DNA of 64,000 nt. It comes from Kineosporia sp. NBRC 101731. GTDB taxonomy: Bacteria; Actinomycetota; Actinomycetes; Actinomycetales; Kineosporiaceae. This document shows, one piece after another, positions 1 through 64,000 of the stretch (position 1 is the first letter of the stretch; the number at the start of each line of letters is the position of its first letter). The stretch lies in assembly GCF_030269305.1 (NCBI RefSeq), contig NZ_BSTC01000001.1, forward strand, positions 633,467 to 697,466, in the 5' to 3' direction. A model generated the notes under the pieces. That model did not search any database and was not told where the DNA came from. It was given only the letters and a program-made list of their open reading frames with translations. Made by a program: the position numbers and the translations under genes.

Positions 1-1
1 T

Positions 2-121
2 CTGCCGCACGTGGAGTACCCGACCCTGACCTCCGCCACGATCAGCCACTACCGCAGGCTGAAGGAACTGGGTCACAGCGACGGCGGTCCGCCCGTGGTC
101 ACCGGGCCCACCGCCACCTGA
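2..121 (+). CDS. C-terminal fragment of an unidentified protein (gene starts before the window)
   Basis: An open frame enters from the left edge and stops with TGA at 119-121, giving about 39 residues. The tail contains SHYRRLKELGHSDGG. Many NAD-binding 6-phosphogluconate/3-hydroxyisobutyrate dehydrogenase-like proteins end with a similar 'AGHGDED' tail, so that family is a guess only. The next gene follows 21 bp later on the same strand. Confidence 0.45.
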   Translation: MPHVEYPTLTSATISHYRRLKELGHSDGGPPVVTGPTAT

Positions 122-142
122 GAGAAAGCACGAGAGTCAACG

Positions 143-1039
143 GTGAACGCGCCAGCCATCCTGGTCGCCTTTCTTGATGCGATCGCCTTCGGTGCGTCGA
201 CCGCACTGATGCACCACAGCGCCTCCCGTGCCCCGGAAGGGCCGGGAGGCCTGCGGGGGCTGGCGCACCTGCTCCGGCATCTCGCCACCCAGCCGACATG
301 GCTCGCCGGTATCGCGGCCAGCCTCGGCGGTCTGGGGCTGCACGCCGTCGCCCTCAAGCTCGGGTCTCTCGCGGTGGTGCAGCCGATCGTCGTCACCGGG
401 TTGGTCTTCGCGTTCGTCTTCCGCGCGGTGCTCGACCGCCGGTGGCCGCAGCCCCGCATCATGATCTGGGTGGTCGTGGTGGCGGCCGGGATCGCGGTGT
501 TCCTGGTCGGTGCGCGCAGCAGTGAGAGCTCATCCGACGTCAGCACGAGGTCGGCGCTGATCTTCGTCGCCGTGGCCGGTTTCGCCGCGGCCTTCACCTG
601 GTGGCTGGCCACGAGAGTGCCCACCGCCCGGGCCGGGCTGCTCATGGGTATCGCCGGCGGCCTGATCTTCGGCCTGATCGCCTCGATGATCAAGATGGTC
701 ACGTCGTCGGCCGGCGTCTGGGAGGCTCTCACGACCTGGCCGATCTACGTGCTCGCGGGGCTCGGCGCCTCCGGGTTCCTCAGTAACCAGTACGCCTACA
801 ACCGGGCGCCCCTGTCGCACTCGCTACCGGTGCTCAACGTGGTGAACCCGGTCATCGCCGTCACCTTCGGCATTCTCGTCTTCAGCGAGTCACCCAGTTC
901 CGACCCGGCCCTGCTGAGCCTCGAGGTGGCCGGGCTGATCATGGTGCTGACCGGCGTGGCGTTCCTGGCCCGCGAGGGCGACGAGCACCCCACGTCGTTA
1001 CCGGACCTGCCCCGGGAAGCCCTCAGAACCCGTTCGTGA
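143..1039 (+). CDS. DMT-superfamily (EamA-like) membrane transporter
   Basis: A 298-residue protein made almost entirely of hydrophobic helices, about nine or ten segments, in the two-repeat arrangement of drug/metabolite transporters. The late segment NVVNPVIAVTFGILVFSE resembles the conserved second-half helix of EamA proteins. The start is GTG with a weak purine-rich stretch (gagag) upstream. The substrate cannot be inferred. It is convergent with the TetR gene: its TGA ends one base before that gene's stop codon. A small-molecule exporter or importer in the cytoplasmic membrane is the safest reading. Confidence 0.8.
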   Translation: MNAPAILVAFLDAIAFGASTALMHHSASRAPEGPGGLRGLAHLLRHLATQPTWLAGIAASLGGLGLHAVALKLGSLAVVQPIVVTGLVFAFVFRAVLDRRWPQPRIMIWVVVVAAGIAVFLVGARSSESSSDVSTRSALIFVAVAGFAAAFTWWLATRVPTARAGLLMGIAGGLIFGLIASMIKMVTSSAGVWEALTTWPIYVLAGLGASGFLSNQYAYNRAPLSHSLPVLNVVNPVIAVTFGILVFSESPSSDPALLSLEVAGLIMVLTGVAFLAREGDEHPTSLPDLPREALRTRS

Positions 1040-1624
1040 TCACGAGGGTTTTTGGTCCAGCCGGCCGGCCGCCTCGTGGAGTTCGTCCAGCGCGTCCCGG
1101 GCGAGAACGGCCAGATCGGTGGCGTACCCCGGTGAGCGCCACCGCACGAAGGCCTCACGCAGCGCTCGCGCGCCGAGGTCGGCGGCCAGGCCCGCCGTCG
1201 CGGCCGGCACTTCCCGCTCGAGCAGCGCCTGCTCGAGGGCCTCGGTCAGGCGGGCGTTCTTGAAGGCCGACCGCTCGCGCAGGTCTTCGTGGGAGGCGAC
1301 GACGGCGTGGAGGCGGGCGCTGGGCTCACGGCGCTCCGGCGGGAAGAACGCGGCCAGTTCGACGACGGCCGCGGCGACCGTCTCGTACGGGGTCGCCGAG
1401 GCCGGCGCGGCGGTGACGGCGTCGTGCAGCATCTTCACCTGTTCCTCCTGCCCGGCGAACAGCACCTCGCGCTTGTCGGGAAAGTGCCGGAAGAAGGTCA
1501 TTTTGGAGACCCCGACGCGGGCGGCGATCTGGGCGACCGTGGTGGCCTCGTAACCGTTCTCGGCGAACAGCTCGATCGCGGCGTCGATCAGCCGTAGACG
1601 CGTGTTCGGTTCCCAGCGAGCCAT
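1040..1624 (-). CDS. TetR/AcrR-family transcriptional regulator
   Basis: A 194-residue regulator with an N-terminal helix-turn-helix: the segment TTVAQIAARVGVSKMTFFRHF at residues 30-50 is the classic TetR recognition unit. The C-terminal ligand domain ends with a WRSPGYATDLAVLARDALDEL helix. I chose the ATG at 1624 (MARWEPN) because upstream codons would run through the operator. It is divergent from an NmrA/epimerase-like gene, and a 17-bp inverted repeat sits between them, so it very likely represses itself and that enzyme. The ligand is unknown. Confidence 0.9.
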   Translation of the reverse strand: MARWEPNTRLRLIDAAIELFAENGYEATTVAQIAARVGVSKMTFFRHFPDKREVLFAGQEEQVKMLHDAVTAAPASATPYETVAAAVVELAAFFPPERREPSARLHAVVASHEDLRERSAFKNARLTEALEQALLEREVPAATAGLAADLGARALREAFVRWRSPGYATDLAVLARDALDELHEAAGRLDQKPS

Positions 1625-1642
1625 GTGGGACAGCCTAGTGAG

Positions 1643-1688
1643 GTGACTGGGTAACGTCATGAGTGCTAGTTTGATGTTACTCAGTCAC
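1643..1688. promoter_or_regulatory. Probable TetR operator (long inverted repeat)
   Basis: The left arm GTGACTGGGTAACGTCA (1643-1659) and right arm TGATGTTACTCAGTCAC (1672-1688) match at 15 of 17 positions as inverted repeats around a 12-bp spacer. The element fills the gap between the divergent TetR gene (start 1624) and the epimerase gene (start 1704) and would cover both promoters. Confidence 0.8.
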
Positions 1689-1703
1689 ATCAAGGAGGAC
1701 GTC

Positions 1704-2582
1704 ATGCGTGTTTTCGTCACCGGAGCCAGCGGTCACATCGGTTCGACGCTCCTGCCGGAGCTCATCGGCGCCGGTCATGAGGTGGTGGGGCTGGCCCGGT
1801 CCGATGCCTCCGGGAAGAAGGTGCGCGAGCTGGGGGCCGAGGTGCGTCGTGGGTCGCTGGACGACCTGGACCTGCTGCGTGAGGCCGCGACCGAGGCCGA
1901 CGCGGTGATCCATCTGGCCTTCAGCAACGAGCTGATGATGAGCGGGGACTTCGCCGGGGCGGTGGCGAAAGACCTGACGCACGTGGGCGCCCTGGGTGAT
2001 GCGCTGGCCGGCACCGGCAAGGCGCTGTTCGGGATCGGCATGCAGCGCACGGCCGACGCGAAGGTCAACGCCACGATCGACGCCAACCCGCGCTCCCAGG
2101 TCACTCAGCTGATCGCAGACTATGCCCAGAAGGGCGTGCGATCAGTGACTTTCGCCATCCCACCGGTGACCCACAGCAATCTCGACCGCCACGGCTTCAT
2201 CCCGCTGATGATCAGCATCGCCCGCCGCACCGGGATCTCCGGTTACCCGGGCACGGGCGAGAACACCTGGCCGGCGGCGCACACCCGCGACGTCGCCACG
2301 CTGTACCGGCTCGCCCTGGAGAAGGCCCCGGCCGGCGCGCAGCTGTACGCGGCCACCGAGCAGGGCGTGCCGCTGAAGGAGATCGCCGAGGTGATCGGCC
2401 GGAAGCTGGGCATCCCGACGCAGAGCATCCCGGACGAGAAGGTCGACGAACACTTCGCCGGGTTCCCCTTCGTGCGCATCGATTTCAGCATGCCCAACGA
2501 CGAGACCCGGGAGCTGCTCGACTGGACGCCGTCGCACCCGGGCCTGCTGGCCGACCTCGAGGAAAGCCACTACTTCCACTGA
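1704..2582 (+). CDS. NAD-dependent epimerase/dehydratase-family (SDR) oxidoreductase
   Basis: An extended-type SDR of 292 residues. The N-terminus MRVFVTGASGHIGS carries the GxxGxxG dinucleotide-binding motif, and IHLAFSN follows strand 4. A canonical YxxxK is not obvious; an HSNLDRHG segment occupies that region. This resembles the NmrA/epimerase-like enzymes that commonly sit beside TetR regulators. The start at 1704 has a strong AAGGAGG site 7 bp upstream. It is divergent from the TetR gene and probably controlled by it. A palindromic repeat follows the stop codon. The substrate is unknown. Confidence 0.85.
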   Translation: MRVFVTGASGHIGSTLLPELIGAGHEVVGLARSDASGKKVRELGAEVRRGSLDDLDLLREAATEADAVIHLAFSNELMMSGDFAGAVAKDLTHVGALGDALAGTGKALFGIGMQRTADAKVNATIDANPRSQVTQLIADYAQKGVRSVTFAIPPVTHSNLDRHGFIPLMISIARRTGISGYPGTGENTWPAAHTRDVATLYRLALEKAPAGAQLYAATEQGVPLKEIAEVIGRKLGIPTQSIPDEKVDEHFAGFPFVRIDFSMPNDETRELLDWTPSHPGLLADLEESHYFH

Positions 2583-2590
2583 TTCCCTCC

Positions 2591-2699
2591 GTGATCATGC
2601 AAATCCCCCAGCCTTCGGCCGGAAGGTGCCCCACTCCCCGGAGTTCTAGAACTTTCAGATCCACAGTTCTAGAACTCCGGGGAGGTTTTGCATGATCAC
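2591..2699. repeat. Palindromic intergenic element, copy A (bidirectional terminator-like)
   Basis: Outer arms begin GTGATCATGCAAA and end TTTGCATGATCAC. An inner self-complementary AGTTCTAGAACT block occurs twice, with a CCTTCGGCCGGAAGG hairpin in the left half. It lies 8 bp after the epimerase stop codon and 16 bp after the FMN-reductase stop codon, between convergent genes. It is one of at least seven related elements in this window. Confidence 0.85.
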
Positions 2700-2715
2700 G
2701 GCAAGTTGTCGGGGG

Positions 2716-3336
2716 TCAGAGGCCTCGGGCCTTCATCATCTCGCCGAACGGGAGTACCTCAGCGAAAGGATCTTTTACAGAGGGCTTTCCAGCAGTGGAC
2801 GAGGAACTCGTCCTGGTCATCAGTGCCGTGAGCTGGCGGGCCGCCCGCCCGACCCGGCCGGACAGCTCGGTGCTGCCGGCCGACGCCCAGTCCTCGCTCG
2901 CCGCGTACACCGCGGTGGGCACGACGACCGCCTTCAGGTAGCTGAACAGCGGCCGCACAGCGTGTTCCAGGGCCAGTGAGTGGCGGGACGAACCACCGGT
3001 GGCCGCGATCAGCACCGGCTTCCCCTCGAGCGCTCCCAGCTCCAGCACGTCGAAGAAGGACTTGAACAGTCCGCTGTACGACGCGCTGAAGATCGGGGTC
3101 ACCGCGATCAGGGCGTCGGCCTCGGTGACCGCCTTGATCGCGGGAACCAGCTCGCCGGTGGGAAACCCGGTCAGCAGGTTGTTCGTGATGTCGTGCGCCA
3201 GGTCGCGCAGCTCGATCACGGTGAGCTCGACATCTGTCTCGGCCGCGACGGCCGCGCCGAGCTTGTCGGCCAGCAGCCGGGTGGACGACGGCTGGCTCAG
3301 ACCGGCGCTGATCACGACCACCGATGACTTACCCAT
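2716..3336 (-). CDS. NADPH-dependent FMN reductase, CE1759-like (partner of LLM monooxygenase)
   Basis: A flavodoxin-fold reductase of 206 residues. SAGLSQPSSTRLLADKL near the N-terminus is the phosphate-binding loop, and TPIFSASYSGLFKSFFD at residues 99-115 is the flavin loop of the MsuE/SsuE-like group. It starts 5 bp after the LLM-class monooxygenase gene, with a GGGGAG site overlapping the gap, so the two form one operon. The pair matches the CE1758/CE1759 LLM duo: the reductase supplies reduced FMN to the monooxygenase. The substrate is not evident. Confidence 0.85.
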   Translation of the reverse strand: MGKSSVVVISAGLSQPSSTRLLADKLGAAVAAETDVELTVIELRDLAHDITNNLLTGFPTGELVPAIKAVTEADALIAVTPIFSASYSGLFKSFFDVLELGALEGKPVLIAATGGSSRHSLALEHAVRPLFSYLKAVVVPTAVYAASEDWASAGSTELSGRVGRAARQLTALMTRTSSSSTAGKPSVKDPFAEVLPFGEMMKARGL

Positions 3337-3341
3337 GATTG

Positions 3342-4460
3342 TTACTCCCCGACCGACGCGACCGAGGCGAGCGACGCGTCCTCAATTTTGGCCTTCGAAG
3401 CCGCGAGAAGCGAAGCGTGCGTGGGTGCGTCGGGTGTACCCGGCGCCCGGCGCGCGGCGAACTCGGCCCGCAGCGTGGGCAGGATCTCGCCGAGCAGGTC
3501 GAGCTGCTCCAGCACGGTCTTCAGCGGCAGGCCGGCGTGGTCGATCAGGAACGACTGCCGCTGGTAGTCACCCACGTACTCGCGGAAACTCAGGGTGCGG
3601 TCGATGACTTCCTGCGGGCTGCCGACGGTCAGCGGAGTCTGCGAGCTGAAGTCCTCCAGCGAGGGCCCGTGTCCGTAGACCGGCGCGTTGTCGAAGTACG
3701 GCCGGAACTCCTTGACCGCGTCCTGCGACTTCTTGCGCATGAAGAACTGACCGCCCAGGCCGACGATCGCCTGCTCGGGCGTGCCGTGGCCGTAGTGCGC
3801 GAACCGCTGACGGTAGAACTGCACCATCCGCTGGGTGTGCTCCGGCGGCCAGAAGATGTGGTTGTGCAGGAATCCATCACCGTAGTAGGCGGCCTGCTCC
3901 GCGATCTCCGGGCTGCGGATCGAGCCGTGCCAGACGAACGGCGGGATGCCGTCGAGCGGGCGCGGCGTCGAGGTGAAGCCCTTGAGTGGGGTGCGGAACT
4001 TGCCCTCCCAGTCGACGACGTCCTCACGCCACAGGCGGCGCAGCAGCGCGTAGTTCTCCAGTGCCAGGTCGATGCCGTTGCGGATGTCCTGGCCGAACCA
4101 CGGGTACACCGGGCCGGTGTTGCCGCGGCCCATCACCAGGTCGACGCGGCCGTCTGCGAGCTGCTGCAGCATCGCGTAGTCCTCGGCGATCTTCACCGGG
4201 TCGTTCGTGGTGATCAGCGTGGTCGAGGTCGAGAGAATGATCTTCTCGGTGGTCGCCGCGATGAAGCCGAGCATGGTCGTGGGTGACGACGGCACGAACG
4301 GCGGGTTGTGGTGCTCGCCCGTCGCGAAGACATCCAGGCCCACCTCTTCGGCCTTCTGGGCGATACGAACCATCGCCTTGATCCGCTCGCGTTCGCTCGG
4401 CTCGTGACCCGTGGTGGGGTCCGGCGTCACGTCGCCGACCGAGAAAATTCCGAACTGCAT
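3342..4460 (-). CDS. LLM-class flavin-dependent monooxygenase, CE1758-like
   Basis: A luciferase-like TIM-barrel enzyme of 372 residues. It begins MQFGIFSVGDVTPDP and carries VFATGEHHNPPFVPSSP and RGNTGPVYPWFGQD, typical of the CE1758 group. I chose the ATG at 4460, which has a GGGAG site, over an upstream in-frame ATG because the protein family starts there. It is the first gene of a two-gene operon with its FMN reductase. The likely role is FMNH2- and O2-dependent oxidation of a small molecule in the cytoplasm. The divergent upstream gap of about 276 bp should hold its promoter. Confidence 0.88.
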   Translation of the reverse strand: MQFGIFSVGDVTPDPTTGHEPSERERIKAMVRIAQKAEEVGLDVFATGEHHNPPFVPSSPTTMLGFIAATTEKIILSTSTTLITTNDPVKIAEDYAMLQQLADGRVDLVMGRGNTGPVYPWFGQDIRNGIDLALENYALLRRLWREDVVDWEGKFRTPLKGFTSTPRPLDGIPPFVWHGSIRSPEIAEQAAYYGDGFLHNHIFWPPEHTQRMVQFYRQRFAHYGHGTPEQAIVGLGGQFFMRKKSQDAVKEFRPYFDNAPVYGHGPSLEDFSSQTPLTVGSPQEVIDRTLSFREYVGDYQRQSFLIDHAGLPLKTVLEQLDLLGEILPTLRAEFAARRAPGTPDAPTHASLLAASKAKIEDASLASVASVGE

Positions 4461-4736
4461 CACGAACTCCCTGCTCAGGCTGGCTGTCACCGCTATCGGT
4501 GACATCCTCTCCAATAGATCGTTGCCTGAGCAACTACTTGGTGGTCCCCGTCATTCCCGCGACCCGCCCGGCGCAGGGCGGGCGCGTCGCGACGGGTCTG
4601 TGTAGCGTTCCTCGCCGTGCCCGGGGTCGGTCCGCACAACCGGTCCTCCCCCGGCGCACCGGAACGGATGGACATCCAGATGGTGAACAGGAACCGAGTG
4701 CGGAACTCCGATCAAGACACCAGTAGTTATCCAGAT

Positions 4737-5369
4737 ATGAACGAGTCACGTACGGCCAGTCCTTCGCGTGCCTGGACCGTTCGTCGTGCACGCCTCGTCG
4801 ACATCCCCGCGGTGTCCCGCATGCTGCGGGCGCCGTCCCTGGCCGACTGGCCGCTCCCCGGCGGCGTCTCCGACGACGACATCACCTCGGCCACCCGGCT
4901 GATGCTCACCCACGTCGGGCTGGAGCACGGTGAGTTCTGGGTCGCCGATGAGGACGGGCAGGTCAGGGCCGCGGTGGTGCTCCTGCCACCGATGGTGCCC
5001 ACGGGTGCCGGCGACCTTGAGGGCGCCCTGAAACTGGGGCTCGGGCTGGCGCCCGGCCTGCACGACCGAACCGATGTGGCCGAACTCGCCGAACTGGCGG
5101 GCGCCCCGGTGATGCACTGGCTGCTGATGCCGCTGCACGCCCCGGGCGATGACGAGGTGCTCGCCGAGCTGCTCGAGGCCGCACTGCCCGCGGTGGACGT
5201 GACCGGTATGCCGGTCATGTGTCTGGAGCAGGTCGCTCCCGCCGCCCCGATCCGGGAGGCGGGGTTCGCGCCGCTGGTCGTGCCGCTCGACGTCGCGGTC
5301 ACGGCGTCACTGCGCCCGGGCATCCAGGCGCCCGACGACGCGGGATCGTTGTTCGCCGACGTTCGGTAG
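4737..5369 (+). CDS. Uncharacterised protein, possibly GNAT-like acetyltransferase fold
   Basis: About 210 residues if translation starts at MNESRTASPS (ATG 4737); in-frame ATGs at 4668 and 4680 are alternatives. The order WTVRRARLVDIPAVSRML, then FWVADEDGQVRAAVVLLPP, then HWLLMPLHAP and IREAGFAPL resembles the strand-helix order of GNAT proteins. The acetyl-CoA loop (QxxGxG/A) is degenerate, so catalysis is uncertain. A strong hairpin terminator and palindromic repeat copy B follow. No specific function is assigned. Confidence 0.6.
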   Translation: MNESRTASPSRAWTVRRARLVDIPAVSRMLRAPSLADWPLPGGVSDDDITSATRLMLTHVGLEHGEFWVADEDGQVRAAVVLLPPMVPTGAGDLEGALKLGLGLAPGLHDRTDVAELAELAGAPVMHWLLMPLHAPGDDEVLAELLEAALPAVDVTGMPVMCLEQVAPAAPIREAGFAPLVVPLDVAVTASLRPGIQAPDDAGSLFADVR

Positions 5370-5378
5370 TCAGCCGGT

Positions 5379-5423
5379 GCGGTGCCCTCGTCGTCCTCGC
5401 ATGGAGGACGACGAGGGCACCGC
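5379..5423 (+). terminator. Strong hairpin terminator
   Basis: A perfect 20-bp stem starting GCGGTGCCCTC with a GCATG loop begins 9 bp after the stop of the preceding gene. There is no T-tract, which is common in high-GC actinobacteria. Confidence 0.75.
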
Positions 5424-5468
5424 GCGTTGGCGGCGCCGGTTGGGTGGGGTGGCCCACCTCTTTTGTTC

Positions 5469-5578
5469 GTGATCATGCAAATCCCCCAGCCTTCGGCCGG
5501 GAGGTGCCCCCACTCCCCAGTGTTATAGAACTCTTATGTCCACAGTTCTATAACTCCGGGGAGGTTTTGCATGATCAC
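5469..5578. repeat. Palindromic intergenic element, copy B
   Basis: It has the same outer arms as copy A (GTGATCATGCAAA / TTTGCATGATCAC). The inner stem here is GTTATAGAAC paired with GTTCTATAAC, whereas other copies have TTCTAGAA. Both sides changed together, so base pairing is kept. It lies 30 bp from the stop of the SDR gene on the minus strand. Confidence 0.85.
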
Positions 5579-5608
5579 GGAGGCTTGTTGGTTGGTTGGT
5601 TGGTGGGG

Positions 5609-6367
5609 TCAGCGCGGGGGCATGCGGATCGCGCCGTCCATGCGCACGGTCTCACCGTTGATGTAGTCGTGGTCGATGAGCATGAGGGCGAGCTTGGCGT
5701 ACTCGTCGGGGCGGGCCAGGCGCTGGGGGAAGGGGACGGCGGCGGCGAGGCCGGCCAGGTACTCCTGCGTGACCCCGGCCAGCATCGGTGTCTCCACCGT
5801 GCCGGGGGCGATGGTGTTGACCCGGATGCCGTACTGGGCCAGGTCACGGGCCGCCGGCAGGCACAGCCCCACCACGCCACCCTTGGACGACGCGTAGGCC
5901 GCCTGCCCGACCTGCCCCTCGAACGCGGCCACCGACGCGGTGTTGATGATGACGCCCCGCTGCCCGTTCTCGTCCGCCGCGGTCTCGGCGATCCGCTCGG
6001 CGGCATAGGTGAGCACGGTGAACGTGCCGATCAGGTTGATCTGGACGACCTTGGCGTAGAGGGCGATGTCGTGGCGGCCCTTCTTGCCGAGAATTCTTGC
6101 CGCTGTACCGATCCCGGCGCAGTTCACCACGCTGCGCAGAGGAGATCCACCCGAGGACGCCTCGGTCACGGCGGTCTCCACCGAGTCCGGATCGGTCACG
6201 TCCACACCCAGGTAGGTGACGCCGTCGATCGGCTCGGCCTTCTCGATACCGGCGGGCAGGTCGAACCCGTACACCCGGGCCCCACCGGCCGCCAGCGCCG
6301 TCGCCGTGGCCCGGCCCAGGCCGGAGGCCGCGCCGGTGACGATCGCCGCGGTGTTCGAGATCTGCAT
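5609..6367 (-). CDS. Short-chain dehydrogenase, 3-hydroxyacyl-CoA dehydrogenase (HSD10)-like
   Basis: A classical SDR of 252 residues. TGAASGLGRATA at residues 11-22 is the cofactor loop, NCAGIG follows, and YASSKGG supplies the catalytic Tyr and Lys. The FPQRLARPDEYAKLALML tail resembles type-2 3-hydroxyacyl-CoA dehydrogenases. Its ATG overlaps the TGA of the upstream acyl-CoA dehydrogenase gene by one base, so the two are translationally coupled. Together they suggest consecutive beta-oxidation-type steps on an acyl-CoA, possibly from branched-chain amino acid or fatty acid breakdown. Confidence 0.88.
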   Translation of the reverse strand: MQISNTAAIVTGAASGLGRATATALAAGGARVYGFDLPAGIEKAEPIDGVTYLGVDVTDPDSVETAVTEASSGGSPLRSVVNCAGIGTAARILGKKGRHDIALYAKVVQINLIGTFTVLTYAAERIAETAADENGQRGVIINTASVAAFEGQVGQAAYASSKGGVVGLCLPAARDLAQYGIRVNTIAPGTVETPMLAGVTQEYLAGLAAAVPFPQRLARPDEYAKLALMLIDHDYINGETVRMDGAIRMPPR

Positions 6368-7542
6368 CAGGATCCTTCCGCTGTCCGGATAATGCCTTTC
6401 GTGTCCTTGGCGAGGGACCGGCCGATCACCATCCGCTGGATCTGGTTGGTGCCCTCGAAGATCTGCATCACCTTCGCCTCGCGCATGTAGCGCTCCAGCG
6501 GGAAATCGCGGGTGTAGCCGACCCCGCCGAGCACCTGCACGGCGTCGGTGGTCACGCGCATCGCGTTGTCGGTGGCGACCAGTTTGGCGATCGAGGCCTG
6601 GCGGGTGAAGGGCAGGCCGAGGTCGCGCCGGCGGGCCGCGGACAGGTAGGCCGCCCGTGAGACCTCGACGGCCGCAGCCATGTCGGCCAGGAGGAAGCTC
6701 AGACCCTGGTGGTCGATGATGGCTCGCCCGAAGCTCTCACGCTCTCGCGCGTAGGCCACGGCGGCGTCGAGTGCGGCCTGGGCCAGGCCGGTGGCGACGG
6801 CCGCGATGCCGAGACGGCCCGAGTCCAGGCCTTTCAGGGCGATTTTCAGGCCCTCGCCCTCGGGCCCGATGCGGTTTTCGACCGCTACCCGAACGTCGGT
6901 GAGCCGGATCGCGGTGGTGTGCGAGGCGGTGAGGCCCATCTTGCGCTCAGGCGGATCTGCGGCCAGGCCGGGTGTTTGCGCGGGCACGAGGAAGCACGAG
7001 ATGCCGTCGCGACCGTCGCCGGTGCGGGCCATGACCTTGTAGAAGTCGGCCTGCCCGCCGTGGGTGGTCCAGGCCTTGACCCCATTGAGCACGTACTCGT
7101 CGTTCTTCAGCACGGCCCGGGTGCGCATCGCGGCCGGGTCGGAACCGGCGTGGGGCTCGGAAAGGCAGTAGGCACCGAGCTGTTCGCCGCCGAGCAGGCC
7201 GGGTAGCCAGCGTTCGCGTTGCTCCGGGCTACCGAACTCGGCCGGGCCGAAGCAGGACAGGGCGTGCACGCTGACGCCGACCCCGACGCTGGCCCAGACC
7301 GTTGCGATCTCTTCCAGCACCTGGAGGTAGACCTCGTAGGGCTGGTCGCCGCCGCCGTACTCGCCCGGATAGGGCAGGCTCAGCAGTCCGGCCCGCCCGA
7401 GCAGGCGAAAGGTGTCGCGGGGGAAGATCTCGTCGGCCTCGTGCCGGTTGACCTGGGGTGCGAGCTCACGGTGCGCGAGTTGCCGGGTCAGCGCGATGAG
7501 GTCGGCCGCCTCGGCGGTCGGCATGACACGGTCGGCGGGCAA
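6367..7542 (-). CDS. Acyl-CoA dehydrogenase
   Basis: A 391-residue flavoenzyme with complete acyl-CoA dehydrogenase architecture. CLSEPHAGSDPAAMRT is the FAD/substrate loop, AWTTHGGQADFY follows, and the C-terminal signature runs VLGGVGYTRDFPLERYMR to IFEGTNQIQR. The Glu of FEGT is the usual catalytic base position. It removes the alpha and beta hydrogens of an acyl-CoA and passes electrons to ETF. It is the first gene of an operon with the HSD10-like dehydrogenase. Starts at 7542 or 7524 are both possible. Confidence 0.92.
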   Translation of the reverse strand: MPADRVMPTAEAADLIALTRQLAHRELAPQVNRHEADEIFPRDTFRLLGRAGLLSLPYPGEYGGGDQPYEVYLQVLEEIATVWASVGVGVSVHALSCFGPAEFGSPEQRERWLPGLLGGEQLGAYCLSEPHAGSDPAAMRTRAVLKNDEYVLNGVKAWTTHGGQADFYKVMARTGDGRDGISCFLVPAQTPGLAADPPERKMGLTASHTTAIRLTDVRVAVENRIGPEGEGLKIALKGLDSGRLGIAAVATGLAQAALDAAVAYARERESFGRAIIDHQGLSFLLADMAAAVEVSRAAYLSAARRRDLGLPFTRQASIAKLVATDNAMRVTTDAVQVLGGVGYTRDFPLERYMREAKVMQIFEGTNQIQRMVIGRSLAKDTKGIIRTAEGS

Positions 7543-7548
7543 GCGTCC

Positions 7549-7593
7549 CTCCTCACTGAGCGGCGGAGTTCAGTATGCCGCTTCAGTGAGGAG
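7549..7593. promoter_or_regulatory. Inverted repeat upstream of the acyl-CoA dehydrogenase operon
   Basis: Arms CTCCTCACTGAGCGGC (7549-7564) and GCCGCTTCAGTGAGGAG (7577-7593) are complementary apart from one bulged base. The element ends 7 bp before the dehydrogenase start and 33 bp after the DUF1272 stop. It is either an operator for the operon or the terminator of the upstream gene. Confidence 0.5.
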
Positions 7594-7626
7594 TTTGTTA
7601 CTGCCTGAGCATGGCGAGATCGCGCG

Positions 7627-7872
7627 TCAGCCGACCTTCTGGAGCTCCGCGTTGTGGACCCGCTGGGTCGACGCCGGGAACTCGGCCAGCTTCGCCGGGG
7701 ACCGCAGCGGACGGGAGACCAGGTTTCCCGTGTCGTTCGGGCACGCATTGTCAGCAAAGGAGGCTGCGCAGTCGGTGCACCAGGTGCACTCGAACGAGCA
7801 GATCCAGACATCGGGGGAATCCGCCGGGAGGTCCACGTCACAGGATTCGCAGTTGGGTCTGAGCTCAAGCAT
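7627..7872 (-). CDS. DUF1272 small zinc-ribbon protein
   Basis: An 81-residue cysteine-rich protein beginning MLELRPNCESCDVDLP. CESC, the CSFECTWCTDC cluster and NACPND give a multi-Cys metal-binding pattern. Length and start match the DUF1272 family, which has no settled function. It is transcribed alone, between the acyl-CoA dehydrogenase operon and a DJ-1/PfpI gene. One late Cys of the second metal pair looks replaced (ACPND in place of CPNC), so only one site may bind metal tightly. Confidence 0.85.
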   Translation of the reverse strand: MLELRPNCESCDVDLPADSPDVWICSFECTWCTDCAASFADNACPNDTGNLVSRPLRSPAKLAEFPASTQRVHNAELQKVG

Positions 7873-8098
7873 GATCGGACGCTAACACGCTCCGATACAG
7901 CGATTTTCGGCCGCGACGACCCTCTCTTTACGTAGTCTCATGATCACTGGGCCGTTCTGCGCGAAACGGGTCAGAACGATGCGGTGAGGCCACGCATCGT
8001 GCAGGCGGTGCGGCGGACCGTCGCAGCCGGAACGGAAAGATTTCTGAAGTTACTGAAAGTAGTTTCGGCTTCAGAGGGTGAGCAGATTCCGATATGTC

Positions 8099-8140
8099 GT
8101 GATCATGCAGAACCTCCCCGGGGAGGTTCTGCATGATCAC
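8099..8140. repeat. Palindromic intergenic element, copy C (perfect 21-bp stem)
   Basis: The shortest family member: two exact 21-nt arms beginning GTGATCATGCAGAACC with no loop insert. It lies 14 bp after the stop of the DJ-1/PfpI gene. The stem has GCAGAACC/GGTTCTGC where other copies have GCAAAACC/GGTTTTGC, a paired change that keeps the stem. Confidence 0.9.
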
Positions 8141-8154
8141 GACCACGAGGGGGA

Positions 8155-8700
8155 TCAGAAGGCCGAGGCCAGGGCCTTCGCGAAGGCCGGGAGGTCGTCC
8201 GGCCGGCGGCTGGTGATCAGGGGCCCGGGGCCTTTGAGGTCCACCACGACCTCCTGATCGACCCACTCCGCACCGGCGTTGCGCAGGTCGGTCTTCAGGC
8301 TCGGCCACGACGTGAGCGTGCGACCGCTCACCGCCCCGGTCTCCACGAGCGTCCACGGGGCGTGGCAGATGGCAGCGACCGGCTTGCCGGTGTCGAGGAA
8401 CGACTTCACGAAGGCCACGGCCTCCGGGACGGTCCGGAGGGCATCGGGGTTCGCTACGCCGCCGGGCAGGACCAGGCCGTCGTAGTCTTCCGCGTCGGCC
8501 TCGCTGACCGGGAGGTCGACGTCGAAGACGTCGCCCTTGTCGAGGTGGTTGAAGCCCTGAACGGTCTTGCTGTCACTTCCGACGATGAGGACGGGATGTC
8601 CGCCCGCCTTCTTCACCGCCTCCCAGGGGTCGGTCAGCTCGACCTGCTCCACCCCTTCGTCCGCAACCAGGAAGGCGATCTTCTTTCCGCTGAGGGGCAC
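8155..8700 (-). CDS. DJ-1/PfpI-family type 1 glutamine amidotransferase-like protein
   Basis: A protein of 181 residues from the GTG at 8700 (VPLSGKKIAFLVADEGVEQ), where the family normally begins; an open frame continues to 8817 but would overlap the divergent gene's promoter. Residues AICHAPW place the nucleophilic Cys in the elbow, followed by His and with an upstream Glu in DEGVEQVEL. Family members act as deglycases, chaperones or proteases of the stress response; no substrate is claimed. It is divergent from an FAD reductase. Copy C of the palindromic repeat follows it. Confidence 0.88.
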   Translation of the reverse strand: MPLSGKKIAFLVADEGVEQVELTDPWEAVKKAGGHPVLIVGSDSKTVQGFNHLDKGDVFDVDLPVSEADAEDYDGLVLPGGVANPDALRTVPEAVAFVKSFLDTGKPVAAICHAPWTLVETGAVSGRTLTSWPSLKTDLRNAGAEWVDQEVVVDLKGPGPLITSRRPDDLPAFAKALASAF

Positions 8701-8817
8701 GGTGAAACTCCTGACGCCGATCGGTACAACCGTGGCCCGCGGATGTCGGGCCACACCGCCAGAGCCTGGTCCGGGAGCGAGGGTTGCGCAGGCCGAGATG
8801 CGCGCGAGGATGGCCAC

Positions 8818-9981
8818 ATGACTGACGAGGTGGTGGATCTGCTCGTGATCGGCGGCGGCCCGGCGGGCCTGTCGGCGGTGCGCGCCTACCGGGAAGAAGG
8901 AGGCAAGGGCCGGGTGGTCGTGGTCTGTGCCGATCCGGACGCGCCCTACGACCGGCCGCCCCTGTCCAAGGACTTTCTGCGCGGCGACTCCTCCGAAGAG
9001 GATCTGGGTCTGCTCGACGAGGGTGAACTGTCGCGGCTCGAGGTGACCTGGGCTCGCGACCGGGTGACCGGCATCGATGTCGGGGCCCGGCGGGTCGACA
9101 CCCGCGACGGCTCTGGTTTCGCCTACCGGTCATGTGTTCTCGCCACCGGATCGAACCCGGCCGACCTGCCGGTACCCGGCGGGGACGACAGCGCGGTGCT
9201 GCGGCTGCGCACCCTGGAGGACTCGCGGCGGCTGAAGCAGGCCGCGTACGGGGCGAAGACGGCCGCGGTGATCGGATCGGGCTTCATCGGCTGTGAGGCG
9301 GCGGCGTCGCTGCGCCGACTGGGCCTGGAGGTCATCCTGCTCACCGACGAGAGTTCGCCCCAGGCCAGGCGTCTCGGTGACGAGGCCGGTGCCCGCATCA
9401 CGGGCTGGCTGCGGGACGAGGGTATTGGGCTGATGGTGGACGCGGATGTCACGGCGATCGAGTCGGCCGGCACGGGCGTCCGGATCGCCCTGGACGGCCA
9501 GGACGACATCACCGCGGATCTGGTGCTGACCGCCGTCGGGGTGCACCCGGCGTCCGACCTGGCGGCCGCGGCGGGGCTCGACCTGCACGAGGGACGCATC
9601 GTGGTCGACACCCACATGCAGACCTCGGCGCCGGGCGTGCTGGCGGCCGGCGACGTGGCCTACGCGTTCAACACCGCCGCCGGGCGGGCACTCGCGGTGG
9701 AGCACTGGTTCGACGCCGAGACGATGGGCAAGGTCGCCGGGAAGACCGCGGCGGGCTCGCCGGACGCGCAGTGGTCCGACCCGCCGGGCTTCTGGAGCCA
9801 GATCGGGGACCACTGGCTGAAGTACGCGGCCTGGGGTGACGGATACCAGGAGGCACTGTTCGAGGAGGGTGACGACGGTGCCTTCACCGTCTGGTACCAA
9901 GACGAGAACGGTACGTGCGTGGGCGTTCTCACCCATCAGGCCGACGAGAACTACGAGAAGGCGTTCGGCCTTCTGAGCTAG
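8818..9981 (+). CDS. FAD/NAD(P)-dependent oxidoreductase (ferredoxin reductase type)
   Basis: A pyridine-nucleotide-disulfide-type reductase of 387 residues. VIGGGPAGLSAVRAYR binds FAD, ADPDAPYDRPPLSKDFL is the typical ferredoxin-reductase segment, VIGSGFIGCEAAASLRRLG binds NAD(P)H, and VLAAGDVAYAFN is the second FAD motif. The C-terminal reductase domain ends the protein. The BphA4/CamA-like group reduces [2Fe-2S] ferredoxins for oxygenases or P450s, but no oxygenase lies nearby. ATG start with gagga upstream. The larger upstream reading frame is antisense to PfpI and was not used. Confidence 0.88.
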   Translation: MTDEVVDLLVIGGGPAGLSAVRAYREEGGKGRVVVVCADPDAPYDRPPLSKDFLRGDSSEEDLGLLDEGELSRLEVTWARDRVTGIDVGARRVDTRDGSGFAYRSCVLATGSNPADLPVPGGDDSAVLRLRTLEDSRRLKQAAYGAKTAAVIGSGFIGCEAAASLRRLGLEVILLTDESSPQARRLGDEAGARITGWLRDEGIGLMVDADVTAIESAGTGVRIALDGQDDITADLVLTAVGVHPASDLAAAAGLDLHEGRIVVDTHMQTSAPGVLAAGDVAYAFNTAAGRALAVEHWFDAETMGKVAGKTAAGSPDAQWSDPPGFWSQIGDHWLKYAAWGDGYQEALFEEGDDGAFTVWYQDENGTCVGVLTHQADENYEKAFGLLS

Positions 9982-10000
9982 CCCCGTCGCTCTTCTGCCC

Positions 10001-10046
10001 GTGATCGGGCAAAGCTTCCCGGGGAGATGGGGGATTGCATGATCAC
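10001..10046. repeat. Palindromic intergenic element, copy D (partly decayed)
   Basis: It starts GTGATCGGGCAAA and ends GCATGATCAC, with CCCCGGGGA in the centre. The arms are less complementary than in the other copies. It lies 19 bp after the FAD reductase stop codon, between convergent genes. Confidence 0.7.
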
Positions 10047-10091
10047 GACAAGAGGATGGTCGGCCTCCGTCATCGCCGCGCCGGCGGAACG

Positions 10092-10127
10092 GGACAAGCC
10101 CCGGCGGTGGTCCGCCGGGGCCTGTCC
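10092..10127 (-). terminator. Hairpin terminator
   Basis: GGACAAGCCCCGGCGG pairs with CCGCCGGGGCCTGTCC with one mismatch around a TGGT loop, 19 bp beyond the fprA stop codon. Confidence 0.7.
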
Positions 10128-10146
10128 TGGTTGGTTCCTGGGGTGA

Positions 10147-11511
10147 TCAGCCCAGCAGTTCCCGGCTGATCCGGATCATGTCGTCGCGCTCGACGACCTT
10201 GACCCGCGCGCGGCTCTCGGCCTCGCCGAGGCTGATCTCGTGCGCGTCCAGAAGGTCCCAGCCCGCCCAGGTGGTGTAGTTGACGCCCTTCAGCTCGAGC
10301 TGGGTCGTGATGTCCACGGCGCTCGGTGCCGGGCGGTCGGGCGAGACTTCCTTCAGGATGTGCGAGACCGTCTCGCTGGCATCGCTCTTGGTGTGGCCGA
10401 TCAGGCCGATCGGGCCGCGCTTGATCCAGCCCGTGCAGTAGAGGCCCTCGACCTGGTTGCCGTCGGCGTCGAGGACGCGGCCGCCGTCGTTGCTGACCAC
10501 GTGGCGGCTGGGGTCGAACGGGATGCCGGGCAGCGCCGAGCTGCGGTAGCCGACGGCGCGGTAGACGGCCTGCACCGGCCAGTCGGTGAACTCGCCCGTG
10601 CCCCGCACGCTTCCGTCGCCGGTGAGCTCCATGTGCTCGGTGCGCAGGTTCTCCACCTGGCCGTCGCCGCTGATCTCCACCGGCGCTTCCAGGAAGTGGA
10701 TGTGCAGGCGGTGCGGCTTGCCCGTCGGGTCTTTGCCCACCCAGGCATTGAGCGTCTTCATGACCTGCTTGACGTGCTTGTCCTCGTTGGCCGCGCGCAT
10801 GCTGGCCTCGTCGAACTCGAAGCCCTCGGGGTGCACGACCACGTCGACGTTGGGGGAGTGGGCCAGCTCGCGCAGTTCCAGCGGCGAGAACTTGACCTGC
10901 ACCGGGCCGCGTCGGGCGAACACGTGCACGTCGGTGGCCTGGTTGAGCTTCAGGCCCGCGTAGACGTTCGGCGGGATCTCGGTGACCAGCATCTCGTCCG
11001 CGGTCTTCGAGAGAACCCGGGCCACGTCCAGCGCCACGTTGCCGGCGCCGAGCACGGCCACGCTCTTGGCGGTCAGCGGCCAGTCGCGCGGCACGTCCGG
11101 GTGGCCGTCGTACCAGGAGACGAAGTCCGCCGCACCGAAGCTGCCGGGCAGGTCGACGCCCGGGATGTCGAGGTCACGGTCGGCGATGGCACCCGTCGCG
11201 AAGATGACAGCGTCGTAGTGGGCGCGCAGATCCTCGAGAGTGAGGTCGGTGCCGTAGTTGACGTTGCCGACGAAGCGGATGTTCTCGTGGTCGAGCACCC
11301 GGCGCAGGGCCTTGATGATCTCCTTGATCCGCGGGTGGTCGGGAGCCACCCCGTACCGGACCAGACCGTACGGAGCGGGGAGCCGCTCGATGACGTCGAT
11401 CTCGACCGGGACCTCGGACTTGGTCAGGATGTCTGCGGCATAGATGCCAGCGGGGCCCGCGCCGATCACCCCGATGCGCAGAGGACGGGGGGCGGTAGTC
11501 GATTCAGTCAT
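10147..11511 (-). CDS. fprA: Ferredoxin/flavodoxin-NADP+ reductase, FprA type
   Basis: A 454-residue adrenodoxin-reductase-like flavoenzyme. IGVIGAGPAGIYAADIL is the FAD motif, RLPAPYGLVRYGVAPDHP the diagnostic segment, VLGAGNVALDVARVL the NADPH motif, and ARRGPVQVKFSPLELREL and YCTGWIKRGPIGLIGHTK follow. These match mycobacterial FprA, which moves electrons between NADPH and ferredoxins or P450 partners. An IdeR-type iron box lies 3 bp upstream of the start, so expression is probably repressed when iron is plentiful. It is transcribed alone, with a hairpin and repeat copy D downstream. Confidence 0.93.
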   Translation of the reverse strand: MTESTTAPRPLRIGVIGAGPAGIYAADILTKSEVPVEIDVIERLPAPYGLVRYGVAPDHPRIKEIIKALRRVLDHENIRFVGNVNYGTDLTLEDLRAHYDAVIFATGAIADRDLDIPGVDLPGSFGAADFVSWYDGHPDVPRDWPLTAKSVAVLGAGNVALDVARVLSKTADEMLVTEIPPNVYAGLKLNQATDVHVFARRGPVQVKFSPLELRELAHSPNVDVVVHPEGFEFDEASMRAANEDKHVKQVMKTLNAWVGKDPTGKPHRLHIHFLEAPVEISGDGQVENLRTEHMELTGDGSVRGTGEFTDWPVQAVYRAVGYRSSALPGIPFDPSRHVVSNDGGRVLDADGNQVEGLYCTGWIKRGPIGLIGHTKSDASETVSHILKEVSPDRPAPSAVDITTQLELKGVNYTTWAGWDLLDAHEISLGEAESRARVKVVERDDMIRISRELLG

Positions 11512-11513
11512 GG

Positions 11514-11532
11514 TTAGGTCAGCCTAACCTTG
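11514..11532 (-). promoter_or_regulatory. IdeR/DmdR-like iron box
   Basis: TTAGGTCAGCCTAACCTTG matches the 19-bp actinobacterial iron box (TTAGGTTAGSCTAACCTAA) at 16 of 19 positions and is dyad symmetric. It lies immediately upstream of the fprA ATG, where a bound repressor would block transcription. Confidence 0.8.
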
Positions 11533-11876
11533 ATCCTATATGAAATGGCAACATGAATCTGGTCACGTATTCCGTGTCAGGCGCGTAACGTCCTCTCCCG
11601 GTTGCTTTTTGTTGCCGTTCGAGCACGGAGCGCCCGCGTTGACGTTCGCATATCCGACAGATGACGGAAAGTTATCGAACCGGAACACTCTGCTGACAAC
11701 GTGGGCAAATCGTCCGCTATTCTCATGTGCCCCAGGAGCCCTAGGGCCCTCTTGAGTGCGGCTGGCCCCTGCCCGGGCCGGACCGCTCCCGAGCTCCGTC
11801 AGCGCGGCGCCCCTCTCCGCGCCGATGCCGTGCGCCCGGCCTCCGCCCCTCCGCCGAACAGCTGGAGAACACGGAC
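11533..11876. other. Intergenic region between fprA and the NMT1-like lipoprotein gene
   Basis: About 344 bp without a credible gene. It should hold the divergent promoters. A GAGCCCTAGGGCCCTC near-palindrome lies around 11736-11752. I saw no TPP riboswitch core motifs. No other feature is recognised. Confidence 0.5.
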
Positions 11877-12926
11877 ATGGCAAAGACCGTCCTCGTCCGC
11901 CGGACCATCCGGGTCACCCTCACCGCGACCGTCGCCGTCGGCGTCCTCACCTCCGCGGCCGCCTGTGGCGGGGGCGGCTCGGACGCGGCCGGCTCCGCGC
12001 AGGTGGCCGGTGTGACCAAGGTGCGCTGGATCTACGACTGGACCCCGACGTCCGCTGATCTGCCCGTTCTGAAGGGTCTGGAGGAGGGCTGGTTCCGGCA
12101 GGCCGATCTGGACGTCGTGACCACCCCCGGCGGCGAGATCAGCCAGCTGCAGTCGGTCGGCGCGGGAGAGCACGACATGACGGTCGGCGGTGGCGTCGAG
12201 CTGCTGATCAACCAGGCGCAGGGCCTGCCGGTGCAGGCGGTCGGGGTGGTGCAGCCGCTGGCCCTGACCGGTCTGATCTGCAACCCGAACTCGAACATCA
12301 CGGCCGATGACCCGAACACGCTGCTGGGCAAGAAGCTCGCCACGGCGAGCACCGACGCGGACGACGTGGTCTGGCAGGCCTGGCGTAACCACAAAGGACT
12401 GAACGGCAAGGTCACCGAGGTGTCGCAGGAGGCCGGACTGCCGCTGCTGTTCCAGGGGGTCGTCGACTGCTACCCCGAGTTCCTCACCCGGGCCCCGCTG
12501 GAGGCCGAGCGGGAGTTCGGGCGCAAGCCGGTGAAGATCTGGTACTCCAAGGACGAGAACGTGATCGGCCAGGTGATCGACGTCAACACCGATTTCGCCG
12601 AGAAGAACCCGGCTGCGGTCAAGGGTTTCGTCGACGTCTACGCGCGGGGCATGCAGTGGGCCGCGCAGAACCAGGCCGAGGCGGTGGAACTGATGACGAA
12701 GGTCTATCCGGACTCCGACCCGTCGGTCACGGCGCAGGAGCTGAAGACCCTCTCCGGGTTCTGGTCGGCCTCCTACCAGGACAAGCACGGCTACCTGGCG
12801 ATGGACGACGCCACCTGGAAGCCGACTGTGCAGATGCTGAAGCGGGCCGGGCAGATCAAGGAACTGCCGGAGATGGCGAGCGTCTACAGCACGAAGTACC
12901 TGCCGAGCACCCCCTACCTGCCCTGA
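11877..12926 (+). CDS. ABC-transporter substrate-binding lipoprotein, NMT1/THI5-like (orphan)
   Basis: A 349-residue protein with a signal peptide ending in TSAAAC, a lipobox with Cys at about residue 25. The mature domain has RWIYDWTPTSADLPVLKG, GLEEGWFRQADLDV and GAGEHDMTVGGGVELL, the pattern of NMT1/SsuA-type binding proteins for pyrimidine precursors, sulfonates or similar anions. It is anchored to the outer face of the membrane. No permease or ATPase gene lies beside it, so it must use components encoded elsewhere. The ATG at 11877 has GGAG about 10 bp upstream. The ligand is not predictable here. Confidence 0.85.
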   Translation: MAKTVLVRRTIRVTLTATVAVGVLTSAAACGGGGSDAAGSAQVAGVTKVRWIYDWTPTSADLPVLKGLEEGWFRQADLDVVTTPGGEISQLQSVGAGEHDMTVGGGVELLINQAQGLPVQAVGVVQPLALTGLICNPNSNITADDPNTLLGKKLATASTDADDVVWQAWRNHKGLNGKVTEVSQEAGLPLLFQGVVDCYPEFLTRAPLEAEREFGRKPVKIWYSKDENVIGQVIDVNTDFAEKNPAAVKGFVDVYARGMQWAAQNQAEAVELMTKVYPDSDPSVTAQELKTLSGFWSASYQDKHGYLAMDDATWKPTVQMLKRAGQIKELPEMASVYSTKYLPSTPYLP

Positions 12927-13207
12927 GGATGGGACGGCCCATAACGAAGTGCGGATCTGGCGCGGTTCTCCGAGAGGTGGCAACCCCGCGCCCCGATGTC
13001 GTTGTGAGTTTCCACCGAAGACGGCCGATCTGCCGGATTGAAGGTTTCGGACGCCCGGTGACTCCTGGTATCAGTCCTGGTTGTGTCGTAAGAGCAACTG
13101 GCGACATGAGTGCCCACTGAGACTTTTGCGTGCTTTGCCCCGCTCACGCGTACCGTGTGAGCAGGCGCAGGAGGCGCGTCGTGCCGAGTCAGGGAACGGA
13201 CTTCCGT

Positions 13208-13987
13208 ATGCCACATGTCCCGCATGTAGTCGTCATCAACCCGACCAGCTCGGCCGAGATCACCGCGGGCATCCAGGAGACGCTGGACCGGGCGGCCCGG
13301 CGCTGGGGTGTTACCGCGACCGCTGTCACCTCTTACGGTGGCCCGAGAACGATCGAGTCGGACGACGACGGACGGGCCGCGATCAGTCCGTTGCTGGCCA
13401 CCGCGGGGCAGCACCGGGCCGACGCCTACGTGCTGGCCACCTTCTCGGAGGCCGGTCTCGACGAACTGCGCGCGGCCGCGCCGGTGCCGGTGATCGGGAT
13501 CGCCGAGGCCGCGCTCACCTCGGCGATGGCGCACAGTCGCCGTCTCGGCGTCATCAGCACCGTGCCGATGGCCACGTTCCGGCACGAGCTCTACTGGGCC
13601 AAGCTCGGCGTGAGCGGCCGGGTGGTGGCCGATCTGGCCATCGGGCGCAGCGAGTTAGACCTGGGCTCGCGTGACGCGGCGAACGCCGTGCTGGTCGCCG
13701 GCCGGGAACTGGTCGACCACCGGGGTGCCGAGGCGGTGATCCTGGGCTGTGTCGGTCTGGGGCACCTGCGGGGTCCGCTGGCCGACGAACTGGGGGTGCC
13801 GGTGATCGAGCCGTGTGCGGCCGGGGTGGCGATGGCCGCGATGGCTCTGGTCGACTTCCCACCGGACGTGATGCCGCCCCGCACGCAGCCCGCGCCACCC
13901 CCCGCCTCCTACGCACCGGAGCCGGCCTACGACCCGGGGCCCGGCCGGGGATACGCACCCGAACCGCAGTACGGCCGCTACTCCTAG
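13208..13987 (+). CDS. Asp/Glu/hydantoin racemase-family protein, first catalytic Cys replaced
   Basis: A protein of 259 residues from MPHVPHVVVINPTSS, a start typical of hydantoin/allantoin racemases. The second catalytic segment is intact (VILGCVGLGHLRGPLADELG). The first, usually ACFGDPGL, reads ATFSEAGL: Thr sits where the Cys is expected. A two-base racemization mechanism is therefore doubtful. A proline- and tyrosine-rich tail of about 40 residues (PAPPPASYAPEPAYDPGPG) follows the domain and is unusual. An upstream GTG at 13130 is possible but less likely. Repeat copy E follows. Confidence 0.75.
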   Translation: MPHVPHVVVINPTSSAEITAGIQETLDRAARRWGVTATAVTSYGGPRTIESDDDGRAAISPLLATAGQHRADAYVLATFSEAGLDELRAAAPVPVIGIAEAALTSAMAHSRRLGVISTVPMATFRHELYWAKLGVSGRVVADLAIGRSELDLGSRDAANAVLVAGRELVDHRGAEAVILGCVGLGHLRGPLADELGVPVIEPCAAGVAMAAMALVDFPPDVMPPRTQPAPPPASYAPEPAYDPGPGRGYAPEPQYGRYS

Positions 13988-14004
13988 GGCGCTCGCCGGC
14001 GCCC
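13987..14004 (+). terminator. Short GC hairpin after the racemase-like gene
   Basis: GGGCGC and GCGCCC pair around a 6-nt loop, starting at the last base of the stop codon. The stem is short; repeat copy E 24 bp further on may be the main terminator. Confidence 0.35.
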
Positions 14005-14027
14005 CCTGTGCCTCCACCCCTCTGTTC

Positions 14028-14121
14028 GTGATCATGTGAACCTTCCCCGGGAGGTGGGGTCCTTCCCGACCCAAGAACGTGGGGTCCTTCCCGACCCAAG
14101 AACGTGGGATTGCCTGATCAC
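14028..14121. repeat. Palindromic intergenic element, copy E, with internal tandem repeat
   Basis: It starts GTGATCATGTGAACC and ends CCTGATCAC. The middle holds two exact copies of a 25-bp unit beginning GTGGGGTCCTTCC (14054-14078 and 14079-14103) plus the start of a third. It lies 40 bp after the racemase-like gene's stop codon. The tandem expansion has replaced the usual inner stem. Confidence 0.75.
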
Positions 14122-14264
14122 GAACAAGAGGGGAGCCGTCACAGCAGGGCGTTTCTTCGCGACGTCGGTGATTCCCGGACGGGCCCTGGCGACCGGGGGC
14201 CGGCGTACTACCGTCAGGGGTCGGACCTCGGCCACCGCCCGGTCGGGCGGGTTAAGGAGAACTG

Positions 14265-15032
14265 ATGAGTGGGTACCTGGTGGCTGCGGCGACCTCCGGC
14301 CTGGGGCACGCGATCGCCCGGCAGCTCGTGCTGGCCGGTCACGATGTCTCGATCTGCGGACGCACCGCCGACCGGGTCCAGACCGCGGTGACCGCGCTCA
14401 ACGAGGGCGCTGTCAACGGCACGGCGACCGGCCGTCCCGTCGACCTGACCGACGGGGACGCGCTGAACGCCTGGGTGCAGGACGCGGCGGCCCGCTTCGG
14501 CGGCCTGAACGGCGTGGTGGTGAACACCGGGGGTCCGCCCGCCAAGGGTTTCGACGACACCGTGGACGACGACTGGCAGCTCGGTTTCGAGCTGCTGCTG
14601 CGCCCGGCCGTGCGCCTGGTGCGGGCCGCGCGGCCGCATCTGGTGAAGGGCGGGAGCAGCGTCCTGTTCTGTACCTCGAGCCAGGTGCGGGAGCCTTCCG
14701 ACGACCTGATCCTCTCCAGTGTGTTCCGGTCGGGGGTGGCGGCTCTGGCCAAGTCGCTCAGCCGCAGCTGGGCTCCGGACATCCGGGTCAACCAGCTGAT
14801 TCCCGGCCGGATCGCCACGGATCGGGTCGCCCAGCTCGACGAGGGCCGTTCTCTGCGGTCGGGTCTCAGTGTGGACGAGATCCAGGAGCAGTGGAGCGGG
14901 AAGATCCCGGCGGGCCGCTACGGCGACCCGGACGAGTTCGCCGCCGCCGCGGTGTTCCTGCTCTCACCCGCAGCCTCGTACGTCACAGGCGTCAGCCTTC
15001 AGGTGGACGGCGGTCTGATGACGGGAATCTGA
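14265..15032 (+). CDS. SDR-fold protein lacking the canonical Tyr-Lys pair
   Basis: A 255-residue FabG-like protein. The cofactor loop reads AAATSGLGHAIA and NTGGPP replaces the usual NNAG. Where YxxxK is expected the sequence is SVFRSGVAALAKSLS, so Phe occupies the Tyr position and no Lys lies four residues on. This fits the atypical beta-ketoacyl-ACP-reductase-like SDR subgroup that lacks a perfect tetrad. It may be a non-canonical reductase or a binding protein. AAGGAG lies 8 bp upstream of the ATG. The next gene on the same strand is an enol-lactonase-like hydrolase. Confidence 0.82.
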   Translation: MSGYLVAAATSGLGHAIARQLVLAGHDVSICGRTADRVQTAVTALNEGAVNGTATGRPVDLTDGDALNAWVQDAAARFGGLNGVVVNTGGPPAKGFDDTVDDDWQLGFELLLRPAVRLVRAARPHLVKGGSSVLFCTSSQVREPSDDLILSSVFRSGVAALAKSLSRSWAPDIRVNQLIPGRIATDRVAQLDEGRSLRSGLSVDEIQEQWSGKIPAGRYGDPDEFAAAAVFLLSPAASYVTGVSLQVDGGLMTGI

Positions 15033-15102
15033 ACACCGTCGGGTTGCCGGGTTCGCCACGTATGGTGGACGCGGGTTCTCTGACGGAACAAGCAGGGTGG
15101 CG

Positions 15103-15852
15103 ATGATCAACTACGTGGTGGACGGCGATCCACAGGCACCCGTGCTCGTGCTCGGCTCCTCGATCGGCACTTCGCACCACCTCTGGGACCCGCAGTTACC
15201 CGGACTGGTGCAGGACTTTCGCGTTGTCCGCTTCGACCTGCCCGGCCATGACGGAAAACCCGCTCCGGCGGGCCCCTGCACCGTCCGGTCCCTGGCCGAG
15301 GAGGTGCTCCGCGTCGCCGACGCAGTAGGTGTCGAAACCTTTGTCTACTGCGGCCTTTCGATGAGCGGGGCGATCGGGCAGCAGCTCGCGCTCGATCACC
15401 CCGACCGGGTGAGGAAACTCGTGCTGGTCTGCACCTCGGCGACCTTCGGCGACGACCCGGCGCCCTGGCTCGAGCGGGCGGCACGGGTGCGGGCCGAGGG
15501 CACCGGTTTCCTGGTCGACCTCGCCCGGAACCGCTGGTTCGTGCCGGACGCGCCGGTGCCGCCGCACGGCCGGGAACTGCTCGAGGCCCAGACCGGCATC
15601 GACGCGGAGGGCTACGCCGCCTGCTGCGAGGCCCTGGCGACCTTCGACTCCCGCGACACGCTGGGTGGATTGCGGGTACCGACCCGGGTGATCGCCGGTG
15701 CCCGCGACATCGCCACGCCGCCGGCCATGGCCCAGGAACTGGCCGACCTCATCCCCGGCGCCGACCTCGTGATGGTGCCTCAGGCCGCCCACCTGGCCAA
15801 CGTCGAACAGCCCGCGGCGGTGCTGCAGGCCATGCGAGGGCATCTCCGGTAA
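15103..15852 (+). CDS. Alpha/beta hydrolase, 3-oxoadipate enol-lactonase (PcaD)-like
   Basis: A 249-residue hydrolase (251 if the GTG at 15097 is used). GSSIGTSHHLWDPQLP is the oxyanion region, GLSMSG at about residues 93-98 holds the nucleophilic Ser, GARDIATPP the acid and AAHLANVEQP the His. The sequence matches the PcaD group, which hydrolyses beta-ketoadipate enol-lactone in the protocatechuate pathway. No other pca genes lie in the window, so the physiological ester could differ. AGCAGGG precedes the ATG. Confidence 0.82.
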   Translation: MINYVVDGDPQAPVLVLGSSIGTSHHLWDPQLPGLVQDFRVVRFDLPGHDGKPAPAGPCTVRSLAEEVLRVADAVGVETFVYCGLSMSGAIGQQLALDHPDRVRKLVLVCTSATFGDDPAPWLERAARVRAEGTGFLVDLARNRWFVPDAPVPPHGRELLEAQTGIDAEGYAACCEALATFDSRDTLGGLRVPTRVIAGARDIATPPAMAQELADLIPGADLVMVPQAAHLANVEQPAAVLQAMRGHLR

Positions 15853-15961
15853 ACGCCACCTGAACGGCACCCGAACCGGATGTGATCCGGACATGTACCC
15901 CGGATGAGCAGAACGGGCCGACCCTGGCTACAGTCGTGCGCCGACACGCGGAGGTGCACGG

Positions 15962-16582
15962 ATGCGGCTCAGACTGACGCCGAGGGACACGACCATCATC
16001 GACCTGATCGTCCAGGCGGGTAACGCGCTGGTCGAGGGGGTCGATCTGCTGCAGGCCGTGATCCGGGCGCAGGCCGGTGACCGCCCTGACCTGCTGCTGA
16101 AGGTGCGTGACGCCGAGCACGCCAGCGACGAGATCGTGCACGCCACGATGCGGAAGCTGAACCGCACCTTCGTCACGCCCTTCGACCGCGAGGACATCTA
16201 CGCCCTGTCGTCCGCGCTGGACGACTGCATGGACAACATGGAGGCGGCCGCCGACATGGTCGTGCTCGCCAATCCGGCGAAGCTGCCCGACGGTGTCGAG
16301 ATCCAGCTGTCCGTGCTCCAGCAGCAGGCCGCCGTCACCGCCGCCGCTCTACCGGGCCTTCACACGATGAAGGGCCTGGAGGAGTACTGGGTCGAGATCA
16401 ACCGCCTGGAGAACGACGCGGACGAGGCCTACCGCGACATGCTCGCGGAGCTCTTCTCCGGCGCCTACCAGCCGCTCGAACTGCTCAAGGTGCGCGAGGT
16501 CATCGACGCCCTGGAAGACGCTGCCGATGCCTTCGAACTGGTGTCGCACCATGTCGAGACCATCGCGGTCAAGGAGTCCTGA
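15962..16582 (+). CDS. DUF47/PhoU-like accessory protein of the PiT phosphate transporter
   Basis: A 206-residue all-helical protein with DAEHASDEIVHATMRKLNRTFVTPFDREDIYAL, the signature of DUF47 proteins. This family is routinely encoded next to PiT permeases and is thought to modulate transport, as PhoU does for Pst. Its stop lies only 3 bp before the GTG of the permease gene, so the two are co-transcribed and probably co-translated. GGAGG lies upstream of the ATG. It acts in the cytoplasm at the membrane. Confidence 0.9.
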   Translation: MRLRLTPRDTTIIDLIVQAGNALVEGVDLLQAVIRAQAGDRPDLLLKVRDAEHASDEIVHATMRKLNRTFVTPFDREDIYALSSALDDCMDNMEAAADMVVLANPAKLPDGVEIQLSVLQQQAAVTAAALPGLHTMKGLEEYWVEINRLENDADEAYRDMLAELFSGAYQPLELLKVREVIDALEDAADAFELVSHHVETIAVKES

Positions 16583-16585
16583 CCC

Positions 16586-17587
16586 GTGTCCCTGACCCTG
16601 ACCCTCGTGGTCCTGGTCGTGGCCGTCGCGCTGGTCTTCGACTACACCAACGGTTTTCACGACGCGGCCAACGCCATCGCCACGGCGGTCTCGACCCGGG
16701 CCCTGTCCCCGCGGTCCGCCCTGGCCATGGCCGCCGTCTTCAACGTGATCGGTGCCCTGCTGGGCCACGGCGTGGCCGAGACCGTGGGCAGCGGCATCAT
16801 CAGCCCACCGAACGGGCACGAGGGTCTGCTCATCGTGTTCTCGGGTCTGGCCGGCGCCATCACCTGGAACCTGGTGACCTGGGCGCTCGGACTGCCCTCC
16901 TCCTCGTCGCACGCACTGATCGGCGGCCTGGCCGGCGCCGCGGTCGTGGTTTCCTCGCCCGTGCACTGGTCGGTGATCCTGGACAAGGTGGTGATCCCGA
17001 TGGTGCTCTCACCGCTGGTCGGGTTCGGCCTCGCCTTCCTGGCCATGGTGGGTGTGCTCTGGCTCTTCCGCCGGGCCCGGCCCGGGCCGGTGACCCGCGG
17101 GTTCCGCACCGCCCAGATCGTCTCCGCCGCAGCGATGTCCCTCGGGCACGGCCTGCAGGACGCCCAGAAGACGATGGGTGTCATGACCCTCGCCCTGATC
17201 GCCGGTGGATATCACCGCAGCGGTGCCGGTATCCCCCTCTGGGTGACGCTCTCGGCCGCTGCGGCGATCAGCCTGGGCACCGCCTCCGGCGGCTGGCGGA
17301 TCATGCGCACCCTGGGCCGGGGCGTCATCGAGCTGGACCCGGCACGGGGTTTCGTGGCCGAGACGGTTGCCTCGTCCGTGCTCTACACCACGGCCTACGC
17401 CTTCCACGCCCCGATCTCGACCACCCACACGATCACTGCGGCGATCATGGGAGTGGGCGCGACCAAGCGCCGCACCGCCGTTCGCTGGGGCGTTGCCGGT
17501 GACATCCTCACCGCCTGGGTGCTGACGCTGCCGGCGGCGGCGCTGGTCGCCGGGCTGCTCAGTCTTCTTCTGCACCCTCTGGCTTAG
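16586..17587 (+). CDS. pitA: Inorganic phosphate transporter, PiT family
   Basis: A 333-residue membrane protein with the duplicated PiT signature. VFDYTNGFHDAANAIATAVSTRAL is near the N-terminus, the inverted copy FHAPISTTHTITAAIMGVG is in the second half, and LGLPSSSSHALIGGL lies between. It moves metal-phosphate with protons or sodium. GTG start, directly after the DUF47 gene. The last 29 bp overlap the convergent DUF1810 gene. The symbol is by family similarity. Confidence 0.92.
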   Translation: MSLTLTLVVLVVAVALVFDYTNGFHDAANAIATAVSTRALSPRSALAMAAVFNVIGALLGHGVAETVGSGIISPPNGHEGLLIVFSGLAGAITWNLVTWALGLPSSSSHALIGGLAGAAVVVSSPVHWSVILDKVVIPMVLSPLVGFGLAFLAMVGVLWLFRRARPGPVTRGFRTAQIVSAAAMSLGHGLQDAQKTMGVMTLALIAGGYHRSGAGIPLWVTLSAAAAISLGTASGGWRIMRTLGRGVIELDPARGFVAETVASSVLYTTAYAFHAPISTTHTITAAIMGVGATKRRTAVRWGVAGDILTAWVLTLPAAALVAGLLSLLLHPLA

Positions 17588-18035
17588 GTTCCTCGCCGAG
17601 ACGGGCCGTGGTGGCGTCGTCCTCCTGCCCGTCGAAGTACTTCTTCAGCACCTCGCGGAACACCGTGAGCTCCGGTGCGGCGTAGGCGAAAAGCGTCATC
17701 GAGGAGCGCAGTTTCGCGGCGTCCACCGAACCCAGCACGGCGGTCGCAGTGGTGTCCCGCAGGCCCAGCAGGATCGACGCGCACTCCTGAAGGCGTGATC
17801 CCAGCACGGGATGAGCCAGGTAGGCGCGGGCCTCGGGCAGGCCGTCGATCGCGTACCGCACCGAGGTCGCGCTCAGCCCCAGGCCGGCGACCTGGGGCAG
17901 GACGAACCACATCCAGTGGGTGGTCTTGGCCCCGGCCCGGAGCTCGGCCACGGCCCGCTCGTAGGTACCGCCGGAGTTCTGGGCCTCGACGAAACGTTCC
18001 AGGCCGAAAGGGTCGTCATTCATGTCGGCCATCAT
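17559..18035 (-). CDS. DUF1810-family protein
   Basis: A 158-residue protein with the DUF1810 hallmarks DPFGLERFVEAQ, TTHWMWFVLPQ, LSATSVRYAI and AYLAHPVLGSRLQEC. The biochemical role of the family is unknown. Its ATG overlaps the TGA of the upstream XRE-cupin regulator (ATGA), so the two are translationally coupled. The 3' end overlaps the convergent phosphate transporter gene by 29 bp. Starts at 18032 or 18023 are also possible. Confidence 0.88.
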   Translation of the reverse strand: MMADMNDDPFGLERFVEAQNSGGTYERAVAELRAGAKTTHWMWFVLPQVAGLGLSATSVRYAIDGLPEARAYLAHPVLGSRLQECASILLGLRDTTATAVLGSVDAAKLRSSMTLFAYAAPELTVFREVLKKYFDGQEDDATTARLGEEPKPEGAEED

Positions 18036-18601
18036 CGGTTCTCACTGATCAGCGTGGCCAGTACGCCGGGCGTCAGGGCCTGGAACATGTGCTCCACGTC
18101 GCCCGGATAGACCATGTAGTCGCCCGGTCCCAGCTCGATCGGGTTGCTGGTCGGCCCGACCAGGGCCCGCCCCGAACCGAGCACCACGTGCTCGATCGTG
18201 CCCACCCGGTGCGGCTCGGAGATCCGGCCCGGCCCGATCTCGACGTTCAGCCGGTACAGGTCACGCGTGACGCCGGCCGGGCCGGCCGACATCAGATACG
18301 CCGCATAGTCACCCTGCCCCGACACCAGCGGCGTGCCCTGACCGTTGCGCACCACACCGATCTTCGGCCGGGGCGGGTCGATCAGCCGGCTCACCGGCAG
18401 GTCCAGCGCCGTGGCCAGAGCCCACAGGGTCTCGACGTTCGGGTTGCCGGCCCCCGACTCCAGCTGGGACAGCGTCGACTTGGCCAGCCGCGCCTGCTTG
18501 GCCAGCTCGCTCAGGGACATGCCGCTGCGCTCGCGCTCGCTGCGCAGGGCAGCGGCCAGCACGGCCTTGGGGTCGAGCGGGGAATCCTCATCGGGAAGCA
18601 T
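18032..18601 (-). CDS. XRE-family regulator with C-terminal cupin domain
   Basis: A 189-residue protein. Residues 14-70 form an XRE helix-turn-helix (LRSERERSGMSLSELAKQAR, then STLSQLESGAGNPNVETLWALA); a cupin fold follows (SEPHRVGTIEHVVLGSGRALV, then LGPGDYMVYPGDVEHMFQAL). Such regulators sense small molecules such as amino acids through the cupin. It is divergent from azlCD, 68 bp apart, so it probably represses that exporter and itself. It is coupled to DUF1810 downstream. Confidence 0.92.
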   Translation of the reverse strand: MLPDEDSPLDPKAVLAAALRSERERSGMSLSELAKQARLAKSTLSQLESGAGNPNVETLWALATALDLPVSRLIDPPRPKIGVVRNGQGTPLVSGQGDYAAYLMSAGPAGVTRDLYRLNVEIGPGRISEPHRVGTIEHVVLGSGRALVGPTSNPIELGPGDYMVYPGDVEHMFQALTPGVLATLISENR

Positions 18602-18627
18602 GGGCGTTCGCCGTACCGATCACTCGT

Positions 18628-18640
18628 TTCGTTTGACGAA
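18628..18640. promoter_or_regulatory. Candidate XRE operator upstream of azlC
   Basis: TTCGTTTGACGAA is a 5-3-5 palindrome in the 68-bp gap between the regulator gene and azlC. It overlaps a TTGACG that could be the azlC -35 element. Confidence 0.5.
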
Positions 18641-18669
18641 CGCATGATGCCACGTTCATCCTTACGGGC

Positions 18670-19386
18670 ATGCGGTCAGTATGGCGAACGGTAGGCCCGG
18701 AACGGGCTCGGGCCATTGCCCTTGTCTGTGTGGCCGACACTCTGGTGGCCGTGTCGTTCGGTGCGATCGCCGTGGGTGGAGGTCTGGACCGCTGGGTGCC
18801 GGTGGTGCTCAGCTTGCTGGTCTTCGCCGGTGGGGCACAGTTCGCGGCGGTCGGCACGGTACTCGCCGGTGGCTCCGCGACCGCCGCCGTCGTCACCGGC
18901 CTGCTGCTCAATGCCCGGCTGCTGCCCTTCAGTTTCAGCGTCTCCGACGTGATCCGGGGCGGCCTTGCGCGCCGGGCGCTCGGCGCGCAGATCGTCACCG
19001 ACGAGACGGTGGCCCTGGCCCTGGCCGAGCGTGATCCGACGCGCCGTGCCGCCGTGTTCTGGGCCTGCGGGGTGGCGCTGTTCGTCTGCTGGAACATCGG
19101 GGTCGTGGCCGGGGCGGTCGCCGGCACCTGGATCGGCGACACCGACGCACTCGGTCTGGATGCCGCGTTCCCGGCCGTGCTGGTCGCGATCGTGCTGCCG
19201 GCCCTGAGCAGCCGTCGCATCCGGGCCAGTGCCGGAATCGGCAGTTTCGTAGCGGTTCTCAGCACGCCCCTGCTACCCGCGGGGCTGCCGGTGCTGGCCT
19301 CGCTGGCGGGTCTGGTCGCGCTCGTCCGACGTCCGGGCCGGACCCGCTCCGCGGAACCGACGCGGCAGGCACCAAGGCGTCCCTGA
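18670..19386 (+). CDS. azlC: AzlC-family branched-chain amino acid exporter, large subunit
   Basis: A 238-residue membrane protein with the AzlC-like helices VAVSFGAIAVGGGL, FAGGAQFAAVGTVLAGGS and GLLLNARLLPFSF. The last block (NARLLPF) resembles the conserved N-R-x-x-PF region of AzlC. With AzlD it exports branched-chain amino acids. Its stop codon overlaps the azlD start by one base. Regulation by the divergent XRE-cupin protein is likely. Confidence 0.88.
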   Translation: MRSVWRTVGPERARAIALVCVADTLVAVSFGAIAVGGGLDRWVPVVLSLLVFAGGAQFAAVGTVLAGGSATAAVVTGLLLNARLLPFSFSVSDVIRGGLARRALGAQIVTDETVALALAERDPTRRAAVFWACGVALFVCWNIGVVAGAVAGTWIGDTDALGLDAAFPAVLVAIVLPALSSRRIRASAGIGSFVAVLSTPLLPAGLPVLASLAGLVALVRRPGRTRSAEPTRQAPRRP

Positions 19387-19694
19387 TGCCCCTCCTGGCC
19401 ATTCTCGTCTTCGCCGCAGGAACTTTCGCGTTCCGTGCCGCAGGTCCGGCGCTGGCCGGTCGCTACGAGTTCTCGGAGCGGGCGCAGGCCTGGATGGCTT
19501 CGGCCGCCACGACTCTCCTGGCCGCCCTGATCGCCACGAGCACCCTGATTCACGACGGTTCCTTCGCCGGCTGGGCCCGGTTCGCCGGGGTGACGCTGGC
19601 CGTGGTGCTGGTGCTGTTCCGGGCCCCGTTCCCGTTGGTGGTGATCGCAGCCGCGGCGGCAACGGCAGTGCTGCGCCAACTAGGCGTCGCCTGA
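19386..19694 (+). CDS. azlD: AzlD-family small membrane subunit
   Basis: A 102-residue protein with three or four hydrophobic helices starting MPLLAILVFAAGTFAFRAAGPAL and ending near ATAVLRQLGVA. Size and position, overlapping azlC by one base, match AzlD, the obligate partner of AzlC in amino acid export. RFAGVTLAVVLVLFRAPFP is a typical late segment. Confidence 0.88.
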   Translation: MPLLAILVFAAGTFAFRAAGPALAGRYEFSERAQAWMASAATTLLAALIATSTLIHDGSFAGWARFAGVTLAVVLVLFRAPFPLVVIAAAAATAVLRQLGVA

Positions 19695-20222
19695 CCCCCT
19701 CCCTGGTTGGTGGAGCGCATCGCGAACAAGGTGAGCTGGGGGGTGGCCCGGATGCTCGACGACGTGCGGGCGGTCTGTGGACCGGCTGTGCTCTGTACTG
19801 CGCTGATGGCCTGGGTCCGGCATTTACCGGAACCCAGTGTGTGAAAGTCATTCCGGAGAGTTCCGACACTGAATGCCGCTTAACCGGGAATGTGAGCATG
19901 CTCGCGGCAACCCTGGATGGGACCTGTCCGTGACGAATCTCCGGACCTGGTCCTGACCTGCGGATCAACGCTCTGTGCAGCAACGATGCGACGCCCGGTC
20001 ATGGTTCGGCGGGTGCTGAATCGGGTTTTTCGGGTTGGGCGCCTGTTTATGACCCCTTGATTTCCTCCTATCGCCCGGCGCAGCACCATTCCGGCGGGCC
20101 GCCAGTGGTGGAGGCCCAGAAATTTTCCGAGATGGGCGTGTGATTCACCGGGGAATGACGAATTCCCCCGGTCCGTGCGTCCGCATGTGTACGGCCTCAG
20201 GCAGGCCGGAGGGAGAGGAACT
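19695..20222. other. Long non-coding region upstream of the acyltransferase gene
   Basis: About 528 bp with no credible coding frame and several short hairpins: GGTCCGG/CCGGAACC near 19817-19838, and ACCGGGGAAT/AATTCCCCCGGT near 20147-20173. It is long enough for a regulated leader, but I could not match it to a known riboswitch class. Confidence 0.4.
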
Positions 20223-21839
20223 TTGGTTTCCCAGGAGCCAACCCCGCTCCCCGTACGTCCCCGGCGGGACTTCGACGCCGGTCCCGTCACGGGAGCCTCC
20301 TTGGCGACCGGGCAGATCCCCGTGATCAAGGAGGCCGTCAAGACGGCCCGGCCCGCTCCGGAGGGCTCCGGTGCGGTCATGGTGGACGAAGTGGTCGAGG
20401 GCGCCACCGACGACGCGGACACCGAGAAACGCCTGGCCGGGAACCTGCAGGAGGCTGGCTGGGGCTACCCGCAGATTTTCGGCCCGGCGGATCCGCCCTC
20501 CCCGATCACCGGCATCGGGCCTCTGAACGGCACCCCGGCGAGCAACACCCCGGCGAGCAACACCCCGGCGAGCACGCCGCGGAAGGATCCGGAGCTGGGC
20601 CCGCCCACGGCGCCCACCACCCAACTCCCCTTGCGCCGGGAACTGCGCGAGCAGCACTCCGAACCGGCGCCGCGCCGGTCCCGCCGCGCCGCCGCCCTGC
20701 ACGTGACCCGGGGGACCCTGCGACGTCGTGACCCTCGTCCTCACCGCCGGGGTGCCGACCCCAAGACACTCGGGACCCGCTTCAGCCCGCGCCACAACCA
20801 CCTCGGTCTGCTGCGGCTGGTCCTGGCTCTGACGGTCGGCGTCACCCACGCCACCGAGATCGGCTACGGCTGGCAGCCGCAGTTCGCCGGCACGCAGCTC
20901 GGTGAGCTCTGCGTGGACGCGTTCTTCGTGCTGAGCGGCTTCCTGCTGGTCGGTAGTTTCCTGCGGCTGGACTCGGTGCGCCGCTACGCCTGGCACCGGT
21001 TCCTGCGGATCGTGCCGGGTTTCTGGGTGTGCCTCGTGGTCACCGCCACGCTGATCGCCCCGTTGATCGCCTGGCTGCAGGACGTGCCGATGAGAACGCT
21101 GATCAACGGCCAGGACTCGGCGGTCGACTACGTGATCCGCAACGCCGCGCTGCTGATGAGGCAGTGGGGTGTCTCCGGGTTGCCGAGCGATGTTGAGATG
21201 ACCGGTGTGCTCAACGGTTCGCTCTGGACGCTGTTCTACGAGGCCGCCTGCTACGCGTCGATCATCGCGCTGGGAGTGTTCGGCGGGCTGCGGCGCCGGC
21301 CGGTCATGACCCTCGGCGCCGTCGGGGCCCTGTGGGTGGTCACGGTGCTGAACGACTACCAGATCGTGTACCTCGGCCAGGAGCGGATCCTGCGGCTGTC
21401 GTTCATGTTCCTGATCGGCTCCGTGCTGTACCTGTACGCCCACCAGGTGCCGATGAGTCGCTGGCTCACCCTCGCGGCCGTGGGCGTGGTCGTCGCCGGG
21501 GTCGCGTTCTTCGACGACTACCGGGTGCTGGCCGGCCCGGCGTTCGGCTATCTCTGCCTGGCACTGGCCGTTTCGCGACTGAGGATTCCGGACCCGCGCA
21601 CCGACATCTCTTACGGGCTGTACGTGTACCACTGGCCTCTGTTGCAGGTGTTCAACCTCCTGGGCCTCGCCACCTACGGCGTCTGGGTCTTCGCGCCGGC
21701 CGGGCTGGCCGCGGCGGCAGTGGTCGCCCTGCTCAGCTGGAAACTCGTGGAGAAGCCGGCCCTGGGATTCAAGGACGCGGGCTGGGTCGCCTTCCGGTTG
21801 CCGATGGCCCGGTCGGCCCCAGCTCCCTCGAAGGCATAG
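20223..21839 (+). CDS. Membrane acyltransferase, OafA/YrhL (acyltransferase_3) family
   Basis: About 538 residues from a TTG at 20223, chosen because GGAGGGAGAGG lies just upstream; a GTG at 20175 is an alternative. The first 180 residues are hydrophilic, proline-rich and disordered, with an NTPAS-type repeat. The membrane domain then begins with RHNHLGLLRLVLALTVGVTHATEIGYG and has CVDAFFVLSGFLLVGSF, YAWHRFLRIVPGFWVCL and GSLWTLFYEA, typical of O-acyltransferases acting on surface sugars. It has about ten helices. Partners are not visible. Confidence 0.88.
   Translation: MVSQEPTPLPVRPRRDFDAGPVTGASLATGQIPVIKEAVKTARPAPEGSGAVMVDEVVEGATDDADTEKRLAGNLQEAGWGYPQIFGPADPPSPITGIGPLNGTPASNTPASNTPASTPRKDPELGPPTAPTTQLPLRRELREQHSEPAPRRSRRAAALHVTRGTLRRRDPRPHRRGADPKTLGTRFSPRHNHLGLLRLVLALTVGVTHATEIGYGWQPQFAGTQLGELCVDAFFVLSGFLLVGSFLRLDSVRRYAWHRFLRIVPGFWVCLVVTATLIAPLIAWLQDVPMRTLINGQDSAVDYVIRNAALLMRQWGVSGLPSDVEMTGVLNGSLWTLFYEAACYASIIALGVFGGLRRRPVMTLGAVGALWVVTVLNDYQIVYLGQERILRLSFMFLIGSVLYLYAHQVPMSRWLTLAAVGVVVAGVAFFDDYRVLAGPAFGYLCLALAVSRLRIPDPRTDISYGLYVYHWPLLQVFNLLGLATYGVWVFAPAGLAAAAVVALLSWKLVEKPALGFKDAGWVAFRLPMARSAPAPSKA
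20532..20575 (+). repeat. 15-bp tandem coding repeat (NTPAS units)
   Basis: ACCCCGGCGAGCAAC is present twice and a third copy is incomplete, all in frame. It encodes a run of TPASN units in the disordered N-terminal region of the acyltransferase. Confidence 0.85.
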
Positions 21840-21840
21840 G

Positions 21841-21874
21841 AAAGGCCCGGGAATCCACTGATTCCCGGGCCTTT
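21841..21874. terminator. Bidirectional hairpin terminator
   Basis: AAAGGCCCGGGAAT pairs perfectly with ATTCCCGGGCCTTT around a 6-nt loop, with T- and A-rich flanks on either side. It lies between the convergent acyltransferase and devR-like genes. Confidence 0.9.
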
Positions 21875-21883
21875 TCAGTAAAG

Positions 21884-22525
21884 TCAGTTGCCCTTGATGA
21901 GCTTCGTGGCCAGGATCGCGGCCTGCGTGCGGCGCTCCACACCCAGCTTGGCCAGCAGCGACGACACGTAGTTCTTCACCGTCTTCTCGGCCAGGAACAA
22001 CGTCTCACCGATCTGCCGGTTGGTCATGCCCTGGGCGATCAACTCGAGGATGCGGCGTTCCTGAGCGGTGAGGGCGGCCAGCTGGTCGGGCTCGGAAGGC
22101 TTCTCACCGTTACGGATACGTTCGAGCACCTTCAGGGTGACCGCCGGGTCGAGCAGGCTCTGGCCCGCGGCCACGGTGCGCACCGCGTCGAGGAGGTCGG
22201 TACCGCGCACCTGCTTGAGCACGTACCCTGCGGCACCCGCCATGATCGCGCTGAACAGTGCCTCGTCGTCCTGGTAGGACGTGAGGATCAAGGCCTTGAT
22301 GTTGGGGTCGGCCGAGCGCACCTCACGGCAGACATCGATGCCGCTGCCGTCGGGAAGCCGGGCGTCGAGGATGGCGACATCGGGGCGTAGCGCGGGAATG
22401 CGTCGCTGTGCCTCCTGGGCGGAGCCGGACTCACCGACCACCTCGATGTCCCCGGCCGCCTCCAGAAGGGCGACCAGCCCACGCCGGACGACCTCGTGGT
22501 CGTCGAGCAGGAAGACCCTGATCAC
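21884..22525 (-). CDS. devR: NarL/LuxR-family response regulator, DevR/DosR-like
   Basis: A 213-residue response regulator. DDHEVVRRGLVALLEA begins the receiver and Asp54 in AILDARLPDG is the phosphorylation site. SLLDPAVTLKVLERI lies in the linker, and the LuxR domain has LTAQERRILELIAQGMTNRQIGETLFLAEKTVKNYVSSLLAKLG. It aligns closely with mycobacterial DosR (FLVDDHEVVRRGLV; AEKTVKNYVSRLLAKLG). GTG start. It is divergent from a USP gene, with a dormancy-box palindrome between. A DosS-like kinase is encoded at 55886-57640. Confidence 0.9.
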   Translation of the reverse strand: MIRVFLLDDHEVVRRGLVALLEAAGDIEVVGESGSAQEAQRRIPALRPDVAILDARLPDGSGIDVCREVRSADPNIKALILTSYQDDEALFSAIMAGAAGYVLKQVRGTDLLDAVRTVAAGQSLLDPAVTLKVLERIRNGEKPSEPDQLAALTAQERRILELIAQGMTNRQIGETLFLAEKTVKNYVSSLLAKLGVERRTQAAILATKLIKGN

Positions 22526-22611
22526 AGCCCTCTCCTCGCCTTCGTTGCGATGCCTTCCGCCTGTTGCGGAAAAGCCTCTTGGCCCCCACCGTATCCGCGT
22601 GTGTCGGGGAT

Positions 22612-22630
22612 GGTCGAAAGTCGTTCGACC
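22612..22630. promoter_or_regulatory. Inverted repeat in the devR-USP divergent promoter
   Basis: GGTCGAA and TTCGACC form perfect 7-bp arms around AGTCG. The site is about 36 bp centre to centre from the stronger dormancy-box palindrome and could be a second regulator site. Confidence 0.5.
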
Positions 22631-22648
22631 CCCAAACGCGGAGTGTGA

Positions 22649-22664
22649 CGGGACCTTGGTCCCG
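22649..22664. promoter_or_regulatory. DosR-type dormancy box
   Basis: CGGGACCTTGGTCCCG has 7-bp perfect arms and matches the mycobacterial DosR consensus (GGGACTWWAGTCCC). It lies about 92 bp upstream of the USP start and between it and the divergent devR-like gene. Confidence 0.75.
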
Positions 22665-22756
22665 AACCCCCGATGTCCAGCGCCTCTGATCTGCTGTGGT
22701 AACGCAGCGGATTCTTATATCGCGGTTCGCATCGGTTCGACAGAGGGGAGAGGGCC

Positions 22757-23599
22757 ATGAACGGTGAACACACACCACGGATCGTTGCCGGATTCGACGG
22801 CCGTTGGCAGCACACCCGGCTGCTCGACCGCGCCGCACAGGAAGCCGAGCGACGTCATCTGCCGCTGACACTCATCACCGACCTGCGCCGGCGCTCGTCC
22901 GGGGGGCACGATGCGCGGGGGTCGTACCAGGACGACGCCCCCGGCGTGGTCGCGGCCTGGCGCCAGCTGACCGACGCGGTCGAGGCCCTGCGTCTGCGCT
23001 ATCCCCTGCCCAGCATCAGTGGTTACTGCCTGGACGACGAGGACATCAAGCCCGGTGCTTTCCCGATCAGCGCCGCCCGGCTGCTGGTCATCGGAGCGGC
23101 CGGACGGCACCAGGCCCGGGCCTCCGAACCGGGTTCGGTCAGTGCCGGGCTGGTCCGGGCGGCGAGGTGCCCGGTGCTGGTGGTTCCGGAGGACATGCCC
23201 ACCCGTCTGCCCGGTACCAACCCCTTCATCCTGGCGGCCGTGGGCTCGCACGAGTCCGACGCCCAGGTGGTGAAGACGGCCGCCGAGGAGGCCCGGCGCC
23301 GCGGTTACGAACTGCAGGTGCTGCACGTCGAGCCCAGTCACAGAAACGTCGGCTGGAGGGTGCATGACTCGGTGAGCAGCCTGCCCGGCGTGCAGTTCAA
23401 CGTGGTCCGCACCACCGGTGACCCAGGCGCGGCACTGGCCGAACTCGGTCGCAGCGCCGAACTTCTGGTGGTCGGCAGCCGCCCGGGTGAGCTCTTCCGG
23501 CCGATTCGTGAGTCGGTCAGCCGCGATGTGCTGATGCAGCCGCCGTGCCCGGTGCTCGCCGTGCCGCGCGAGCTGCCGGTCTCGTCGTCGATGTCCTGA
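22757..23599 (+). CDS. Universal stress protein, two tandem Usp domains
   Basis: A 280-residue protein with two Usp folds. The first (about 1-150) begins RIVAGFDGRWQHTRLLDRA and ends CPVLVVPEDM; the second (about 155-280) begins FILAAVGSHESDAQVVKTAAEEA and has LLVVGSRPGELFRPI and CPVLAVPREL. The second resembles an ATP-binding G-2x-G-9x-G loop only loosely. Tandem Usp proteins are common in DosR regulons. A GGGGAGAGG site precedes the ATG. The dormancy box upstream suggests induction by low oxygen or NO through the DevR-like protein. Confidence 0.88.
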   Translation: MNGEHTPRIVAGFDGRWQHTRLLDRAAQEAERRHLPLTLITDLRRRSSGGHDARGSYQDDAPGVVAAWRQLTDAVEALRLRYPLPSISGYCLDDEDIKPGAFPISAARLLVIGAAGRHQARASEPGSVSAGLVRAARCPVLVVPEDMPTRLPGTNPFILAAVGSHESDAQVVKTAAEEARRRGYELQVLHVEPSHRNVGWRVHDSVSSLPGVQFNVVRTTGDPGAALAELGRSAELLVVGSRPGELFRPIRESVSRDVLMQPPCPVLAVPRELPVSSSMS

Positions 23600-23604
23600 G
23601 AGCT

Positions 23605-23645
23605 CATGCCCGGCCTGCCCTTGCTGGTGGGGCAGGCCGGGCATG
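23605..23645 (+). terminator. Hairpin terminator
   Basis: CATGCCCGGCCTGCCC pairs perfectly with GGGCAGGCCGGGCATG, 5 bp after the USP stop codon. Confidence 0.85.
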
Positions 23646-23821
23646 TCCAGCGTGGTGATCACGAACCGGGAAGGGCCGTTCACGCTCGGGTGATCGGCGA
23701 TACACGCTCCGGAACTGAAGAGCGGGGCCGGTATCACCCGTACGGTCCTCAGTGGATCCACATACGGTGACCTCGGGCTTTCGGCGCGACGATCTTCGCC
23801 CACCCGGCTAGCCTCGAGTCG

Positions 23822-25738
23822 ATGTCCGAGCCCGATGCGTCTGCCGAGTCCACCCCGCCGGCCGAGTCCACCGACCCCACCGAGCCCGCTCGGCCGACCT
23901 CCGTCCTGAGCCGGGCCCGTCGGCATGCCTCCACCGTGCGCCGGTGGACCGTGCGGCAGATGTTCCGCCGTACGGAGCATCCGGTCCGGGCCGCGGCGCG
24001 CTTCACCGCCTCGCTGCTGGCTGCACTGGCGGTGGCCGCCATCGCCGTCTCGGTCTACCCCTACCGGTCCACGGTCGCGAACGTCGACGTGGTGGTGAGC
24101 GGTTCGGTCACCCCGGCCCACCGCGGCATCACCGTCGACTCCAGCCTCGGATCGCTGCAGTTCCGCGATGTCACCGCGGTGCCGGTCGGCCTGCACGTGA
24201 CCCCCCGGATCGACCTGGACGCGGTGCGCGAGGCCACCAACGGGGGCGCTGCCTTCACCGCCGAGTTCCGGTCCCAGCTGGAGGACGAGGTGCCGGCGAT
24301 GCTGCTGCATTTCGTTCTCGCCGCGATCGTCGGCCTGATCGTGGGGGCGCTGATCGGCGACCTGATCGTCGACGGCGCGATCTCGGTGCTGGCGAACAAC
24401 GACCCGGTGCGAGCGGGGTCGCGCCGTCATCGCCTGGCCGCCACCGGCACGCTGGTCGGCACCTCGACCCTGGTGGCGGTGGTGGCCCTGAGCGGGACCA
24501 TCGGGGCCACCTACCGCTCGGACTGGTGGCAGCGGTACGCCGTGACCGGTCTGCTGGCCGACATTGCCGCCACCCCGGACAAACTCGCCGCCCTGGACGC
24601 GCGGGACGCCGGCGCCGCCGACAAGGTGCGCGCGGTGCTGCGCCTGCAGGACGCGCTGACCCAGCCGCCGGCCACCTCCCAGGAGAGCCCGGCCACCGCC
24701 TACAACGTCATGTTCATCTCCGACGTGCACCGCCGGGACATCTACAACTACCTGCAGGAGTACATCGACGCGAACGACGTGAAGCTGCTGGTCAACAACG
24801 GGGACGAGACGCTCGTCGGTAACACCCGGGAGCTGACCGACAGCTACGTCGCCTCGATCCGGCGAATCACCGAGAAGACCCCGATGATCTGGATCAAGGG
24901 CAACCACGACTCGGGCCCGGTCGCCCGGCGGATGGCCGAGATCCCCGGCGTCACGGTGCTCGACCAGGAGGTCGTCACCGCGATGGGCCTGCAGGTGTAC
25001 GGAGTCGGAGACCCGCGCACCTACGGGGCGAGCGGTGACGCGGGCTCCGACAATGTGGACATCGTCACCCGGCTGGAGACCGCGGCGGCCACCACGGCGG
25101 TACAGAACCTGAACCGCGACACGTATTTCGACCTGCTACTGGCCCATGAGCCGGTGATGGCAGATGCCATGGCCGCCACCCTCGGGCAGTCGGTGCGGGC
25201 CACCTCGTCGGGCCACGTGCACCACCAGAACGACACTGACGACCTGCAGCGCAGCGACCGGGGCCACATCCGGCTGGTCGAGGGCACCACCGGCCTGGGC
25301 GGTCTGCTGGCCGATGCCGGTGACCCGATGGAGTTCTCGATCCTCTCGGTGGGCACGAACTGCCAGTACACCCGGATCATCCGCTACCAGCTGGCCGACC
25401 CGGCCCTGCCCGACCAGACCCGGGCCGACTCCTACGGCAACAACTCGGCTTTCGACGTTCACTACTTCGAGCCGCAGGCGATCAAAGACGATCGCACCTG
25501 CTCCGCCGATGCCGGCGTGGGCGACCCGGTCCCGGCCAGCGCCACGAATTTCGCCACCGTGCAGGACTGGTCGACCGCCAAGCTGACCCAGGAGTCGCTG
25601 GCCACACCGGACGAGATCACCCCCGATCCGGTGAGCACGGCCGACGAGGCAGGTGACGCGTCGATCGCCGCCACGGCCGGGGGCACAACGCCGAGCGCGG
25701 CCACCAATCCCAGCCCCAGTGAGTCGGCTTCCCCGTAG
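23822..25738 (+). CDS. Membrane-anchored metallophosphoesterase
   Basis: A 638-residue protein. An acidic/proline N-terminus is followed by a membrane helix (AARFTASLLAALAVAAIAVS) and at least two more (LLHFVLAAIVGLIVGALIG; TLVGTSTLVAVVALSGTIGA). The C-terminal half is a calcineurin-type phosphoesterase with all metal motifs: FISDVH, NNGDET, IKGNHDS, LAHEP and SGHVHH. The catalytic domain probably faces outward. A Ser/Thr/Ala-rich tail ends the protein. Substrates could be nucleotides or phospholipids; the sequence does not decide. Confidence 0.88.
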   Translation: MSEPDASAESTPPAESTDPTEPARPTSVLSRARRHASTVRRWTVRQMFRRTEHPVRAAARFTASLLAALAVAAIAVSVYPYRSTVANVDVVVSGSVTPAHRGITVDSSLGSLQFRDVTAVPVGLHVTPRIDLDAVREATNGGAAFTAEFRSQLEDEVPAMLLHFVLAAIVGLIVGALIGDLIVDGAISVLANNDPVRAGSRRHRLAATGTLVGTSTLVAVVALSGTIGATYRSDWWQRYAVTGLLADIAATPDKLAALDARDAGAADKVRAVLRLQDALTQPPATSQESPATAYNVMFISDVHRRDIYNYLQEYIDANDVKLLVNNGDETLVGNTRELTDSYVASIRRITEKTPMIWIKGNHDSGPVARRMAEIPGVTVLDQEVVTAMGLQVYGVGDPRTYGASGDAGSDNVDIVTRLETAAATTAVQNLNRDTYFDLLLAHEPVMADAMAATLGQSVRATSSGHVHHQNDTDDLQRSDRGHIRLVEGTTGLGGLLADAGDPMEFSILSVGTNCQYTRIIRYQLADPALPDQTRADSYGNNSAFDVHYFEPQAIKDDRTCSADAGVGDPVPASATNFATVQDWSTAKLTQESLATPDEITPDPVSTADEAGDASIAATAGGTTPSAATNPSPSESASP

Positions 25739-25757
25739 GCCTTCGTGAATTGAGGAC

Positions 25758-25786
25758 GCGGGTGGGCGCCGATGGTGCCCACCCGC
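25758..25786 (+). terminator. Hairpin terminator
   Basis: GCGGGTGGGC pairs with GCCCACCCGC, 20 bp after the metallophosphoesterase stop codon and before the GNAT gene. Confidence 0.75.
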
Positions 25787-25816
25787 TGGGGGGCCTCCAT
25801 TTTGTAGTTTGGGCCG

Positions 25817-26305
25817 ATGAAGATCCGCGCTTTCGATGACGCCGACTGGCCGGCCGTGTACGCGATCATCCGGGAGGTGATCGACGGCGGTGAGACCTAT
25901 GCCTACGATCCCGACTGGACCGAGCCGGAGTGCCGCCAGGTGTGGGTCGGGCCCGCACCGTCGATCACCGTGGTGGCGGTCGCCGACGACGGCACGATCC
26001 TCGGCACGGCCCATTCCGGTCCGAACCGACCGGCCCGCGGATCGCACGTCTCCACGGCCAGTTTCATGGTCTCGTCGAAGGCCCGGGGTCAGGGTGTGGG
26101 CCGGGCCCTGGGGCTGTACGTGCTCGACTGGGCCCGATCCGCCGGATACCACGGCATGCAGTTCAACGCCGTGGTCGACACCAACACCGTAGCCGTGAAG
26201 CTCTGGCACTCACTGGGGTTCGAGACCATCGGGATCGTGCCGGAGGCCTTCGACAGCAGAGCTCACGGTCTGGTCGGCCTGCACGTGATGTACCAGAAGT
26301 TCTAG
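25817..26305 (+). CDS. GNAT-family N-acetyltransferase
   Basis: A 162-residue acetyltransferase. MKIRAFDDADWPAVYAIIREV starts the fold, VSSKARGQGVGRALGLYVLDWAR holds the acetyl-CoA loop (RGQGVGRAL), and VVDTNTVAVKLWHSLGFETIG is the C-terminal N-x-x-A-x-x-LW-x-x-LGF block. The substrate is unknown. Its stop overlaps that of the convergent PsiE gene by a few bases. Confidence 0.9.
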   Translation: MKIRAFDDADWPAVYAIIREVIDGGETYAYDPDWTEPECRQVWVGPAPSITVVAVADDGTILGTAHSGPNRPARGSHVSTASFMVSSKARGQGVGRALGLYVLDWARSAGYHGMQFNAVVDTNTVAVKLWHSLGFETIGIVPEAFDSRAHGLVGLHVMYQKF

Positions 26306-27003
26306 GCCCTAGGGCGGGGCCCGGCGTTCTCGCCGGCCTCGTGGGTCTTGCCGTCGCGGTTCTCGTCGCGGGCGTTCTCCGGCACCGGCCCGACACCGGC
26401 CGGCGGCTCGTCGTACTGCTGGTTGCGCTCGCCCTCGACCGGCTCACGTTCCTTCATGCGCAGGAGCAGCACGCTGACGGCCAGCACGATCACCAGCAGC
26501 CCGAGCAGGGCGATCTGCAGGGCGAACGCGGTCGGGTCCTTGGTGCCCTCGGTGGTCGGCTTGCCCTCCAGCACGTTCGCCACCTCGACCGAGAGCAGAA
26601 TGATCTCCTTGATGGAGACGATCATGCCGACGATCAGGAACGGCTCGGCCACGATCTCCCGGCGCGACAGCGTCATCCGCACCGCGAAGATCAGCTCGAC
26701 CAGGATGAAGACCAGCAGCAGGCGGTCGAGCAGCGACAGCACCGCCGTGTCCGCGCCGTCGCCGATCGTCCCGAGCGCGGTGGCGGCGTCGAAGAGCAGC
26801 ACCACCGCCCCGACCACGAGCAGCCCGGCCACACACACGTAGACCGCGTCCTCGGCCAGACGCAGGATGCGCTCACCGATGTTCGCGATCCGGTGGCTCG
26901 AGCCGTCGACGCCGTTCATGGCGCCGTCCATGGCCTTGTCCACCTGCTGCGTGGTGCTGCGGCCGCGCTGTCCGCGCTGTCCTGGCTGTCCTGTGCTGGG
27001 CAT
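26302..27003 (-). CDS. PsiE-family (phosphate-starvation-inducible E) membrane protein
   Basis: A protein of 233 residues from the ATG at 27003. A glycine/glutamine-rich N-terminus precedes four helices (VYVCVAGLLVVGAVVLLF; LLLVFILVELIFAVRMTL; IVGMIVSIKEIILLSVEV; IALLGLLVIVLAVSVLLL), and a charged tail follows. EPFLIVGMIVSIKEIILLS is the PsiE signature. Its function is unknown. It lies 43 bp downstream of a USP gene on the same strand and may be co-transcribed. Confidence 0.82.
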   Translation of the reverse strand: MPSTGQPGQRGQRGRSTTQQVDKAMDGAMNGVDGSSHRIANIGERILRLAEDAVYVCVAGLLVVGAVVLLFDAATALGTIGDGADTAVLSLLDRLLLVFILVELIFAVRMTLSRREIVAEPFLIVGMIVSIKEIILLSVEVANVLEGKPTTEGTKDPTAFALQIALLGLLVIVLAVSVLLLRMKEREPVEGERNQQYDEPPAGVGPVPENARDENRDGKTHEAGENAGPRPRA

Positions 27004-27046
27004 GTCCTGAGTCTCGGCGGTGGAGTCGATCTTCGCTACCCGACAG

Positions 27047-27421
27047 TCACCCCACGGCGCTGACGTGCGGCTTGACGGCCACGACCGGGCACTGGGCATC
27101 GAGGAGAACCTGCTGGGAGATGCTGCCGAGCAGCAGCTTGCCCACGGGGGAGCGGCGGCGCAGCCCCAACACCAGCAGGGTCATGCCCTCCACGTAGGAG
27201 GCGTCGATGAGCTCGGCGGCCATCCCCGCGTCCGAGGCGTTCCGGGTGGTCACGGTGACCCCGGACGCCTCGGCCGCCTTCGCGTCCTGGTCGCGCGCCG
27301 GCGCATCGCCCGGATCACTGATGACCAGCAGGTCGGTCTGGTGGTGCAGGGCCTCGTCCACGCCGTGCCGCAGCGCGGCGCGTCCCTCGGCGGTGGGCCA
27401 GTACCCGACGACGATGCTCAT
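27047..27421 (-). CDS. Universal stress protein, single domain
   Basis: A 124-residue Usp fold: MSIVVGYWPTAEGRAALRHGVDEA at the N-terminus, then LLVLGLRRRSPVGKLLLGSISQQVLLDAQCPVVAVKP, where G-rich GSISQQ is the ATP-loop end. It lies 24 bp after a D-2-hydroxyacid dehydrogenase gene and 43 bp before psiE-like on the same strand, so read-through from the sugar-acid operon is possible. Confidence 0.88.
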   Translation of the reverse strand: MSIVVGYWPTAEGRAALRHGVDEALHHQTDLLVISDPGDAPARDQDAKAAEASGVTVTTRNASDAGMAAELIDASYVEGMTLLVLGLRRRSPVGKLLLGSISQQVLLDAQCPVVAVKPHVSAVG

Positions 27422-27445
27422 CGACGATCTCCCTCTCGGTAGCTC

Positions 27446-28378
27446 TCAATAGACGGGATTCAGCACGGTTCCGGAGTGCAGGAAGCTGTCGAGGTTGGCG
27501 AGGGTGAGGTCTTCCATGGCGCCGCGGGTCTCGACCGTGCCGCTGCCCAGGTGCGGCAGCAGCACCACGTTGTCGAGAGCGAACAGGGCCGACGGCACCT
27601 TCGGCTCGTGCTCGAAGACGTCGAGCCCGGCCCCGGCCAGCTTCCCCTCCCGCAACAGCTCGACCAGGGTCTCCTCGTCGACCACGCTGCCCCGGGCGAT
27701 GTTGACCAGGTATCCCTGGGGGCCCAGCGCGGTCAGTACCTCGCGGCTGACCAGACCGGCCGTGCTCTGGCCACCGGCCGCCGCCACCACCAGAACGTCT
27801 ACCTCGCGGGCCATCTCGACCAGGTCGGCGCGGTAGGCGTACGGACTGCCCTCCACCGGGCGACGGTTGTGGTAGCTGATCGTGCAGCCGAAAGCGGTCA
27901 GCCGGTGGGCGATCGCGCTGCCGATGCGGCCCAGCCCGAGAATGCCGACCCGGCGGTTGCTGGCCTGGTGGGTGAGCGGGAAGTTGCCCTCGGCGGGCCA
28001 GCTCCCGGCCCGCACGAACCGGTCGGCGGCGGAGAATCCCCGCATCACGTCCAGGAACAGACCCACGGCGGTGTCGGCCACGCAGTCGGTGAGTACGTCG
28101 GGCGTGTTGCTGACCAGAATGCCCCGCTCCCGGGCGGCGTCGACGTCAGTGGTGTCGTACCCGACGCCGAAGTTCACGATCGCGCCCAGGTGCGGCAGCT
28201 TCGCCATCAGGTCGGCCGACACCCCGAACCGGCCGGAGGTGACGATCGCCGTGACGGCCTCACCGTGCTCGGCCAGGAAGCCGTCGCGGTCGTGGTCGGG
28301 TAGCGGGATCGCCCGGTGACGGCGCTCCAGGGTCTGGGCCAGTGACGGCTTGAGCGTTCCGACCTGCAACACGGTCAT
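27446..28378 (-). CDS. D-isomer-specific 2-hydroxyacid dehydrogenase (copy 1)
   Basis: A 310-residue enzyme. VGILGLGRIGSAIAHRL at about 148-164 is the NAD(P) loop, NIARGSVVDEETLVELLREGKLAGAGLDVFEHEP carries the Arg and Glu of the active site, and VVLLPHLGSGT has the catalytic His. It reduces a 2-oxoacid or oxidises the D-hydroxyacid; GhrB-like glyoxylate/hydroxypyruvate reductases are near relatives. It lies 19 bp after a glucarate-dehydratase-like gene. The same gene order recurs at 38175-40387, so it probably handles an intermediate or side product of the sugar-acid pathway. Confidence 0.9.
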   Translation of the reverse strand: MTVLQVGTLKPSLAQTLERRHRAIPLPDHDRDGFLAEHGEAVTAIVTSGRFGVSADLMAKLPHLGAIVNFGVGYDTTDVDAARERGILVSNTPDVLTDCVADTAVGLFLDVMRGFSAADRFVRAGSWPAEGNFPLTHQASNRRVGILGLGRIGSAIAHRLTAFGCTISYHNRRPVEGSPYAYRADLVEMAREVDVLVVAAAGGQSTAGLVSREVLTALGPQGYLVNIARGSVVDEETLVELLREGKLAGAGLDVFEHEPKVPSALFALDNVVLLPHLGSGTVETRGAMEDLTLANLDSFLHSGTVLNPVY

Positions 28379-28397
28379 TCTGAAACTCCTGATCGGG

Positions 28398-29765
28398 TCA
28401 ACGGTCCAGCGCCGGTCGCTTCGGATCGAACGACCAGCCCGGGATCAGATACTGCATCGCCATCGTGTCGTCGCGCGCGCCGAGGCAGCCCCGCCGGTAC
28501 AGCTCGTGGGCCTCCGCCAGCCGGTCCTCGTCCAGCTCCAGACCCAGTCCGGGTGCGGCGGGGACCTTGATCAGGCCGTTCTCGATCACCGGCGGCTGCC
28601 GGGTGAGACGCTGACCGTCCTGCCAGATCCAGTGCGTGTCGAGTGCAGTGATCTCACCGGGTGCCGCCGCCCCGACCTGGGTGAACATGGCCAGCGAGAT
28701 GTCGAAGTGGTTGTTCGAGTGGGAGCCCCAGGTCAGCCCCCAGGCCTCGCACAGCTGGGCCACCCGCACCGAGCCGGCCATGGTCCAGAAGTGTGGATCG
28801 GCCAGCGGGATGTCGACGGCACCAGCGCTGATCGCGTGGCCGAGCTGGCGCCAGTCGGTGGCGATCATGTTCGTGGCGGTGGGAAGACCCGTGGCCCGGC
28901 GGAACTCGGCCATCACTTCGCGTCCGGAGTACTCCGCCTCGGCCCCGCACGGATCCTCGGCGTAGGCGATCACCCCGCGCATCCGGCGGCAGTACTCGAT
29001 CGCGTCGCGCAGCGGCCAGGCCCCGTTCGGGTCGAGCGTGATGCGGGCGTCGGGAAACCGCTCGTGCAGGGCGATGACGGCGTCGACCTCGTCCGGTCCC
29101 GGCAGCACGCCGCCCTTGAGCTTGAAGTCGGTGAAGCCGTAACGCTGCTGGGCGGCCTCGGCCAGGGCCACCACGGCCTCGGGGGTCAGGGCCTCCCGGT
29201 CGCGCAGCCGTTCCCAGTCGTCACCCCGGTCCGCCTTCCGGTACGGCAGATCGGTCTTGTCGCTGTCGCCGACGAAGAACAGGTACCCGAGCATGCGCAC
29301 GGTGTCGCGCTGCTGTCCCTCACCGAGCAGGTCGGCCACCGGCACCCCGAGGTGCTGGCCGAACAGGTCGAGCATCGCCGACTCCAGGGCCGTCAGCACG
29401 TGCACGGTGGTGCGCAGGTCGAACGTCTGCAGGCCCCGGCCGCCGGAGTCCCGGTCGGCGAACGCCGCGCGCACCTGCCGCAGCACCGCGTGGTACCGGC
29501 TGATCGGTTGCCCGACCACGAACGGGGCGCTGTCGGTGAGCGTGGCCCGGATCGCCTCACCACCCGGTACCTCCCCGAGCCCGGTGTTACCCGCCGAGTC
29601 GGTCAGGATCACCACGTTGCGCGTGAAATACGGCCCGTGCGCACCACTCAGGTTCAGCAACATACTGTCCCGCCCGGCCACCGGCACCACCCGAAGCCCG
29701 GTGACGACGGGAACCCCGGTGGCGGAACCCTTCCCGGAATGCCGGACGCCCTCGTCCTCACTCAT
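28398..29765 (-). CDS. gudD: Glucarate dehydratase-family enolase-superfamily enzyme (copy 1)
   Basis: A 455-residue protein with full glucarate-dehydratase architecture. The N-terminal cap has [25 protein letters not shown] supplies the KxK base pair, LDPNGAW and EDPCG the metal ligands with ATNM further on, and HSNNHFDIS the His of the His-Asp dyad. It dehydrates D-glucarate (and/or L-idarate) to 5-dehydro-4-deoxyglucarate. It is the first gene of an operon with a 2-hydroxyacid dehydrogenase. The next pathway enzymes lie just upstream on the same strand. Enzymes of this type can be non-functional paralogues, so specificity is inferred. Confidence 0.88.
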
Positions 29766-29830
29766 CTCAACCCTTTTCGCCGATGCCAGAATCCGTCGAT
29801 ACGCCGATACCGCGCCCCTGCACTTCGTCC

Positions 29831-29934
29831 GTGATCATGCAAATCCCCCAGTCTTCGGCCGGGAGGTGCCCCCCGGAGTTCTAGAACTCTCTCGGCCACA
29901 GTTCTAGAACGCTGGGGAGGTTTTGCATGATCAC
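29831..29934. repeat. Palindromic intergenic element, copy F
   Basis: It has the same outer arms (GTGATCATGCAAA / TTTGCATGATCAC), paired AGTTCTAGAAC blocks and a TCTTCGGCCGGGAGG segment as copy A. It lies 16 bp after the stop of the aldehyde dehydrogenase gene and 65 bp upstream of gudD copy 1. Confidence 0.9.
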
Positions 29935-29950
29935 GGCAAGGGGGTGTTCT

Positions 29951-31543
29951 TCAGTCGCGGCCGTACGTGCCGTCCAGCTGGCGGAAGATGCCCAGCTCGT
30001 TGGCGTCGTCCAGGCCCGCCGGGCGCAGGGGTTCCGGGAGGTCCTGGTAGGCCACCGGCCGCAGGAACCGCTCGATCGCCAGCGTGCCGACCGAGGTGCT
30101 GCGCCCGTCGGACGTGCTCGGGTAGGGGCCGCCGTGCACCATGGCCTGACCCACGTCCACACCCGTCGGCCAGCCGTTGAAGATGATCCGGCCGACCTTG
30201 AGCTCGAGCTCGGGCAGCAGTTGCCCGGCCAGGTGCAGGTCGGTCGCGCGCGCATGGATCGTGGCGGTGAGCTGTCCCTCCAGCGCCTCCACGATCAACG
30301 GGAGCTCAGATGCGTCCCCCATTCTGACCACCAGGGAAGCCGCCCCGAAAACTTCTTCGTGCAGGGACTTGTCGGCCAGGAAGGCCGAACCCGTGGTGGT
30401 GAAGAGATGGGTGACGCCCGCGGCGTCGATGTTCTCGTCGGGGGTGCCGGCGGCGACCTGCCGCACCGCGGGATGGGCGGCGTAGCGCTGCACGCCCTCC
30501 GAGAAGGCCGAGCAGATGCCGCGACTCAGCATCGGGGCCGCCGGTGCAGTGCTGACCGCAGCCGCGGCTGACTCCAGAAAGGTCTCCAGGGCCGGGGAAT
30601 CGAACGCGAACACCAGACCGGGGTTGGTGCACAGCTGCCCGGTGCCGGTGGTCAGCGAGGTGACGAAGGCGGCGCCGAGCGCACCCGGATCGTCGGAGAG
30701 GGCACCCGGCAGAAGGAAGACCGGGTTGACGCTCGACATCTCCGCGTAGACGGGAATGGGCACCGGACGTGCCGCGGCGGTGGCGGCGAGGGCGAGGCCC
30801 CCGCCGCGGGAACCGGTGAAACCGACCGCCCGGATGCGAGGATCGGCCACCAGCGCGGTGCCCAGTTCCGGTCCGCTCCCGTAGAGGAGGGAGAAGACGC
30901 CCTCCGGCAGACCGGACTCGGCGACGGCGGCCCGGATGGCCCGGCCGACGATCTCCGAAGTGCCCGGGTGTGAGCTGTGAGCCTTGACGATGACCGGGCA
31001 GCCGGCGGCCAGGGCGGACGCGGTGTCGCCACCGGCCACCGAGAACGCCAGCGGGAAGTTCGAGGCCCCGAAGACGGCGACCGGGCCCAGCGGGATCTTG
31101 CGTTGACGCAGATCTGGACGGGGCAGCGGTTTGCGGTCGGGCAGCGGCGGCTCGATCCGGGCTCCGATCCAGCTGCCCTCCCGCAGGACCCGGCCGAACA
31201 ACCGCAACTGGTTGACGGTGCGCGCCAGCTCGCCCCGCACCCGGGGTTCGGCGATGCCGGTCTCGGTGACCACCCGCGTCACCAGTTCCCCGGCCACGGC
31301 CTCGAGATTCGCCGCCATGCGATCGAGGAAGGCGGCCCGGGGCCCGCCGTCGGTCTGGCGGTAGGTACGGAAGGCGTCCCAGGCGAGCCCGGCCGCCTGC
31401 TCGACCTGAGCCTGGTCACCGAGACCGTAGACCGGCTTGAGATCTTCACCCGTGCGCGGGTCGCGGCCGGTGAAGGTGCCGGAGCTGCCGAAGACGCTCG
31501 AGGCGCCGATCAGCATCTCGCCGGTGAGTTCCACGGGGGACAT
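29951..31543 (-). CDS. 2,5-dioxovalerate (alpha-ketoglutarate semialdehyde) dehydrogenase-like aldehyde dehydrogenase
   Basis: A protein of 530 residues from the ATG at 31543. FGASNFPLAFSVAGGDTASALAAG and KAHSSHPGTSE are cofactor segments of the KGSADH group, GFTGSRGGGLAL the NADP loop, and GTGQLCTNPGLV holds the catalytic Cys. It oxidises alpha-ketoglutarate semialdehyde to 2-oxoglutarate, the final step of glucarate/galactarate breakdown. Its ATG is one base after the stop of the 5-dehydro-4-deoxyglucarate dehydratase gene, which makes the preceding product. A longer open frame upstream overlaps that gene and was not used. Confidence 0.9.
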   Translation of the reverse strand: MSPVELTGEMLIGASSVFGSSGTFTGRDPRTGEDLKPVYGLGDQAQVEQAAGLAWDAFRTYRQTDGGPRAAFLDRMAANLEAVAGELVTRVVTETGIAEPRVRGELARTVNQLRLFGRVLREGSWIGARIEPPLPDRKPLPRPDLRQRKIPLGPVAVFGASNFPLAFSVAGGDTASALAAGCPVIVKAHSSHPGTSEIVGRAIRAAVAESGLPEGVFSLLYGSGPELGTALVADPRIRAVGFTGSRGGGLALAATAAARPVPIPVYAEMSSVNPVFLLPGALSDDPGALGAAFVTSLTTGTGQLCTNPGLVFAFDSPALETFLESAAAAVSTAPAAPMLSRGICSAFSEGVQRYAAHPAVRQVAAGTPDENIDAAGVTHLFTTTGSAFLADKSLHEEVFGAASLVVRMGDASELPLIVEALEGQLTATIHARATDLHLAGQLLPELELKVGRIIFNGWPTGVDVGQAMVHGGPYPSTSDGRSTSVGTLAIERFLRPVAYQDLPEPLRPAGLDDANELGIFRQLDGTYGRD

Positions 31544-31544
31544 C

Positions 31545-32456
31545 TCAGACCACCTTCTTGACCAGGTCGGTGAGGTCGGACAGTTCCTCGGCGGTGAGGT
31601 CGACCAACGGCGGACGAACCGAGCCGGCCGGGCGGCCGACGGCCTGCAGACCCGCCTTGACGATGGAAACCGCGTAACCCGCCTGGCGATTGCGGATCTC
31701 CAGGTAGGGGAAGACGAACTCGCGCAGTCGGCGGTACACGTCGTCGCGGTCGCGGGCCCGCACGGAGCGGTAGAACTCTCCCGCCCACTGCGGTGCGAAG
31801 TTGTAGATGGCCGAGGAGTACGTGGTGGCGCCCAGTTCGAGGTAGGGCAGCGCGTAGGTCTCGGCCGTGGGCAGCCCACCGACGTAGACCAGCCGTTCGC
31901 CGTGGGTGGCGTAGAGGTTGGCCATCAGGTCGATGTCGCCGATGCCGTCCTTGAAACCGATGAAGTTGGGGAACTGCGCGACCAGCCGGGTCACCGTGCT
32001 CGCGACGAACTTGGCGTTGGCGCGGTGGTAGACCACGACACCGAGGTCGGTCGCCGAGCAGACCCGGGCCACGTGCTGGTACAGCCCCTCCTGCGTCATC
32101 TCGGTCAGATAGGGCGGCAGCAGGAAGATGCCGTCGGCGCCGGAGCGGTCGGCCGCCTGCACCATCTCGACGGCGATGCCCGTGCCGTAGCCGGCGGGCC
32201 CGACCACCGGCACCTCGGTCACCTCCTCGGTGCTGATCTTCACCACCCGCTCGACCTCGGCCGGGGTGAGCGCGAAGAACTCACCCGTGCCGCCCGCCGC
32301 GAACAGACCCGTGGCGTCGTACTCCCGCAGGTAGCGCAGGTGTTCCCGCAGTCCCTTCTCGTCCAGGGCCAGGTCGGCGTCGGTGTGCGTGACCGGGAAC
32401 GACAGCAGGCCCGACCCGAGGGCATCACGCAGTTCGGTGGGCGAATAACGAGACAT
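31545..32456 (-). CDS. 5-dehydro-4-deoxyglucarate dehydratase
   Basis: A 303-residue DHDPS/NAL-superfamily barrel starting [40 protein letters not shown] is the substrate loop, [11 protein letters not shown] the Tyr region, and [10 protein letters not shown] carries the Schiff-base Lys. The family converts 5-dehydro-4-deoxy-D-glucarate to alpha-ketoglutarate semialdehyde, water and CO2. I used the ATG at 32456 because upstream codons lie in the promoter region. It is the first gene of a two-gene operon with the semialdehyde dehydrogenase, and is divergent from the importer operon. Confidence 0.92.
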
Positions 32457-32616
32457 CGACGGCTCCAGAAAGTCGTGGGTTCCGTCCACGCTAGGCAGCC
32501 TTCTCGATACCTGTCCAAGCCTCGTTCGGCATGGATCGATACCCGAAGGGCATCGCCGCTCAGTGGTTGACGTCACAAAGGAGCGCACCTACGGTACGTC
32601 TACGAATCCAGATCGT

Positions 32617-32632
32617 GTTCACATCCGTGGAC
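32617..32632. promoter_or_regulatory. IclR-type operator, site 1 (importer/dehydratase divergent promoter)
   Basis: GTTCACATCCGTGGAC lies 18 bp upstream of the binding-protein start codon. The same 16-bp pattern (GTYCACATNCGTGGAC) occurs in front of gudD copy 2 and iclR. A looser inverted repeat, CGTGG/CCACG, lies at 32474-32490 near the dehydratase start. Confidence 0.75.
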
Positions 32633-32649
32633 GGCTGGGAAGGAACTCA

Positions 32650-34200
32650 ATGTTGAGCCCACCATCTCCCCGAAAGCCCATGCTGATCGCCGCTGTTCTG
32701 GGGGCGGCCCTGATCGTCAGTGGCTGCACCGTCGCCAACTCCGAGTACGTCACCGGCGGGGGTGCGGGTGGCCTGCGGATCGTGCTGCCCGAGGAGCCCC
32801 CGACGCTGGAGGCCTGTCAGAGCTCGCTGACCTCGACCGGGATCGTGCTCCGGTCGAACATCACCGAGCCGCTCGTCGAGCGGGACGCCGATACCGGTGA
32901 TCTGGGGCCGAAACTCGCCACCGCATGGGAGCAGACCACCGACGACACCTGGACGTTCACCCTGCGGCAGGGCGTCACGTTCACCGACGGAACTCCTTTC
33001 GATGCCGAGGCGGCCGCCTTCACGATCGATCGGGCGGTCAACTCCGACCTCGGATGCGAGGTCGAGGGTTATGTTTTCGGTGACACCGACCTCGATGTGA
33101 AGGCGGTGGACGACACCACGCTGACCGTCACCACTCCCGAGCCCGACCCGATCCTCCCGCTGCGTCTCTCGTTCGTCGAAATGGTTTCCACGAAGACCAG
33201 TACGACCGAGAAGGTGCGCGTCCCGATCGGGACCGGCCCCTACGAGGTGGCCGACTGGCAGAGCGGGCAGCGGCTTTCGCTGGAGGCCAACCCGAACTAC
33301 TGGGGCGGCCAGCCGGGGTACCAGAGCGTCAACTACGTCTGGCGGGCCGAGGGCAGCGTGCGGGCGGCCATGGTGGCCAACGGCGAGGCGGACATCGCCA
33401 CCAGCCTGGCGCCCGAGGACGGCGCCGGGGAACTGGCCGTGGCCTACCGCAACAACGAGACCACGGCGCTGCGCATCCAGGCCGACGAGCCACCGCTCGA
33501 CGATATCCGGGTGCGCCAGGCGGTCAACTACGTCATCGACCGGAACACTTTGGTCAGGACGCTTTTCGAGAACCTGGCCACTCCGGCCGGGGAACTGATC
33601 CCGGAGGGCATCGTCGGGTACAACCCCGACGAGAAGGTCTGGCCGTACGACCCGGCCAGGGCACGACAATTGGTGGACGAGGCGAAGGCGGACGGGGTCC
33701 CGGTCGACAACCAGATCCGGCTGATCGCCCGCACCGGGCAGTTCCCGCGCATCGCGGAGACCATCGAGGTGATCCAGAGCGAGCTGGCCAAGGCCGGTCT
33801 CAACGTCAAGATCCAGATGATGGACACCAACACCCAGCTGACCTATCAGATCCGGCCCTTCCCCGAGGACACCGGGCCGTACCTGCTGATGATCATGCAC
33901 GGTAACCAGGCCGGTGACGCGGCTTTCACGCTGGACCAGTACATGCTCCGGGAGGGTTACCAGAGTTCCTGGGGCACGGAGGAGTTCGACGCGTCGATCC
34001 GGGACGCCGAGGCGCTGAAGGGTGACGAACGGCAGGCGGCCTTCGAGAAACTCTGGCCGTACGAGCAGGAGAAGGTCGTCCAGTACGCCTACATCGCGCA
34101 CATGAGCGCGATCCTGGCCAAGTCCGCGAGCGTCTCGTACCAGCCGGACTCGGCGACCGGTGACGAGATGCGGCTCGCAGAGATGAGTCCCGTGTCATGA
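32650..34200 (+). CDS. ABC-transporter substrate-binding lipoprotein, family 5 (Dpp/Opp type)
   Basis: A protein of 516 residues from the ATG at 32650 (GGAAGGA upstream). The signal peptide ends LIVSGC, a lipobox with Cys about residue 26. The mature part has PEEPPTLEACQSSL, ITEPLVERDADTGDLGPKLATAWEQTTDDTWTF (split here only by reading) and FTLRQGVTFTDGTPFDAEA, the SBP_bac_5 signature. It captures the ligand outside the cell for the four following gene products. The context suggests a sugar-acid-containing ligand rather than peptides, which is inference. Confidence 0.9.
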   Translation: MLSPPSPRKPMLIAAVLGAALIVSGCTVANSEYVTGGGAGGLRIVLPEEPPTLEACQSSLTSTGIVLRSNITEPLVERDADTGDLGPKLATAWEQTTDDTWTFTLRQGVTFTDGTPFDAEAAAFTIDRAVNSDLGCEVEGYVFGDTDLDVKAVDDTTLTVTTPEPDPILPLRLSFVEMVSTKTSTTEKVRVPIGTGPYEVADWQSGQRLSLEANPNYWGGQPGYQSVNYVWRAEGSVRAAMVANGEADIATSLAPEDGAGELAVAYRNNETTALRIQADEPPLDDIRVRQAVNYVIDRNTLVRTLFENLATPAGELIPEGIVGYNPDEKVWPYDPARARQLVDEAKADGVPVDNQIRLIARTGQFPRIAETIEVIQSELAKAGLNVKIQMMDTNTQLTYQIRPFPEDTGPYLLMIMHGNQAGDAAFTLDQYMLREGYQSSWGTEEFDASIRDAEALKGDERQAAFEKLWPYEQEKVVQYAYIAHMSAILAKSASVSYQPDSATGDEMRLAEMSPVS

Positions 34201-35126
34201 CCGGATTCCTGCGCCGCCGGGCGATCACTAGTCTGCTACCGCTCATCGCCGTTCTGCTCGGCGTGTTCTTCCTGGCCCGGCTGACCGGTGACCCGGCCAA
34301 CCTCTACCTGCCGGTCTCCGCCACTCCTGAGCAACGTCAGCAGTTCATCGAGCAGAACGGCCTGGACGACTCGGTCTGGGCCCAGATGGGCGACTACCTC
34401 TGGGGCATCCTGCATCTGGACTTCGGCGAGTCGCTGCGCACCGGGGAGTCAGCGGCCACCATGGCCCTGCGGGCCTTCCCGGCCACGCTCCAGCTGGCGT
34501 TCTCGACCATGCTGATCGCGGTGGTCGGGGCCGTGATCATCGGCAGCTGGGCCGCCTACCGGCCGAACTCGATCGCCGACCGGATCTCCAGCTTCCTGTC
34601 CATGACCGCGGCCAGCGTGCCGGACTTCTGGTTCGCCATCATCGGCGTCTGGATCTTCGCCGTCGGGCTGGGCTGGCTGCCCACCTCGGGAGTGACCGGG
34701 GGAATGGCCTCGTGGGTGCTGCCGGTGGCGACACTGGTGATCCGTCCGCTGGGCGTGCTCACGCAGGTGGTGCGGGGCGCGATGGTGAGTGCGCTGTCGG
34801 CGCCCTACGTGCGATTGGCCCGCTCGAAGGGGGCCGGTGACCTGCGCGTCGTCACTCACCACGCCCTGCGCAACGCCGCGGCACCCGCCCTCACCGTGGC
34901 TGGTGACCTGATGGTGGGCCTCGTCAACGGTGCCGTGGTGGTCGAGACCATCTTCGGCTGGCCGGGTATCGGCAAGCTGATGATCGACTCGATCCTCGGT
35001 CGCGACTTCGCCGTGTTGCAGGCGTGCGTCCTGCTCACCGCGGTGTCCATCTTCGTTCTCAACATCCTCATCGACATCGGCTACGCACTGCTCGATGCCC
35101 GGGTCCGGGAGAAGGTGTCGGCATGA
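34197..35126 (+). CDS. ABC-transporter permease, DppB type
   Basis: A 309-residue membrane protein with about six helices. LDFGESLRTGE follows the first external loop and the EAA-type cytoplasmic loop reads YVRLARSKGAGDLRVVTHHALRNAA. The ATG overlaps the binding-protein stop (ATGA). It pairs with the next permease to form the transmembrane channel. Confidence 0.92.
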   Translation: MTGFLRRRAITSLLPLIAVLLGVFFLARLTGDPANLYLPVSATPEQRQQFIEQNGLDDSVWAQMGDYLWGILHLDFGESLRTGESAATMALRAFPATLQLAFSTMLIAVVGAVIIGSWAAYRPNSIADRISSFLSMTAASVPDFWFAIIGVWIFAVGLGWLPTSGVTGGMASWVLPVATLVIRPLGVLTQVVRGAMVSALSAPYVRLARSKGAGDLRVVTHHALRNAAAPALTVAGDLMVGLVNGAVVVETIFGWPGIGKLMIDSILGRDFAVLQACVLLTAVSIFVLNILIDIGYALLDARVREKVSA

Positions 35127-36082
35127 CCGCTGTCCTGGAAACAACGTCCGAGCAGAAGGTTTCCCATCAGATCTCGCTCTGGCGGTTGTTGCTGCGGGAC
35201 TGGGTGGCCACGGGCGCCGCGCTCGTCCTGGCCTTCATCGTGCTGGTGGCCGTCTTCGGCCCGATGCTCGTGGGGGACGAGGCGGCGCAGCAGAACCTGC
35301 TCGACGCCAACGCCGAACCGTTCCGCCTCTCCGACGGCTGGCTGAACGTGCTCGGCACCGACGCCCTCGGGCGCAGCGTGCTGGCCCGGTTGATCGTGGC
35401 CAGTCGCACCACACTCTCGGTGGCCGTGCCGGCGGTACTGCTGTCGCTGGTGATCGGCTCGCTGATCGGGATGTGGGCCGGGTATCACCGGGGCTGGCGG
35501 GAGACCGTGGTGATGCGGATCGCCGACATCATCCTGAGCTTCCCGTCGCTGCTCATGGCCGTCGTGGTGCTGTACATCTTCTCGCCCAGCTCCGCGAACC
35601 TGATTCTGGTGCTGGCCATCACCCGGATCCCGATCTATCTGCGCACCGCCCGGGCCGAGTCTGCCGAGCTGCAGAGCCGGCTCTTCGTGGACGCAGCCCG
35701 CACGTTCGGCACCCGCAGTTCCGCGATCATCTTCCGGCACGTGCTGCCGATCGTCCTGCCCACGCTGCTGACCGTGGCCACACTCGACTTCTGCTTCGTG
35801 ATGCTGTCGGAGTCGTCGCTGAGCTTCCTCGGGATCGGCATCCAGCCGCCGTCGGTGAGCTGGGGCCTGATGGTGGCGCAGGGGCGTACCTATCTCCAGA
35901 CCGCCTGGTGGCTCTCCTTCTTCCCGGGTCTGGCCATCGTGATCACCACCGTCTCGGCAACGATCCTGGCCTCCTGGGCCCGGCTGGCCACCGATCCGGC
36001 CCAGCGCTGGCGGCTGACCTTGCCCCGGGGCCGTCGTCATCGCCGGGCTGTCGAGAAGGCCCTCACCCCGGAGGTGCAGTGA
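35123..36082 (+). CDS. ABC-transporter permease, DppC type
   Basis: A 319-residue membrane protein from MTAVLETTSEQKV; the ATG overlaps the previous stop (ATGA). LNVLGTDALGRSVLARLIVASRTTL is the DppC N-terminal signature, and VDAARTFGTRSSAIIFRHVLPIVLP is the EAA loop that contacts the ATPases. SFLGIGIQPPSVSWGLMVAQG follows. It has about six helices. Confidence 0.92.
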   Translation: MTAVLETTSEQKVSHQISLWRLLLRDWVATGAALVLAFIVLVAVFGPMLVGDEAAQQNLLDANAEPFRLSDGWLNVLGTDALGRSVLARLIVASRTTLSVAVPAVLLSLVIGSLIGMWAGYHRGWRETVVMRIADIILSFPSLLMAVVVLYIFSPSSANLILVLAITRIPIYLRTARAESAELQSRLFVDAARTFGTRSSAIIFRHVLPIVLPTLLTVATLDFCFVMLSESSLSFLGIGIQPPSVSWGLMVAQGRTYLQTAWWLSFFPGLAIVITTVSATILASWARLATDPAQRWRLTLPRGRRHRRAVEKALTPEVQ

Positions 36083-36083
36083 G

Positions 36084-37061
36084 ATGTCCACCGCTGTCAT
36101 GAGCGTCAACGACCTGACCGTCGATATCGAGACTCCCAACGGCCGGCTGCGTGCCGTGGACGGGGTCGGCTTCGACGCCGTCCAGGGAGAGACCCTGGCG
36201 TTGCTGGGAGAGTCCGGCTGCGGGAAGTCGATGACGGCCCAGGCCATCGTCGGACTGCTCGATCCGGTCGCGTCGGTGAGCAGTGGCTCGGTGGTGCTCA
36301 ACGGCACCGACCTGGTCACGGCCTCGCGTCGTCAGCGCCGGGCGATGGCGGGGCCCGAGCTGGCGATCGTGTTCCAGGACGCACTGACCGCCCTCAACCC
36401 GGTCTACACCGTGGGTACCCAGCTGGCCGAGCCGTTCCGGATTCATCGCCGGATGTCGTCGAAAGCGGCCCGGGCCGAGGCCATCGAGCTGATGCGCCGG
36501 GTCGGCATACCCCACCCCGAATCACGGGTGGACGCGTATCCGCACCAGTTCTCGGGGGGTATGCGGCAACGTCTGCTCATCGCCATGGCCGTGGCGCTCA
36601 ACCCCACGGTGCTGCTGGCCGACGAACCCACCACCGCACTCGACGTCACCGTTCAGGCACAGATCATGGCTCTGCTCAAGGAACTGCGCAACGAGCGGGA
36701 GATGGCCGTGGTGCTCATCACCCACGACCTGGCCCTGGTCGCGGAGGAGGCAGACAAGGTGGTGGTGATGTACGCCGGGCACGTGCTCGAGACCGGCGCC
36801 GTCGCGGAAGTTTTCTCCGATCCGAAACATCCTTACACCAAGGGCCTTCTCGAATCGGTGCCGGTCCACGTCGCCCGAGGGTCGGAACTGGCCTCGATCG
36901 GGGGTACGCCGCCCGATCTGGCCTCGATCCCCTCCGGCTGTGTCTATCAGGCCCGGTGCCCGTTGGCGCAGGACCGGTGCGTCGCCGAACGGCCGGTGCT
37001 GCACCAGGTGGCGGTGGGCCGGGCCGCTGCCTGTCACTACTCCGAGGAGGTGTCCCGATGA
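36084..37061 (+). CDS. ABC-transporter ATP-binding protein, DppD type
   Basis: A 325-residue ATPase. GESGCGKSMTAQAI is the Walker A, QFSGGMRQRLLIAMAVAL the signature, LLADEPTTALDVT the Walker B, and TPPDLASIPSGCVYQARCPLAQDRC the C-terminal oligopeptide-transporter domain whose Cys residues can hold an Fe-S cluster in this family. It starts one base after the permease stop codon. Confidence 0.94.
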   Translation: MSTAVMSVNDLTVDIETPNGRLRAVDGVGFDAVQGETLALLGESGCGKSMTAQAIVGLLDPVASVSSGSVVLNGTDLVTASRRQRRAMAGPELAIVFQDALTALNPVYTVGTQLAEPFRIHRRMSSKAARAEAIELMRRVGIPHPESRVDAYPHQFSGGMRQRLLIAMAVALNPTVLLADEPTTALDVTVQAQIMALLKELRNEREMAVVLITHDLALVAEEADKVVVMYAGHVLETGAVAEVFSDPKHPYTKGLLESVPVHVARGSELASIGGTPPDLASIPSGCVYQARCPLAQDRCVAERPVLHQVAVGRAAACHYSEEVSR

Positions 37062-38053
37062 GCAACCTGCTCGAGGTCAACGAACTGACCAAGACCTTCG
37101 ACGTGAAGGACGGTGCCCGCCGGGGCCGGCTGAAGGCCCTGGACGGTATCTCGTTACAGCTCGGCAAGGGCGAGACCCTCGGGCTGGTGGGGGAGTCCGG
37201 CTGTGGCAAGTCGACTCTGGCCCGCACGCTGCTCATGCTGGAGAAGCCGGACGGCGGCACCGTGCGGTTCGACGGCACCGACCCATTCGGGCTGCGGGGC
37301 AAGGACCTGCTGGCCTGGCGACGCCGGGTGCAGATGGTGTTCCAAGACCCGTACGGCTCACTGAACTCCCGGATGACGGCCGGTCAGATCATCGCCGAGC
37401 CGTGGAAGACCCACCGGCACATGTACGCGAACGCCCGCGACCGGGCCGCCCGGGTGCGGGAGTTGCTGCACCTGGTGGGACTTCGCCCGTCCGACGCCGA
37501 CCGGTACCCGCAGGAGTTCTCCGGCGGCCAGCGGCAGCGGCTCGGCATCGCCCGGGCCCTGGCCCTGCAGCCCGACGTGATCATCTGTGACGAGCCGGTC
37601 TCCGCGCTCGACCTGTCGGTGCAGGCCCAGGTGCTGAACCTGCTCAACGACCTGCAACGTCAGCTCGGTGTGGCGTACGTGTTCATCTCGCACGACCTCT
37701 CGGTGGTGCGGCACGTCGCCGACCGGGTGGCCGTGATGTACCTCGGGCGCATCGTCGAACAGGGCCCGACCGAGGCGGTGTTCGACCGGCCCCGCCACCC
37801 CTACACGGCTGCCCTGATGTCGGCCGCGCCGAAGCTGCACGAGGCCGACCGCGGGGAGCGGATCCTGCTCCAGGGCGAGATCCCCTCACCCCTGAACCCG
37901 CCGTCGGGTTGCCGGTTCCGCACCCGCTGCTGGAAGGCGACCGAGATCTGCGCCTCGACGGCTCCGCCCCTGGTCAAGGATCCGGAATCGGCCGATCACG
38001 GGGCCGAATGTCATCACCCGATGCAGACACCGCAGCAGTTAGCTCTTGCGTGA
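37058..38053 (+). CDS. ABC-transporter ATP-binding protein, DppF type
   Basis: A protein of 331 residues from MSNLLEVNELTKTF; the ATG overlaps the previous stop and has GAGGAGG upstream. GESGCGKSTLARTLLML is the Walker A, EFSGGQRQRLGIARALAL the signature, VIICDEPVSALDLSVQ the Walker B, and NPPSGCRFRTRCWKATEIC the C-terminal Cys-rich end. Last gene of the importer operon, followed by a strong terminator. Confidence 0.94.
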   Translation: MSNLLEVNELTKTFDVKDGARRGRLKALDGISLQLGKGETLGLVGESGCGKSTLARTLLMLEKPDGGTVRFDGTDPFGLRGKDLLAWRRRVQMVFQDPYGSLNSRMTAGQIIAEPWKTHRHMYANARDRAARVRELLHLVGLRPSDADRYPQEFSGGQRQRLGIARALALQPDVIICDEPVSALDLSVQAQVLNLLNDLQRQLGVAYVFISHDLSVVRHVADRVAVMYLGRIVEQGPTEAVFDRPRHPYTAALMSAAPKLHEADRGERILLQGEIPSPLNPPSGCRFRTRCWKATEICASTAPPLVKDPESADHGAECHHPMQTPQQLALA

Positions 38054-38101
38054 GAAGGGTGGACGACGACACTGGCGGTCTCGTTGTCGTCCACCCTTCT
38101 C
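38052..38101. terminator. Strong hairpin terminator after the importer operon
   Basis: GAGAAGGGTGGACGAC and GTCGTCCACCCTTCTC form a perfect 16-bp stem that begins inside the stop codon of the last ATPase gene. It lies between convergent operons. Confidence 0.9.
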
Positions 38102-38174
38102 AAGAGGCCTCGCTCCTGAGGCCTGGGTCCTCGACGATCAGGACACCACGGGCACGTCGCCGGTGCGGCAAGCG

Positions 38175-39128
38175 CTACGCGGTGACGATGTTCCGCAAGG
38201 GCTGCCCGGCCGCCAGTGCCTCGACGTTCGCCACCACGTCGAGCACCCGTCCACGGAAGGTCTCCTCGGTGTGCCCGGACTGGTGCGGGGTCAGCACCAC
38301 GTTGTCGAAGCCGGTGAAATCCAGGTGAGAGGGCGGGGGAGCGTCCGGGTCGCGCGGATTGCGCCACCAGACGTCGATGGCCGCCCCGCCGATCGTGCCC
38401 TGGGAGAGTGCGTCGTGCAGGGCCTGCTCGTCCACCACCGCTCCTCGCGCGACATTGACGAGGATGGCGTCGGCCCTCATCTGCTTCAGGGCCTGCGCAT
38501 CGATCAGACCGAGCGTGGCCTCGCCCAGGGGCACCGTCACCACGACGATGTCGGAAGAACCCAGCAACTCGGGCAACTGACCGGAGGTGCCCATCCAGTC
38601 GACGGCTGGTGACGGGCGTCCCGAATGTCGCACTGCCCTCACGTGCATACCCAGAGCCCGCGCGAGAACAGCCACCTGCGAGCCGATCTCGCCGAACCCG
38701 ACGATACCCATGGTGCGACCGGCCAGAACGCCCCCGAAGGGCACCGCGGGATCGGTCATCACCGTGCGCCACCGGCCCTCGGCGAGTTCCCGGCCGGCCC
38801 TGGGCACGTGGCGCAGCAGCATCATCGAGACCATCACCACGTGTTCGGCGATCGAGCGACCGTGATGGAAGGTGTTGGCCAGCAGAACCTGTGGGGGTAG
38901 TGCAGCAACCTTGTCGACGCCGGCCCCGGTGACCTGGACCAGTCGCAGGCTCGGACCACAGGCCCGGATCAACTCGGCGGGTGCGGAGACGCCGACGAGT
39001 ACGTCGGTCCCGGGGGCGGCCTCCAGAGCGTTCGGTAGGCCCTGGACGAACACCCACTCATGGGAACGATTCCGGGTCAGTACCTCACGGAACCGCTGCA
39101 GGATCGGCTCGGTCACCAGAACCCTCAC
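38175..39128 (-). CDS. D-isomer-specific 2-hydroxyacid dehydrogenase (copy 2)
   Basis: A protein of 317 residues from the GTG at 39128, whose last bases overlap the stop of gudD copy 2 (GTGA). MGIVGFGEIGSQVAVLARALG is the NAD loop, VNVARGAVVDEQALHDALSQGTIGGAAIDVWW carries the active-site Arg and the region of the Glu, and NVVLTPHQSGHTEETF has the His. The partner of the glucarate-dehydratase-like enzyme in a second dehydratase-dehydrogenase pair. Its exact substrate is not known. Confidence 0.9.
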   Translation of the reverse strand: MRVLVTEPILQRFREVLTRNRSHEWVFVQGLPNALEAAPGTDVLVGVSAPAELIRACGPSLRLVQVTGAGVDKVAALPPQVLLANTFHHGRSIAEHVVMVSMMLLRHVPRAGRELAEGRWRTVMTDPAVPFGGVLAGRTMGIVGFGEIGSQVAVLARALGMHVRAVRHSGRPSPAVDWMGTSGQLPELLGSSDIVVVTVPLGEATLGLIDAQALKQMRADAILVNVARGAVVDEQALHDALSQGTIGGAAIDVWWRNPRDPDAPPPSHLDFTGFDNVVLTPHQSGHTEETFRGRVLDVVANVEALAAGQPLRNIVTA

Positions 39129-40387
39129 CAGAGAGGTGCCTTCCACTGCGGGTTCACGCTGCGCATGTAGCCGGTGTCGTCGCGGTTGCGGATGCCGGAG
39201 TCCAGGTACTGCTGATGCATGCGGGCCAGTGCGTCACGGTCGAGTTCGATGCCCAGACCGGGTGTCGTCGGTACTTTCACCGCGCCGTCCGCGAAGCCCA
39301 GCACACCGGGGACGATCACGTCGTCCTCGGGGCGCTTCCACGGCCAGTGGGTGTCGCAGGTGTAGTCGAGATTCGGTGTGGCGGAGGCCAGATGCACCAT
39401 CGCGGCCAGGCTGATGCCCAGGTGCGAGTTCGAGTGCATCGACAGACCGAGGTCGAAAGTGTCGCAGATGGCGGCGAGCGACTGCGACCGCCGCAGCCCG
39501 CCCCAGAAGTGGTGGTCCGAGAGCACCACACCCACGGCACCCTGCTGCACAGCCGGTTGCAGGTGGCCGAACGCCACCACGCACATGTTCGTGGCCAAGG
39601 GCATCGGCACCTCGCGGGCCACTTCGGCCATCCCGGGGATGCCCGCGGTCGGGTCTTCGAGGTACTCCAGAACACCCTCGAGGTCCTGCCCGACCTTGAT
39701 CGAGGTGGGAACGGTCCAGACGGCATTCGGGTCCAGGCGCAGCGGAATGTCGGGAAAGGCCTTCCGCAGCTCCCTGATCGCGGCCACCTCCTGGTCCGGG
39801 GGGAACACCCCGCCCTTCAGCTTGATCGATGAGAAGCCGTACTCGTCGATCATTTTCCGGGCCTGCCGCACCAACCCGTCGGGGTCGAGTGCGGCTCCCC
39901 ACGCGTCGTCGTCCTGGCCCGGGTGTCCGGCCCACTTGTAGAACAGATAACCCGTGAAACTCACCCGGTCGCGAACCGCGCCGCCGAGCAGATCGCTCAC
40001 CGGGCGTCCCGTCATTTTGCCCTGAAGATCGAGTGCCGCGACCTCGAACGGCGACAGTACCCGGTCACTGGTGGACGACGTGGTCACCATGCCGGCCATG
40101 CCGTGCCCGCCGACCTGACGGTCGTCGGCCAGGGAAACGATCACGCGGCGCTGTATTTCGTGAAGGTCGAAGATGTCGGTGCCGACCAGCGCGGCGGCGG
40201 CCTTTTCGATGCGCCGCAGATGGGGCTCGTCACCGTAGGTCTCACCGAGCCCGTACTGCCCTCCCGCCGTGACCACCTCGACGATCGTGCGCAGGGCGAA
40301 CGGCTCGTGCACGCCAACGCTGTTGAGCAGCGGAAGGTCCCGGAAGGCCACCGGCGTCACACGGACGGCACAGATCAGCTCGGACAT
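39125..40387 (-). CDS. Glucarate dehydratase-family enolase-superfamily enzyme (copy 2)
   Basis: A 420-residue paralogue of copy 1, much diverged. The same catalytic layout is present: SIKLKGG (KxK), LRLDPNAVW, LEDPTAGIPG, LATNM and MHSNSHLGIS. The N-terminal cap has NSVGVHEPFALRTIVEV instead of the copy-1 [13 protein letters not shown], which suggests a different substrate. An IclR-type operator lies 42 bp upstream. It is followed by an overlapping 2-hydroxyacid dehydrogenase gene. Confidence 0.88.
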   Translation of the reverse strand: MSELICAVRVTPVAFRDLPLLNSVGVHEPFALRTIVEVVTAGGQYGLGETYGDEPHLRRIEKAAAALVGTDIFDLHEIQRRVIVSLADDRQVGGHGMAGMVTTSSTSDRVLSPFEVAALDLQGKMTGRPVSDLLGGAVRDRVSFTGYLFYKWAGHPGQDDDAWGAALDPDGLVRQARKMIDEYGFSSIKLKGGVFPPDQEVAAIRELRKAFPDIPLRLDPNAVWTVPTSIKVGQDLEGVLEYLEDPTAGIPGMAEVAREVPMPLATNMCVVAFGHLQPAVQQGAVGVVLSDHHFWGGLRRSQSLAAICDTFDLGLSMHSNSHLGISLAAMVHLASATPNLDYTCDTHWPWKRPEDDVIVPGVLGFADGAVKVPTTPGLGIELDRDALARMHQQYLDSGIRNRDDTGYMRSVNPQWKAPLW

Positions 40388-40428
40388 GGCAACCCTTCAT
40401 CGGGAGACGTCCCGAGCATCCTGGCACG

Positions 40429-40444
40429 GTTCACATGCGTGGAC
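40429..40444. promoter_or_regulatory. IclR-type operator, site 2 (gudD copy 2)
   Basis: GTTCACATGCGTGGAC matches sites 1 and 3 at 14-15 of 16 positions. It lies 42 bp upstream of gudD copy 2 and 23 bp from the end of the small cyclotransferase-like gene. Confidence 0.8.
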
Positions 40445-40466
40445 AAGGGTCACGCTGGTAGACGGT

Positions 40467-40871
40467 TCAGGGTCGGCCGAAGGGCAGGTTCTGGCTCTTC
40501 AGGTAAGCGCGCCAGCCGCCGGCGTCGCTGATGTCCACCACACCCGGCGCATCCAGGGCGGTTTCGCGCATCCGCATGGACAGCGAGCCGGTTCCGTCGG
40601 CCAGTTCGATGATGCCGAGCTCCAGCTCTTCCGGTTCCCGCGGCAGGAGGTCCCGGGCGAGCATCAGATAGGGCAGCTCGTAGAGCTCGCCGGGAACCGC
40701 CCGGCCACCCTCGGCGACCGGGTGCAGCCCGGGAAACACGTCACGGACCGAGAAGAACCGGTACTGCGGGGCGGTGTCGACCTCGCCCAGGAAGGTGGCG
40801 CCGGCAAAGGCGTCGTTGAACTCCCCGCCCTGCATGCCCTGCCCGTTCACGAACATTCTGACCAGGTTCAT
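40467..40871 (-). CDS. Allophanate hydrolase-related/gamma-glutamylcyclotransferase-fold protein
   Basis: A protein of 134 residues from MNLVRMFVNGQGMQGGEFNDAF. FVNGQGMQGGEFN and RFFSVRDVFPGLHPVAEGGRAVPGELYEL match the small proteins related to the C-terminal domain of allophanate hydrolase. This fold is seen as a free protein beside sugar-acid and aromatic catabolic genes. The reaction is unknown. It is located between gudD copy 2 and iclR, on the same strand, and might be co-transcribed with iclR but for a hairpin between them. Confidence 0.78.
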   Translation of the reverse strand: MNLVRMFVNGQGMQGGEFNDAFAGATFLGEVDTAPQYRFFSVRDVFPGLHPVAEGGRAVPGELYELPYLMLARDLLPREPEELELGIIELADGTGSLSMRMRETALDAPGVVDISDAGGWRAYLKSQNLPFGRP

Positions 40872-40880
40872 CGTTATCCC

Positions 40881-40906
40881 TACGCTCGGCTGAAAAGCCG
40901 AGCGTA
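40881..40906 (-). terminator. Hairpin terminator after iclR
   Basis: TACGCTCGGCT pairs perfectly with AGCCGAGCGTA around a GAAA tetraloop. It is 5 bp beyond the iclR stop and just before the next gene's start. Confidence 0.8.
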
Positions 40907-40911
40907 GAGGT

Positions 40912-41742
40912 TCACACCCAGGCGTTGTTGACAGAGACCGGGGTGATGACGCGGCTGATCCGGTCACCGGCGTTGCGCAGGGCCTGGATCACCTCGGCCT
41001 CGCGCTGCGGGTTCAGCCGGGCGATCGGGACGGAGGCGCTGATGGCGTCCACCGCGGGTTCGGCATAGCGCAGGGGCACGGCGAAACACTTGAGCCCGAG
41101 GCTGTTCTCCTGGTTGTCCACGGCATAGCCGCGCTGCCTGGTCTCCTCGAGGTCTTTCTCCAGCGCCGAACGGTCGGTGATGGTGTGCGCCGTCAGGGCT
41201 TCCAGTGAGGCCGGAAGGTGCTCGTCCAGCTCGGAACCGGTGCGGGCACTCAGCAGCGACTTGCCCAGCGACGTGCTGTAGGCCGGGAGACGTCGTCCGA
41301 CCCGGCTGTAGGGGCGCAGGTACTGACTGGATTCGCGGGTGGCCAGGTAGACCACGTCCGGCCCGTCCAGGCGCCCGAAATGAAAGGTCTCGTCGAGCTG
41401 TTCGCGCAGTTCGTCGAGCACCGGAAGCACCAGCGGCAGATAGGGATCGGTGTCGAGGTAACTGGTACCGGCCAGCAGCGCCCGGATGCCGATGCCGTAC
41501 AGCGTCCCGGTCGGGTCCGCGCGGACCCACCCGTGCTTGGCCAGGGTTCGCAGCAGCGCGTGCAAACTGCTGCGCGGCACTCCGAGCGCCTCGCTGAGTT
41601 CCCGCAGCCGGGCGGGGCGATTCTGCCGCGCGGCCAGGTGCTCGAGCAGTTCGACGGTGCGCGCGGCCGACTTGACCTCGCGAACACCAGCGGGCTCGGA
41701 CATCTCTTCAGGGCTTCCCGAGCTCGACAACGCTGTGGACAC
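40912..41742 (-). CDS. IclR-family transcriptional regulator of the sugar-acid locus
   Basis: A protein of 276 residues from the GTG at 41742, chosen because GAGAGGAG lies 5 bp upstream and the longer frame would run into the operator. The winged HTH has ARLRELSEALGVPRSSLHALLRTLAKHGW at about 45-75. The effector domain has DETFHFGRLDGPDVVYLA and AYSTSLGKSLLSARTG. Its own promoter carries the 16-bp motif found before the importer operon and gudD copy 2. Repression relieved by a sugar acid or its keto product is likely. Confidence 0.9.
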   Translation of the reverse strand: MSTALSSSGSPEEMSEPAGVREVKSAARTVELLEHLAARQNRPARLRELSEALGVPRSSLHALLRTLAKHGWVRADPTGTLYGIGIRALLAGTSYLDTDPYLPLVLPVLDELREQLDETFHFGRLDGPDVVYLATRESSQYLRPYSRVGRRLPAYSTSLGKSLLSARTGSELDEHLPASLEALTAHTITDRSALEKDLEETRQRGYAVDNQENSLGLKCFAVPLRYAEPAVDAISASVPIARLNPQREAEVIQALRNAGDRISRVITPVSVNNAWV

Positions 41743-41784
41743 GGGCGCTCCTCTCGGTGAGAGGCGAAACGATAACAGAGCGCT

Positions 41785-41800
41785 GTCCACATACGTGGAC
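41785..41800. promoter_or_regulatory. IclR-type operator, site 3 (iclR promoter)
   Basis: GTCCACATACGTGGAC has perfect 6-bp arms and lies 43 bp upstream of the iclR GTG, consistent with autoregulation. Confidence 0.8.
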
Positions 41801-41823
41801 GCAGATCCATGAGGCTGATGCGG

Positions 41824-42336
41824 TCAGAGTTCCGTGTAGTAGACCCAGATCCCGAGGTCCTGGGTGTGGTCGCCCTCATGAACGAATCCGGCTTCCGCGA
41901 AGAGGCGCTTACTGGCCGCGTTGCGGTGGTCGATGTGCGCCCGGACGAGCAGATGCTGGGCGTCACCCGTCCGGACTTCATCGATGATCACCTGCATGGC
42001 GACCTCGATGGCCTCTTTCGCCCAGCTGCGTCCGCGGCCTCGATACCGGGTTGCTATGCCGATCAGCTGGATCAGAGCCCGGCCTCGGTCGGTGTCGCGG
42101 GCCCAGGCAACAGCTGCTGCGATGCCTTGTCCGTCGAGGCCGAGCAGCATGTGCTCACCGCGAGCCGGACGAGGCTTGTGACTGCGAATCGCCGATTGGA
42201 CCGAGTGCTCCCACGGGCGCGGGTGCGTTTTTCGCTGCCCGTCCCAGGTCTTGCTCTCAGGGTCCGTACAGACGAAGCAAGCCAGGGCGGGACGATCGGA
42301 CTTCTCGAAAGGCCGCCAATGCAGCAGATCGGTCAC
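41824..42336 (-). CDS. GNAT-family N-acetyltransferase
   Basis: A 170-residue protein. GIATRYRGRGRSWAKEAIEVAM resembles the acetyl-CoA loop (RGRG with Ser instead of the second Gly region), and VRAHIDHRNAASKRLFAEAGF is the N-x-x-S-x-x-LF block. The base composition is lower in GC than the surroundings. Its start overlaps the stop of a 72-residue gene (ATGA), so the two are coupled. A GNAT with a small upstream partner recalls acetyltransferase toxin-antitoxin pairs, but I see no clear RHH antitoxin. The function is open. Confidence 0.78.
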   Translation of the reverse strand: MTDLLHWRPFEKSDRPALACFVCTDPESKTWDGQRKTHPRPWEHSVQSAIRSHKPRPARGEHMLLGLDGQGIAAAVAWARDTDRGRALIQLIGIATRYRGRGRSWAKEAIEVAMQVIIDEVRTGDAQHLLVRAHIDHRNAASKRLFAEAGFVHEGDHTQDLGIWVYYTEL

Positions 42337-42551
42337 GCCTCAGTGTTGCGCGACTCCTTGTTGGCGCGTGCCTTCATACGGGCCTCGAGAGCATCCCACT
42401 CGGTGCTCGAAGGCATGCGACCAGCGGTACTCATGTAGGCCCGGGCCATGCGTCTGCGTTCGCGGCGGGTCAGGCCGTCATCGCCCGTCGGGCCGCTGAA
42501 CAGGGCCAAGCGGGGAAACCGAAGGAAGCGCAAGGGATGTGTGCTGGCCAT
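42333..42551 (-). CDS. Small basic protein coupled to the GNAT gene
   Basis: A 72-residue protein starting MASTHPLRFLRFPRLALF and rich in Arg and Met (LTRRERRRMARAYMSTAGR). I do not recognise the family. It overlaps the GNAT start by four bases, and a 6-2-6 palindrome lies 27 bp upstream. Arg-rich helices could bind nucleic acid. It could be an antitoxin-like or regulatory partner; that is speculation. Confidence 0.6.
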   Translation of the reverse strand: MASTHPLRFLRFPRLALFSGPTGDDGLTRRERRRMARAYMSTAGRMPSSTEWDALEARMKARANKESRNTEA

Positions 42552-42577
42552 ATCGGTTAAAGCCTCCCCTCTCTCGT

Positions 42578-42591
42578 CTAACTACAGTTAG
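42578..42591. promoter_or_regulatory. Palindrome upstream of the small-protein/GNAT pair
   Basis: CTAACTACAGTTAG is a perfect 6-2-6 inverted repeat, AT-rich relative to the region, in the expected promoter position 27 bp before the small gene's ATG. Confidence 0.55.
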
Positions 42592-42678
42592 AAAGGTAGC
42601 CGCATCTATCCGTGACCGTCCAATGATCCGGGGTGCAGTACCGGGGCCGGGCGGCCCTTCTGATGCACCTAGGCAAAG

Positions 42679-42712
42679 GAAACTCCCCCGGCTCGGTCAG
42701 CGGGGGGAGTTC
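42679..42712 (-). terminator. Hairpin terminator after terC
   Basis: GAAACTCCCCC pairs with GGGGGAGTT around GGCTCGGTCAGC, just beyond the terC stop codon. Confidence 0.65.
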
Positions 42713-42723
42713 CGGCGTGGAGG

Positions 42724-43764
42724 TCAGGCGGCCCGGGTGGGCTCGTCCTTCATGTCGAACTGGTTCTCCGCGAGGGCGGCGTTACGGGCGTCGCGGCGGT
42801 TGGCCATCGTGCTGGTGACCGTGACGATCGCCAGCACGGCGACAATGAAGCCCAGCGACATCCAGGTCGGCACCACCGGTACCGCGTGGATCGGCTCGCC
42901 GCCGTTCAGGAACGGCAGGTTGTTGTCGTGGAACGCCTCCATCACGAGCTTCACGCCGATGAACGCCAGGATGATCGAGAGCCCCGTGTCCAGGTGCCGC
43001 AGGCGGTCGAGCAGGTCGCGCACCACGAAGAAGAGCTGGCGCAGGCCCATCAGGGCGAAGGCGTTGGCGGTGACGACGAGGAAGGGTTCCTTCGTCAGGC
43101 CGAAGATGGCCGGGATCGAGTCGAGGGCGAAGAGCACGTCGGTGACACCGATGGCGACCATCGTGACGAGCATCGGCGTGGCGATCCAGCGGTGGCTCTG
43201 CTTCACGAACGGGCGTCCGCCGTGCCAGACCGGTGTGCTGGGGATGACCCGGCCGATGAAACCGACCACCGCGGGCGGGGCTTCTTCCTCCACGTCGGAG
43301 TCCTCGCCCCCGTGACCGGAACGCAGCAGGTTCCAGGCGGTGTAGAGCAGGAATGCGGCGAAGATGAAGAAGACCCAGGAGAACTGGTGGATGGCGGCGG
43401 CGCCGACGGCGATCAGGCCGGCCCGCAGGACCAGGGCGATCAGGATGCCGATGGTCAGTACCCGCAGCTGCAGGTATTCGGGCACCGAGAACCTGGTCAT
43501 GAGGACCAGGAAGACGAAGAGATTGTCAGCGCTCAGGCTGTACTCGGTGAGCCAGCCGGCGATGAACTGCCCGCCGTAGCCGGGGCCGAACCCGACGATG
43601 ATCGCGCCGCCGAACCCGAGGGCTACGACGACGTAGAACAGCACCCACCGAACGGCGTGCTGAATGGTGATGTGCGTCTGACCCCGGTTGAGAAAGAGGT
43701 CGATGGCCGTGATCCCGAGGACCAGGGCGATGGTGGCGATCCACCAAGCAGCGCTGACGTGCAT
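42724..43764 (-). CDS. TerC/Alx-family membrane protein (manganese exporter type)
   Basis: A protein of 346 residues from the ATG at 43764. Eight or nine helices; SLSADNLFVFLVLMTRF and VTDVLFALDSIPAIFGLT are the paired acidic TerC signatures (SxDN and ALDSxPA). Such proteins export Mn2+ or help metallate secreted enzymes. A yybP-ykoY-type riboswitch precedes the gene and its hairpin sequesters the GGAGG site, so Mn2+ should raise expression. Longer upstream frames run through the riboswitch and were not used. Confidence 0.92.
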   Translation of the reverse strand: MHVSAAWWIATIALVLGITAIDLFLNRGQTHITIQHAVRWVLFYVVVALGFGGAIIVGFGPGYGGQFIAGWLTEYSLSADNLFVFLVLMTRFSVPEYLQLRVLTIGILIALVLRAGLIAVGAAAIHQFSWVFFIFAAFLLYTAWNLLRSGHGGEDSDVEEEAPPAVVGFIGRVIPSTPVWHGGRPFVKQSHRWIATPMLVTMVAIGVTDVLFALDSIPAIFGLTKEPFLVVTANAFALMGLRQLFFVVRDLLDRLRHLDTGLSIILAFIGVKLVMEAFHDNNLPFLNGGEPIHAVPVVPTWMSLGFIVAVLAIVTVTSTMANRRDARNAALAENQFDMKDEPTRAA

Positions 43765-43771
43765 TAAAAGG

Positions 43772-43960
43772 CCTCCGGTCTCTTCCCATGCGAAAGAACC
43801 GGAGGTCTCCTCCGCCCGGCAGATCGTGAGTGCACACAGGGGTGTGCGTGATCTGGTAATCCGAGCCGATGACGCCGGGCATGATCGGTCTTCGCTGACC
43901 GACCTGGTATCGAGATGCCGTGCTGACGACGTCACCGTTCTAGGGAGTACTCCCCTCCAC
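43772..43960 (-). promoter_or_regulatory. yybP-ykoY-type manganese riboswitch upstream of terC
   Basis: Read on the minus strand, the leader has AGGGGAGTACTCCC, then GGTGACGTCGTCAGCACGGC, then GCCCGGCGTCATCGGCTC, and finally GCCGGGCGGAGGAGACCTCC, the conserved pieces I know from actinobacterial TerC leaders. Downstream, CCTCCGGT (43798-43805) can pair with ACCGGAGG (43772-43779), hiding the Shine-Dalgarno 7 nt before the ATG. The same CCTCC can instead pair with the aptamer's GGAGG. This mutually exclusive folding fits a translational switch. Confidence 0.8.
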
Positions 43961-44093
43961 TGGTGCTCAGTGTGCTCTGCCCTACGGGCCGAGTCCACTT
44001 ACGGTGAACTACGACACATGCAGTGAGGGAACCTTTACAATTCGCTGACTTCCATGCGTCATTTCTCCCCGTTTGAAGGGTTTTGTGACTGAA

Positions 44094-44126
44094 CCGGCAT
44101 GAGCACGAGATCCGTGCTCATGCCGG
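44094..44126 (-). terminator. Hairpin terminator
   Basis: CCGGCATGAGCAC pairs with GTGCTCATGCCGG around 7 nt, 11 bp beyond the stop of the PfaD-like gene. Confidence 0.8.
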
Positions 44127-44136
44127 GTTCGATCGA

Positions 44137-45651
44137 TCAACGGGCGGCGAGCGCCAGTTCTTCCGCCCGGGCAGCCGGAACCGGTGCCGGGGACTCGCCG
44201 AGCAGATACCCCAGAGCCTGCTGGGCGTCCCAGCCGTCCGGGTGGAGGGCCAGCAGCTGCTTGGCGGCGGTGAGGTCGGAGCCGAGGGTGAGCAGCGGGC
44301 CCTCCTCGACGCCGGAGCGCACCTGGGGCATGCCCACGGTGGCCATCAGGCCGTTGCACAGGCACTTACGGCCGACGGTGTTGCTCAGGTCGCCGCCCTT
44401 GCGCAGGTAGTCGTCCTCGGGCTCGGACGGGCAGCGGTAGCCCAGCTGGCCGGGCTTCTTCTCGTAGGCCGTACGCAGGTAGGCCAGGTCGCAGATGCGG
44501 GTGCGCTCGGCGTAGGCCTCTTCGGTACCCAGTGTGCCGGCCATCGGCACGACCTTGAACGGGAAGCCGGTCGGGGAGGCCAGGGCGTCGGTGCGGACCT
44601 CGAGGCGGTCGCCGGCCAGGGCATCGAGCAGCTGGCCGCGGATCTGCGAGGTCGTGCCGGAGTCGCTGCTCAGTGCGAAGATCGTGCCGACCTGGACACC
44701 GACGGCGCCGAGGGCCCTGGCCTCCTGCACCAGCTCAGGGGTGGCGTAGGCGCCGGCCAGCCAGAACGGCAGACCGAACTTGGCGATCTTGGCCACGTCG
44801 GCCTCGTCGCGGGCACCGTAGACCGGCTCGCCGTTCTCGATCGTCATGCGGCCACGCGGCGGGGCGTTGTGCCCACCGGCGATGTGCCCCTCGACGACGA
44901 AACCGTCGGGGGTGGTGGCCTCTTCCTTGGTCAGGTAGGCCGCCAGCGGGTGCGAGGCGATGATGGCGAGGAACTTGGGACGCTTCAGAGGGGGGAAGTC
45001 CTCGGGAACCACGTCGCGGGGGTTGAGTTCGGTGGCGTAGGTCTGGGTTCCGCCGTCGACGTGGATCTCCATCGCCGCAAGCTCGTGGCGGGCCAATTTG
45101 TCGAGCAGGCGCGGGATCTTCGAGGGGATACCCGCACCGACGAGCACGTAGTCGACGCCGGCCAGCATCGCGCCGTAGGCGGCGGGAACGATCGCCAGCT
45201 GGATCTTCTCCAGCAGGTTGATGCCGACGGGGCCGCAGTGGCCCTCCTTGGCCAGCCAGACCTCGACGAAGGCGCTGGCCACCATCAGGTCGCGGCTGCG
45301 GCTGACCGGCTTCAGGGTCAGGTTGGGGACCGGCAGGTAGGCCTGGCCCTCCTCGCGGCCCTCGGGCCGGAAGTAACGCTCCAGGATGCGGTCGGCCACG
45401 GCCGGCACCGGGAAGTGGGCCAGCGCGCGGCGCATGTGGCCGCCCGGGTCGCCGTCCTGAAGACGGCGGGCCACCACGGTGTCGAGCGCGGTGCCGGACA
45501 CCACGCCCAGGTTGCCGGTCTGGGCGACCTGGTTGGCCAGGTTCCAGTCGGAGACCGCGGCCCCCATTCCACCCTGGATGACGACGGGCAGAGCCGGCTC
45601 ACTGCCGGGCTGCGCCCGGTCGAGACCGGGCGCTGACTCTTCGTTCCTCAC
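44137..45651 (-). CDS. PfaD-like/nitronate monooxygenase-family FMN enzyme
   Basis: A 504-residue barrel enzyme. VVIQGGMGAAVSDWNLANQVA is the FMN-phosphate N-terminal signature, GHIAGGHNAPPRG and GAVGVQVGTIFALSSDSG the later flavin loops, and NTVGRKCLCNGLMATVGMPQ the C-terminal Cys-rich segment seen in PfaD-type proteins. PfaD is the trans enoyl reductase of polyunsaturated fatty acid and some polyketide synthases, but no synthase genes lie nearby. The role of this free-standing version is unknown. Strong palindromic sites lie at its promoter. Confidence 0.82.
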   Translation of the reverse strand: MRNEESAPGLDRAQPGSEPALPVVIQGGMGAAVSDWNLANQVAQTGNLGVVSGTALDTVVARRLQDGDPGGHMRRALAHFPVPAVADRILERYFRPEGREEGQAYLPVPNLTLKPVSRSRDLMVASAFVEVWLAKEGHCGPVGINLLEKIQLAIVPAAYGAMLAGVDYVLVGAGIPSKIPRLLDKLARHELAAMEIHVDGGTQTYATELNPRDVVPEDFPPLKRPKFLAIIASHPLAAYLTKEEATTPDGFVVEGHIAGGHNAPPRGRMTIENGEPVYGARDEADVAKIAKFGLPFWLAGAYATPELVQEARALGAVGVQVGTIFALSSDSGTTSQIRGQLLDALAGDRLEVRTDALASPTGFPFKVVPMAGTLGTEEAYAERTRICDLAYLRTAYEKKPGQLGYRCPSEPEDDYLRKGGDLSNTVGRKCLCNGLMATVGMPQVRSGVEEGPLLTLGSDLTAAKQLLALHPDGWDAQQALGYLLGESPAPVPAARAEELALAAR

Positions 45652-45680
45652 AGCAGCAGGCCTTCCCGTCGAAGATGATC

Positions 45681-45724
45681 AACTTACGATTTCGTAAGTT
45701 ACGCCTACGGAAACGTAAGTTACG
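45681..45724. promoter_or_regulatory. Tandem operators upstream of the PfaD-like gene
   Basis: AACTTACG-ATTT-CGTAAGTT (45681-45700) is a perfect 8-bp inverted repeat. A second related site overlaps: CGTAAGTTACG recurs at 45694-45704 and 45714-45724. The pattern looks like a TetR-type operator 30-73 bp upstream of the start, but no regulator gene is adjacent. Confidence 0.7.
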
Positions 45725-45849
45725 CCCTCGAAGGTTCCCGACGCCAGACGCCGTGCAGGTAAAAAACCTGAGGTCACGGCCGGGGCGCGCTCAACGGCCC
45801 AGGTCAGGGCGATGCGCGGAGCGGGGCCCCGGTGCCTAAGATTTTGTTG

Positions 45850-45930
45850 GTGATCATGCAAAACCTCCCCGGCGTTCTAGAACTGTGATGGCCAGAGTTC
45901 TAGAACCTCGGGGAGGTTTTGCATGATCAC
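45850..45930. repeat. Palindromic intergenic element, copy G
   Basis: GTGATCATGCAAAACCTCCCC is exactly complementary to the right arm ending TTGCATGATCAC. The inner GTTCTAGAAC block occurs on both sides of the centre. It is 12 bp after the stop of the LuxR-type regulator. This is the best-preserved long form. Confidence 0.92.
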
Positions 45931-45942
45931 GGAAGGGTTTTC

Positions 45943-46626
45943 CTAGATGTAGCCCAGCTTGCTCGCCGCGTAGACGGCCTCCGCGCGCCGGGACACGTCG
46001 AGCTTGCGCATGAGGTTGCCGACATGGAACTTCACCGTGGTCTCGGAGATGTAGAGACGGTCGCCGATCACCCGGTTGGAACAGCCCTGGGCGAGCAGGC
46101 GCAGTACCTCCACCTCGCGCTCGGTCAGCCGGGGACGGCCCTGGTCGGCCCCCGGGCTGAGACTGCGCACCATGGCGGCCGCGCTGCGGGCGTCCAGGGC
46201 GCTGTCACCTCGCCCGACGGCCCGGACCGCGCGCATCAGTTCGGTGGTGTCCGCGTCCTTCACCACATAGCCCCGGGCGCCGTGCTGGATGGCGGCCAGC
46301 ACCATCCGGTCGTCGAGGAGGGTGGTCAGCACGAGCACCCCGATCCCGGGAAAACGACGGGTCAGCGCCGCGCAGACCGCCAGGCCCTCGGTGTCGGAGG
46401 AGGCGGAGAGCTTGAGGTCCAGCAGCACCACGTCGGGTCGCGACTGCTCCACCACCGCGAGCACCCCGGCCGCCGAGGCCGACTCACCCACGACGTGGAG
46501 ATCGTCCTCACGCTCGAGAACCGCACGCAGTCCCTGACGCACGGTCGCGTGGTCGTCGACCAGCACGATGCCGATCCCCCTCGTCCGCGGTGAGGGGGCG
46601 GTCATGGGCGCTGACGTCGTTGTCAT
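45943..46626 (-). CDS. NarL/LuxR-family response regulator (orphan)
   Basis: A protein of 227 residues from MTTTSAPMTAP (GGAGGG upstream). VLVDDHATVRQGLRAVLE begins the receiver, VVLLDLKL holds the phosphorylated Asp, VVKDAD has the conserved Lys, and LTEREVEVLRLLAQGCSNRVIGDRLYISETTVKFHVGNLMRKL is the LuxR domain. No kinase is adjacent; the nearest is the DosS-like gene about 10 kb away, which more likely serves the DevR-like protein. Repeat copy G follows. Confidence 0.9.
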   Translation of the reverse strand: MTTTSAPMTAPSPRTRGIGIVLVDDHATVRQGLRAVLEREDDLHVVGESASAAGVLAVVEQSRPDVVLLDLKLSASSDTEGLAVCAALTRRFPGIGVLVLTTLLDDRMVLAAIQHGARGYVVKDADTTELMRAVRAVGRGDSALDARSAAAMVRSLSPGADQGRPRLTEREVEVLRLLAQGCSNRVIGDRLYISETTVKFHVGNLMRKLDVSRRAEAVYAASKLGYI

Positions 46627-46821
46627 CGATGTCCCTCCAGATGCTCGATCGGTGCCTTCGCCTGCGAGAGCACGCCGCTGCGACATGCCCTCCCGTGCGA
46701 CGGTCGTCCTCGGCCCGCATCTCCCCAGGACGGTAAGCGGGCCGGGCCCCTACGTAAAGGGCTCGCCGCAGAGGGTGAGCGCCTGCTCGATCGGCCGGGT
46801 CCGGTGCTCTAGGGTCCGACC

Positions 46822-47343
46822 GTGACCTATTCCCCGGTCCCCGAGCTGAACGCGTTGTGGGACTTCCAGGCCGAGCACGGGTTCGAGTCCTTCGCGCAGG
46901 GATTCGGGCTCTACGACACCTTCGGCGCCCGTGACGATCTGGCGCCCGGCTGGTGCCACGACGACGCGTTCCACGCCCGGCTGGCATCGTTCGCCCAGGC
47001 CACGGCCGGTGGCTCGATCTACGCCCTCTGGCGGGCCGACGACGGCACGCAGCCGGTGGTGGTGTTCGGCGACGAGGGTGGCATCCAGGTCGTGGCCGCC
47101 GACGTGCGGGACTTCCTGAGGGTTCTCAGCTTCGACGGGGAGCCGAGCGTCGACTGGGACCGGGTCTACTACTTCAAGAGCGACGAGGACGAGCCCAGCC
47201 CGGCTCATGAGGAGTTCGTAGCCTGGCTGGGCCTGCGTGCCCTCGAGCCCGTGGCCGAGGCCGATCCACTCGTCGAGGTGGCTCAGGAACGGTACGGCCA
47301 GGAGTTCAGCACCTGGCTCGGGCAGTTCCAGCTCGGGGACTAG
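46822..47343 (+). CDS. SMI1/KNR4 (SUKH)-like protein
   Basis: A 173-residue acidic protein. YALWRADDGTQPVVVFGDEGGIQVVAADVRDFLRVLSFDGEPSV resembles the C-terminal half of SUKH proteins, which often serve as immunity proteins against nuclease toxins. No toxin gene is adjacent, and many SUKH-like proteins are housekeeping, so no immunity role is claimed. GTG start at 46822. Convergent with the next gene. Confidence 0.65.
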   Translation: MTYSPVPELNALWDFQAEHGFESFAQGFGLYDTFGARDDLAPGWCHDDAFHARLASFAQATAGGSIYALWRADDGTQPVVVFGDEGGIQVVAADVRDFLRVLSFDGEPSVDWDRVYYFKSDEDEPSPAHEEFVAWLGLRALEPVAEADPLVEVAQERYGQEFSTWLGQFQLGD

Positions 47344-47359
47344 CAGTGACTGGCTCTGA

Positions 47360-48955
47360 CTAGCGGTACAGCACCTTCATCGCCTGACGCCGCACGGCCT
47401 TCACCGGCCGGCCCAGACGACCCTCGGCCGCCAGTGCCGAGCGCGCCGCGATCCAGCCGCAGGCCCCGTGCACGCCACCACCGGGATGGGTCGCGGCGCT
47501 GGCCAGGTAGAGGCCGTCCACCACGGTCTCGGGGCGGCCCAGGCCGGTGGCCGGGCGGAACACCAGCTGCTGGTGCAGCTGGGCCGTTCCCCCGTTGATC
47601 GCACCGTGATGCAGGTTCCCGTCGGCTGCCTCCAGATCGGAGGGACGCTGGAGGGTGCGGTGCCGCACCCGGTCGCGGAACCCCGGCGCGGCGAGTTCCA
47701 GGGTGTCCTCCATGGCGTCGGCCACTCGCTCCGCGTGCGCGTTGTCGTGCTGATCACGCGGTAGATGGGTGTAGGCCCAGACGCTTTCGGTGCCGGAGGG
47801 GGAGCGCGTGGGGTCGGCGGTGGTCATCTGGCCGAGCAGGGCGAACACCTCGTCCGGCGCCCGGCCCGCCGCCAGGTCGGACGACCAGCGTGACAGTCCG
47901 GACATCCCGCTGCCGTAGTGCACGGTCCCGGCCGATCGAGCGGCCTCCGCCTTCCACGGAATGCCGCCTTCCACCAGCCAGTTCATCTTCACCGTGGGCA
48001 GGTCCCACTCGAACCGGCGCAGGTCGGCCCGAAGCTTGTCGGGAAGGTGCTCCAGACCGACGATGTCGGTGAAGAGGCGTGGCGCGTCGACGTCTGCGAG
48101 CACCGCCTTCCGGACCCGGACCTCCCGCCCGCTCGCGGTACGCACCGCCACCGCGCGTCCGTCATCGACCACGACCTGGGTGACGTTCTCGCCCGTGTCG
48201 ATGCGCGCACCGGCCGCCCGCGCCCGCCGGGCCATGGCCTGGGAGAGCATGCCGGCGCCGCCCTGGGGCACCGGAAAACCCACGTCCTGGGCCAGCATCA
48301 CCAGCAGCCAGCCGAAGAGGCCGCTGCCGGTCGCATCCATCGGGACGTCGGCGTGCATGGCATTACCGGCGACCAGCAGCCGGCCGTGCTCACCCCGGAA
48401 CCATTCCTGGCCCAGGCGGGTCACCGGTGACGCGGCGATCCGGGCCAGCTCGAGCGTGTCGCGGGCTCCGGCTTTCCACAACAATTTTCCACCCGAACGC
48501 ACCGGGGGGAAGGGCGTGAACAAGGCCTCCAGCAGCGGCTCGCGCAGGCGCTTCCACTGCTCGAACAGTTTCAGCCAGGCCTCGCCGTCACCGGGGGCGT
48601 CGCGGTCGAGCGCAGCGGCGGTGTGATCCGGGTCGCGGTGGATGACGGCGCACTCGGCCTCGTCCGGCCCTCCGACGTGGGCGATCACGTTCGGCGCCTG
48701 CACCCAGGTCAGGCCGTGTTGCTCCAGGCCCAGTCGCTGGATGACCGGGGAGGCCGCCGCGAGCGGGTAGAAGGCGCTGAACAGGTCGGACGTGGCCTCG
48801 GGGGTCTGTGGCCAGAGCGATGCCGAGCGCACGGCCCCACCGACGTCGTCCTGCGCCTCCAGCACCAGCACGTCCCAGCCGGCATCGGCCAGGGCGCAGG
48901 CCCCGACCAGCCCGTTCGGTCCTGCGCCGATGACCACGGCGTCGACGGTCTCCAC
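47360..48955 (-). CDS. Phytoene-desaturase-like FAD oxidoreductase (PYROXD2 type)
   Basis: A protein of 531 residues from the GTG at 48955, preceded by GGAGGG; an ATG at 48979 is possible. VDAVVIGAGPNGLVGACALADAGWDVLVLEA is the FAD motif, DVGGAVRS follows, VGFPVPQGGAGMLSQAMARRARAAGA is the desaturase segment, and GLYLASAATHPGGGVHGACGW the C-terminal FAD signature. No carotenoid synthesis genes lie nearby, so a general amine/desaturase oxidase of the PYROXD2 group is more likely than a true phytoene desaturase. Confidence 0.85.
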   Translation of the reverse strand: METVDAVVIGAGPNGLVGACALADAGWDVLVLEAQDDVGGAVRSASLWPQTPEATSDLFSAFYPLAAASPVIQRLGLEQHGLTWVQAPNVIAHVGGPDEAECAVIHRDPDHTAAALDRDAPGDGEAWLKLFEQWKRLREPLLEALFTPFPPVRSGGKLLWKAGARDTLELARIAASPVTRLGQEWFRGEHGRLLVAGNAMHADVPMDATGSGLFGWLLVMLAQDVGFPVPQGGAGMLSQAMARRARAAGARIDTGENVTQVVVDDGRAVAVRTASGREVRVRKAVLADVDAPRLFTDIVGLEHLPDKLRADLRRFEWDLPTVKMNWLVEGGIPWKAEAARSAGTVHYGSGMSGLSRWSSDLAAGRAPDEVFALLGQMTTADPTRSPSGTESVWAYTHLPRDQHDNAHAERVADAMEDTLELAAPGFRDRVRHRTLQRPSDLEAADGNLHHGAINGGTAQLHQQLVFRPATGLGRPETVVDGLYLASAATHPGGGVHGACGWIAARSALAAEGRLGRPVKAVRRQAMKVLYR

Positions 48956-49443
48956 CCTTACCCTCCGTTTCGCGGGCATGCGCCCGTCAGGCCCATCCCA
49001 GCAGCCGGGGCCCCGGATCGCCAGCTGGAGGGGCCACCACCGTCACTCATGGTGGACGCGGTCCCGCACGGGGGTGCGGGCGCTGCCGGGCGTCGTGGTT
49101 GCCCGGTTCTGACCGATCGCCGACTACGTCTTGCAGTCGGGCGTATCCGCAGGGAAAGCTTGGGGCACCCAACGACGGGCGAGCACGGAGGACCGATGGC
49201 CTATCGCCGGAGAGCCGGGCACCGACCCCTGGTCGGCCCAAGAGCCCCCAGAGCCCAGCACCAGTTCCAGCTTTCGCTCGTCCACCCGGGTAGACCGTTC
49301 GCCGCCGCCTGACGCGGCCTGACCCGTCCGAGCCGCCGGACGCAGTCGAAGAGTTCCCGACCAGGACCGATACCGTTCCGGATTCCGCGACAGTCGCCTG
49401 ATCCGCACCGGCCGATCCTCGACCCGGAAGACCCGACCAGCTC
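48956..49443. other. Intergenic region without a convincing gene
   Basis: About 488 bp upstream of the desaturase-like gene and downstream of an SDR gene. Short frames on both strands show no family resemblance. A CCCGCAC/GTGCGGG hairpin lies near 49063-49080. Probably promoter and spacer DNA. Confidence 0.4.
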
Positions 49444-50346
49444 TCAGCCGGCGAGGTACCCGCCAATACCCATGTCGTCCGCCACGATTCGTGCAGCCCT
49501 CAGAGCCTGCGGGTTCAGGTCCCGGATGGCCTCGTACTGGACCGTGGGAGCGACCAGCGTCTGCACCGGCCGCTTTCCCGGCGGCGTCTCGACCAGGGCC
49601 ACCACGGCGTCACTGACCTGATCGGCCGGGCCGATGTTTCCGGCGTTCTCGGTGGTGCGCCGGGTCAGGTCACCGATGAAGCTCGTGAGCCTCTCGCCGT
49701 AGAGGCTCATCCGGGCCTGGTCCTGGGGCAAGGACGTGTTGGGGCCGATGTTCGTGGGGTAGGCCGCCGCATCGACGACCACGGATTCGATGCCGTAGGG
49801 CGCCAGTTCGTGCTGCCAGGCCTCGGTCAGGCTGCGCTGGGCGGCTTTGCTGGCGGCGTACAGGCCGTTGAACGGCGGGGTGAGCCAGCTCGACAGGGAG
49901 CCGATCTGGATCAGGGCGCCGTGCCCCTGCTCACGCATGGACGGGATGACGGCGTTGTTGACCCGCAGCGCGCCGAGCGTGTTCACGTCGAACTGCCGGT
50001 GGGCCTCCTGCGCGGTGTAGGCCTCGAGAGGTCCGGCGAAGTTCATGCCGGCGTTGTTCACCACCACGTCAATCCGTCCTGCCGTCTGCAGGACGGTGCT
50101 GACGGCCTGCTCGACCGAGGTCTCGTCGGTCACGTCGATCTCGACCACGTGCAGGCCGAGGCCTTCGGCGGTGGCGAGGGCGGTCAGTTCGGCGGCGGCC
50201 CGGGCGTTGCGGCCGGCCACGTCGCGCAGGCCGGCGAAGACCTGGTGCCCGCGCCGGGCCAGAGCCTCGACGGTCAGTCGGCCGAAGCCGCTGCTGGTGC
50301 CCGTGACCAGCACGATCCGGGGCTCGAAGACGGTCGTTGCGCTCAT
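49444..50346 (-). CDS. Short-chain dehydrogenase/reductase
   Basis: A 300-residue classical SDR: VTGTSSGFGRLTVEALARRG at 14-33 binds NADP, NNAGMNFAGP follows, and YAASKAA supplies Tyr and Lys. The C-terminal extension TLVAPTVQYEAIRDLNPQAL is longer than usual. It is divergent from a TetR gene, with three AAGTGGGGTG motifs between them, so it is very likely controlled by that regulator. The substrate is unknown. Confidence 0.9.
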   Translation of the reverse strand: MSATTVFEPRIVLVTGTSSGFGRLTVEALARRGHQVFAGLRDVAGRNARAAAELTALATAEGLGLHVVEIDVTDETSVEQAVSTVLQTAGRIDVVVNNAGMNFAGPLEAYTAQEAHRQFDVNTLGALRVNNAVIPSMREQGHGALIQIGSLSSWLTPPFNGLYAASKAAQRSLTEAWQHELAPYGIESVVVDAAAYPTNIGPNTSLPQDQARMSLYGERLTSFIGDLTRRTTENAGNIGPADQVSDAVVALVETPPGKRPVQTLVAPTVQYEAIRDLNPQALRAARIVADDMGIGGYLAG

Positions 50347-50367
50347 CGGTACTCTCCTCGGCCAATG

Positions 50368-50451
50368 AAGTGGGGTGAGCCCCCGCTTCTGTGGAGGACA
50401 ATATGGAGGGCCACCCCACTTGTCAACGGCAAGTGGGGTGACGCCCCGTTT
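50368..50451. promoter_or_regulatory. TetR operator cluster between SDR and TetR genes
   Basis: AAGTGGGGTGAGC (50368), CCACCCCACTT (inverted, 50411-50421) and AAGTGGGGTGACG (50431) are three related half-sites. The last two form an 11-bp perfect inverted repeat, CACCCCACTTG (50412) with CAAGTGGGGTG (50430). They fill the divergent promoter region. Confidence 0.75.
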
Positions 50452-50495
50452 ATGGCTCAGTACGATGGTCGGCAGACCAGGACGATGGAGGTGCC

Positions 50496-51086
50496 GTGCC
50501 CGAGGGTGCTACTGCGCAGGCCCGGTCCGGCCGTCCCCGCCGGGCCGATGCGCGCCGCAACTACGACCAGATCCTGCGGGCGGCCGAGGCCGAGATCGCC
50601 CGGGCCGGGGCGGATGCCTCGCTGGAAGAGATCGCCCGCCGGGCCGGAGTCGGATCAGCCACACTGCACCGGCACTTCCCGTCCCGGTATGCCTTGCTGG
50701 AAGCCGTCTTCCACGACCGGGTGGCGATTTTCTGCGACCAGGCCCGCGAACTCGCGCAGGCGAGCGACCCGGGGCCGGCGCTGATCGACTGGCTGCGCGC
50801 CGTCGCGGTCTTCAGTGCCAGTACCCGAGGGCTGGCGGCCTCTCTGCTGGCTGCGGCGCAGGAGCAGGAACAGATGATCGACCGATCCTGTGAGGGCATG
50901 CTGCTCGCGGCCGGTGACGATCTGCTGGCGGCAGCCCAGACCGCCGGAACGGTGCGGGCCGGGGTGGCCGCCGCCGACCTGCTCACCCTCGTCAACGCGG
51001 TGGCGCTGGCCACCGAGGGGGCCGCAGACCCGGCCGGGCAGGCCGACCGCCTGCTCTCCCTGGCTCTGGAGGGGATCAGGCCCTAG
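50496..51086 (+). CDS. TetR/AcrR-family transcriptional regulator
   Basis: A 196-residue regulator. ASLEEIARRAGVGSATLHRHFPSRYALLEAVF at about residues 39-71 is the HTH. The C-terminal half is the ligand domain of the SACE_7040/YcdC-like type with a LLTLVNAVALATEG helix. GTG start. It probably represses the divergent SDR through the AAGTGGGGTG sites. Its stop overlaps that of the convergent LysR gene. Confidence 0.9.
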   Translation: MPEGATAQARSGRPRRADARRNYDQILRAAEAEIARAGADASLEEIARRAGVGSATLHRHFPSRYALLEAVFHDRVAIFCDQARELAQASDPGPALIDWLRAVAVFSASTRGLAASLLAAAQEQEQMIDRSCEGMLLAAGDDLLAAAQTAGTVRAGVAAADLLTLVNAVALATEGAADPAGQADRLLSLALEGIRP

Positions 51087-52003
51087 AGCATCCGGGCGAC
51101 CAGGCGCAGCTGCTCCAGCACCGCCTCGACGGCCGGCACGCCATGACTGCTGGGGGCCAGTACGGCCGACACCGTTCGTGACGGATATCCCTCCAGCGGA
51201 AGCACCTTCACCGCCGGATTGAGGCTGGCCCGGAGCGTCATACCGGGCAGGGCAGCCACGGCGATCCCCGCCGCGACCAGCGCCTGCACCACCACGTAGT
51301 CGTCTGTGCTGTGCCGGATGTCCGGGGTGAAACCGCTCTTCACCGCCTCGCGCACCAGGTGCTTGCGACAGGAGACGCACCCGGCGATCCAGCGCTGACC
51401 GGCCAGATCTTTCAGCGTCACCGACTCGCGGTCGGCCAGGGGATGGTGGTGGCCCATCACCGCGCGCAGTGGATCACGCAGCAGTTTCACGGCCTCCAGC
51501 GGACCACGCTCGAAATCCTCACCCGGGTAGTCGAACACGATGGCCAGATCGCACTGACCCTCGGCCAGCAGCACCAGTGCCTCGGGCGGCTCCACCTGGG
51601 TCAGACGGACGTCCAGACCCGGATGCTCGGCGCTCAGGTTCATCAGCGCGGTCGCGACCAGGGTGGCGCTCGCCGAGGGGAAGGCCGCGATCCGGACCCG
51701 TCCGGTGCGGCGCCGGGCCAGGTCGGCGAGGGCCTCACCGGCGGCCTCGAGCCGGGCGTCGATGGCGTCGGCGTGGCGCAACAGCAACTGACCGGGGTCG
51801 GTCAGCGCGATGCCGCGCCCGACCCGGGTGATCAGGGCCAGGCCGAGATCCTTCTCCAGTTTGCGGATGTGCTGGCTGACGGCCGGCTGCGTCCAGCCCA
51901 GCGTGCGGGCGGCGGCGGCCATCGAACCGGAATGGGCAACCTCGCGGAACACCAGCAGGCGCCGTGGGTCGAGGCGGGTGGTCGCGGAGCTCTCGGCCAG
52001 CAC
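51083..52003 (-). CDS. LysR-family transcriptional regulator
   Basis: About 306 residues if it starts at the GTG at 52003; the frame stays open to an ATG at 52243, which would add an 80-residue low-complexity N-terminus not typical of the family. RLDPRRLLVFREVAHSGSMAAAARTLGWTQPAVSQHIRKLE is the HTH, and the effector domain has AFPSASATLVATALM and VQALVAAGIAVAALPGMTL. An AGCVSCRKHLV segment puts two Cys three residues apart, a possible redox or metal point. It is divergent from an Asp/Glu racemase-like gene, its likely target. Confidence 0.82.
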   Translation of the reverse strand: MLAESSATTRLDPRRLLVFREVAHSGSMAAAARTLGWTQPAVSQHIRKLEKDLGLALITRVGRGIALTDPGQLLLRHADAIDARLEAAGEALADLARRRTGRVRIAAFPSASATLVATALMNLSAEHPGLDVRLTQVEPPEALVLLAEGQCDLAIVFDYPGEDFERGPLEAVKLLRDPLRAVMGHHHPLADRESVTLKDLAGQRWIAGCVSCRKHLVREAVKSGFTPDIRHSTDDYVVVQALVAAGIAVAALPGMTLRASLNPAVKVLPLEGYPSRTVSAVLAPSSHGVPAVEAVLEQLRLVARML

Positions 52004-52381
52004 CGGCCGGTCAGGGTCGCTCAGGCTCTCGGAAACGGGAACGTTACGAACGGTTCCGCCGGCGTCCGGGATCCGGCTCGTCACCGAAGGTGAGGTCGTC
52101 TCCTGGGCCGCGGCCACGGTGGGCACAGCGTGACCGGTGTGGCGTCGCACCTGGTCCGGCGGGTCGAGGACCTCCTCCGCCTGCAGGTCCGGCACGGCGT
52201 GGGTGTGGACTACGGGCTGTTCGTCGTCGCCGATCGGTGCCATGGATCTATTCACCCACACAATCCAGCGAAACCAAAGCAGAGCTTGGGGATCACTCAG
52301 ACCAAGTCGTTCTTGTGGCACCTTCCAACGTTGCGGGACGGTGAAAGCGGTAGGACGGACAGCTGGAAGAGGGAGACGAAC

Positions 52382-53089
52382 ATGCTGACGATCGGTTTGC
52401 TCGGCGGAATGAGCTGGCAGTCCACGGCGGAGTACTACCGGATCGCGAACGAGATGGTCGCGATGCGCCTCGGCGGCCTGCACTCGGCGCGGGTCGTGAT
52501 GGCCTCGGTCGACTTCGCGGAGATCGGCAAACTGCAGCGGGCCGGGCAGTGGGACGAAGCCGGCCGGGTGCTGGCGCGAGAGGCCCGCGGACTCCAGGCC
52601 GCCGGTGCCGACATGGTGCTGATCTGTACGAACACCATGCACAAGGTCGCCGACGAGGTCGCGGCCGCGATCACCGTGCCGCTGGTGCATCTGGCCGACA
52701 CCTCCGCCGAGGCGGTGAAGGCGGCCGGCGTGCGTCGGGTCGCCCTGCTCGGCACCGCCTTCACCATGGAGCAGGACTTCTACCGCGACCGTCTGGCCTC
52801 GCACGGCCTGGAGGTGCTCGTGCCGACCGAACCGGAACGTGCTCTCGTGCACCGGGTGATCTTCGAGGAGCTGTGCGTCGGGATCATTCGGGAGGAGTCC
52901 CGCCAGGCCTACCGCGACATCATCGCCGGGCTGGTGGCCCGGGGGGCCGAAGGCGTGATCCTCGGCTGCACCGAGATCGAGCTGCTGATTTCCCAGGCGG
53001 ACAGCACGGTTCCGGTCTTCCCGACCACCCGCCTGCACATCGAGGCCGCGGTGAACCGGGCGATGGGGACCGAACTGGCGGCTGTCTGA
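52382..53089 (+). CDS. Aspartate/glutamate racemase-family protein
   Basis: A protein of 235 residues from MLTIGLLGGMSWQSTAEYY, the standard start of aspartate racemases, with GAGGGAGACG upstream. Both catalytic Cys segments are present: MVLICTNTMHKVAD (about residue 81) and VILGCTEIELLI (about 195). It should interconvert L- and D-acidic amino acids or a related compound. Contrast the gene at 13208-13987, which has lost its first Cys. Confidence 0.9.
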   Translation: MLTIGLLGGMSWQSTAEYYRIANEMVAMRLGGLHSARVVMASVDFAEIGKLQRAGQWDEAGRVLAREARGLQAAGADMVLICTNTMHKVADEVAAAITVPLVHLADTSAEAVKAAGVRRVALLGTAFTMEQDFYRDRLASHGLEVLVPTEPERALVHRVIFEELCVGIIREESRQAYRDIIAGLVARGAEGVILGCTEIELLISQADSTVPVFPTTRLHIEAAVNRAMGTELAAV

Positions 53090-53094
53090 GACGC

Positions 53095-53122
53095 GCACGG
53101 TTCGCTGTCGGGCGAACCGTGC
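53095..53122 (+). terminator. Hairpin terminator
   Basis: GCACGGTTCGC pairs with GCGAACCGTGC, 5 bp after the racemase stop codon. Confidence 0.8.
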
Positions 53123-53141
53123 CCGCGTTACCGTCGACGAC

Positions 53142-53831
53142 ATGCAGATCGCCGATGTGGACGTGGCGGCGGCCGCCCGACTGCTGGCCGACCCGTCGCG
53201 CTCGGCGATGCTCACGATGCTGCTCGACGGCCGGGCCCATCCGGCCGGGGCGCTGGCCCAGGCCGCGGCCATCGGGCGCCCGGCGGCCAGCGCGCACCTG
53301 AAGCAGCTGGTCGGGGCCGGCTATCTCGACGTGGTGCAGCAGGGACGCCACCGCTACTACCGCATCGCCCGGCCGGAGGTCGCGACCGCGCTGGAGTCGC
53401 TGGCCGCGATCGCGCCCTCCCTTCCGGTGCGCAGCTTGCGGCAGAGCTCGGCCGCTCGTCGCCTGGCTGCGGCCCGCACCTGCTACGACCATCTCGCCGG
53501 GCAGGCCGGGGTGCTCCTGCACGACGCCCTGCGTGATCATGGGCAGGTGGCCGAGGATGCCGTGACCTATCCCGGTGTTTCGGCTTTCGGCGGTCTGGGC
53601 ATCGACGTGGAACTGCTGCGCCGGGGTCGTCGTCCACTGCTCAAAACCTGTCTGGACTGGACCGAGCGCCGCCCCCACCTCGCCGGGGCCCTCCCGGCCG
53701 CGTTGCTCGTCGCCTTCACCGACCGGGGCTGGATGGTGCGGCGCACGGGACGTCAGGTCGAGATCGCCCCGGCCGGATGGGAGCAACTGCGCGACTGGCT
53801 GGGCTGTTCTGCGGGCTGCCACGTGCGATAG
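53142..53831 (+). CDS. ArsR-family winged-helix regulator
   Basis: A 229-residue protein. The N-terminal 85 residues are an ArsR-type winged helix (LLADPSRSAMLTMLLDGRAHPAGALAQAAAIGRPAASAHLKQLVGAGYLDVVQQGRHRYYRIA). A C-terminal region of about 140 residues resembles the extended ArsR-like regulators of transporter genes, with CYDHLAGQAGVLLHDAL and LLKTCLDWTERRPHLAGAL. No metal Cys pair of the ArsR type is visible. No obvious target gene is adjacent. Confidence 0.88.
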   Translation: MQIADVDVAAAARLLADPSRSAMLTMLLDGRAHPAGALAQAAAIGRPAASAHLKQLVGAGYLDVVQQGRHRYYRIARPEVATALESLAAIAPSLPVRSLRQSSAARRLAAARTCYDHLAGQAGVLLHDALRDHGQVAEDAVTYPGVSAFGGLGIDVELLRRGRRPLLKTCLDWTERRPHLAGALPAALLVAFTDRGWMVRRTGRQVEIAPAGWEQLRDWLGCSAGCHVR

Positions 53832-53971
53832 GGCCGTCGGCGTCTCTGCTCCAGTCAAAGGTCACGCCACAAATGGGTATTTCGATGTCAAGATCGCTCA
53901 CCCCCTCGTTCGCCGGACGCTGCCCCGGTATCTTGAGATTCTCGATGTAGAGCGCACGGAAGGCGGCCTCG

Positions 53972-54349
53972 GTGAGAATCAGCCAGCTGAGCGAAAAAAC
54001 CGGAGTCAGCGCGCGCTCCTTGCGTTATTACGAGCAGCAGGGCCTGATTTCCGCCGTGCGTCGCCCGAACGGATATCGGGACTACGACGACGAGGCGGTG
54101 ACGACCGTCCTGATGATCCGCTCGCTGATCGATCGCGGTTGCCCGACCGAACTGATCCGCAGTCTGCTGCCCAGCAATACGATCACCCACCTCGACCAGG
54201 CCGTCGGGCAGAGCGTGATCGAGTGCGTCACCAGCGTTCGCGACGAGGTGGCCGAGAAGGTCACGCACCTCTCGCGGACCCGGGACTCCCTGACGCACTT
54301 CCTGGAGCAGACACACCGCCTCGAGGCGCGATCACTCGTGGCTCAGTAG
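53972..54349 (+). CDS. MerR-family regulator (paralogue 1)
   Basis: A 125-residue short MerR protein from the GTG at 53972. RISQLSEKTGVSARSLRYYEQQGLI and PNGYRDYDDEAV are the DNA-binding half, and the C-terminal dimer helix follows. It is very similar to the MerR protein at 55213, with identical SARSLRYYEQQGLI and RRPNGYRDYDDEAV, so one is probably a duplicate. Its last 18 bp overlap the convergent hydrolase gene, which lies between the two paralogues. Confidence 0.9.
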   Translation: MRISQLSEKTGVSARSLRYYEQQGLISAVRRPNGYRDYDDEAVTTVLMIRSLIDRGCPTELIRSLLPSNTITHLDQAVGQSVIECVTSVRDEVAEKVTHLSRTRDSLTHFLEQTHRLEARSLVAQ

Positions 54350-55165
54350 AAGTTCCGAGACCAGATCGGCCACCCGGATGTCCCGGTTGGTCTTCCCGAG
54401 GATGCCCGGTGCCCGTTTCGGCCCGGGAACGGTGTGCCCGCCACCGTGAATCGTGAAGAGCACTACCGGTGGACGTTCTCCGTCCCGGAAGTCGGTGCGC
54501 TCGACGGACGATGTGCTCTCGTTCGCGGGGAGCGTCGTGGTCGTGGGTGGTTGCGTGATGCCGTTGCGTGCCGCGTAGTACCCGGCCGAGCGCGGCATCG
54601 ACAACGCCTGCCCACCCACCTTGAATACCTTGCGGGCCCACCATTTCAGGCCGCCACCGTGATAGGCCACGATCGGGTCCTGGGTACCGGCGATCAGCAC
54701 CACCGGCATCGGGACCGGTGCCGGGGCCGGGTCGGGCACCAGGAAGCTCTCCGGTGTGGGCATGGTCGCACCGATCACCACCGCGCCCGAGATCAGGTCA
54801 GGGGCTTCGTGGATCAGGCGCATCACCATCTGCCCACCGTTGGAGTAGCCCACCGCGAAGACCTTCTTCGCGCCGAGTCGGCCCGCCACTGCCCGGGCGA
54901 AGGCGACGTCGTCGATGTTCTCCGTGCGGGCCGGGAAGAAGCTCTCGCGCCGGGCATCGTTCCAATTGCCCCGATATCCGTCCAGGTAGGCCACTGTGGC
55001 GCCCTGGGCCGTCAGGGTGTCGTACTGCCGGCCGGTGAATTCGCGGTGTTTCGGGCCGGTCTGCTTCGATCCGTGAAAGACCAGTACCAGCACGGACGAG
55101 GGTTGTTCCGGGAGCACCACCGTGAAGGTACGCGTGCGGCCGTTCACTTCGACGTTGTCCAGCAT
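54332..55165 (-). CDS. LpqC/PHB-depolymerase-like alpha/beta hydrolase
   Basis: A 277-residue esterase starting MLDNVEVNGRTRTFTVVLPEQ. LVFHGSKQTG is the oxyanion region, VGYSNGGQMVMRL the nucleophile elbow (Ser), GTQDPIV the acid and HGGGHTVPG the His. It resembles LpqC and feruloyl/polyhydroxybutyrate esterases, but I see no lipobox or signal peptide, so it is probably cytoplasmic. I chose the ATG at 55165 because a MerR-type promoter upstream would place transcription start at that base. Confidence 0.85.
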   Translation of the reverse strand: MLDNVEVNGRTRTFTVVLPEQPSSVLVLVFHGSKQTGPKHREFTGRQYDTLTAQGATVAYLDGYRGNWNDARRESFFPARTENIDDVAFARAVAGRLGAKKVFAVGYSNGGQMVMRLIHEAPDLISGAVVIGATMPTPESFLVPDPAPAPVPMPVVLIAGTQDPIVAYHGGGLKWWARKVFKVGGQALSMPRSAGYYAARNGITQPPTTTTLPANESTSSVERTDFRDGERPPVVLFTIHGGGHTVPGPKRAPGILGKTNRDIRVADLVSELLLSHE

Positions 55166-55172
55166 GAGGCCG

Positions 55173-55203
55173 ACGCTAAACTCTGACATCGTGTCAAGGT
55201 CAA
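55173..55203 (-). promoter_or_regulatory. MerR-type promoter of the hydrolase gene
   Basis: On the minus strand TTGACC (-35) and TAGCGT (-10) are separated by 19 bp, the long spacing used by MerR activators. A TGACA-TCG-TGTCA palindrome (55184-55196) lies between them. Transcription would begin at or next to the hydrolase ATG, giving a leaderless message. Confidence 0.65.
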
Positions 55204-55212
55204 GCATGGGCG

Positions 55213-55596
55213 GTGGCAGACGTGAAGATCAGTGATCTCAGCACGAAGACCGGTGTGAGCGCCCGCTCGCTGCGGTACTACGAGCAGCAAGGCCTGATCA
55301 CGGCCGTGCGTCGGCCGAACGGCTACCGCGACTACGACGACGAGGCCGTGGCGACGGTGCTGACCATTCGCTCGCTGCTCGACCTGGGTTTCCCCAGTGA
55401 GCTGATCCGCACGGTCATGCCCTGCACGAAGGGTGACACCGATCAGGCCGTCTGTGAGGGCGTGGTCGAGCGGGTCACCGCCATCCGCGACGAGATGGCG
55501 CAGCGGGTGGTGCAGATGGAACAGACCCGCGACACCCTGACTCGGTACCTGACGGAGCAATCTGCCGGTCTGCCGCCTGTCGTACCCGCAAAATGA
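55213..55596 (+). CDS. MerR-family regulator (paralogue 2)
   Basis: A 127-residue MerR protein from the GTG at 55213. KISDLSTKTGVSARSLRYYEQQGLI and RRPNGYRDYDDEAVATVLTIRSLLDLG are the DNA-binding part; a helix and DQAVCEGVVERVTAIRDEM make the dimer region. It is divergent from the hydrolase gene, with the palindromic promoter between them, and is the best candidate activator of it. A terminator follows. Confidence 0.92.
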   Translation: MADVKISDLSTKTGVSARSLRYYEQQGLITAVRRPNGYRDYDDEAVATVLTIRSLLDLGFPSELIRTVMPCTKGDTDQAVCEGVVERVTAIRDEMAQRVVQMEQTRDTLTRYLTEQSAGLPPVVPAK

Positions 55597-55597
55597 T

Positions 55598-55625
55598 GAA
55601 GCCGGAGGTCACGGCCTCCGGCTTC
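55598..55625. terminator. Hairpin terminator
   Basis: GAAGCCGGAGG pairs perfectly with CCTCCGGCTTC, 1 bp after the MerR stop codon and before the convergent small gene. Confidence 0.85.
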
Positions 55626-55646
55626 TGAGCGGTGTGCGATGTGGGG

Positions 55647-55838
55647 TCAGTCGTCATGACGGTCCACCCTCCGGCGCGCGGCGCGGCGGCTGTCCTCGGC
55701 CCGGCGGTTGCGGCGCGAACCGTCGCCGTTCGTGGCCGAGGCGATCTGGTTGAGCATCAGCCGGTGCTGGAGCTCGGTGGGGCTGAGGGCGCGCCGGGCG
55801 ACGAGTTGCTCGTCCGTCCAGGTCTTCAGGAGTTTCAT
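55647..55838 (-). CDS. Small basic hypothetical protein
   Basis: A 63-residue protein starting MKLLKTWTDEQLVARRALSP and ending in an Arg/Asp-rich tail (RRNRRAEDSRRAARRRVDRHDD). Family unknown. It lies 47 bp downstream of the DosS-like kinase gene on the same strand and could be the last gene of that unit. Confidence 0.5.
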   Translation of the reverse strand: MKLLKTWTDEQLVARRALSPTELQHRLMLNQIASATNGDGSRRNRRAEDSRRAARRRVDRHDD

Positions 55839-55885
55839 GGTTCTACTGAATACGGGTTGGAGGCGCCCGGTGTCACCTGGTTTTC

Positions 55886-57640
55886 TCAGTCTGCGTGGAT
55901 CGGGACCTGCCAGGCCATGACCGTGCCGCTCGCGCCGCCGACCCGGGGCTTGAGGGTGCAGGTGCCCTCGTGCCGCTCGGCGCGGGTGCGCATGGTCGTG
56001 GTGCCGGTCCCGATCTTGGCATCCGCGGAGATGCCGCTGCCGTTGTCCTCGACCTCGAGCATCACCTGACCGTCGCCGACGCCGAGCCGCACCTCGACGT
56101 GGGTGGCGTGGGCGTGGCGGGCGGCGTTGGAGAGGGCCTCGCGGAGCACGGCGAGCAGATCGCTGTAGACCGACGTCGGAACCAGGGTGTCGACCGGCCC
56201 GCGGAAGGTGAGGACCGGCTCGAAACCCAATGTGCCGGTGGATTCCGAGACCACGCTGAGGGCTTCTGAGCGCAGGCTGGTGGGCTCGTCGTCGGGTTGC
56301 TGCAGGCTGAAGATCGACGTGCGGATGGCGTGGATCGTCGTGTCCAGGTCGTCGATCAGGCCGGACAGCTTGCCGGTCTGGACCTGGTTCCCGATGTTCA
56401 TGCTGATGCTCTGCAGCCCCAGGCCGACGGCGAAGATCCGCTGGATCACCAGGTCGTGCAGGTCGCGGGCGATGCGGTCACGGTCTTCGAGCACGGCGAG
56501 CCGCTGTCGGTCGGAGGCCTGGCGGCTGAACTGCACGGCGAGAGCGGCCTGACCGGCGAAGCTTTCGAGCATGTGCATGTCGGCCTCGGAGTACGGCTCG
56601 TCGCCGGGGCCACGAGCGACCGACAGCACCCCGATCACGCTGTCACCCACCACGAGCGGCACGAGCACAGCCGGGCCGCTGTAGCACTCGGAGATACCCG
56701 GCCCGGTCACGAATCCCTCGGCCAGGAACGCATGGGGTTCCGAAAGGCGGCTGTCGGAAAGGTTGTAGCGGGTTCCGAGGGTTTCGTCGGTGTTCTCGCC
56801 GTAGGCGGCGCGCACGCTGAGGCCACCGTCGGAGTCGTTCAGCAGCAGGAAGCTCGCCCCGCCACCGGCCACGGTGGAGGCCCGCTCCACCACGAGCCGC
56901 ATGGTCTCCTCGGTCTCGGCGCCGGCCAACAGCGACTTGGTCACGTCGCCGGCCGCGGTCAGCCAGGCTTCCCGGCGGCGGGTGACGTCGAACAGGCGGG
57001 AGTTCTCGATCGCGATACCCGCGGCCGCGGCCAGGGCCACGATGAGCTGCTCGTCACGCTCGGTGAAGGCTCCATCACCGCGCTTCTCGGTCAGATAGAG
57101 GTTCCCGAAAACCTCACCCCGCACCCGCAGGGGTACCCCGAGGAAGCTGCCCATCGGAGGGTGGTTCGGCGGGAAGCCGGTGGACGCGGGATGGTCGGCC
57201 AGGTTGTCCAGGCGCAGTGGCACCGGTAGGTCGATGAGGACACCGAGAATGCCCTTGCCACGAGGCGGTTCGCCGATCTTCAGGCGCTCGTGGGTGGGGA
57301 TGCCGACCGTGATGAAGTCGATCAGGTCGACGCCGTCGGGGCCGAGCAGACCCAGGGCGGCGTACTTGGCCTCGGCCAGGTCGGCCGCGAGCTCGGTGAT
57401 ACGCCGCAGGGTGTCGGGCAGGCTCAGGTCACTGGCCACGGCGATCACCGCGTCGAGCAGCCGGTGGAGCTGCTGCTCGGTGTCGATGATCTCCTGGGAG
57501 CGTCCGATGAGCTCCTGCAGAAGTCGCTCCAGCCCCAATTTGGGCAGGGGTGGGGGTTGCCCGGCGCTCCAGTACCGGTGGGCCTCGATGGCATCCCGGT
57601 TGTGGCCGTAGCGTTCGTTGTCGTCGTTCTCGGTGTTCAC
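55886..57640 (-). CDS. devS: GAF-domain sensor histidine kinase, DevS/DosS-like (heme sensor)
   Basis: A 584-residue kinase with two GAF domains, about 65-215 and 228-372. The first contains HPASTGFPPNHPPMGSFLG, where His160 matches the heme-ligating His149 of mycobacterial DosS. HisKA_3 follows with RDRIARDLHDLVIQRIF and His395 as phospho-acceptor, then an ATPase domain (LREALSNAARHAHA; EDNGSGIS). It should sense O2, NO or CO through heme and phosphorylate a DosR-type regulator, most likely the one at 21884-22525. GTG start. Located with PPOX, USP and DoxX genes, a typical DosR-regulon set. Confidence 0.92.
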   Translation of the reverse strand: MNTENDDNERYGHNRDAIEAHRYWSAGQPPPLPKLGLERLLQELIGRSQEIIDTEQQLHRLLDAVIAVASDLSLPDTLRRITELAADLAEAKYAALGLLGPDGVDLIDFITVGIPTHERLKIGEPPRGKGILGVLIDLPVPLRLDNLADHPASTGFPPNHPPMGSFLGVPLRVRGEVFGNLYLTEKRGDGAFTERDEQLIVALAAAAGIAIENSRLFDVTRRREAWLTAAGDVTKSLLAGAETEETMRLVVERASTVAGGGASFLLLNDSDGGLSVRAAYGENTDETLGTRYNLSDSRLSEPHAFLAEGFVTGPGISECYSGPAVLVPLVVGDSVIGVLSVARGPGDEPYSEADMHMLESFAGQAALAVQFSRQASDRQRLAVLEDRDRIARDLHDLVIQRIFAVGLGLQSISMNIGNQVQTGKLSGLIDDLDTTIHAIRTSIFSLQQPDDEPTSLRSEALSVVSESTGTLGFEPVLTFRGPVDTLVPTSVYSDLLAVLREALSNAARHAHATHVEVRLGVGDGQVMLEVEDNGSGISADAKIGTGTTTMRTRAERHEGTCTLKPRVGGASGTVMAWQVPIHAD

Positions 57641-57683
57641 TTCTGCTGGATCCTCGCCGCCGCCGTTGAGTGCCCGGCGGGAA

Positions 57684-58259
57684 TCATTTCACGACGGGCT
57701 CTAGGCAACGTCCTGTCACCCGCTCCAGGGCCACCGCGAGGGTACGGTCATGGCGACCGGGCATCCAGGCCCGGGGCCGGTTCACCTGGCGTCCGGCCAG
57801 GGAGTCGCCCTCCTGGAGCTCGAAGGAACGACCCACCACATTGACGCTCCATCCCAGGTGGGTGGCCTCGTCGATCTTGTCGACGTGGAAGGCGACCACG
57901 GTGTTGCGGGCGGCGCGCTCGATGATGGAGCCGTTGGCGAAGGGGATCAGAAGCACGTCGTCGGCCAGGGAGACATTGACCGGAAGAACGTCGGGCATGG
58001 CTCGGTAGGTGAACACGAGCTGCCCGATCTGTGCGGTGGCCAGGAGTGCCAGGCATTCCGCGCGGTCGAGAACGCGCACGTTCAGCTCCGGGAGCCCCTC
58101 GTCGTCACCGGACGTCGAGGGCACGGCGACGTCGGGTTGCTGGTCGGTGCTGGGCACGGGGGGACTGGGCCTTCCAGGTTCCGGCGGACATGCAGATCTC
58201 GTGAGTCTGCGACGCCCGGCCAGGTGGTCGGCAGGGTCGAAGGTCCTGAGGCTGGACAC
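57684..58259 (-). CDS. Pyridoxamine 5'-phosphate oxidase-like flavin-binding protein
   Basis: A 191-residue protein from a GTG. A proline-rich region of about 55 residues precedes a split-barrel domain with LDRAECLALLATAQIGQLVFTYRAMPDVLPVNVSLADD, AFHVDKIDEATHLGWSVNVVG and WMPGRHDRTLAVALERVTGR. This matches the FMN/F420-binding PPOX-type proteins found in DosR regulons. Its partner nucleotide and substrate are unknown. It lies 43 bp upstream of the DosS-like kinase on the same strand. Confidence 0.85.
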   Translation of the reverse strand: MSSLRTFDPADHLAGRRRLTRSACPPEPGRPSPPVPSTDQQPDVAVPSTSGDDEGLPELNVRVLDRAECLALLATAQIGQLVFTYRAMPDVLPVNVSLADDVLLIPFANGSIIERAARNTVVAFHVDKIDEATHLGWSVNVVGRSFELQEGDSLAGRQVNRPRAWMPGRHDRTLAVALERVTGRCLEPVVK

Positions 58260-58338
58260 CGGTGGGTCCTCCTGGGTGGTCGGTGTGGCGGTGCCCCACC
58301 GTCGAGGAGGAGGTGGGCTGTTCTCCCGGGAACAGGCA

Positions 58339-58369
58339 CCGAGGCCAGGGAGGGAGACCCTGGCCTCGG
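58339..58369 (-). terminator. Hairpin terminator
   Basis: CCGAGGCCAGGG pairs perfectly with CCCTGGCCTCGG around AGGGAGA, 25 bp beyond the USP stop codon. Confidence 0.85.
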
Positions 58370-58394
58370 GAGGGTGGAGCGAGATTTCGTGGAG

Positions 58395-58859
58395 TCAGCC
58401 GGCGATGAGGGTTTCCTCCTTCCCGTCGGGGACCGGGGGAATCGTGTCGCCGTGGACGACCAGGACGGGGCAGGAGGCGTACTCGGCGACCTTGGCGCTG
58501 ATCGAGCCGAGCAGCACTCCGGCGACTCCGCCGTGGCCACGGCTTCCGACGACGACCATGGTGGCGAACCGGGATTCTTCGATCAGGATCTTCGCCGCGT
58601 TGCCCTCGCGGACCACCAGCTCGATCTCGACCGGTGCTTGGAAGGTTTCGGCGATGGTCTCGGTGAGCAGGCGGCGCGAGTCCCGCGGCGGGTCCCAGTC
58701 GCTGGGCCAGGTGGCCCATCCGTAGGTGGCGGGGAACTCCCAGGCGGTGACGGCGCGGAGGGTGGCTCCGGTGGTCGTCGCGAGCCGGGAGGCCCATCGC
58801 AGGGCTTGCCGGGACTGGATCGAGCCGTCCACCCCTACGATGATTCGGTTGGTGGTCAT
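58395..58859 (-). CDS. Universal stress protein, single domain
   Basis: A 154-residue Usp of the ATP-binding type: IIVGVDGSIQSRQALRWASRLA at the N-terminus and VVVGSRGHGGVAGVLLGSISAKVAEYASCPVLVV, where the full G-2x-G-9x-G-S loop is present. It is expected to bind ATP and accumulate in stress or low oxygen. It is near the DosS-like kinase and DoxX genes. Confidence 0.92.
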   Translation of the reverse strand: MTTNRIIVGVDGSIQSRQALRWASRLATTTGATLRAVTAWEFPATYGWATWPSDWDPPRDSRRLLTETIAETFQAPVEIELVVREGNAAKILIEESRFATMVVVGSRGHGGVAGVLLGSISAKVAEYASCPVLVVHGDTIPPVPDGKEETLIAG

Positions 58860-58955
58860 GGCCAGATCTCCTTCCCTTTCAGAATGTTTCGGTCATGGGT
58901 GGGGCCGGGTCGCCCGCGGGTGGGGGATGCTGGTGACCCGGCGGCTCTCAGCTGA

Positions 58956-59552
58956 TCAGTGCATCCACTTCTGGTCCTTGACGATCGGGAGCTTCTCCCA
59001 GACGTTGCCCAGACCCCAGGTCTTGCCGGCGGCAACAGCGACCAGGGCGAACAGCACCAGTGCGTAGATGATGTGGTAGTCGATCAGGGGGTTGGTGCTA
59101 CCGGTGGGCTCGCCGGCTCCGTTGGTCTGGGCCAGCGGCCACTCGGCCAGCCACATCATGGCCATGATGATCGCGCCACTGACGGCCGAGATCTTCATCG
59201 CCACACCGGCGATCACTGCGACACCGACCGCGAACATGCCCAGGATGAAGAGCACGTCCACCACCACATTGCCGGCCATGTTGTTGAACATCGAGGCGAA
59301 CGGGCCCTGGTCGATGCTCCCCAGGAATCCTTTGGCGGGGGAACCGCCGTTGACCCAGGCCTTCTCGCTCACGGTCGAATAGTGAAGGCCGAACGTCTTG
59401 TCGATTGCCGCCCAGAGGAAGATGAAGCCGGTCACCACCCGAAGGACTGCGAACAGCTTTGCGGCGCCGCTCTTTACGACGATCGGTGAGGCTTCCACGT
59501 CGCTGGTGGTGACGTTTTCGGTGAGGCCGCTTGCCGACGAATCGATCGACAT
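58956..59552 (-). CDS. DoxX-family membrane protein
   Basis: A protein of 198 residues from MSIDSSASGLTENV. Four helices: LFAVLRVVTGFIFLWAAIDKTFGL, VVVDVLFILGMFAVGVAVIAGVAM, ISAVSGAIIMAMMWLAEWPL and LIDYHIIYALVLFALVAVAAG, with WAAIDKTFGL typical of DoxX/DoxD-like proteins linked to thiol redox or respiration. Partial dormancy-box motifs lie about 100 bp upstream. Same strand as the USP gene. Confidence 0.85.
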   Translation of the reverse strand: MSIDSSASGLTENVTTSDVEASPIVVKSGAAKLFAVLRVVTGFIFLWAAIDKTFGLHYSTVSEKAWVNGGSPAKGFLGSIDQGPFASMFNNMAGNVVVDVLFILGMFAVGVAVIAGVAMKISAVSGAIIMAMMWLAEWPLAQTNGAGEPTGSTNPLIDYHIIYALVLFALVAVAAGKTWGLGNVWEKLPIVKDQKWMH

Positions 59553-59649
59553 GACCAGTTCCTCTCTGGGGTTTCTTTCATCTTCGGTTGATGACGTCAG
59601 TCTGCTCCGGCGTATACGTAGCGGGAGCGGCCAAAAGCACGTCGTCATC

Positions 59650-59676
59650 GCGTCAAAGGTCCCGCCAAAGGTCCTG
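59650..59676 (-). promoter_or_regulatory. Possible tandem DosR-type half-boxes upstream of doxX-like gene
   Basis: On the minus strand CAGGACCTTTGGCG is followed directly by GGGACCTTTGACGC. Each matches the left half of the DosR box (GGGACC) and only partly the right half. Weak but in the right place. Confidence 0.4.
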
Positions 59677-59831
59677 TGCTCCAGGAATGGCGATCAAGGT
59701 CGGCCATCAGGGCTCTGACCTGGCCATTCGCATTTTTGCGCGGCTTGTTGCAAGCTTGCGCGCACCCAAGGGCGGCGAGGCTTCGATCGGCGTCCTTCGA
59801 ATGCGGATGCTGATCGGTGTGAGGTGCGCTC

Positions 59832-60029
59832 GTGCTGCACAATTTCGACCTCGTTGCCCTGGCTGTGACACTGCCCGAGTACGACCTGCTCCCGGGTGCC
59901 CTGGGAACGGTCCTCGAGGTCTACACAGAGCCGAGAATCACGTACAACGTGGAATTCGGTGCTTCTGACGGCGGCATCATGCCGCTGGTGACGCTGGATC
60001 CCGAGCAGGTACAGAAGCTCGGGCGATGA
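59832..60029 (+). CDS. DUF4926 small protein
   Basis: A 65-residue protein starting (GTG) VLHNFDLVALAVTLPEYDLLPGALGTVLEVY, then YNVEFGASDGGIMPLVTL, the compact DUF4926 (SH3-like) pattern. DUF4926 proteins often sit beside a DUF6883-type partner, which is absent here. Function unknown. A hairpin terminator follows. Confidence 0.75.
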   Translation: MLHNFDLVALAVTLPEYDLLPGALGTVLEVYTEPRITYNVEFGASDGGIMPLVTLDPEQVQKLGR

Positions 60030-60045
60030 CTTCTTGCGGGTCAGG

Positions 60046-60077
60046 CCGGTAGGGGCCCTGACCAGGGCCCCTACCGG
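60046..60077. terminator. Bidirectional hairpin terminator
   Basis: CCGGTAGGGGCCCT pairs perfectly with AGGGCCCCTACCGG, between the convergent DUF4926 and aldo-keto reductase genes. Confidence 0.85.
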
Positions 60078-60082
60078 GTACG

Positions 60083-60949
60083 TCAGAGGATGCTGTCGAG
60101 CTTCTTCACCTCGTCGTCGGTCAAGGTGAGATCGACGGCCTGGGCCGAGGCCGTAGCCGTCTCGGGCCGTGAGGATCCCGGGATCGGGATGACGACCGAG
60201 GACGTCTGGAGCATCCAGGCCAGGCAGATCTGCTGAGGGCTCACGCCCCGGGCGTCGGCCACCTCCTGGAAGGGCGTGTGTCCCGACCCCAGGCCGCTCG
60301 CGTTCTTGATCCCGCCCAGCGGGCTCCAGGGCAGGAAGGCGATGCCCAGCTCGGAGCAGAGGTCGAGTTCGGGCCGGGAGGACAGGTAGGCCGGGGAGTA
60401 CTGGTTCTGCACGCTGGCCAGTCGTCCGCCGAGCACCTCCTGCGCCTCACGGATCTGGGCCGGGTTCGCGTTCGAGATCCCGGCCATCCGGATCTTGCCC
60501 TCGTCGAGCAGTTCGCCCAGCGTGCCCACGGACTCCGCGTAGGGCACGCCGTGGGGGTCGGGGCGGTGCAGTTGGTACAACCCGATGGCGTCGACGCCCA
60601 GGCGGCTCAGTGAGCCCTCGACGGCCTCCCGGAGGTGGGCGGGGCTGCTGTCGATGGTCCAGGAACCGTCGCCAGGACGCAGGTGCCCTCCCTTGGTGGC
60701 GACGAGGACGTCATCGGTGTTCTGCCCGTAACTGCTGAGGGCCTCCGCGATCAGCGACTCGTTGTGGCCGACCTCGTCGGCGTGCAGGTGATAGGCGTCC
60801 GCCGTGTCGATCAGGGTGACGCCCGCGTCCAGGGACGCGTGGATGGTCGCGATCGACCGGGCCCGGTCGGGCCGGCCCTCGATCGACATCGGCATACCGC
60901 CGAGGCCGATGGCCGAGACCTGGACGCTGCCGATGGTGCGCTGCTGCAT
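60083..60949 (-). CDS. Aldo/keto reductase
   Basis: A 288-residue NADPH barrel enzyme. TLIDTADAYHLHADEVGHNESLIAEAL contains the Asp and Tyr of the tetrad, LVATKGG the Lys, and YQLHRPDPHGVPY the His. IPIPGSSRPETATASAQAVDL is the NADP-binding C-terminus. The substrate is unknown. ATG start; transcribed alone. Confidence 0.9.
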   Translation of the reverse strand: MQQRTIGSVQVSAIGLGGMPMSIEGRPDRARSIATIHASLDAGVTLIDTADAYHLHADEVGHNESLIAEALSSYGQNTDDVLVATKGGHLRPGDGSWTIDSSPAHLREAVEGSLSRLGVDAIGLYQLHRPDPHGVPYAESVGTLGELLDEGKIRMAGISNANPAQIREAQEVLGGRLASVQNQYSPAYLSSRPELDLCSELGIAFLPWSPLGGIKNASGLGSGHTPFQEVADARGVSPQQICLAWMLQTSSVVIPIPGSSRPETATASAQAVDLTLTDDEVKKLDSIL

Positions 60950-61257
60950 GTGGCTCCTTCGTCTTCGTCGGTGCGGGGAGCTGGCCGATACGGCGATCCT
61001 CTCCCCGCTCCCGGCGCAGCGCCCGTCGGTCGGGCTCCTCGTGTGTCATGGGTCTCCTCAAACGCTCATTGAGGACGCTTCCCCACCTGCGCGCCGCGGC
61101 CCCGGTTTCCGGGGTGGTTGGCGTCGGTGCAGGTCAGGAGCGGTTTGGCGGGATACTGGGACGCCTGGCGGTAAGTCGCTTTGGAGATTCGGCCGCAACC
61201 CCCTAAGCTTCTACATGTCCGCAACGGAGACAAAGAAAGTCCGTCGTGAGTCTTAAG
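60950..61257. other. Intergenic region before the tRNA cluster
   Basis: About 308 bp. It should hold the aldo-keto reductase promoter on one side and the tRNA promoter on the other. A CCCCGGTTTCCGGGG hairpin is at about 61100-61114. No credible gene. Confidence 0.4.
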
Positions 61258-61330
61258 GCCCCCATCGTCTAGTGGCCTAGGACGCTGCCCTTTCAAGGCG
61301 GTAGCACGGGTTCGAATCCCGTTGGGGGTA
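61258..61330 (+). tRNA. tRNA-Glu (anticodon TTC)
   Basis: Acceptor GCCCCCA with TGGGGGT, anticodon loop CTTTCAA giving TTC, and T-loop GGGTTCGAATCCC. CCA is not encoded. Confidence 0.95.
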
Positions 61331-61368
61331 CGCTTCACCAGCAGTACGGTAGGTTGGGAAAACAGCAA

Positions 61369-61442
61369 GGCCCTGTAGCGCAGTTGGTTAGCGCGCCGCC
61401 CTGTCAAGGCGGAGGTCGCGGGTTCAAGTCCCGTCAGGGTCG
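61369..61442 (+). tRNA. tRNA-Asp (anticodon GTC)
   Basis: Acceptor GGCCCTG with CAGGGTC, D-arm AGCGCAGTTGGTTAGCGC, anticodon loop CTGTCAA, and T-arm GCGGGTTCAAGTCCCGT. Confidence 0.95.
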
Positions 61443-61476
61443 CTCTCCCTGGGTCAGCAAGTCCGACCCAGGTTCG

Positions 61477-61553
61477 GGCCAGGTAGCTCAGTTGGTACGA
61501 GCGTCCGACTGAAAATCGGAAGGTCGACGGTTCGACCCCGTCCCTGGCCACCA
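61477..61553 (+). tRNA. tRNA-Phe (anticodon GAA), CCA encoded
   Basis: Acceptor GGCCAGG with CCTGGCC, D-arm AGCTCAGTTGGTACGAGC, anticodon loop CTGAAAA, and T-loop CGGTTCGACCCCG. The discriminator A is followed by an encoded CCA. A degraded insertion lies directly downstream. Confidence 0.95.
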
Positions 61554-61779
61554 TCGTAATCGACCTCTAACCTTGGTTGGGGGTCGATTTGCGTATAGCA
61601 GGCCGGGCTTCTCGATGCGCTGAGCACCGTGAACTCGACACTTACTGCGCATCTGGGTGTTGAGTGCGCAGGAGAATTTTTGACATGAGCTCTGTGCACG
61701 TGGATCACGCGACGGAAACTCTTGCCGTGCTCCGGCGGATCGGTTGTTCATAGTCCGGAAGCGACGTCGCCAATCAGGT

Positions 61780-62044
61780 TCCTGGGCAATCAAACTGTGC
61801 GGGGTTCCATCCCGGAGATGGTTGAGACCGTCTTGTCCGTACTTCGCCGAAACCTCGCGGTCCGGGCGGTCATCAGCGATAGGGGCGCCCGGGTCGACGA
61901 GGTGGAGTATCCGCTCGAAGCTGTCCGCGAAGCGGTCGTCAACGCCCTGATGCATCGTGACTACAGCCCGGTGACTCGGGGAGTTCAGGTGCAGATCGAG
62001 CTCTACCCCGATGAGTTCAGGTGCAGATCGAGCTCTACCCCGAT
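61780..62044 (+). pseudogene. Fragment of an AlbA/RecG-like ATP-binding transcriptional regulator
   Basis: The plus-strand frame reads NQTVRGSIPEMVETVLSVLRRN, then VEYPLEAVREAVVNALMHRDYSP and GVQVQIELYPDEF, the middle of the AAA_4/HATPase-type putative regulators. The N-terminal half is missing. A 32-bp tandem duplication at 61981-62044 breaks the frame, and no C-terminal part follows in order. A dead gene remnant. Confidence 0.75.
61981..62044 (+). repeat. 32-bp tandem duplication
   Basis: A 32-bp unit starting GAGTTCAGGTGCAGATCG is exactly repeated (61981-62012 and 62013-62044). Because 32 is not a multiple of three, it shifts the frame of the AlbA-like fragment. Exact identity implies a recent event. 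Confidence 0.95.
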
Positions 62045-62228
62045 CAACTCGTTGTCCGTAGTCCTGGCGGCAGGTGGCCGTCCCGTCAGGCCCGGCCAGC
62101 GCCATGTTGATCGCCTGCGGGTCGGTGTCGGCCCAGCACGAACTACGCAGCACGGTCTCGGGTCGAAGCGGCTTTCGGCCATGTCCGGGGCCAGGTGCAC
62201 CAGGTCCATCCAGCTTCGTCGCTCGTGA
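62045..62228. other. Unassigned stretch within the degraded island
   Basis: About 184 bp between the AlbA-like and Fic-like fragments. A minus-strand frame reads SSCWADTDPQAINMALAG, which looks protein-like but matches no family I can name. Probably a third gene scrap. Confidence 0.35.
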
Positions 62229-62624
62229 ATCGCGCGCAAGAACGACTACTACCGGCTGCTGCGAGCGGTCACCGCCGAGGAGGCGTGGATCGATTGGATC
62301 CTGCACGTGCTCGAGGTGGTCCGGGAGTCGGCGACCTCGACGACGCGGAAGATCGCAGCCATTCGTACGTGCCAGGAGGACATCGCGGAGAGGGCCCGTA
62401 CGGCCACTCCGGGCGGGTGTGACGCCCATTTCCGGGCCGTGCTTTTCGAGCAGCCTTACTGCCGCATCAGTGCCGTGGCGGAGAGATGTGCCGGCTCGCG
62501 CCCAACCGCCTTGTCCTGGCTGCATGCCCTGGTCGCGGCGGGGCTACTCAGTGATGTCAAGGTCGGCCGTGAAGTTCTCTTCGTCAACCATGAGTTCCTC
62601 GACGTGCTGATCCGCCCTGAGTGA
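62229..62624 (+). pseudogene. C-terminal fragment of a Fic-family protein
   Basis: After an in-frame TGA at 62226 the frame reads KNDYYRLLRAVTAEEAWIDW, then LEVVRESATSTTRKIAAI, FEQPYCRISAVAERCAGSR and LHALVAAGLL. This is the helical plus winged-helix tail of larger Fic proteins. The Fic core (HPFxDGNGR) is absent, so AMP transfer is not possible. It lies in the degraded island behind tRNA-Phe. Confidence 0.75.
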
Positions 62625-62655
62625 GCTCCCAGGTGGGGTCACGCCGGTTCCCGAG

Positions 62656-62685
62656 CCCCGTTGACGCGGTAACGCGTCAACGGGG
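62656..62685. terminator. Hairpin terminator
   Basis: CCCCGTTGACGCG pairs perfectly with CGCGTCAACGGGG around GTAA, 9 bp beyond the azoreductase stop codon. Confidence 0.85.
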
Positions 62686-62694
62686 GGCAGGGAT

Positions 62695-63330
62695 TTACAG
62701 CGCTCCGAGTGCCTTACCGGCTTCCCGGGCGGTCTCGAGGGCCTGGGTGTGCATGGCCGTGGCCATGTCCGCGAACCGGTCGAACTCCGGCAGCGTGCCG
62801 ACGAGGGTGAACTCGCGCTCGATCACGGTCAGGTCGGCGCCCCAGACATCGGCGAGGATCCGCCGCATGAACGGGGTGGCGTGGTCCCAGCCGGCGCGCG
62901 GGGTGCCTTCGCCGTAGGCCCCGCCGCGGGCCGTCACCAGCACGGCCTTCTTGCCCTCGAGGAACCGCTGCCCATGGGCGCGCGGGTCGGTCCAGACCAG
63001 GTCGCCGTAGGTCTTGAAGTGCTGTGAGACGCCGTAGTTGTACAGCGGCACGGCAAACAGCAGGGCATCGGCGGCGAGCAGTTCGTCGACCAGGGTCGCC
63101 GCCAGCGCGCGGGCCTGCCGATGGGCCGGGGTGTGCTCGGACTCCGGCGACAGGTTGGCGTCGACGGCCAGGCCCCAGGCATCGGCCGGGAGCACGTCGA
63201 CCCCGACGTGACGTCGCTCGATCCGGTCGTCCGGGTGGGCGGCGAGCCACTCCTGCTCGACGATGTCGCCGATCTCCCGGGTGGCCGAACCCTGCGGGCG
63301 GATGCTGGCGTCGAGGCGGAACAGAGTCAT
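62695..63330 (-). CDS. azoR: FMN-dependent NADH-azoreductase/quinone reductase (AzoR type)
   Basis: A protein of 211 residues from MTLFRLDASIRPQGSATREI (AAGGACG upstream). FAVPLYNYGVSQHFKTYGDLV is the flavin loop, and LVTARGGAYGEGTPRAGWDHATPFMRRIL the AzoR signature. It reduces quinones and azo compounds with two electrons and protects against electrophiles. It is divergent from a MarR gene, with two palindromic operators between them. Induction by quinone-type inducers is likely. Confidence 0.92.
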   Translation of the reverse strand: MTLFRLDASIRPQGSATREIGDIVEQEWLAAHPDDRIERRHVGVDVLPADAWGLAVDANLSPESEHTPAHRQARALAATLVDELLAADALLFAVPLYNYGVSQHFKTYGDLVWTDPRAHGQRFLEGKKAVLVTARGGAYGEGTPRAGWDHATPFMRRILADVWGADLTVIEREFTLVGTLPEFDRFADMATAMHTQALETAREAGKALGAL

Positions 63331-63345
63331 GATCGTCCTTTCTGG

Positions 63346-63390
63346 TTTCAAGATTGAAATGAAGCTAGCAGCTATAGTTCAATCTTGAAA
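63346..63390. promoter_or_regulatory. Twin MarR operators
   Basis: TTCAAGATTGAA (63347-63358) and TTCAATCTTGAA (63378-63389) are each near-perfect palindromes and inverted copies of each other. Their centres are 31 bp apart, three helical turns. They lie in the azoR/marR divergent promoter. Confidence 0.85.
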
Positions 63391-63448
63391 TGACGGGCCG
63401 GTCACGTCACCGGTGGGGCGGACGGATCCCCGCCGTACGCTGAAGGTC

Positions 63449-63919
63449 ATGGGCGAACCGCGGTGGCTGGATCATGACGAGGAAGAGGCCTGGCTGGCTC
63501 TGGTCCGGCTGATGTTCAAGTTGCCGGCTGCCCTCGATGCCCAGCTGCTGCGCGACGCCGGGCTGAACCTGTTCGAGTACCTCGTGCTCAGCATGCTGTC
63601 GATGGAGGCGAACCGGACGCTGGGGCTCAGCGAGCTCGCCACCCTCGTCAGTGGTTCCCCGTCGCGGCTGTCGAACGTGATCAAGCGGCTCGAGAAGCGT
63701 GGCCTGGTCAACCGTGAACCGGACCCGGCCAACGCCCGTTACGCCCACGCAGTGCTGACCGACGCCGGTTACGAACTCGTCGTCGGTGCCGCACCCGGTC
63801 ATGTTGCTGCCGTGCGGCGGTTCGTGATCGACGGACTGAACGGTGACCAGGTCAGGGCCCTGCGGGAGGTCGGCTACCAGGTGGCGGACAACGTCGACGC
63901 CCCCGACCGGAAGGCCTGA
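63449..63919 (+). CDS. MarR-family transcriptional regulator
   Basis: A protein of 156 residues from MGEPRWLDHDEEEAWLALVRL (GAAGG upstream). LNLFEYLVLSMLS and LGLSELATLVSGSPSRLSNVIKRLEKRGLVNREPDP form the winged HTH; the wing has NARYAHAVLTDAG. It is the likely repressor of the divergent azoreductase and of itself through the twin palindromes. No Cys is seen in the DUF24/MarR region, so control is probably by ligand binding. Confidence 0.92.
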   Translation: MGEPRWLDHDEEEAWLALVRLMFKLPAALDAQLLRDAGLNLFEYLVLSMLSMEANRTLGLSELATLVSGSPSRLSNVIKRLEKRGLVNREPDPANARYAHAVLTDAGYELVVGAAPGHVAAVRRFVIDGLNGDQVRALREVGYQVADNVDAPDRKA

Positions 63920-63973
63920 CAGCGATGCGGTCCTCGAACGGCGGTGCGCCGGGAATGCCCTATCGTCGCGGTC

Positions 63974-64000
63974 GTGGATGAGGATGACGCCGTCACTCAG
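63974..64000 (+). CDS. Possible start of a further gene (truncated by the window end)
   Basis: A GTG followed by DEDDAVTQ opens at 63974 and runs off the end. Only nine codons are visible, with no strong ribosome-binding site. Very uncertain. Confidence 0.2.

Follow-up and report, generated by a model that had tools for sequence, protein, structure and literature searches.

The closest described relatives of the repeats considered here are the REP/RAYT systems, or 'REPtrons'. As set out in PMC8266576, these comprise short palindromes with many intergenic copies, occurring as inverted pairs with a variable linker, and a mostly single-copy gene that adjoins its cognate repeats; the presence of the gene often correlates with repeat abundance, and repeat and protein co-evolve. 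The same paper ties the best-described REP palindromes to one enzyme family, HUH TnpA-REP (RAYT), and leaves the mode of REP spread open. Also relevant are the AbiEi antitoxins of type IV toxin-antitoxin systems, including Rv2827c, members of which bind inverted repeats (PMC7319586). No report pairing such palindromes with an AbiEi/Vsr-like nuclease was found by the full-text searches made of the open PMC library (preprints being outside the scope), and none of six actinobacterial or GATC terms sought occurs in PMC3733652. A search with the arm sequence gave papers with unrelated titles, the one possible exception being a paper on ArgR of S. coelicolor (PMC5839063). The observations assembled below suggest that palindromes and a nuclease-like gene in Kineosporia form an as yet undescribed counterpart to the REP repeat systems already known.

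The window, i.e. the whole stretch of 64,000 nucleotides analysed from Kineosporia sp. NBRC 101731 (NZ_BSTC01000001.1, positions 633,467 to 697,466), contains all seven copies listed by an earlier sequence-only reading (Table 1). Of the outer arms that this reading held to be common to the family, both are exact in five copies, while those at 10001-10046 and 14028-14121 are degenerate. Likewise, because of the RNA fold z-scores, the term 'palindromic' is fully valid for five of the seven only, these being exceptional hairpins (z -6.5 to -13.8). The proposed inner stem, TTCTAGAA, is exact in three copies and present as a variant at 5469, but it is lacking from the shortest element. The placement of the copies was described correctly: three have the convergent-gene setting, and a stop codon lies 8-40 bp from all seven, provided that the minus-strand ORF 8155..8817, which was missed by the gene caller used here, counts as the gene next to 8099. 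The window has 36 arm matches with at most two mismatches, whereas its shuffles average 12.95 (sd 3.53, maximum 20).

Table 1. The seven palindromic elements of the window, with the copies found at corresponding places in other genomes
Position	Form	Length (bp)	Strand	Setting	RNA fold z	Arm sequence	Corresponding place elsewhere
2591..2699	palindromic element, long left arm and short right arm	109	.	between convergent genes	-10.4		K. mesophila, short-arm copy
5469..5578	palindromic element, long left arm and short right arm	110	.	between convergent genes	-7.7		K. mesophila, short-arm copy
8099..8140	perfect palindrome without inner stem	42	.		-8.7		K. mesophila, copy; G003, variant with arm GTGATCATGCG
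10001..10046	degenerate copy	46	.	between convergent genes	-3.0 (weak)	left arm GTGATCGGGCA	K. mesophila, no copy
14028..14121	degenerate copy	94	.		-0.8 (not exceeding shuffles)	GTGATCATGTG and TGCCTGATCAC	K. mesophila, no copy
29831..29934	palindromic element, long left arm and short right arm	104	.		-6.5		K. mesophila, short-arm copy, loop identical at 12/13 bases
45850..45930	palindromic element, two short arms	81	.		-13.8		K. mesophila, diverged copy

Further copies are present by the hundred, as the outer arm GTGATCATGCA has 384 exact matches (188 + 196) in the 8.26-Mb Kineosporia genome and its reversed control has none (0 + 0). The stretches that were read hold 54 arm pairs and 18 unpaired exact arms, with arms 0.968 alike and loops 0.50 alike. 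Because the stretches from the genomes G000 and G249 were picked around listed arms, densities are unrepresentative and the tally of copies lacking exact arms is too low. The association with gene ends extends beyond the window: of 51 classified copies, 45 come after at least one stop codon and 21 are convergently placed, and the distance to the stop is 8-41 bp in 50 of 66 cases. In Aeromicrobium, where the repeat is unrelated in sequence, a stop faces all 17 of 17 palindromes and 12 of the 17 are convergent; gene calls for placement in both organisms came from a home-made codon-score caller.

Comparison of the Kineosporia genome with K. mesophila revealed long versus short arm versions at three orthologous sites. 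Three sites that differ between these two Kineosporia genomes have unclean boundaries and yielded neither a clean empty site nor a target-site duplication. At sites without a copy, most of the stop-to-element spacer is different, and in same-genus genomes that lack the gene described next, copies are absent at most aligned sites.

The Kineosporia genome encodes one close homologue of an approximately 310-aa protein of AbiEi type with a Vsr-like PD-(D/E)XK nuclease. Its gene sits inside one copy of the palindrome, flanked by perfect inverted arms of 70 bp, and is the sole ORF of at least 150 aa lying entirely between those arms. This partner gene lies approximately 0.85 Mb from the window and is invisible from its sequence. 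In the protein, the Vsr-like nuclease domain comes after an AbiEi-type winged-helix and C-terminal domain; among five AlphaFold2 models, pLDDT was 80 in two and 61-66 in three. The AbiEi fold matched structure 6y8q (Foldseek E 3e-7), PADLOC scored the N-terminus as AbiEi (best 9e-19), and, at E<=1, Pfam AbiEi_4 and AbiEi_1 were found in 5/9 and 7/9 members, respectively. The nuclease part resembles I-Bth0305I (probability 0.91) and Vsr (0.80); since the Foldseek E-values are weak (0.18-0.21), the Vsr label rests on probability together with Pfam MTES_1575, which hits 9/9 members at E<=1 and the Kineosporia protein at 29.6 bits, below the curated 38.2. Within 64 bracketed homologues, four acidic residues assumed to be catalytic are near-invariant (E210 64/64, D243 64/64, E254 63/64, D256 61/64), and they are equally conserved in 35 unbracketed homologues. 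NCBIfam gave no match for the three members tested, and a search by sequence for solved relatives returned none of note (three matches at E 0.14-0.43). The five neighbours examined at three loci encode a cobalamin adenosyltransferase, a methylmalonyl-CoA mutase, a Rieske oxygenase, ClpX and a GGDEF/EAL protein, with no toxin partner of the DUF1814 type among them.

The link between gene and repeat recurs in other lineages. Flanks were long enough at 136 of 141 homologue loci, a set that shrank to 121 once identical proteins were removed (six pairs at >=90 % identity are still included); the named scan took in the best 80 of 90 relatives. Inverted repeats bracket 74 of these 121 non-redundant loci, as opposed to 0/111 controls placed 1 kb further out, and 12 of 13 in the closest homologue class. 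Of the 47/121 that are unbracketed at the threshold used, 30 fall within the 47 most distant; L109 and L110 were scored as misses for no other reason than that their genes are split, and a separate analysis found both to be bracketed. The bracketing sequences vary by lineage, several loci in other lineages have the gene flanked by tandem arrays of the unit, and paralogues within one genome have different repeats (G027, G019). Repeat similarity increases with protein similarity (Mantel r 0.24, p 0.0005, 73 loci), a trend that may stem from common descent of the loci. In the two cases tested, the repeat is confined to the genome of its gene, with those of loci L105 and L107 having 56 and 55 copies, respectively, in their own genome and 0 in five others each. 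These two repeats are unrelated, and one of them is likewise placed at gene ends. At one locus, the gene cassette has a flipped orientation between two species.

Repeat and gene also co-occur across the order. Among 248 genomes, all 11 with a homologue at E<=1e-100, a cutoff selected after the table was seen, carry 27-414 copies of GTGATCATGSA, compared with at least 25 copies in 8/237 of the others (p 1.7e-14). When the cutoff is relaxed to 1e-50, the repeat-rich genomes are 14/23 of those with a homologue and 5/225 of those without (p 3e-13). Five genomes have arms without a homologue at E<=1e-30, namely G007 with 159 and G075, G003, G005 and G172 with 25-38. Nine genomes whose homologue lies between 1e-50 and 1e-100 have at most eight arms; two of these nine, G140 and G224 (E 1e-97 and 4e-98; 2 and 1 arms), barely miss the 1e-100 cutoff.

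Set beside REP/BIME elements and their TnpA-REP (RAYT), the Kineosporia family is alike in being a high-copy intergenic palindrome in inverted pairs with a variable linker, and in having a mostly one-copy cognate gene bracketed by repeats, though the enzyme differs, being AbiEi plus PD-(D/E)XK (Vsr-like) rather than an HUH Y1 transposase. The outer end is GTGATCATGCA in Kineosporia, whereas the REP tag is most often GTAG, and the Kineosporia copies, which belong to an actinobacterial system, are found at stop codons. With AbiEi antitoxins, the protein shares the fold of an N-terminal DNA-binding and a C-terminal domain; unlike them, it is fused to a nuclease domain, lacks a neighbouring toxin gene at the three loci and goes with genome-wide repeats in the hundreds. 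Vsr nucleases and I-Bth0305I resemble it in the fold of the C-terminal domain, with the weak E-values given above, and in the PD-(D/E)XK-type acidic positions; no coupling of these enzymes to dispersed palindromes is known. The elements also resemble intrinsic bidirectional terminators, forming a stable hairpin right after the stop (strong in 5/7 window copies) with a G-poor left flank and a C-poor right flank. They depart from such terminators in that they are a near-identical repeated sequence linked to its own gene and perhaps in their weak T-tracts: among 54 copies, T runs on the right number 16 and A runs on the left 15, against 4 and 3 in the outer control and 9 and 8 on the wrong side.

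On balance, the palindromes probably belong to a REP-like actinobacterial system of two components, in which they form the dispersed half and the gene for an AbiEi plus Vsr-like nuclease, located between inverted cognate repeats, forms the other. We read this system as a non-HUH counterpart of REP/RAYT, in which the nuclease would maintain and spread the palindromes, and the palindromes probably also serve as bidirectional terminators of transcription. The AbiEi part would bind the repeat unit (in Kineosporia, GTGATCATGCA...), and the nuclease would nick or cut the palindrome, perhaps while it is extruded as a hairpin during replication. Repair templated by another copy could then transfer arms between sites, such that arms stay alike and new copies can be seeded; homogenisation of the arms could also be explained by ordinary gene conversion. 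Copies are proposed to be retained just after stop codons because the hairpin is harmless there, or useful as a bidirectional terminator. A bolder version, tentative and short of an even chance, holds that mobile or self-homogenising repeats of a categorically new class are found across Actinobacteria. In this version, an AbiEi-Vsr-like fusion spreads palindromes specific to each genome through cut-and-copy repair, needs no transposase chemistry for it, and has placed them throughout the genome, where they terminate transcription of convergent genes in both directions. If the REP-like reading is true, a second, unrelated enzyme is paired with REP anatomy, which would be convergent evolution of REP systems; actinobacterial proteins of the AbiEi-plus-nuclease group would gain a suggested role, and many of the hairpins at gene ends in these genomes a suggested origin. 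The many natural enzyme/repeat pairs would make the question of REP spread testable.

The sequence-only reading had left a REP-like mobile palindrome, a lineage-specific terminator and a protein-binding site side by side, and each captures a part: the hundreds of arms in inverted pairs with a variable loop and the one cognate gene fit the first, save for the suggested RAYT-type TnpA, of which the 10 genomes searched gave no trace; the strong hairpins and stop distances fit the second; and linkage to a gene whose product has a DNA-binding fold fits the third. In an unlikely alternative, a self-regulating DNA-binding nuclease or orphan defence factor has the flanking repeats as its operators, while the palindromes dispersed elsewhere serve it as binding sites or decoys that were spread by ordinary recombination and not moved by the nuclease. 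AbiEi proteins do autoregulate, and the inverted repeats that they bind lie at their own promoters (PMC7319586), the N-terminus has its PADLOC score, and repeats are present on either side of the gene. Operators, however, are expected on the promoter side only, yet inverted repeats bracket the gene, with tandem arrays at several loci; in both genomes examined, the dispersed copies are placed where other genes end, on the 3' side, and the five neighbours at three loci include no toxin partner. Less probable again is a homing-endonuclease-like gene parasitising an independent palindrome family, the gene alone depending on the nuclease. The position of the Kineosporia gene within a palindrome, the similarity to the homing endonuclease I-Bth0305I, the flipped cassette and the palindromes of G007, which has no close homologue, would suit it; a single gene copy amid hundreds of sites is the reverse of what saturation by homing would give, repeat abundance tracks the gene across the order, and several other lineages have arrays around the gene instead of one split palindrome.

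It is a shade more doubtful still that the elements are lineage-specific bidirectional terminators under selection on transcription alone, with the nuclease gene adjoining one by chance. The hairpins, the stop distances, the convergent placements and the runs of at least three Ts within 18 nt downstream (16/54, versus 4/54 further out) all accord with termination, but such selection leaves unexplained the 74/121 bracketed genes against 0/111 controls and the genome-specific repeats, and does not account for the copies missing at most aligned sites in same-genus genomes without the gene. The family does have terminal inverted repeats and numerous short non-coding copies, yet it is very improbable that its members are MITEs of a classical DDE insertion sequence or the REPs of an HUH RAYT: Y1_Tnp (PF01797, HUH Y1 transposase), the sole transposase type searched, was found in 0/10 genomes at E<=1e-5 with 5/14 control genomes positive, no target duplications were seen at the three differing sites with their unclean boundaries, and the gene-bearing copy has no comparable ORF besides the AbiEi/nuclease gene. 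Among other candidates, a known RNA family was set aside when Rfam at the gathering threshold returned only three tRNAs for the whole window. Insertion into locus-specific terminator hairpins is not claimed, because the excess of flank complementarity over re-paired flanks is small (z 1.5 and 2.5).

All seven palindromic elements proposed for the window by the sequence-only reading lie at the coordinates it assigned. The outer arms it described as common to them are exact on both sides in five copies but degenerate in the two starting at 10001 and 14028; likewise, five copies form exceptional hairpins, while 10001 is a weak one and 14028 folds no better than shuffled sequence. Allowing up to two mismatches, the window holds 36 arm-like sites against 12.95 expected. 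The family extends well beyond the window: the Kineosporia sp. assembly (G000; 8,264,356 bp in 88 contigs) contains 188+196 exact occurrences of the arm 11-mer and none of its reversed control. Within 513,633 bp of this genome, comprising the window and 34 stretches picked around listed arms, 54 arm pairs delimit elements of 38-110 bp, including size classes of 42 bp (seven), 81-82 bp (17) and 104-110 bp (11), and 18 exact arms are unpaired. Sites with reversed arm order (TGCATGATCAC, 14-25 bp, GTGATCATGCA; see table) are two back-to-back elements or half-elements.

Most copies lie at gene ends: among the 51 of 54 pairs that a rough gene caller could classify, at least one stop codon precedes 45. 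Their contexts are convergent (21), tandem (16 and 8), divergent (5) and within a called ORF (1), compared with a background of 51 convergent among 285 gaps of at least 20 bp in the same stretches, and the distance from stop to element is 8-41 bp in 50/66. The 'divergent' call at window element 8099 is probably a gene-caller error, since a minus-strand ORF ends at 8155. Ten bases at positions 5-14 outside the arms are poor in G on the left and in C on the right (8 % each), and flanking T-tracts are weak.

In two related genomes (G016 and G034), tandem arm arrays on both sides point inward at a gene for a protein of ~305 aa. Its closest G000 homologue (47 % identity, E 8.7e-71; one further match at E<=0.01, E 2e-4) is encoded within one palindrome copy, flanked by 70-bp perfect inverted arms, between convergent cobalamin adenosyltransferase and methylmalonyl-CoA mutase genes. 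Pfam searches at E<=1 detect MTES_1575, a restriction-nuclease family, in 9/9 members, AbiEi_1 in 7/9 and AbiEi_4 in 5/9; the G000 protein passes the curated cutoff for AbiEi_4 (31.8 versus 25) and falls below that for MTES_1575 (29.6 versus 38.2). The AbiEi antitoxin 6y8q (E 3e-7) and also Rv2827c (E 9e-5) are structural matches to an AlphaFold2 model (best pLDDT 80), whose C-terminal part resembles the homing endonuclease I-Bth0305I (probability 0.91, weak E 0.18) and Escherichia coli Vsr (probability 0.80, weak E 0.21). The 64 bracketed homologues share four near-invariant acidic positions, which are conserved to the same degree in 35 unbracketed homologues. AbiEi proteins are described in PMC7319586 as binding inverted repeats and controlling their own expression, which makes it plausible that the AbiEi-like N-terminus recognizes the repeats. 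The split homologue genes of G094 and G146 may represent either frameshift decay or a programmed frameshift.

Coordinates of elements, loci and neighbouring features
Feature	Location	Observation
Window element	10001-10046	degenerate arms
Window element	14028-14121	degenerate arms
tRNA genes	window 61258-61550	row of three
Reversed-order arms	G000:C1:356060-356095
Reversed-order arms	G000:C1:616775-616820
Reversed-order arms	G000:C1:834050-834096
Second, distant homologue	G000:C6:318201-318731 (L047)	no bracketing repeats
Inverted cassette	L202:11691-12784 vs L205:9979-11071	flanks collinear
Split homologue	G146 C1:317273-318180	two overlapping frames near profile positions 129-149
Split homologue	G094 C104, C143	two overlapping frames near profile positions 129-149

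Among 248 genomes of the order, 11 have a homologue at E<=1e-100, a cutoff picked after inspection of the table, and in every one of them GTGATCATGSA is present in 27 to 414 copies; at least 25 copies occur in 8/237 of the remainder (Fisher p 1.7e-14); at 1e-50 the repeat-rich genomes number 14/23 versus 5/225 (p 3e-13). Nine genomes at E 1e-50 to 1e-100 hold few copies (1-8), among them G140 (E 1e-97), one locus of which is bracketed by another repeat (L222), and G224 (E 4e-98), whose locus is bracketed by none (L221). Opposite exceptions, with no homologue at E<=1e-30, are G007 (159 copies), G075 (38), G003 (28), G005 (26) and G172 (25). The six pairs read among the 159 arms of G007 (L208, L209) are 40-bp palindromes with variable centres; no close nuclease homologue was found in that genome, and its arms are possibly a relic, or the gene may be unassembled. 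The G075 copies (23+15), whose 16 listed places all lie on one strand, three of them at 54-bp spacing, are probably another repeat.

The arrangement recurs in other lineages, and each repeat goes with its own gene. The 80 loci from a scan of named genomes, the best 80 of 90 relatives, come from Kineosporia mesophila, Georgenia, Quadrisphaera, Nocardioides, Aeromicrobium, Kribbella, Mumia, Williamsia and others, all known as actinobacterial genera. All searches gave 141 homologue loci, 136 with enough flank and 121 non-redundant; inverted repeats scoring 16 or more bracket 74/121 (by distance class, 12/13, 26/32, 19/29 and 17/47), compared with 0/111 for flanks 1 kb further out and 1/680 for shuffled flanks of the 136 loci. 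These repeats vary with lineage, the cases read consisting of units of about 22-38 bp arranged in tandem, and paralogues within one genome (G019, G027) carry different ones. The more similar two proteins are, the more similar their repeats tend to be (Mantel r 0.24, p 0.0005, 73 loci), a trend that may in part reflect common descent of the loci.

At the window sites, K. mesophila JCM 16902 (G002) has a copy at five of seven and lacks two; alignable sites hold a copy in 1/7 for G003, which has another 34-bp palindrome of the same type elsewhere (L163), 0/7 for G004, 0/5 for G001 and 0/2 for G005. At three shared sites a long left arm in the window corresponds to a short arm in K. mesophila; the long arm occurs 26 times in G000 (19 exact), 13 times in K. 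mesophila (6 exact) and never in six other genomes. Paired copies read from G000 never have it on both sides; the nuclease-gene copy does in G000, and has short arms in K. mesophila. The gene occupies a common locus in both, with the ~1.1-kb inter-arm segment inverted. Among 81-82-bp copies the outer arms are 0.968 alike and the 13-nt loops 0.50, and loop identity at six shared sites is 12, 11, 11, 11, 9 and 6 of 13 bases. Loops therefore tend to stay with their site and arms to be kept alike genome-wide, so that the copied unit appears to be an arm and not an entire palindrome. Cut-and-copy repair would yield this combination of homogeneous arms and site-bound loops, as would ordinary gene conversion in which the nuclease has no part.

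The anatomy of the system matches that of REPtrons (REP palindromes with a RAYT gene) as set out in PMC8266576, but the enzyme and tag differ, and for this reason the gene and its palindromes are regarded here as a functional counterpart of REPtrons and not a member. No published description of the gene-palindrome pairing was found in full-text searches of open PMC papers. Two unrelated repeats, each counted in six genomes, are confined to their own: 56 copies in Nocardioides limicola and 55 in Aeromicrobium sp. Leaf350, with 0 in the five others in each case. Of 24 repeat clusters read in Aeromicrobium, 17 form palindromes whose lengths run from 93-137 bp in increments of about 22. Each of these 17 has a stop codon facing it on one side or both, within 3-10 bp in 13, and 12 lie between convergent genes; gene-end placement therefore recurs with unrelated sequence.
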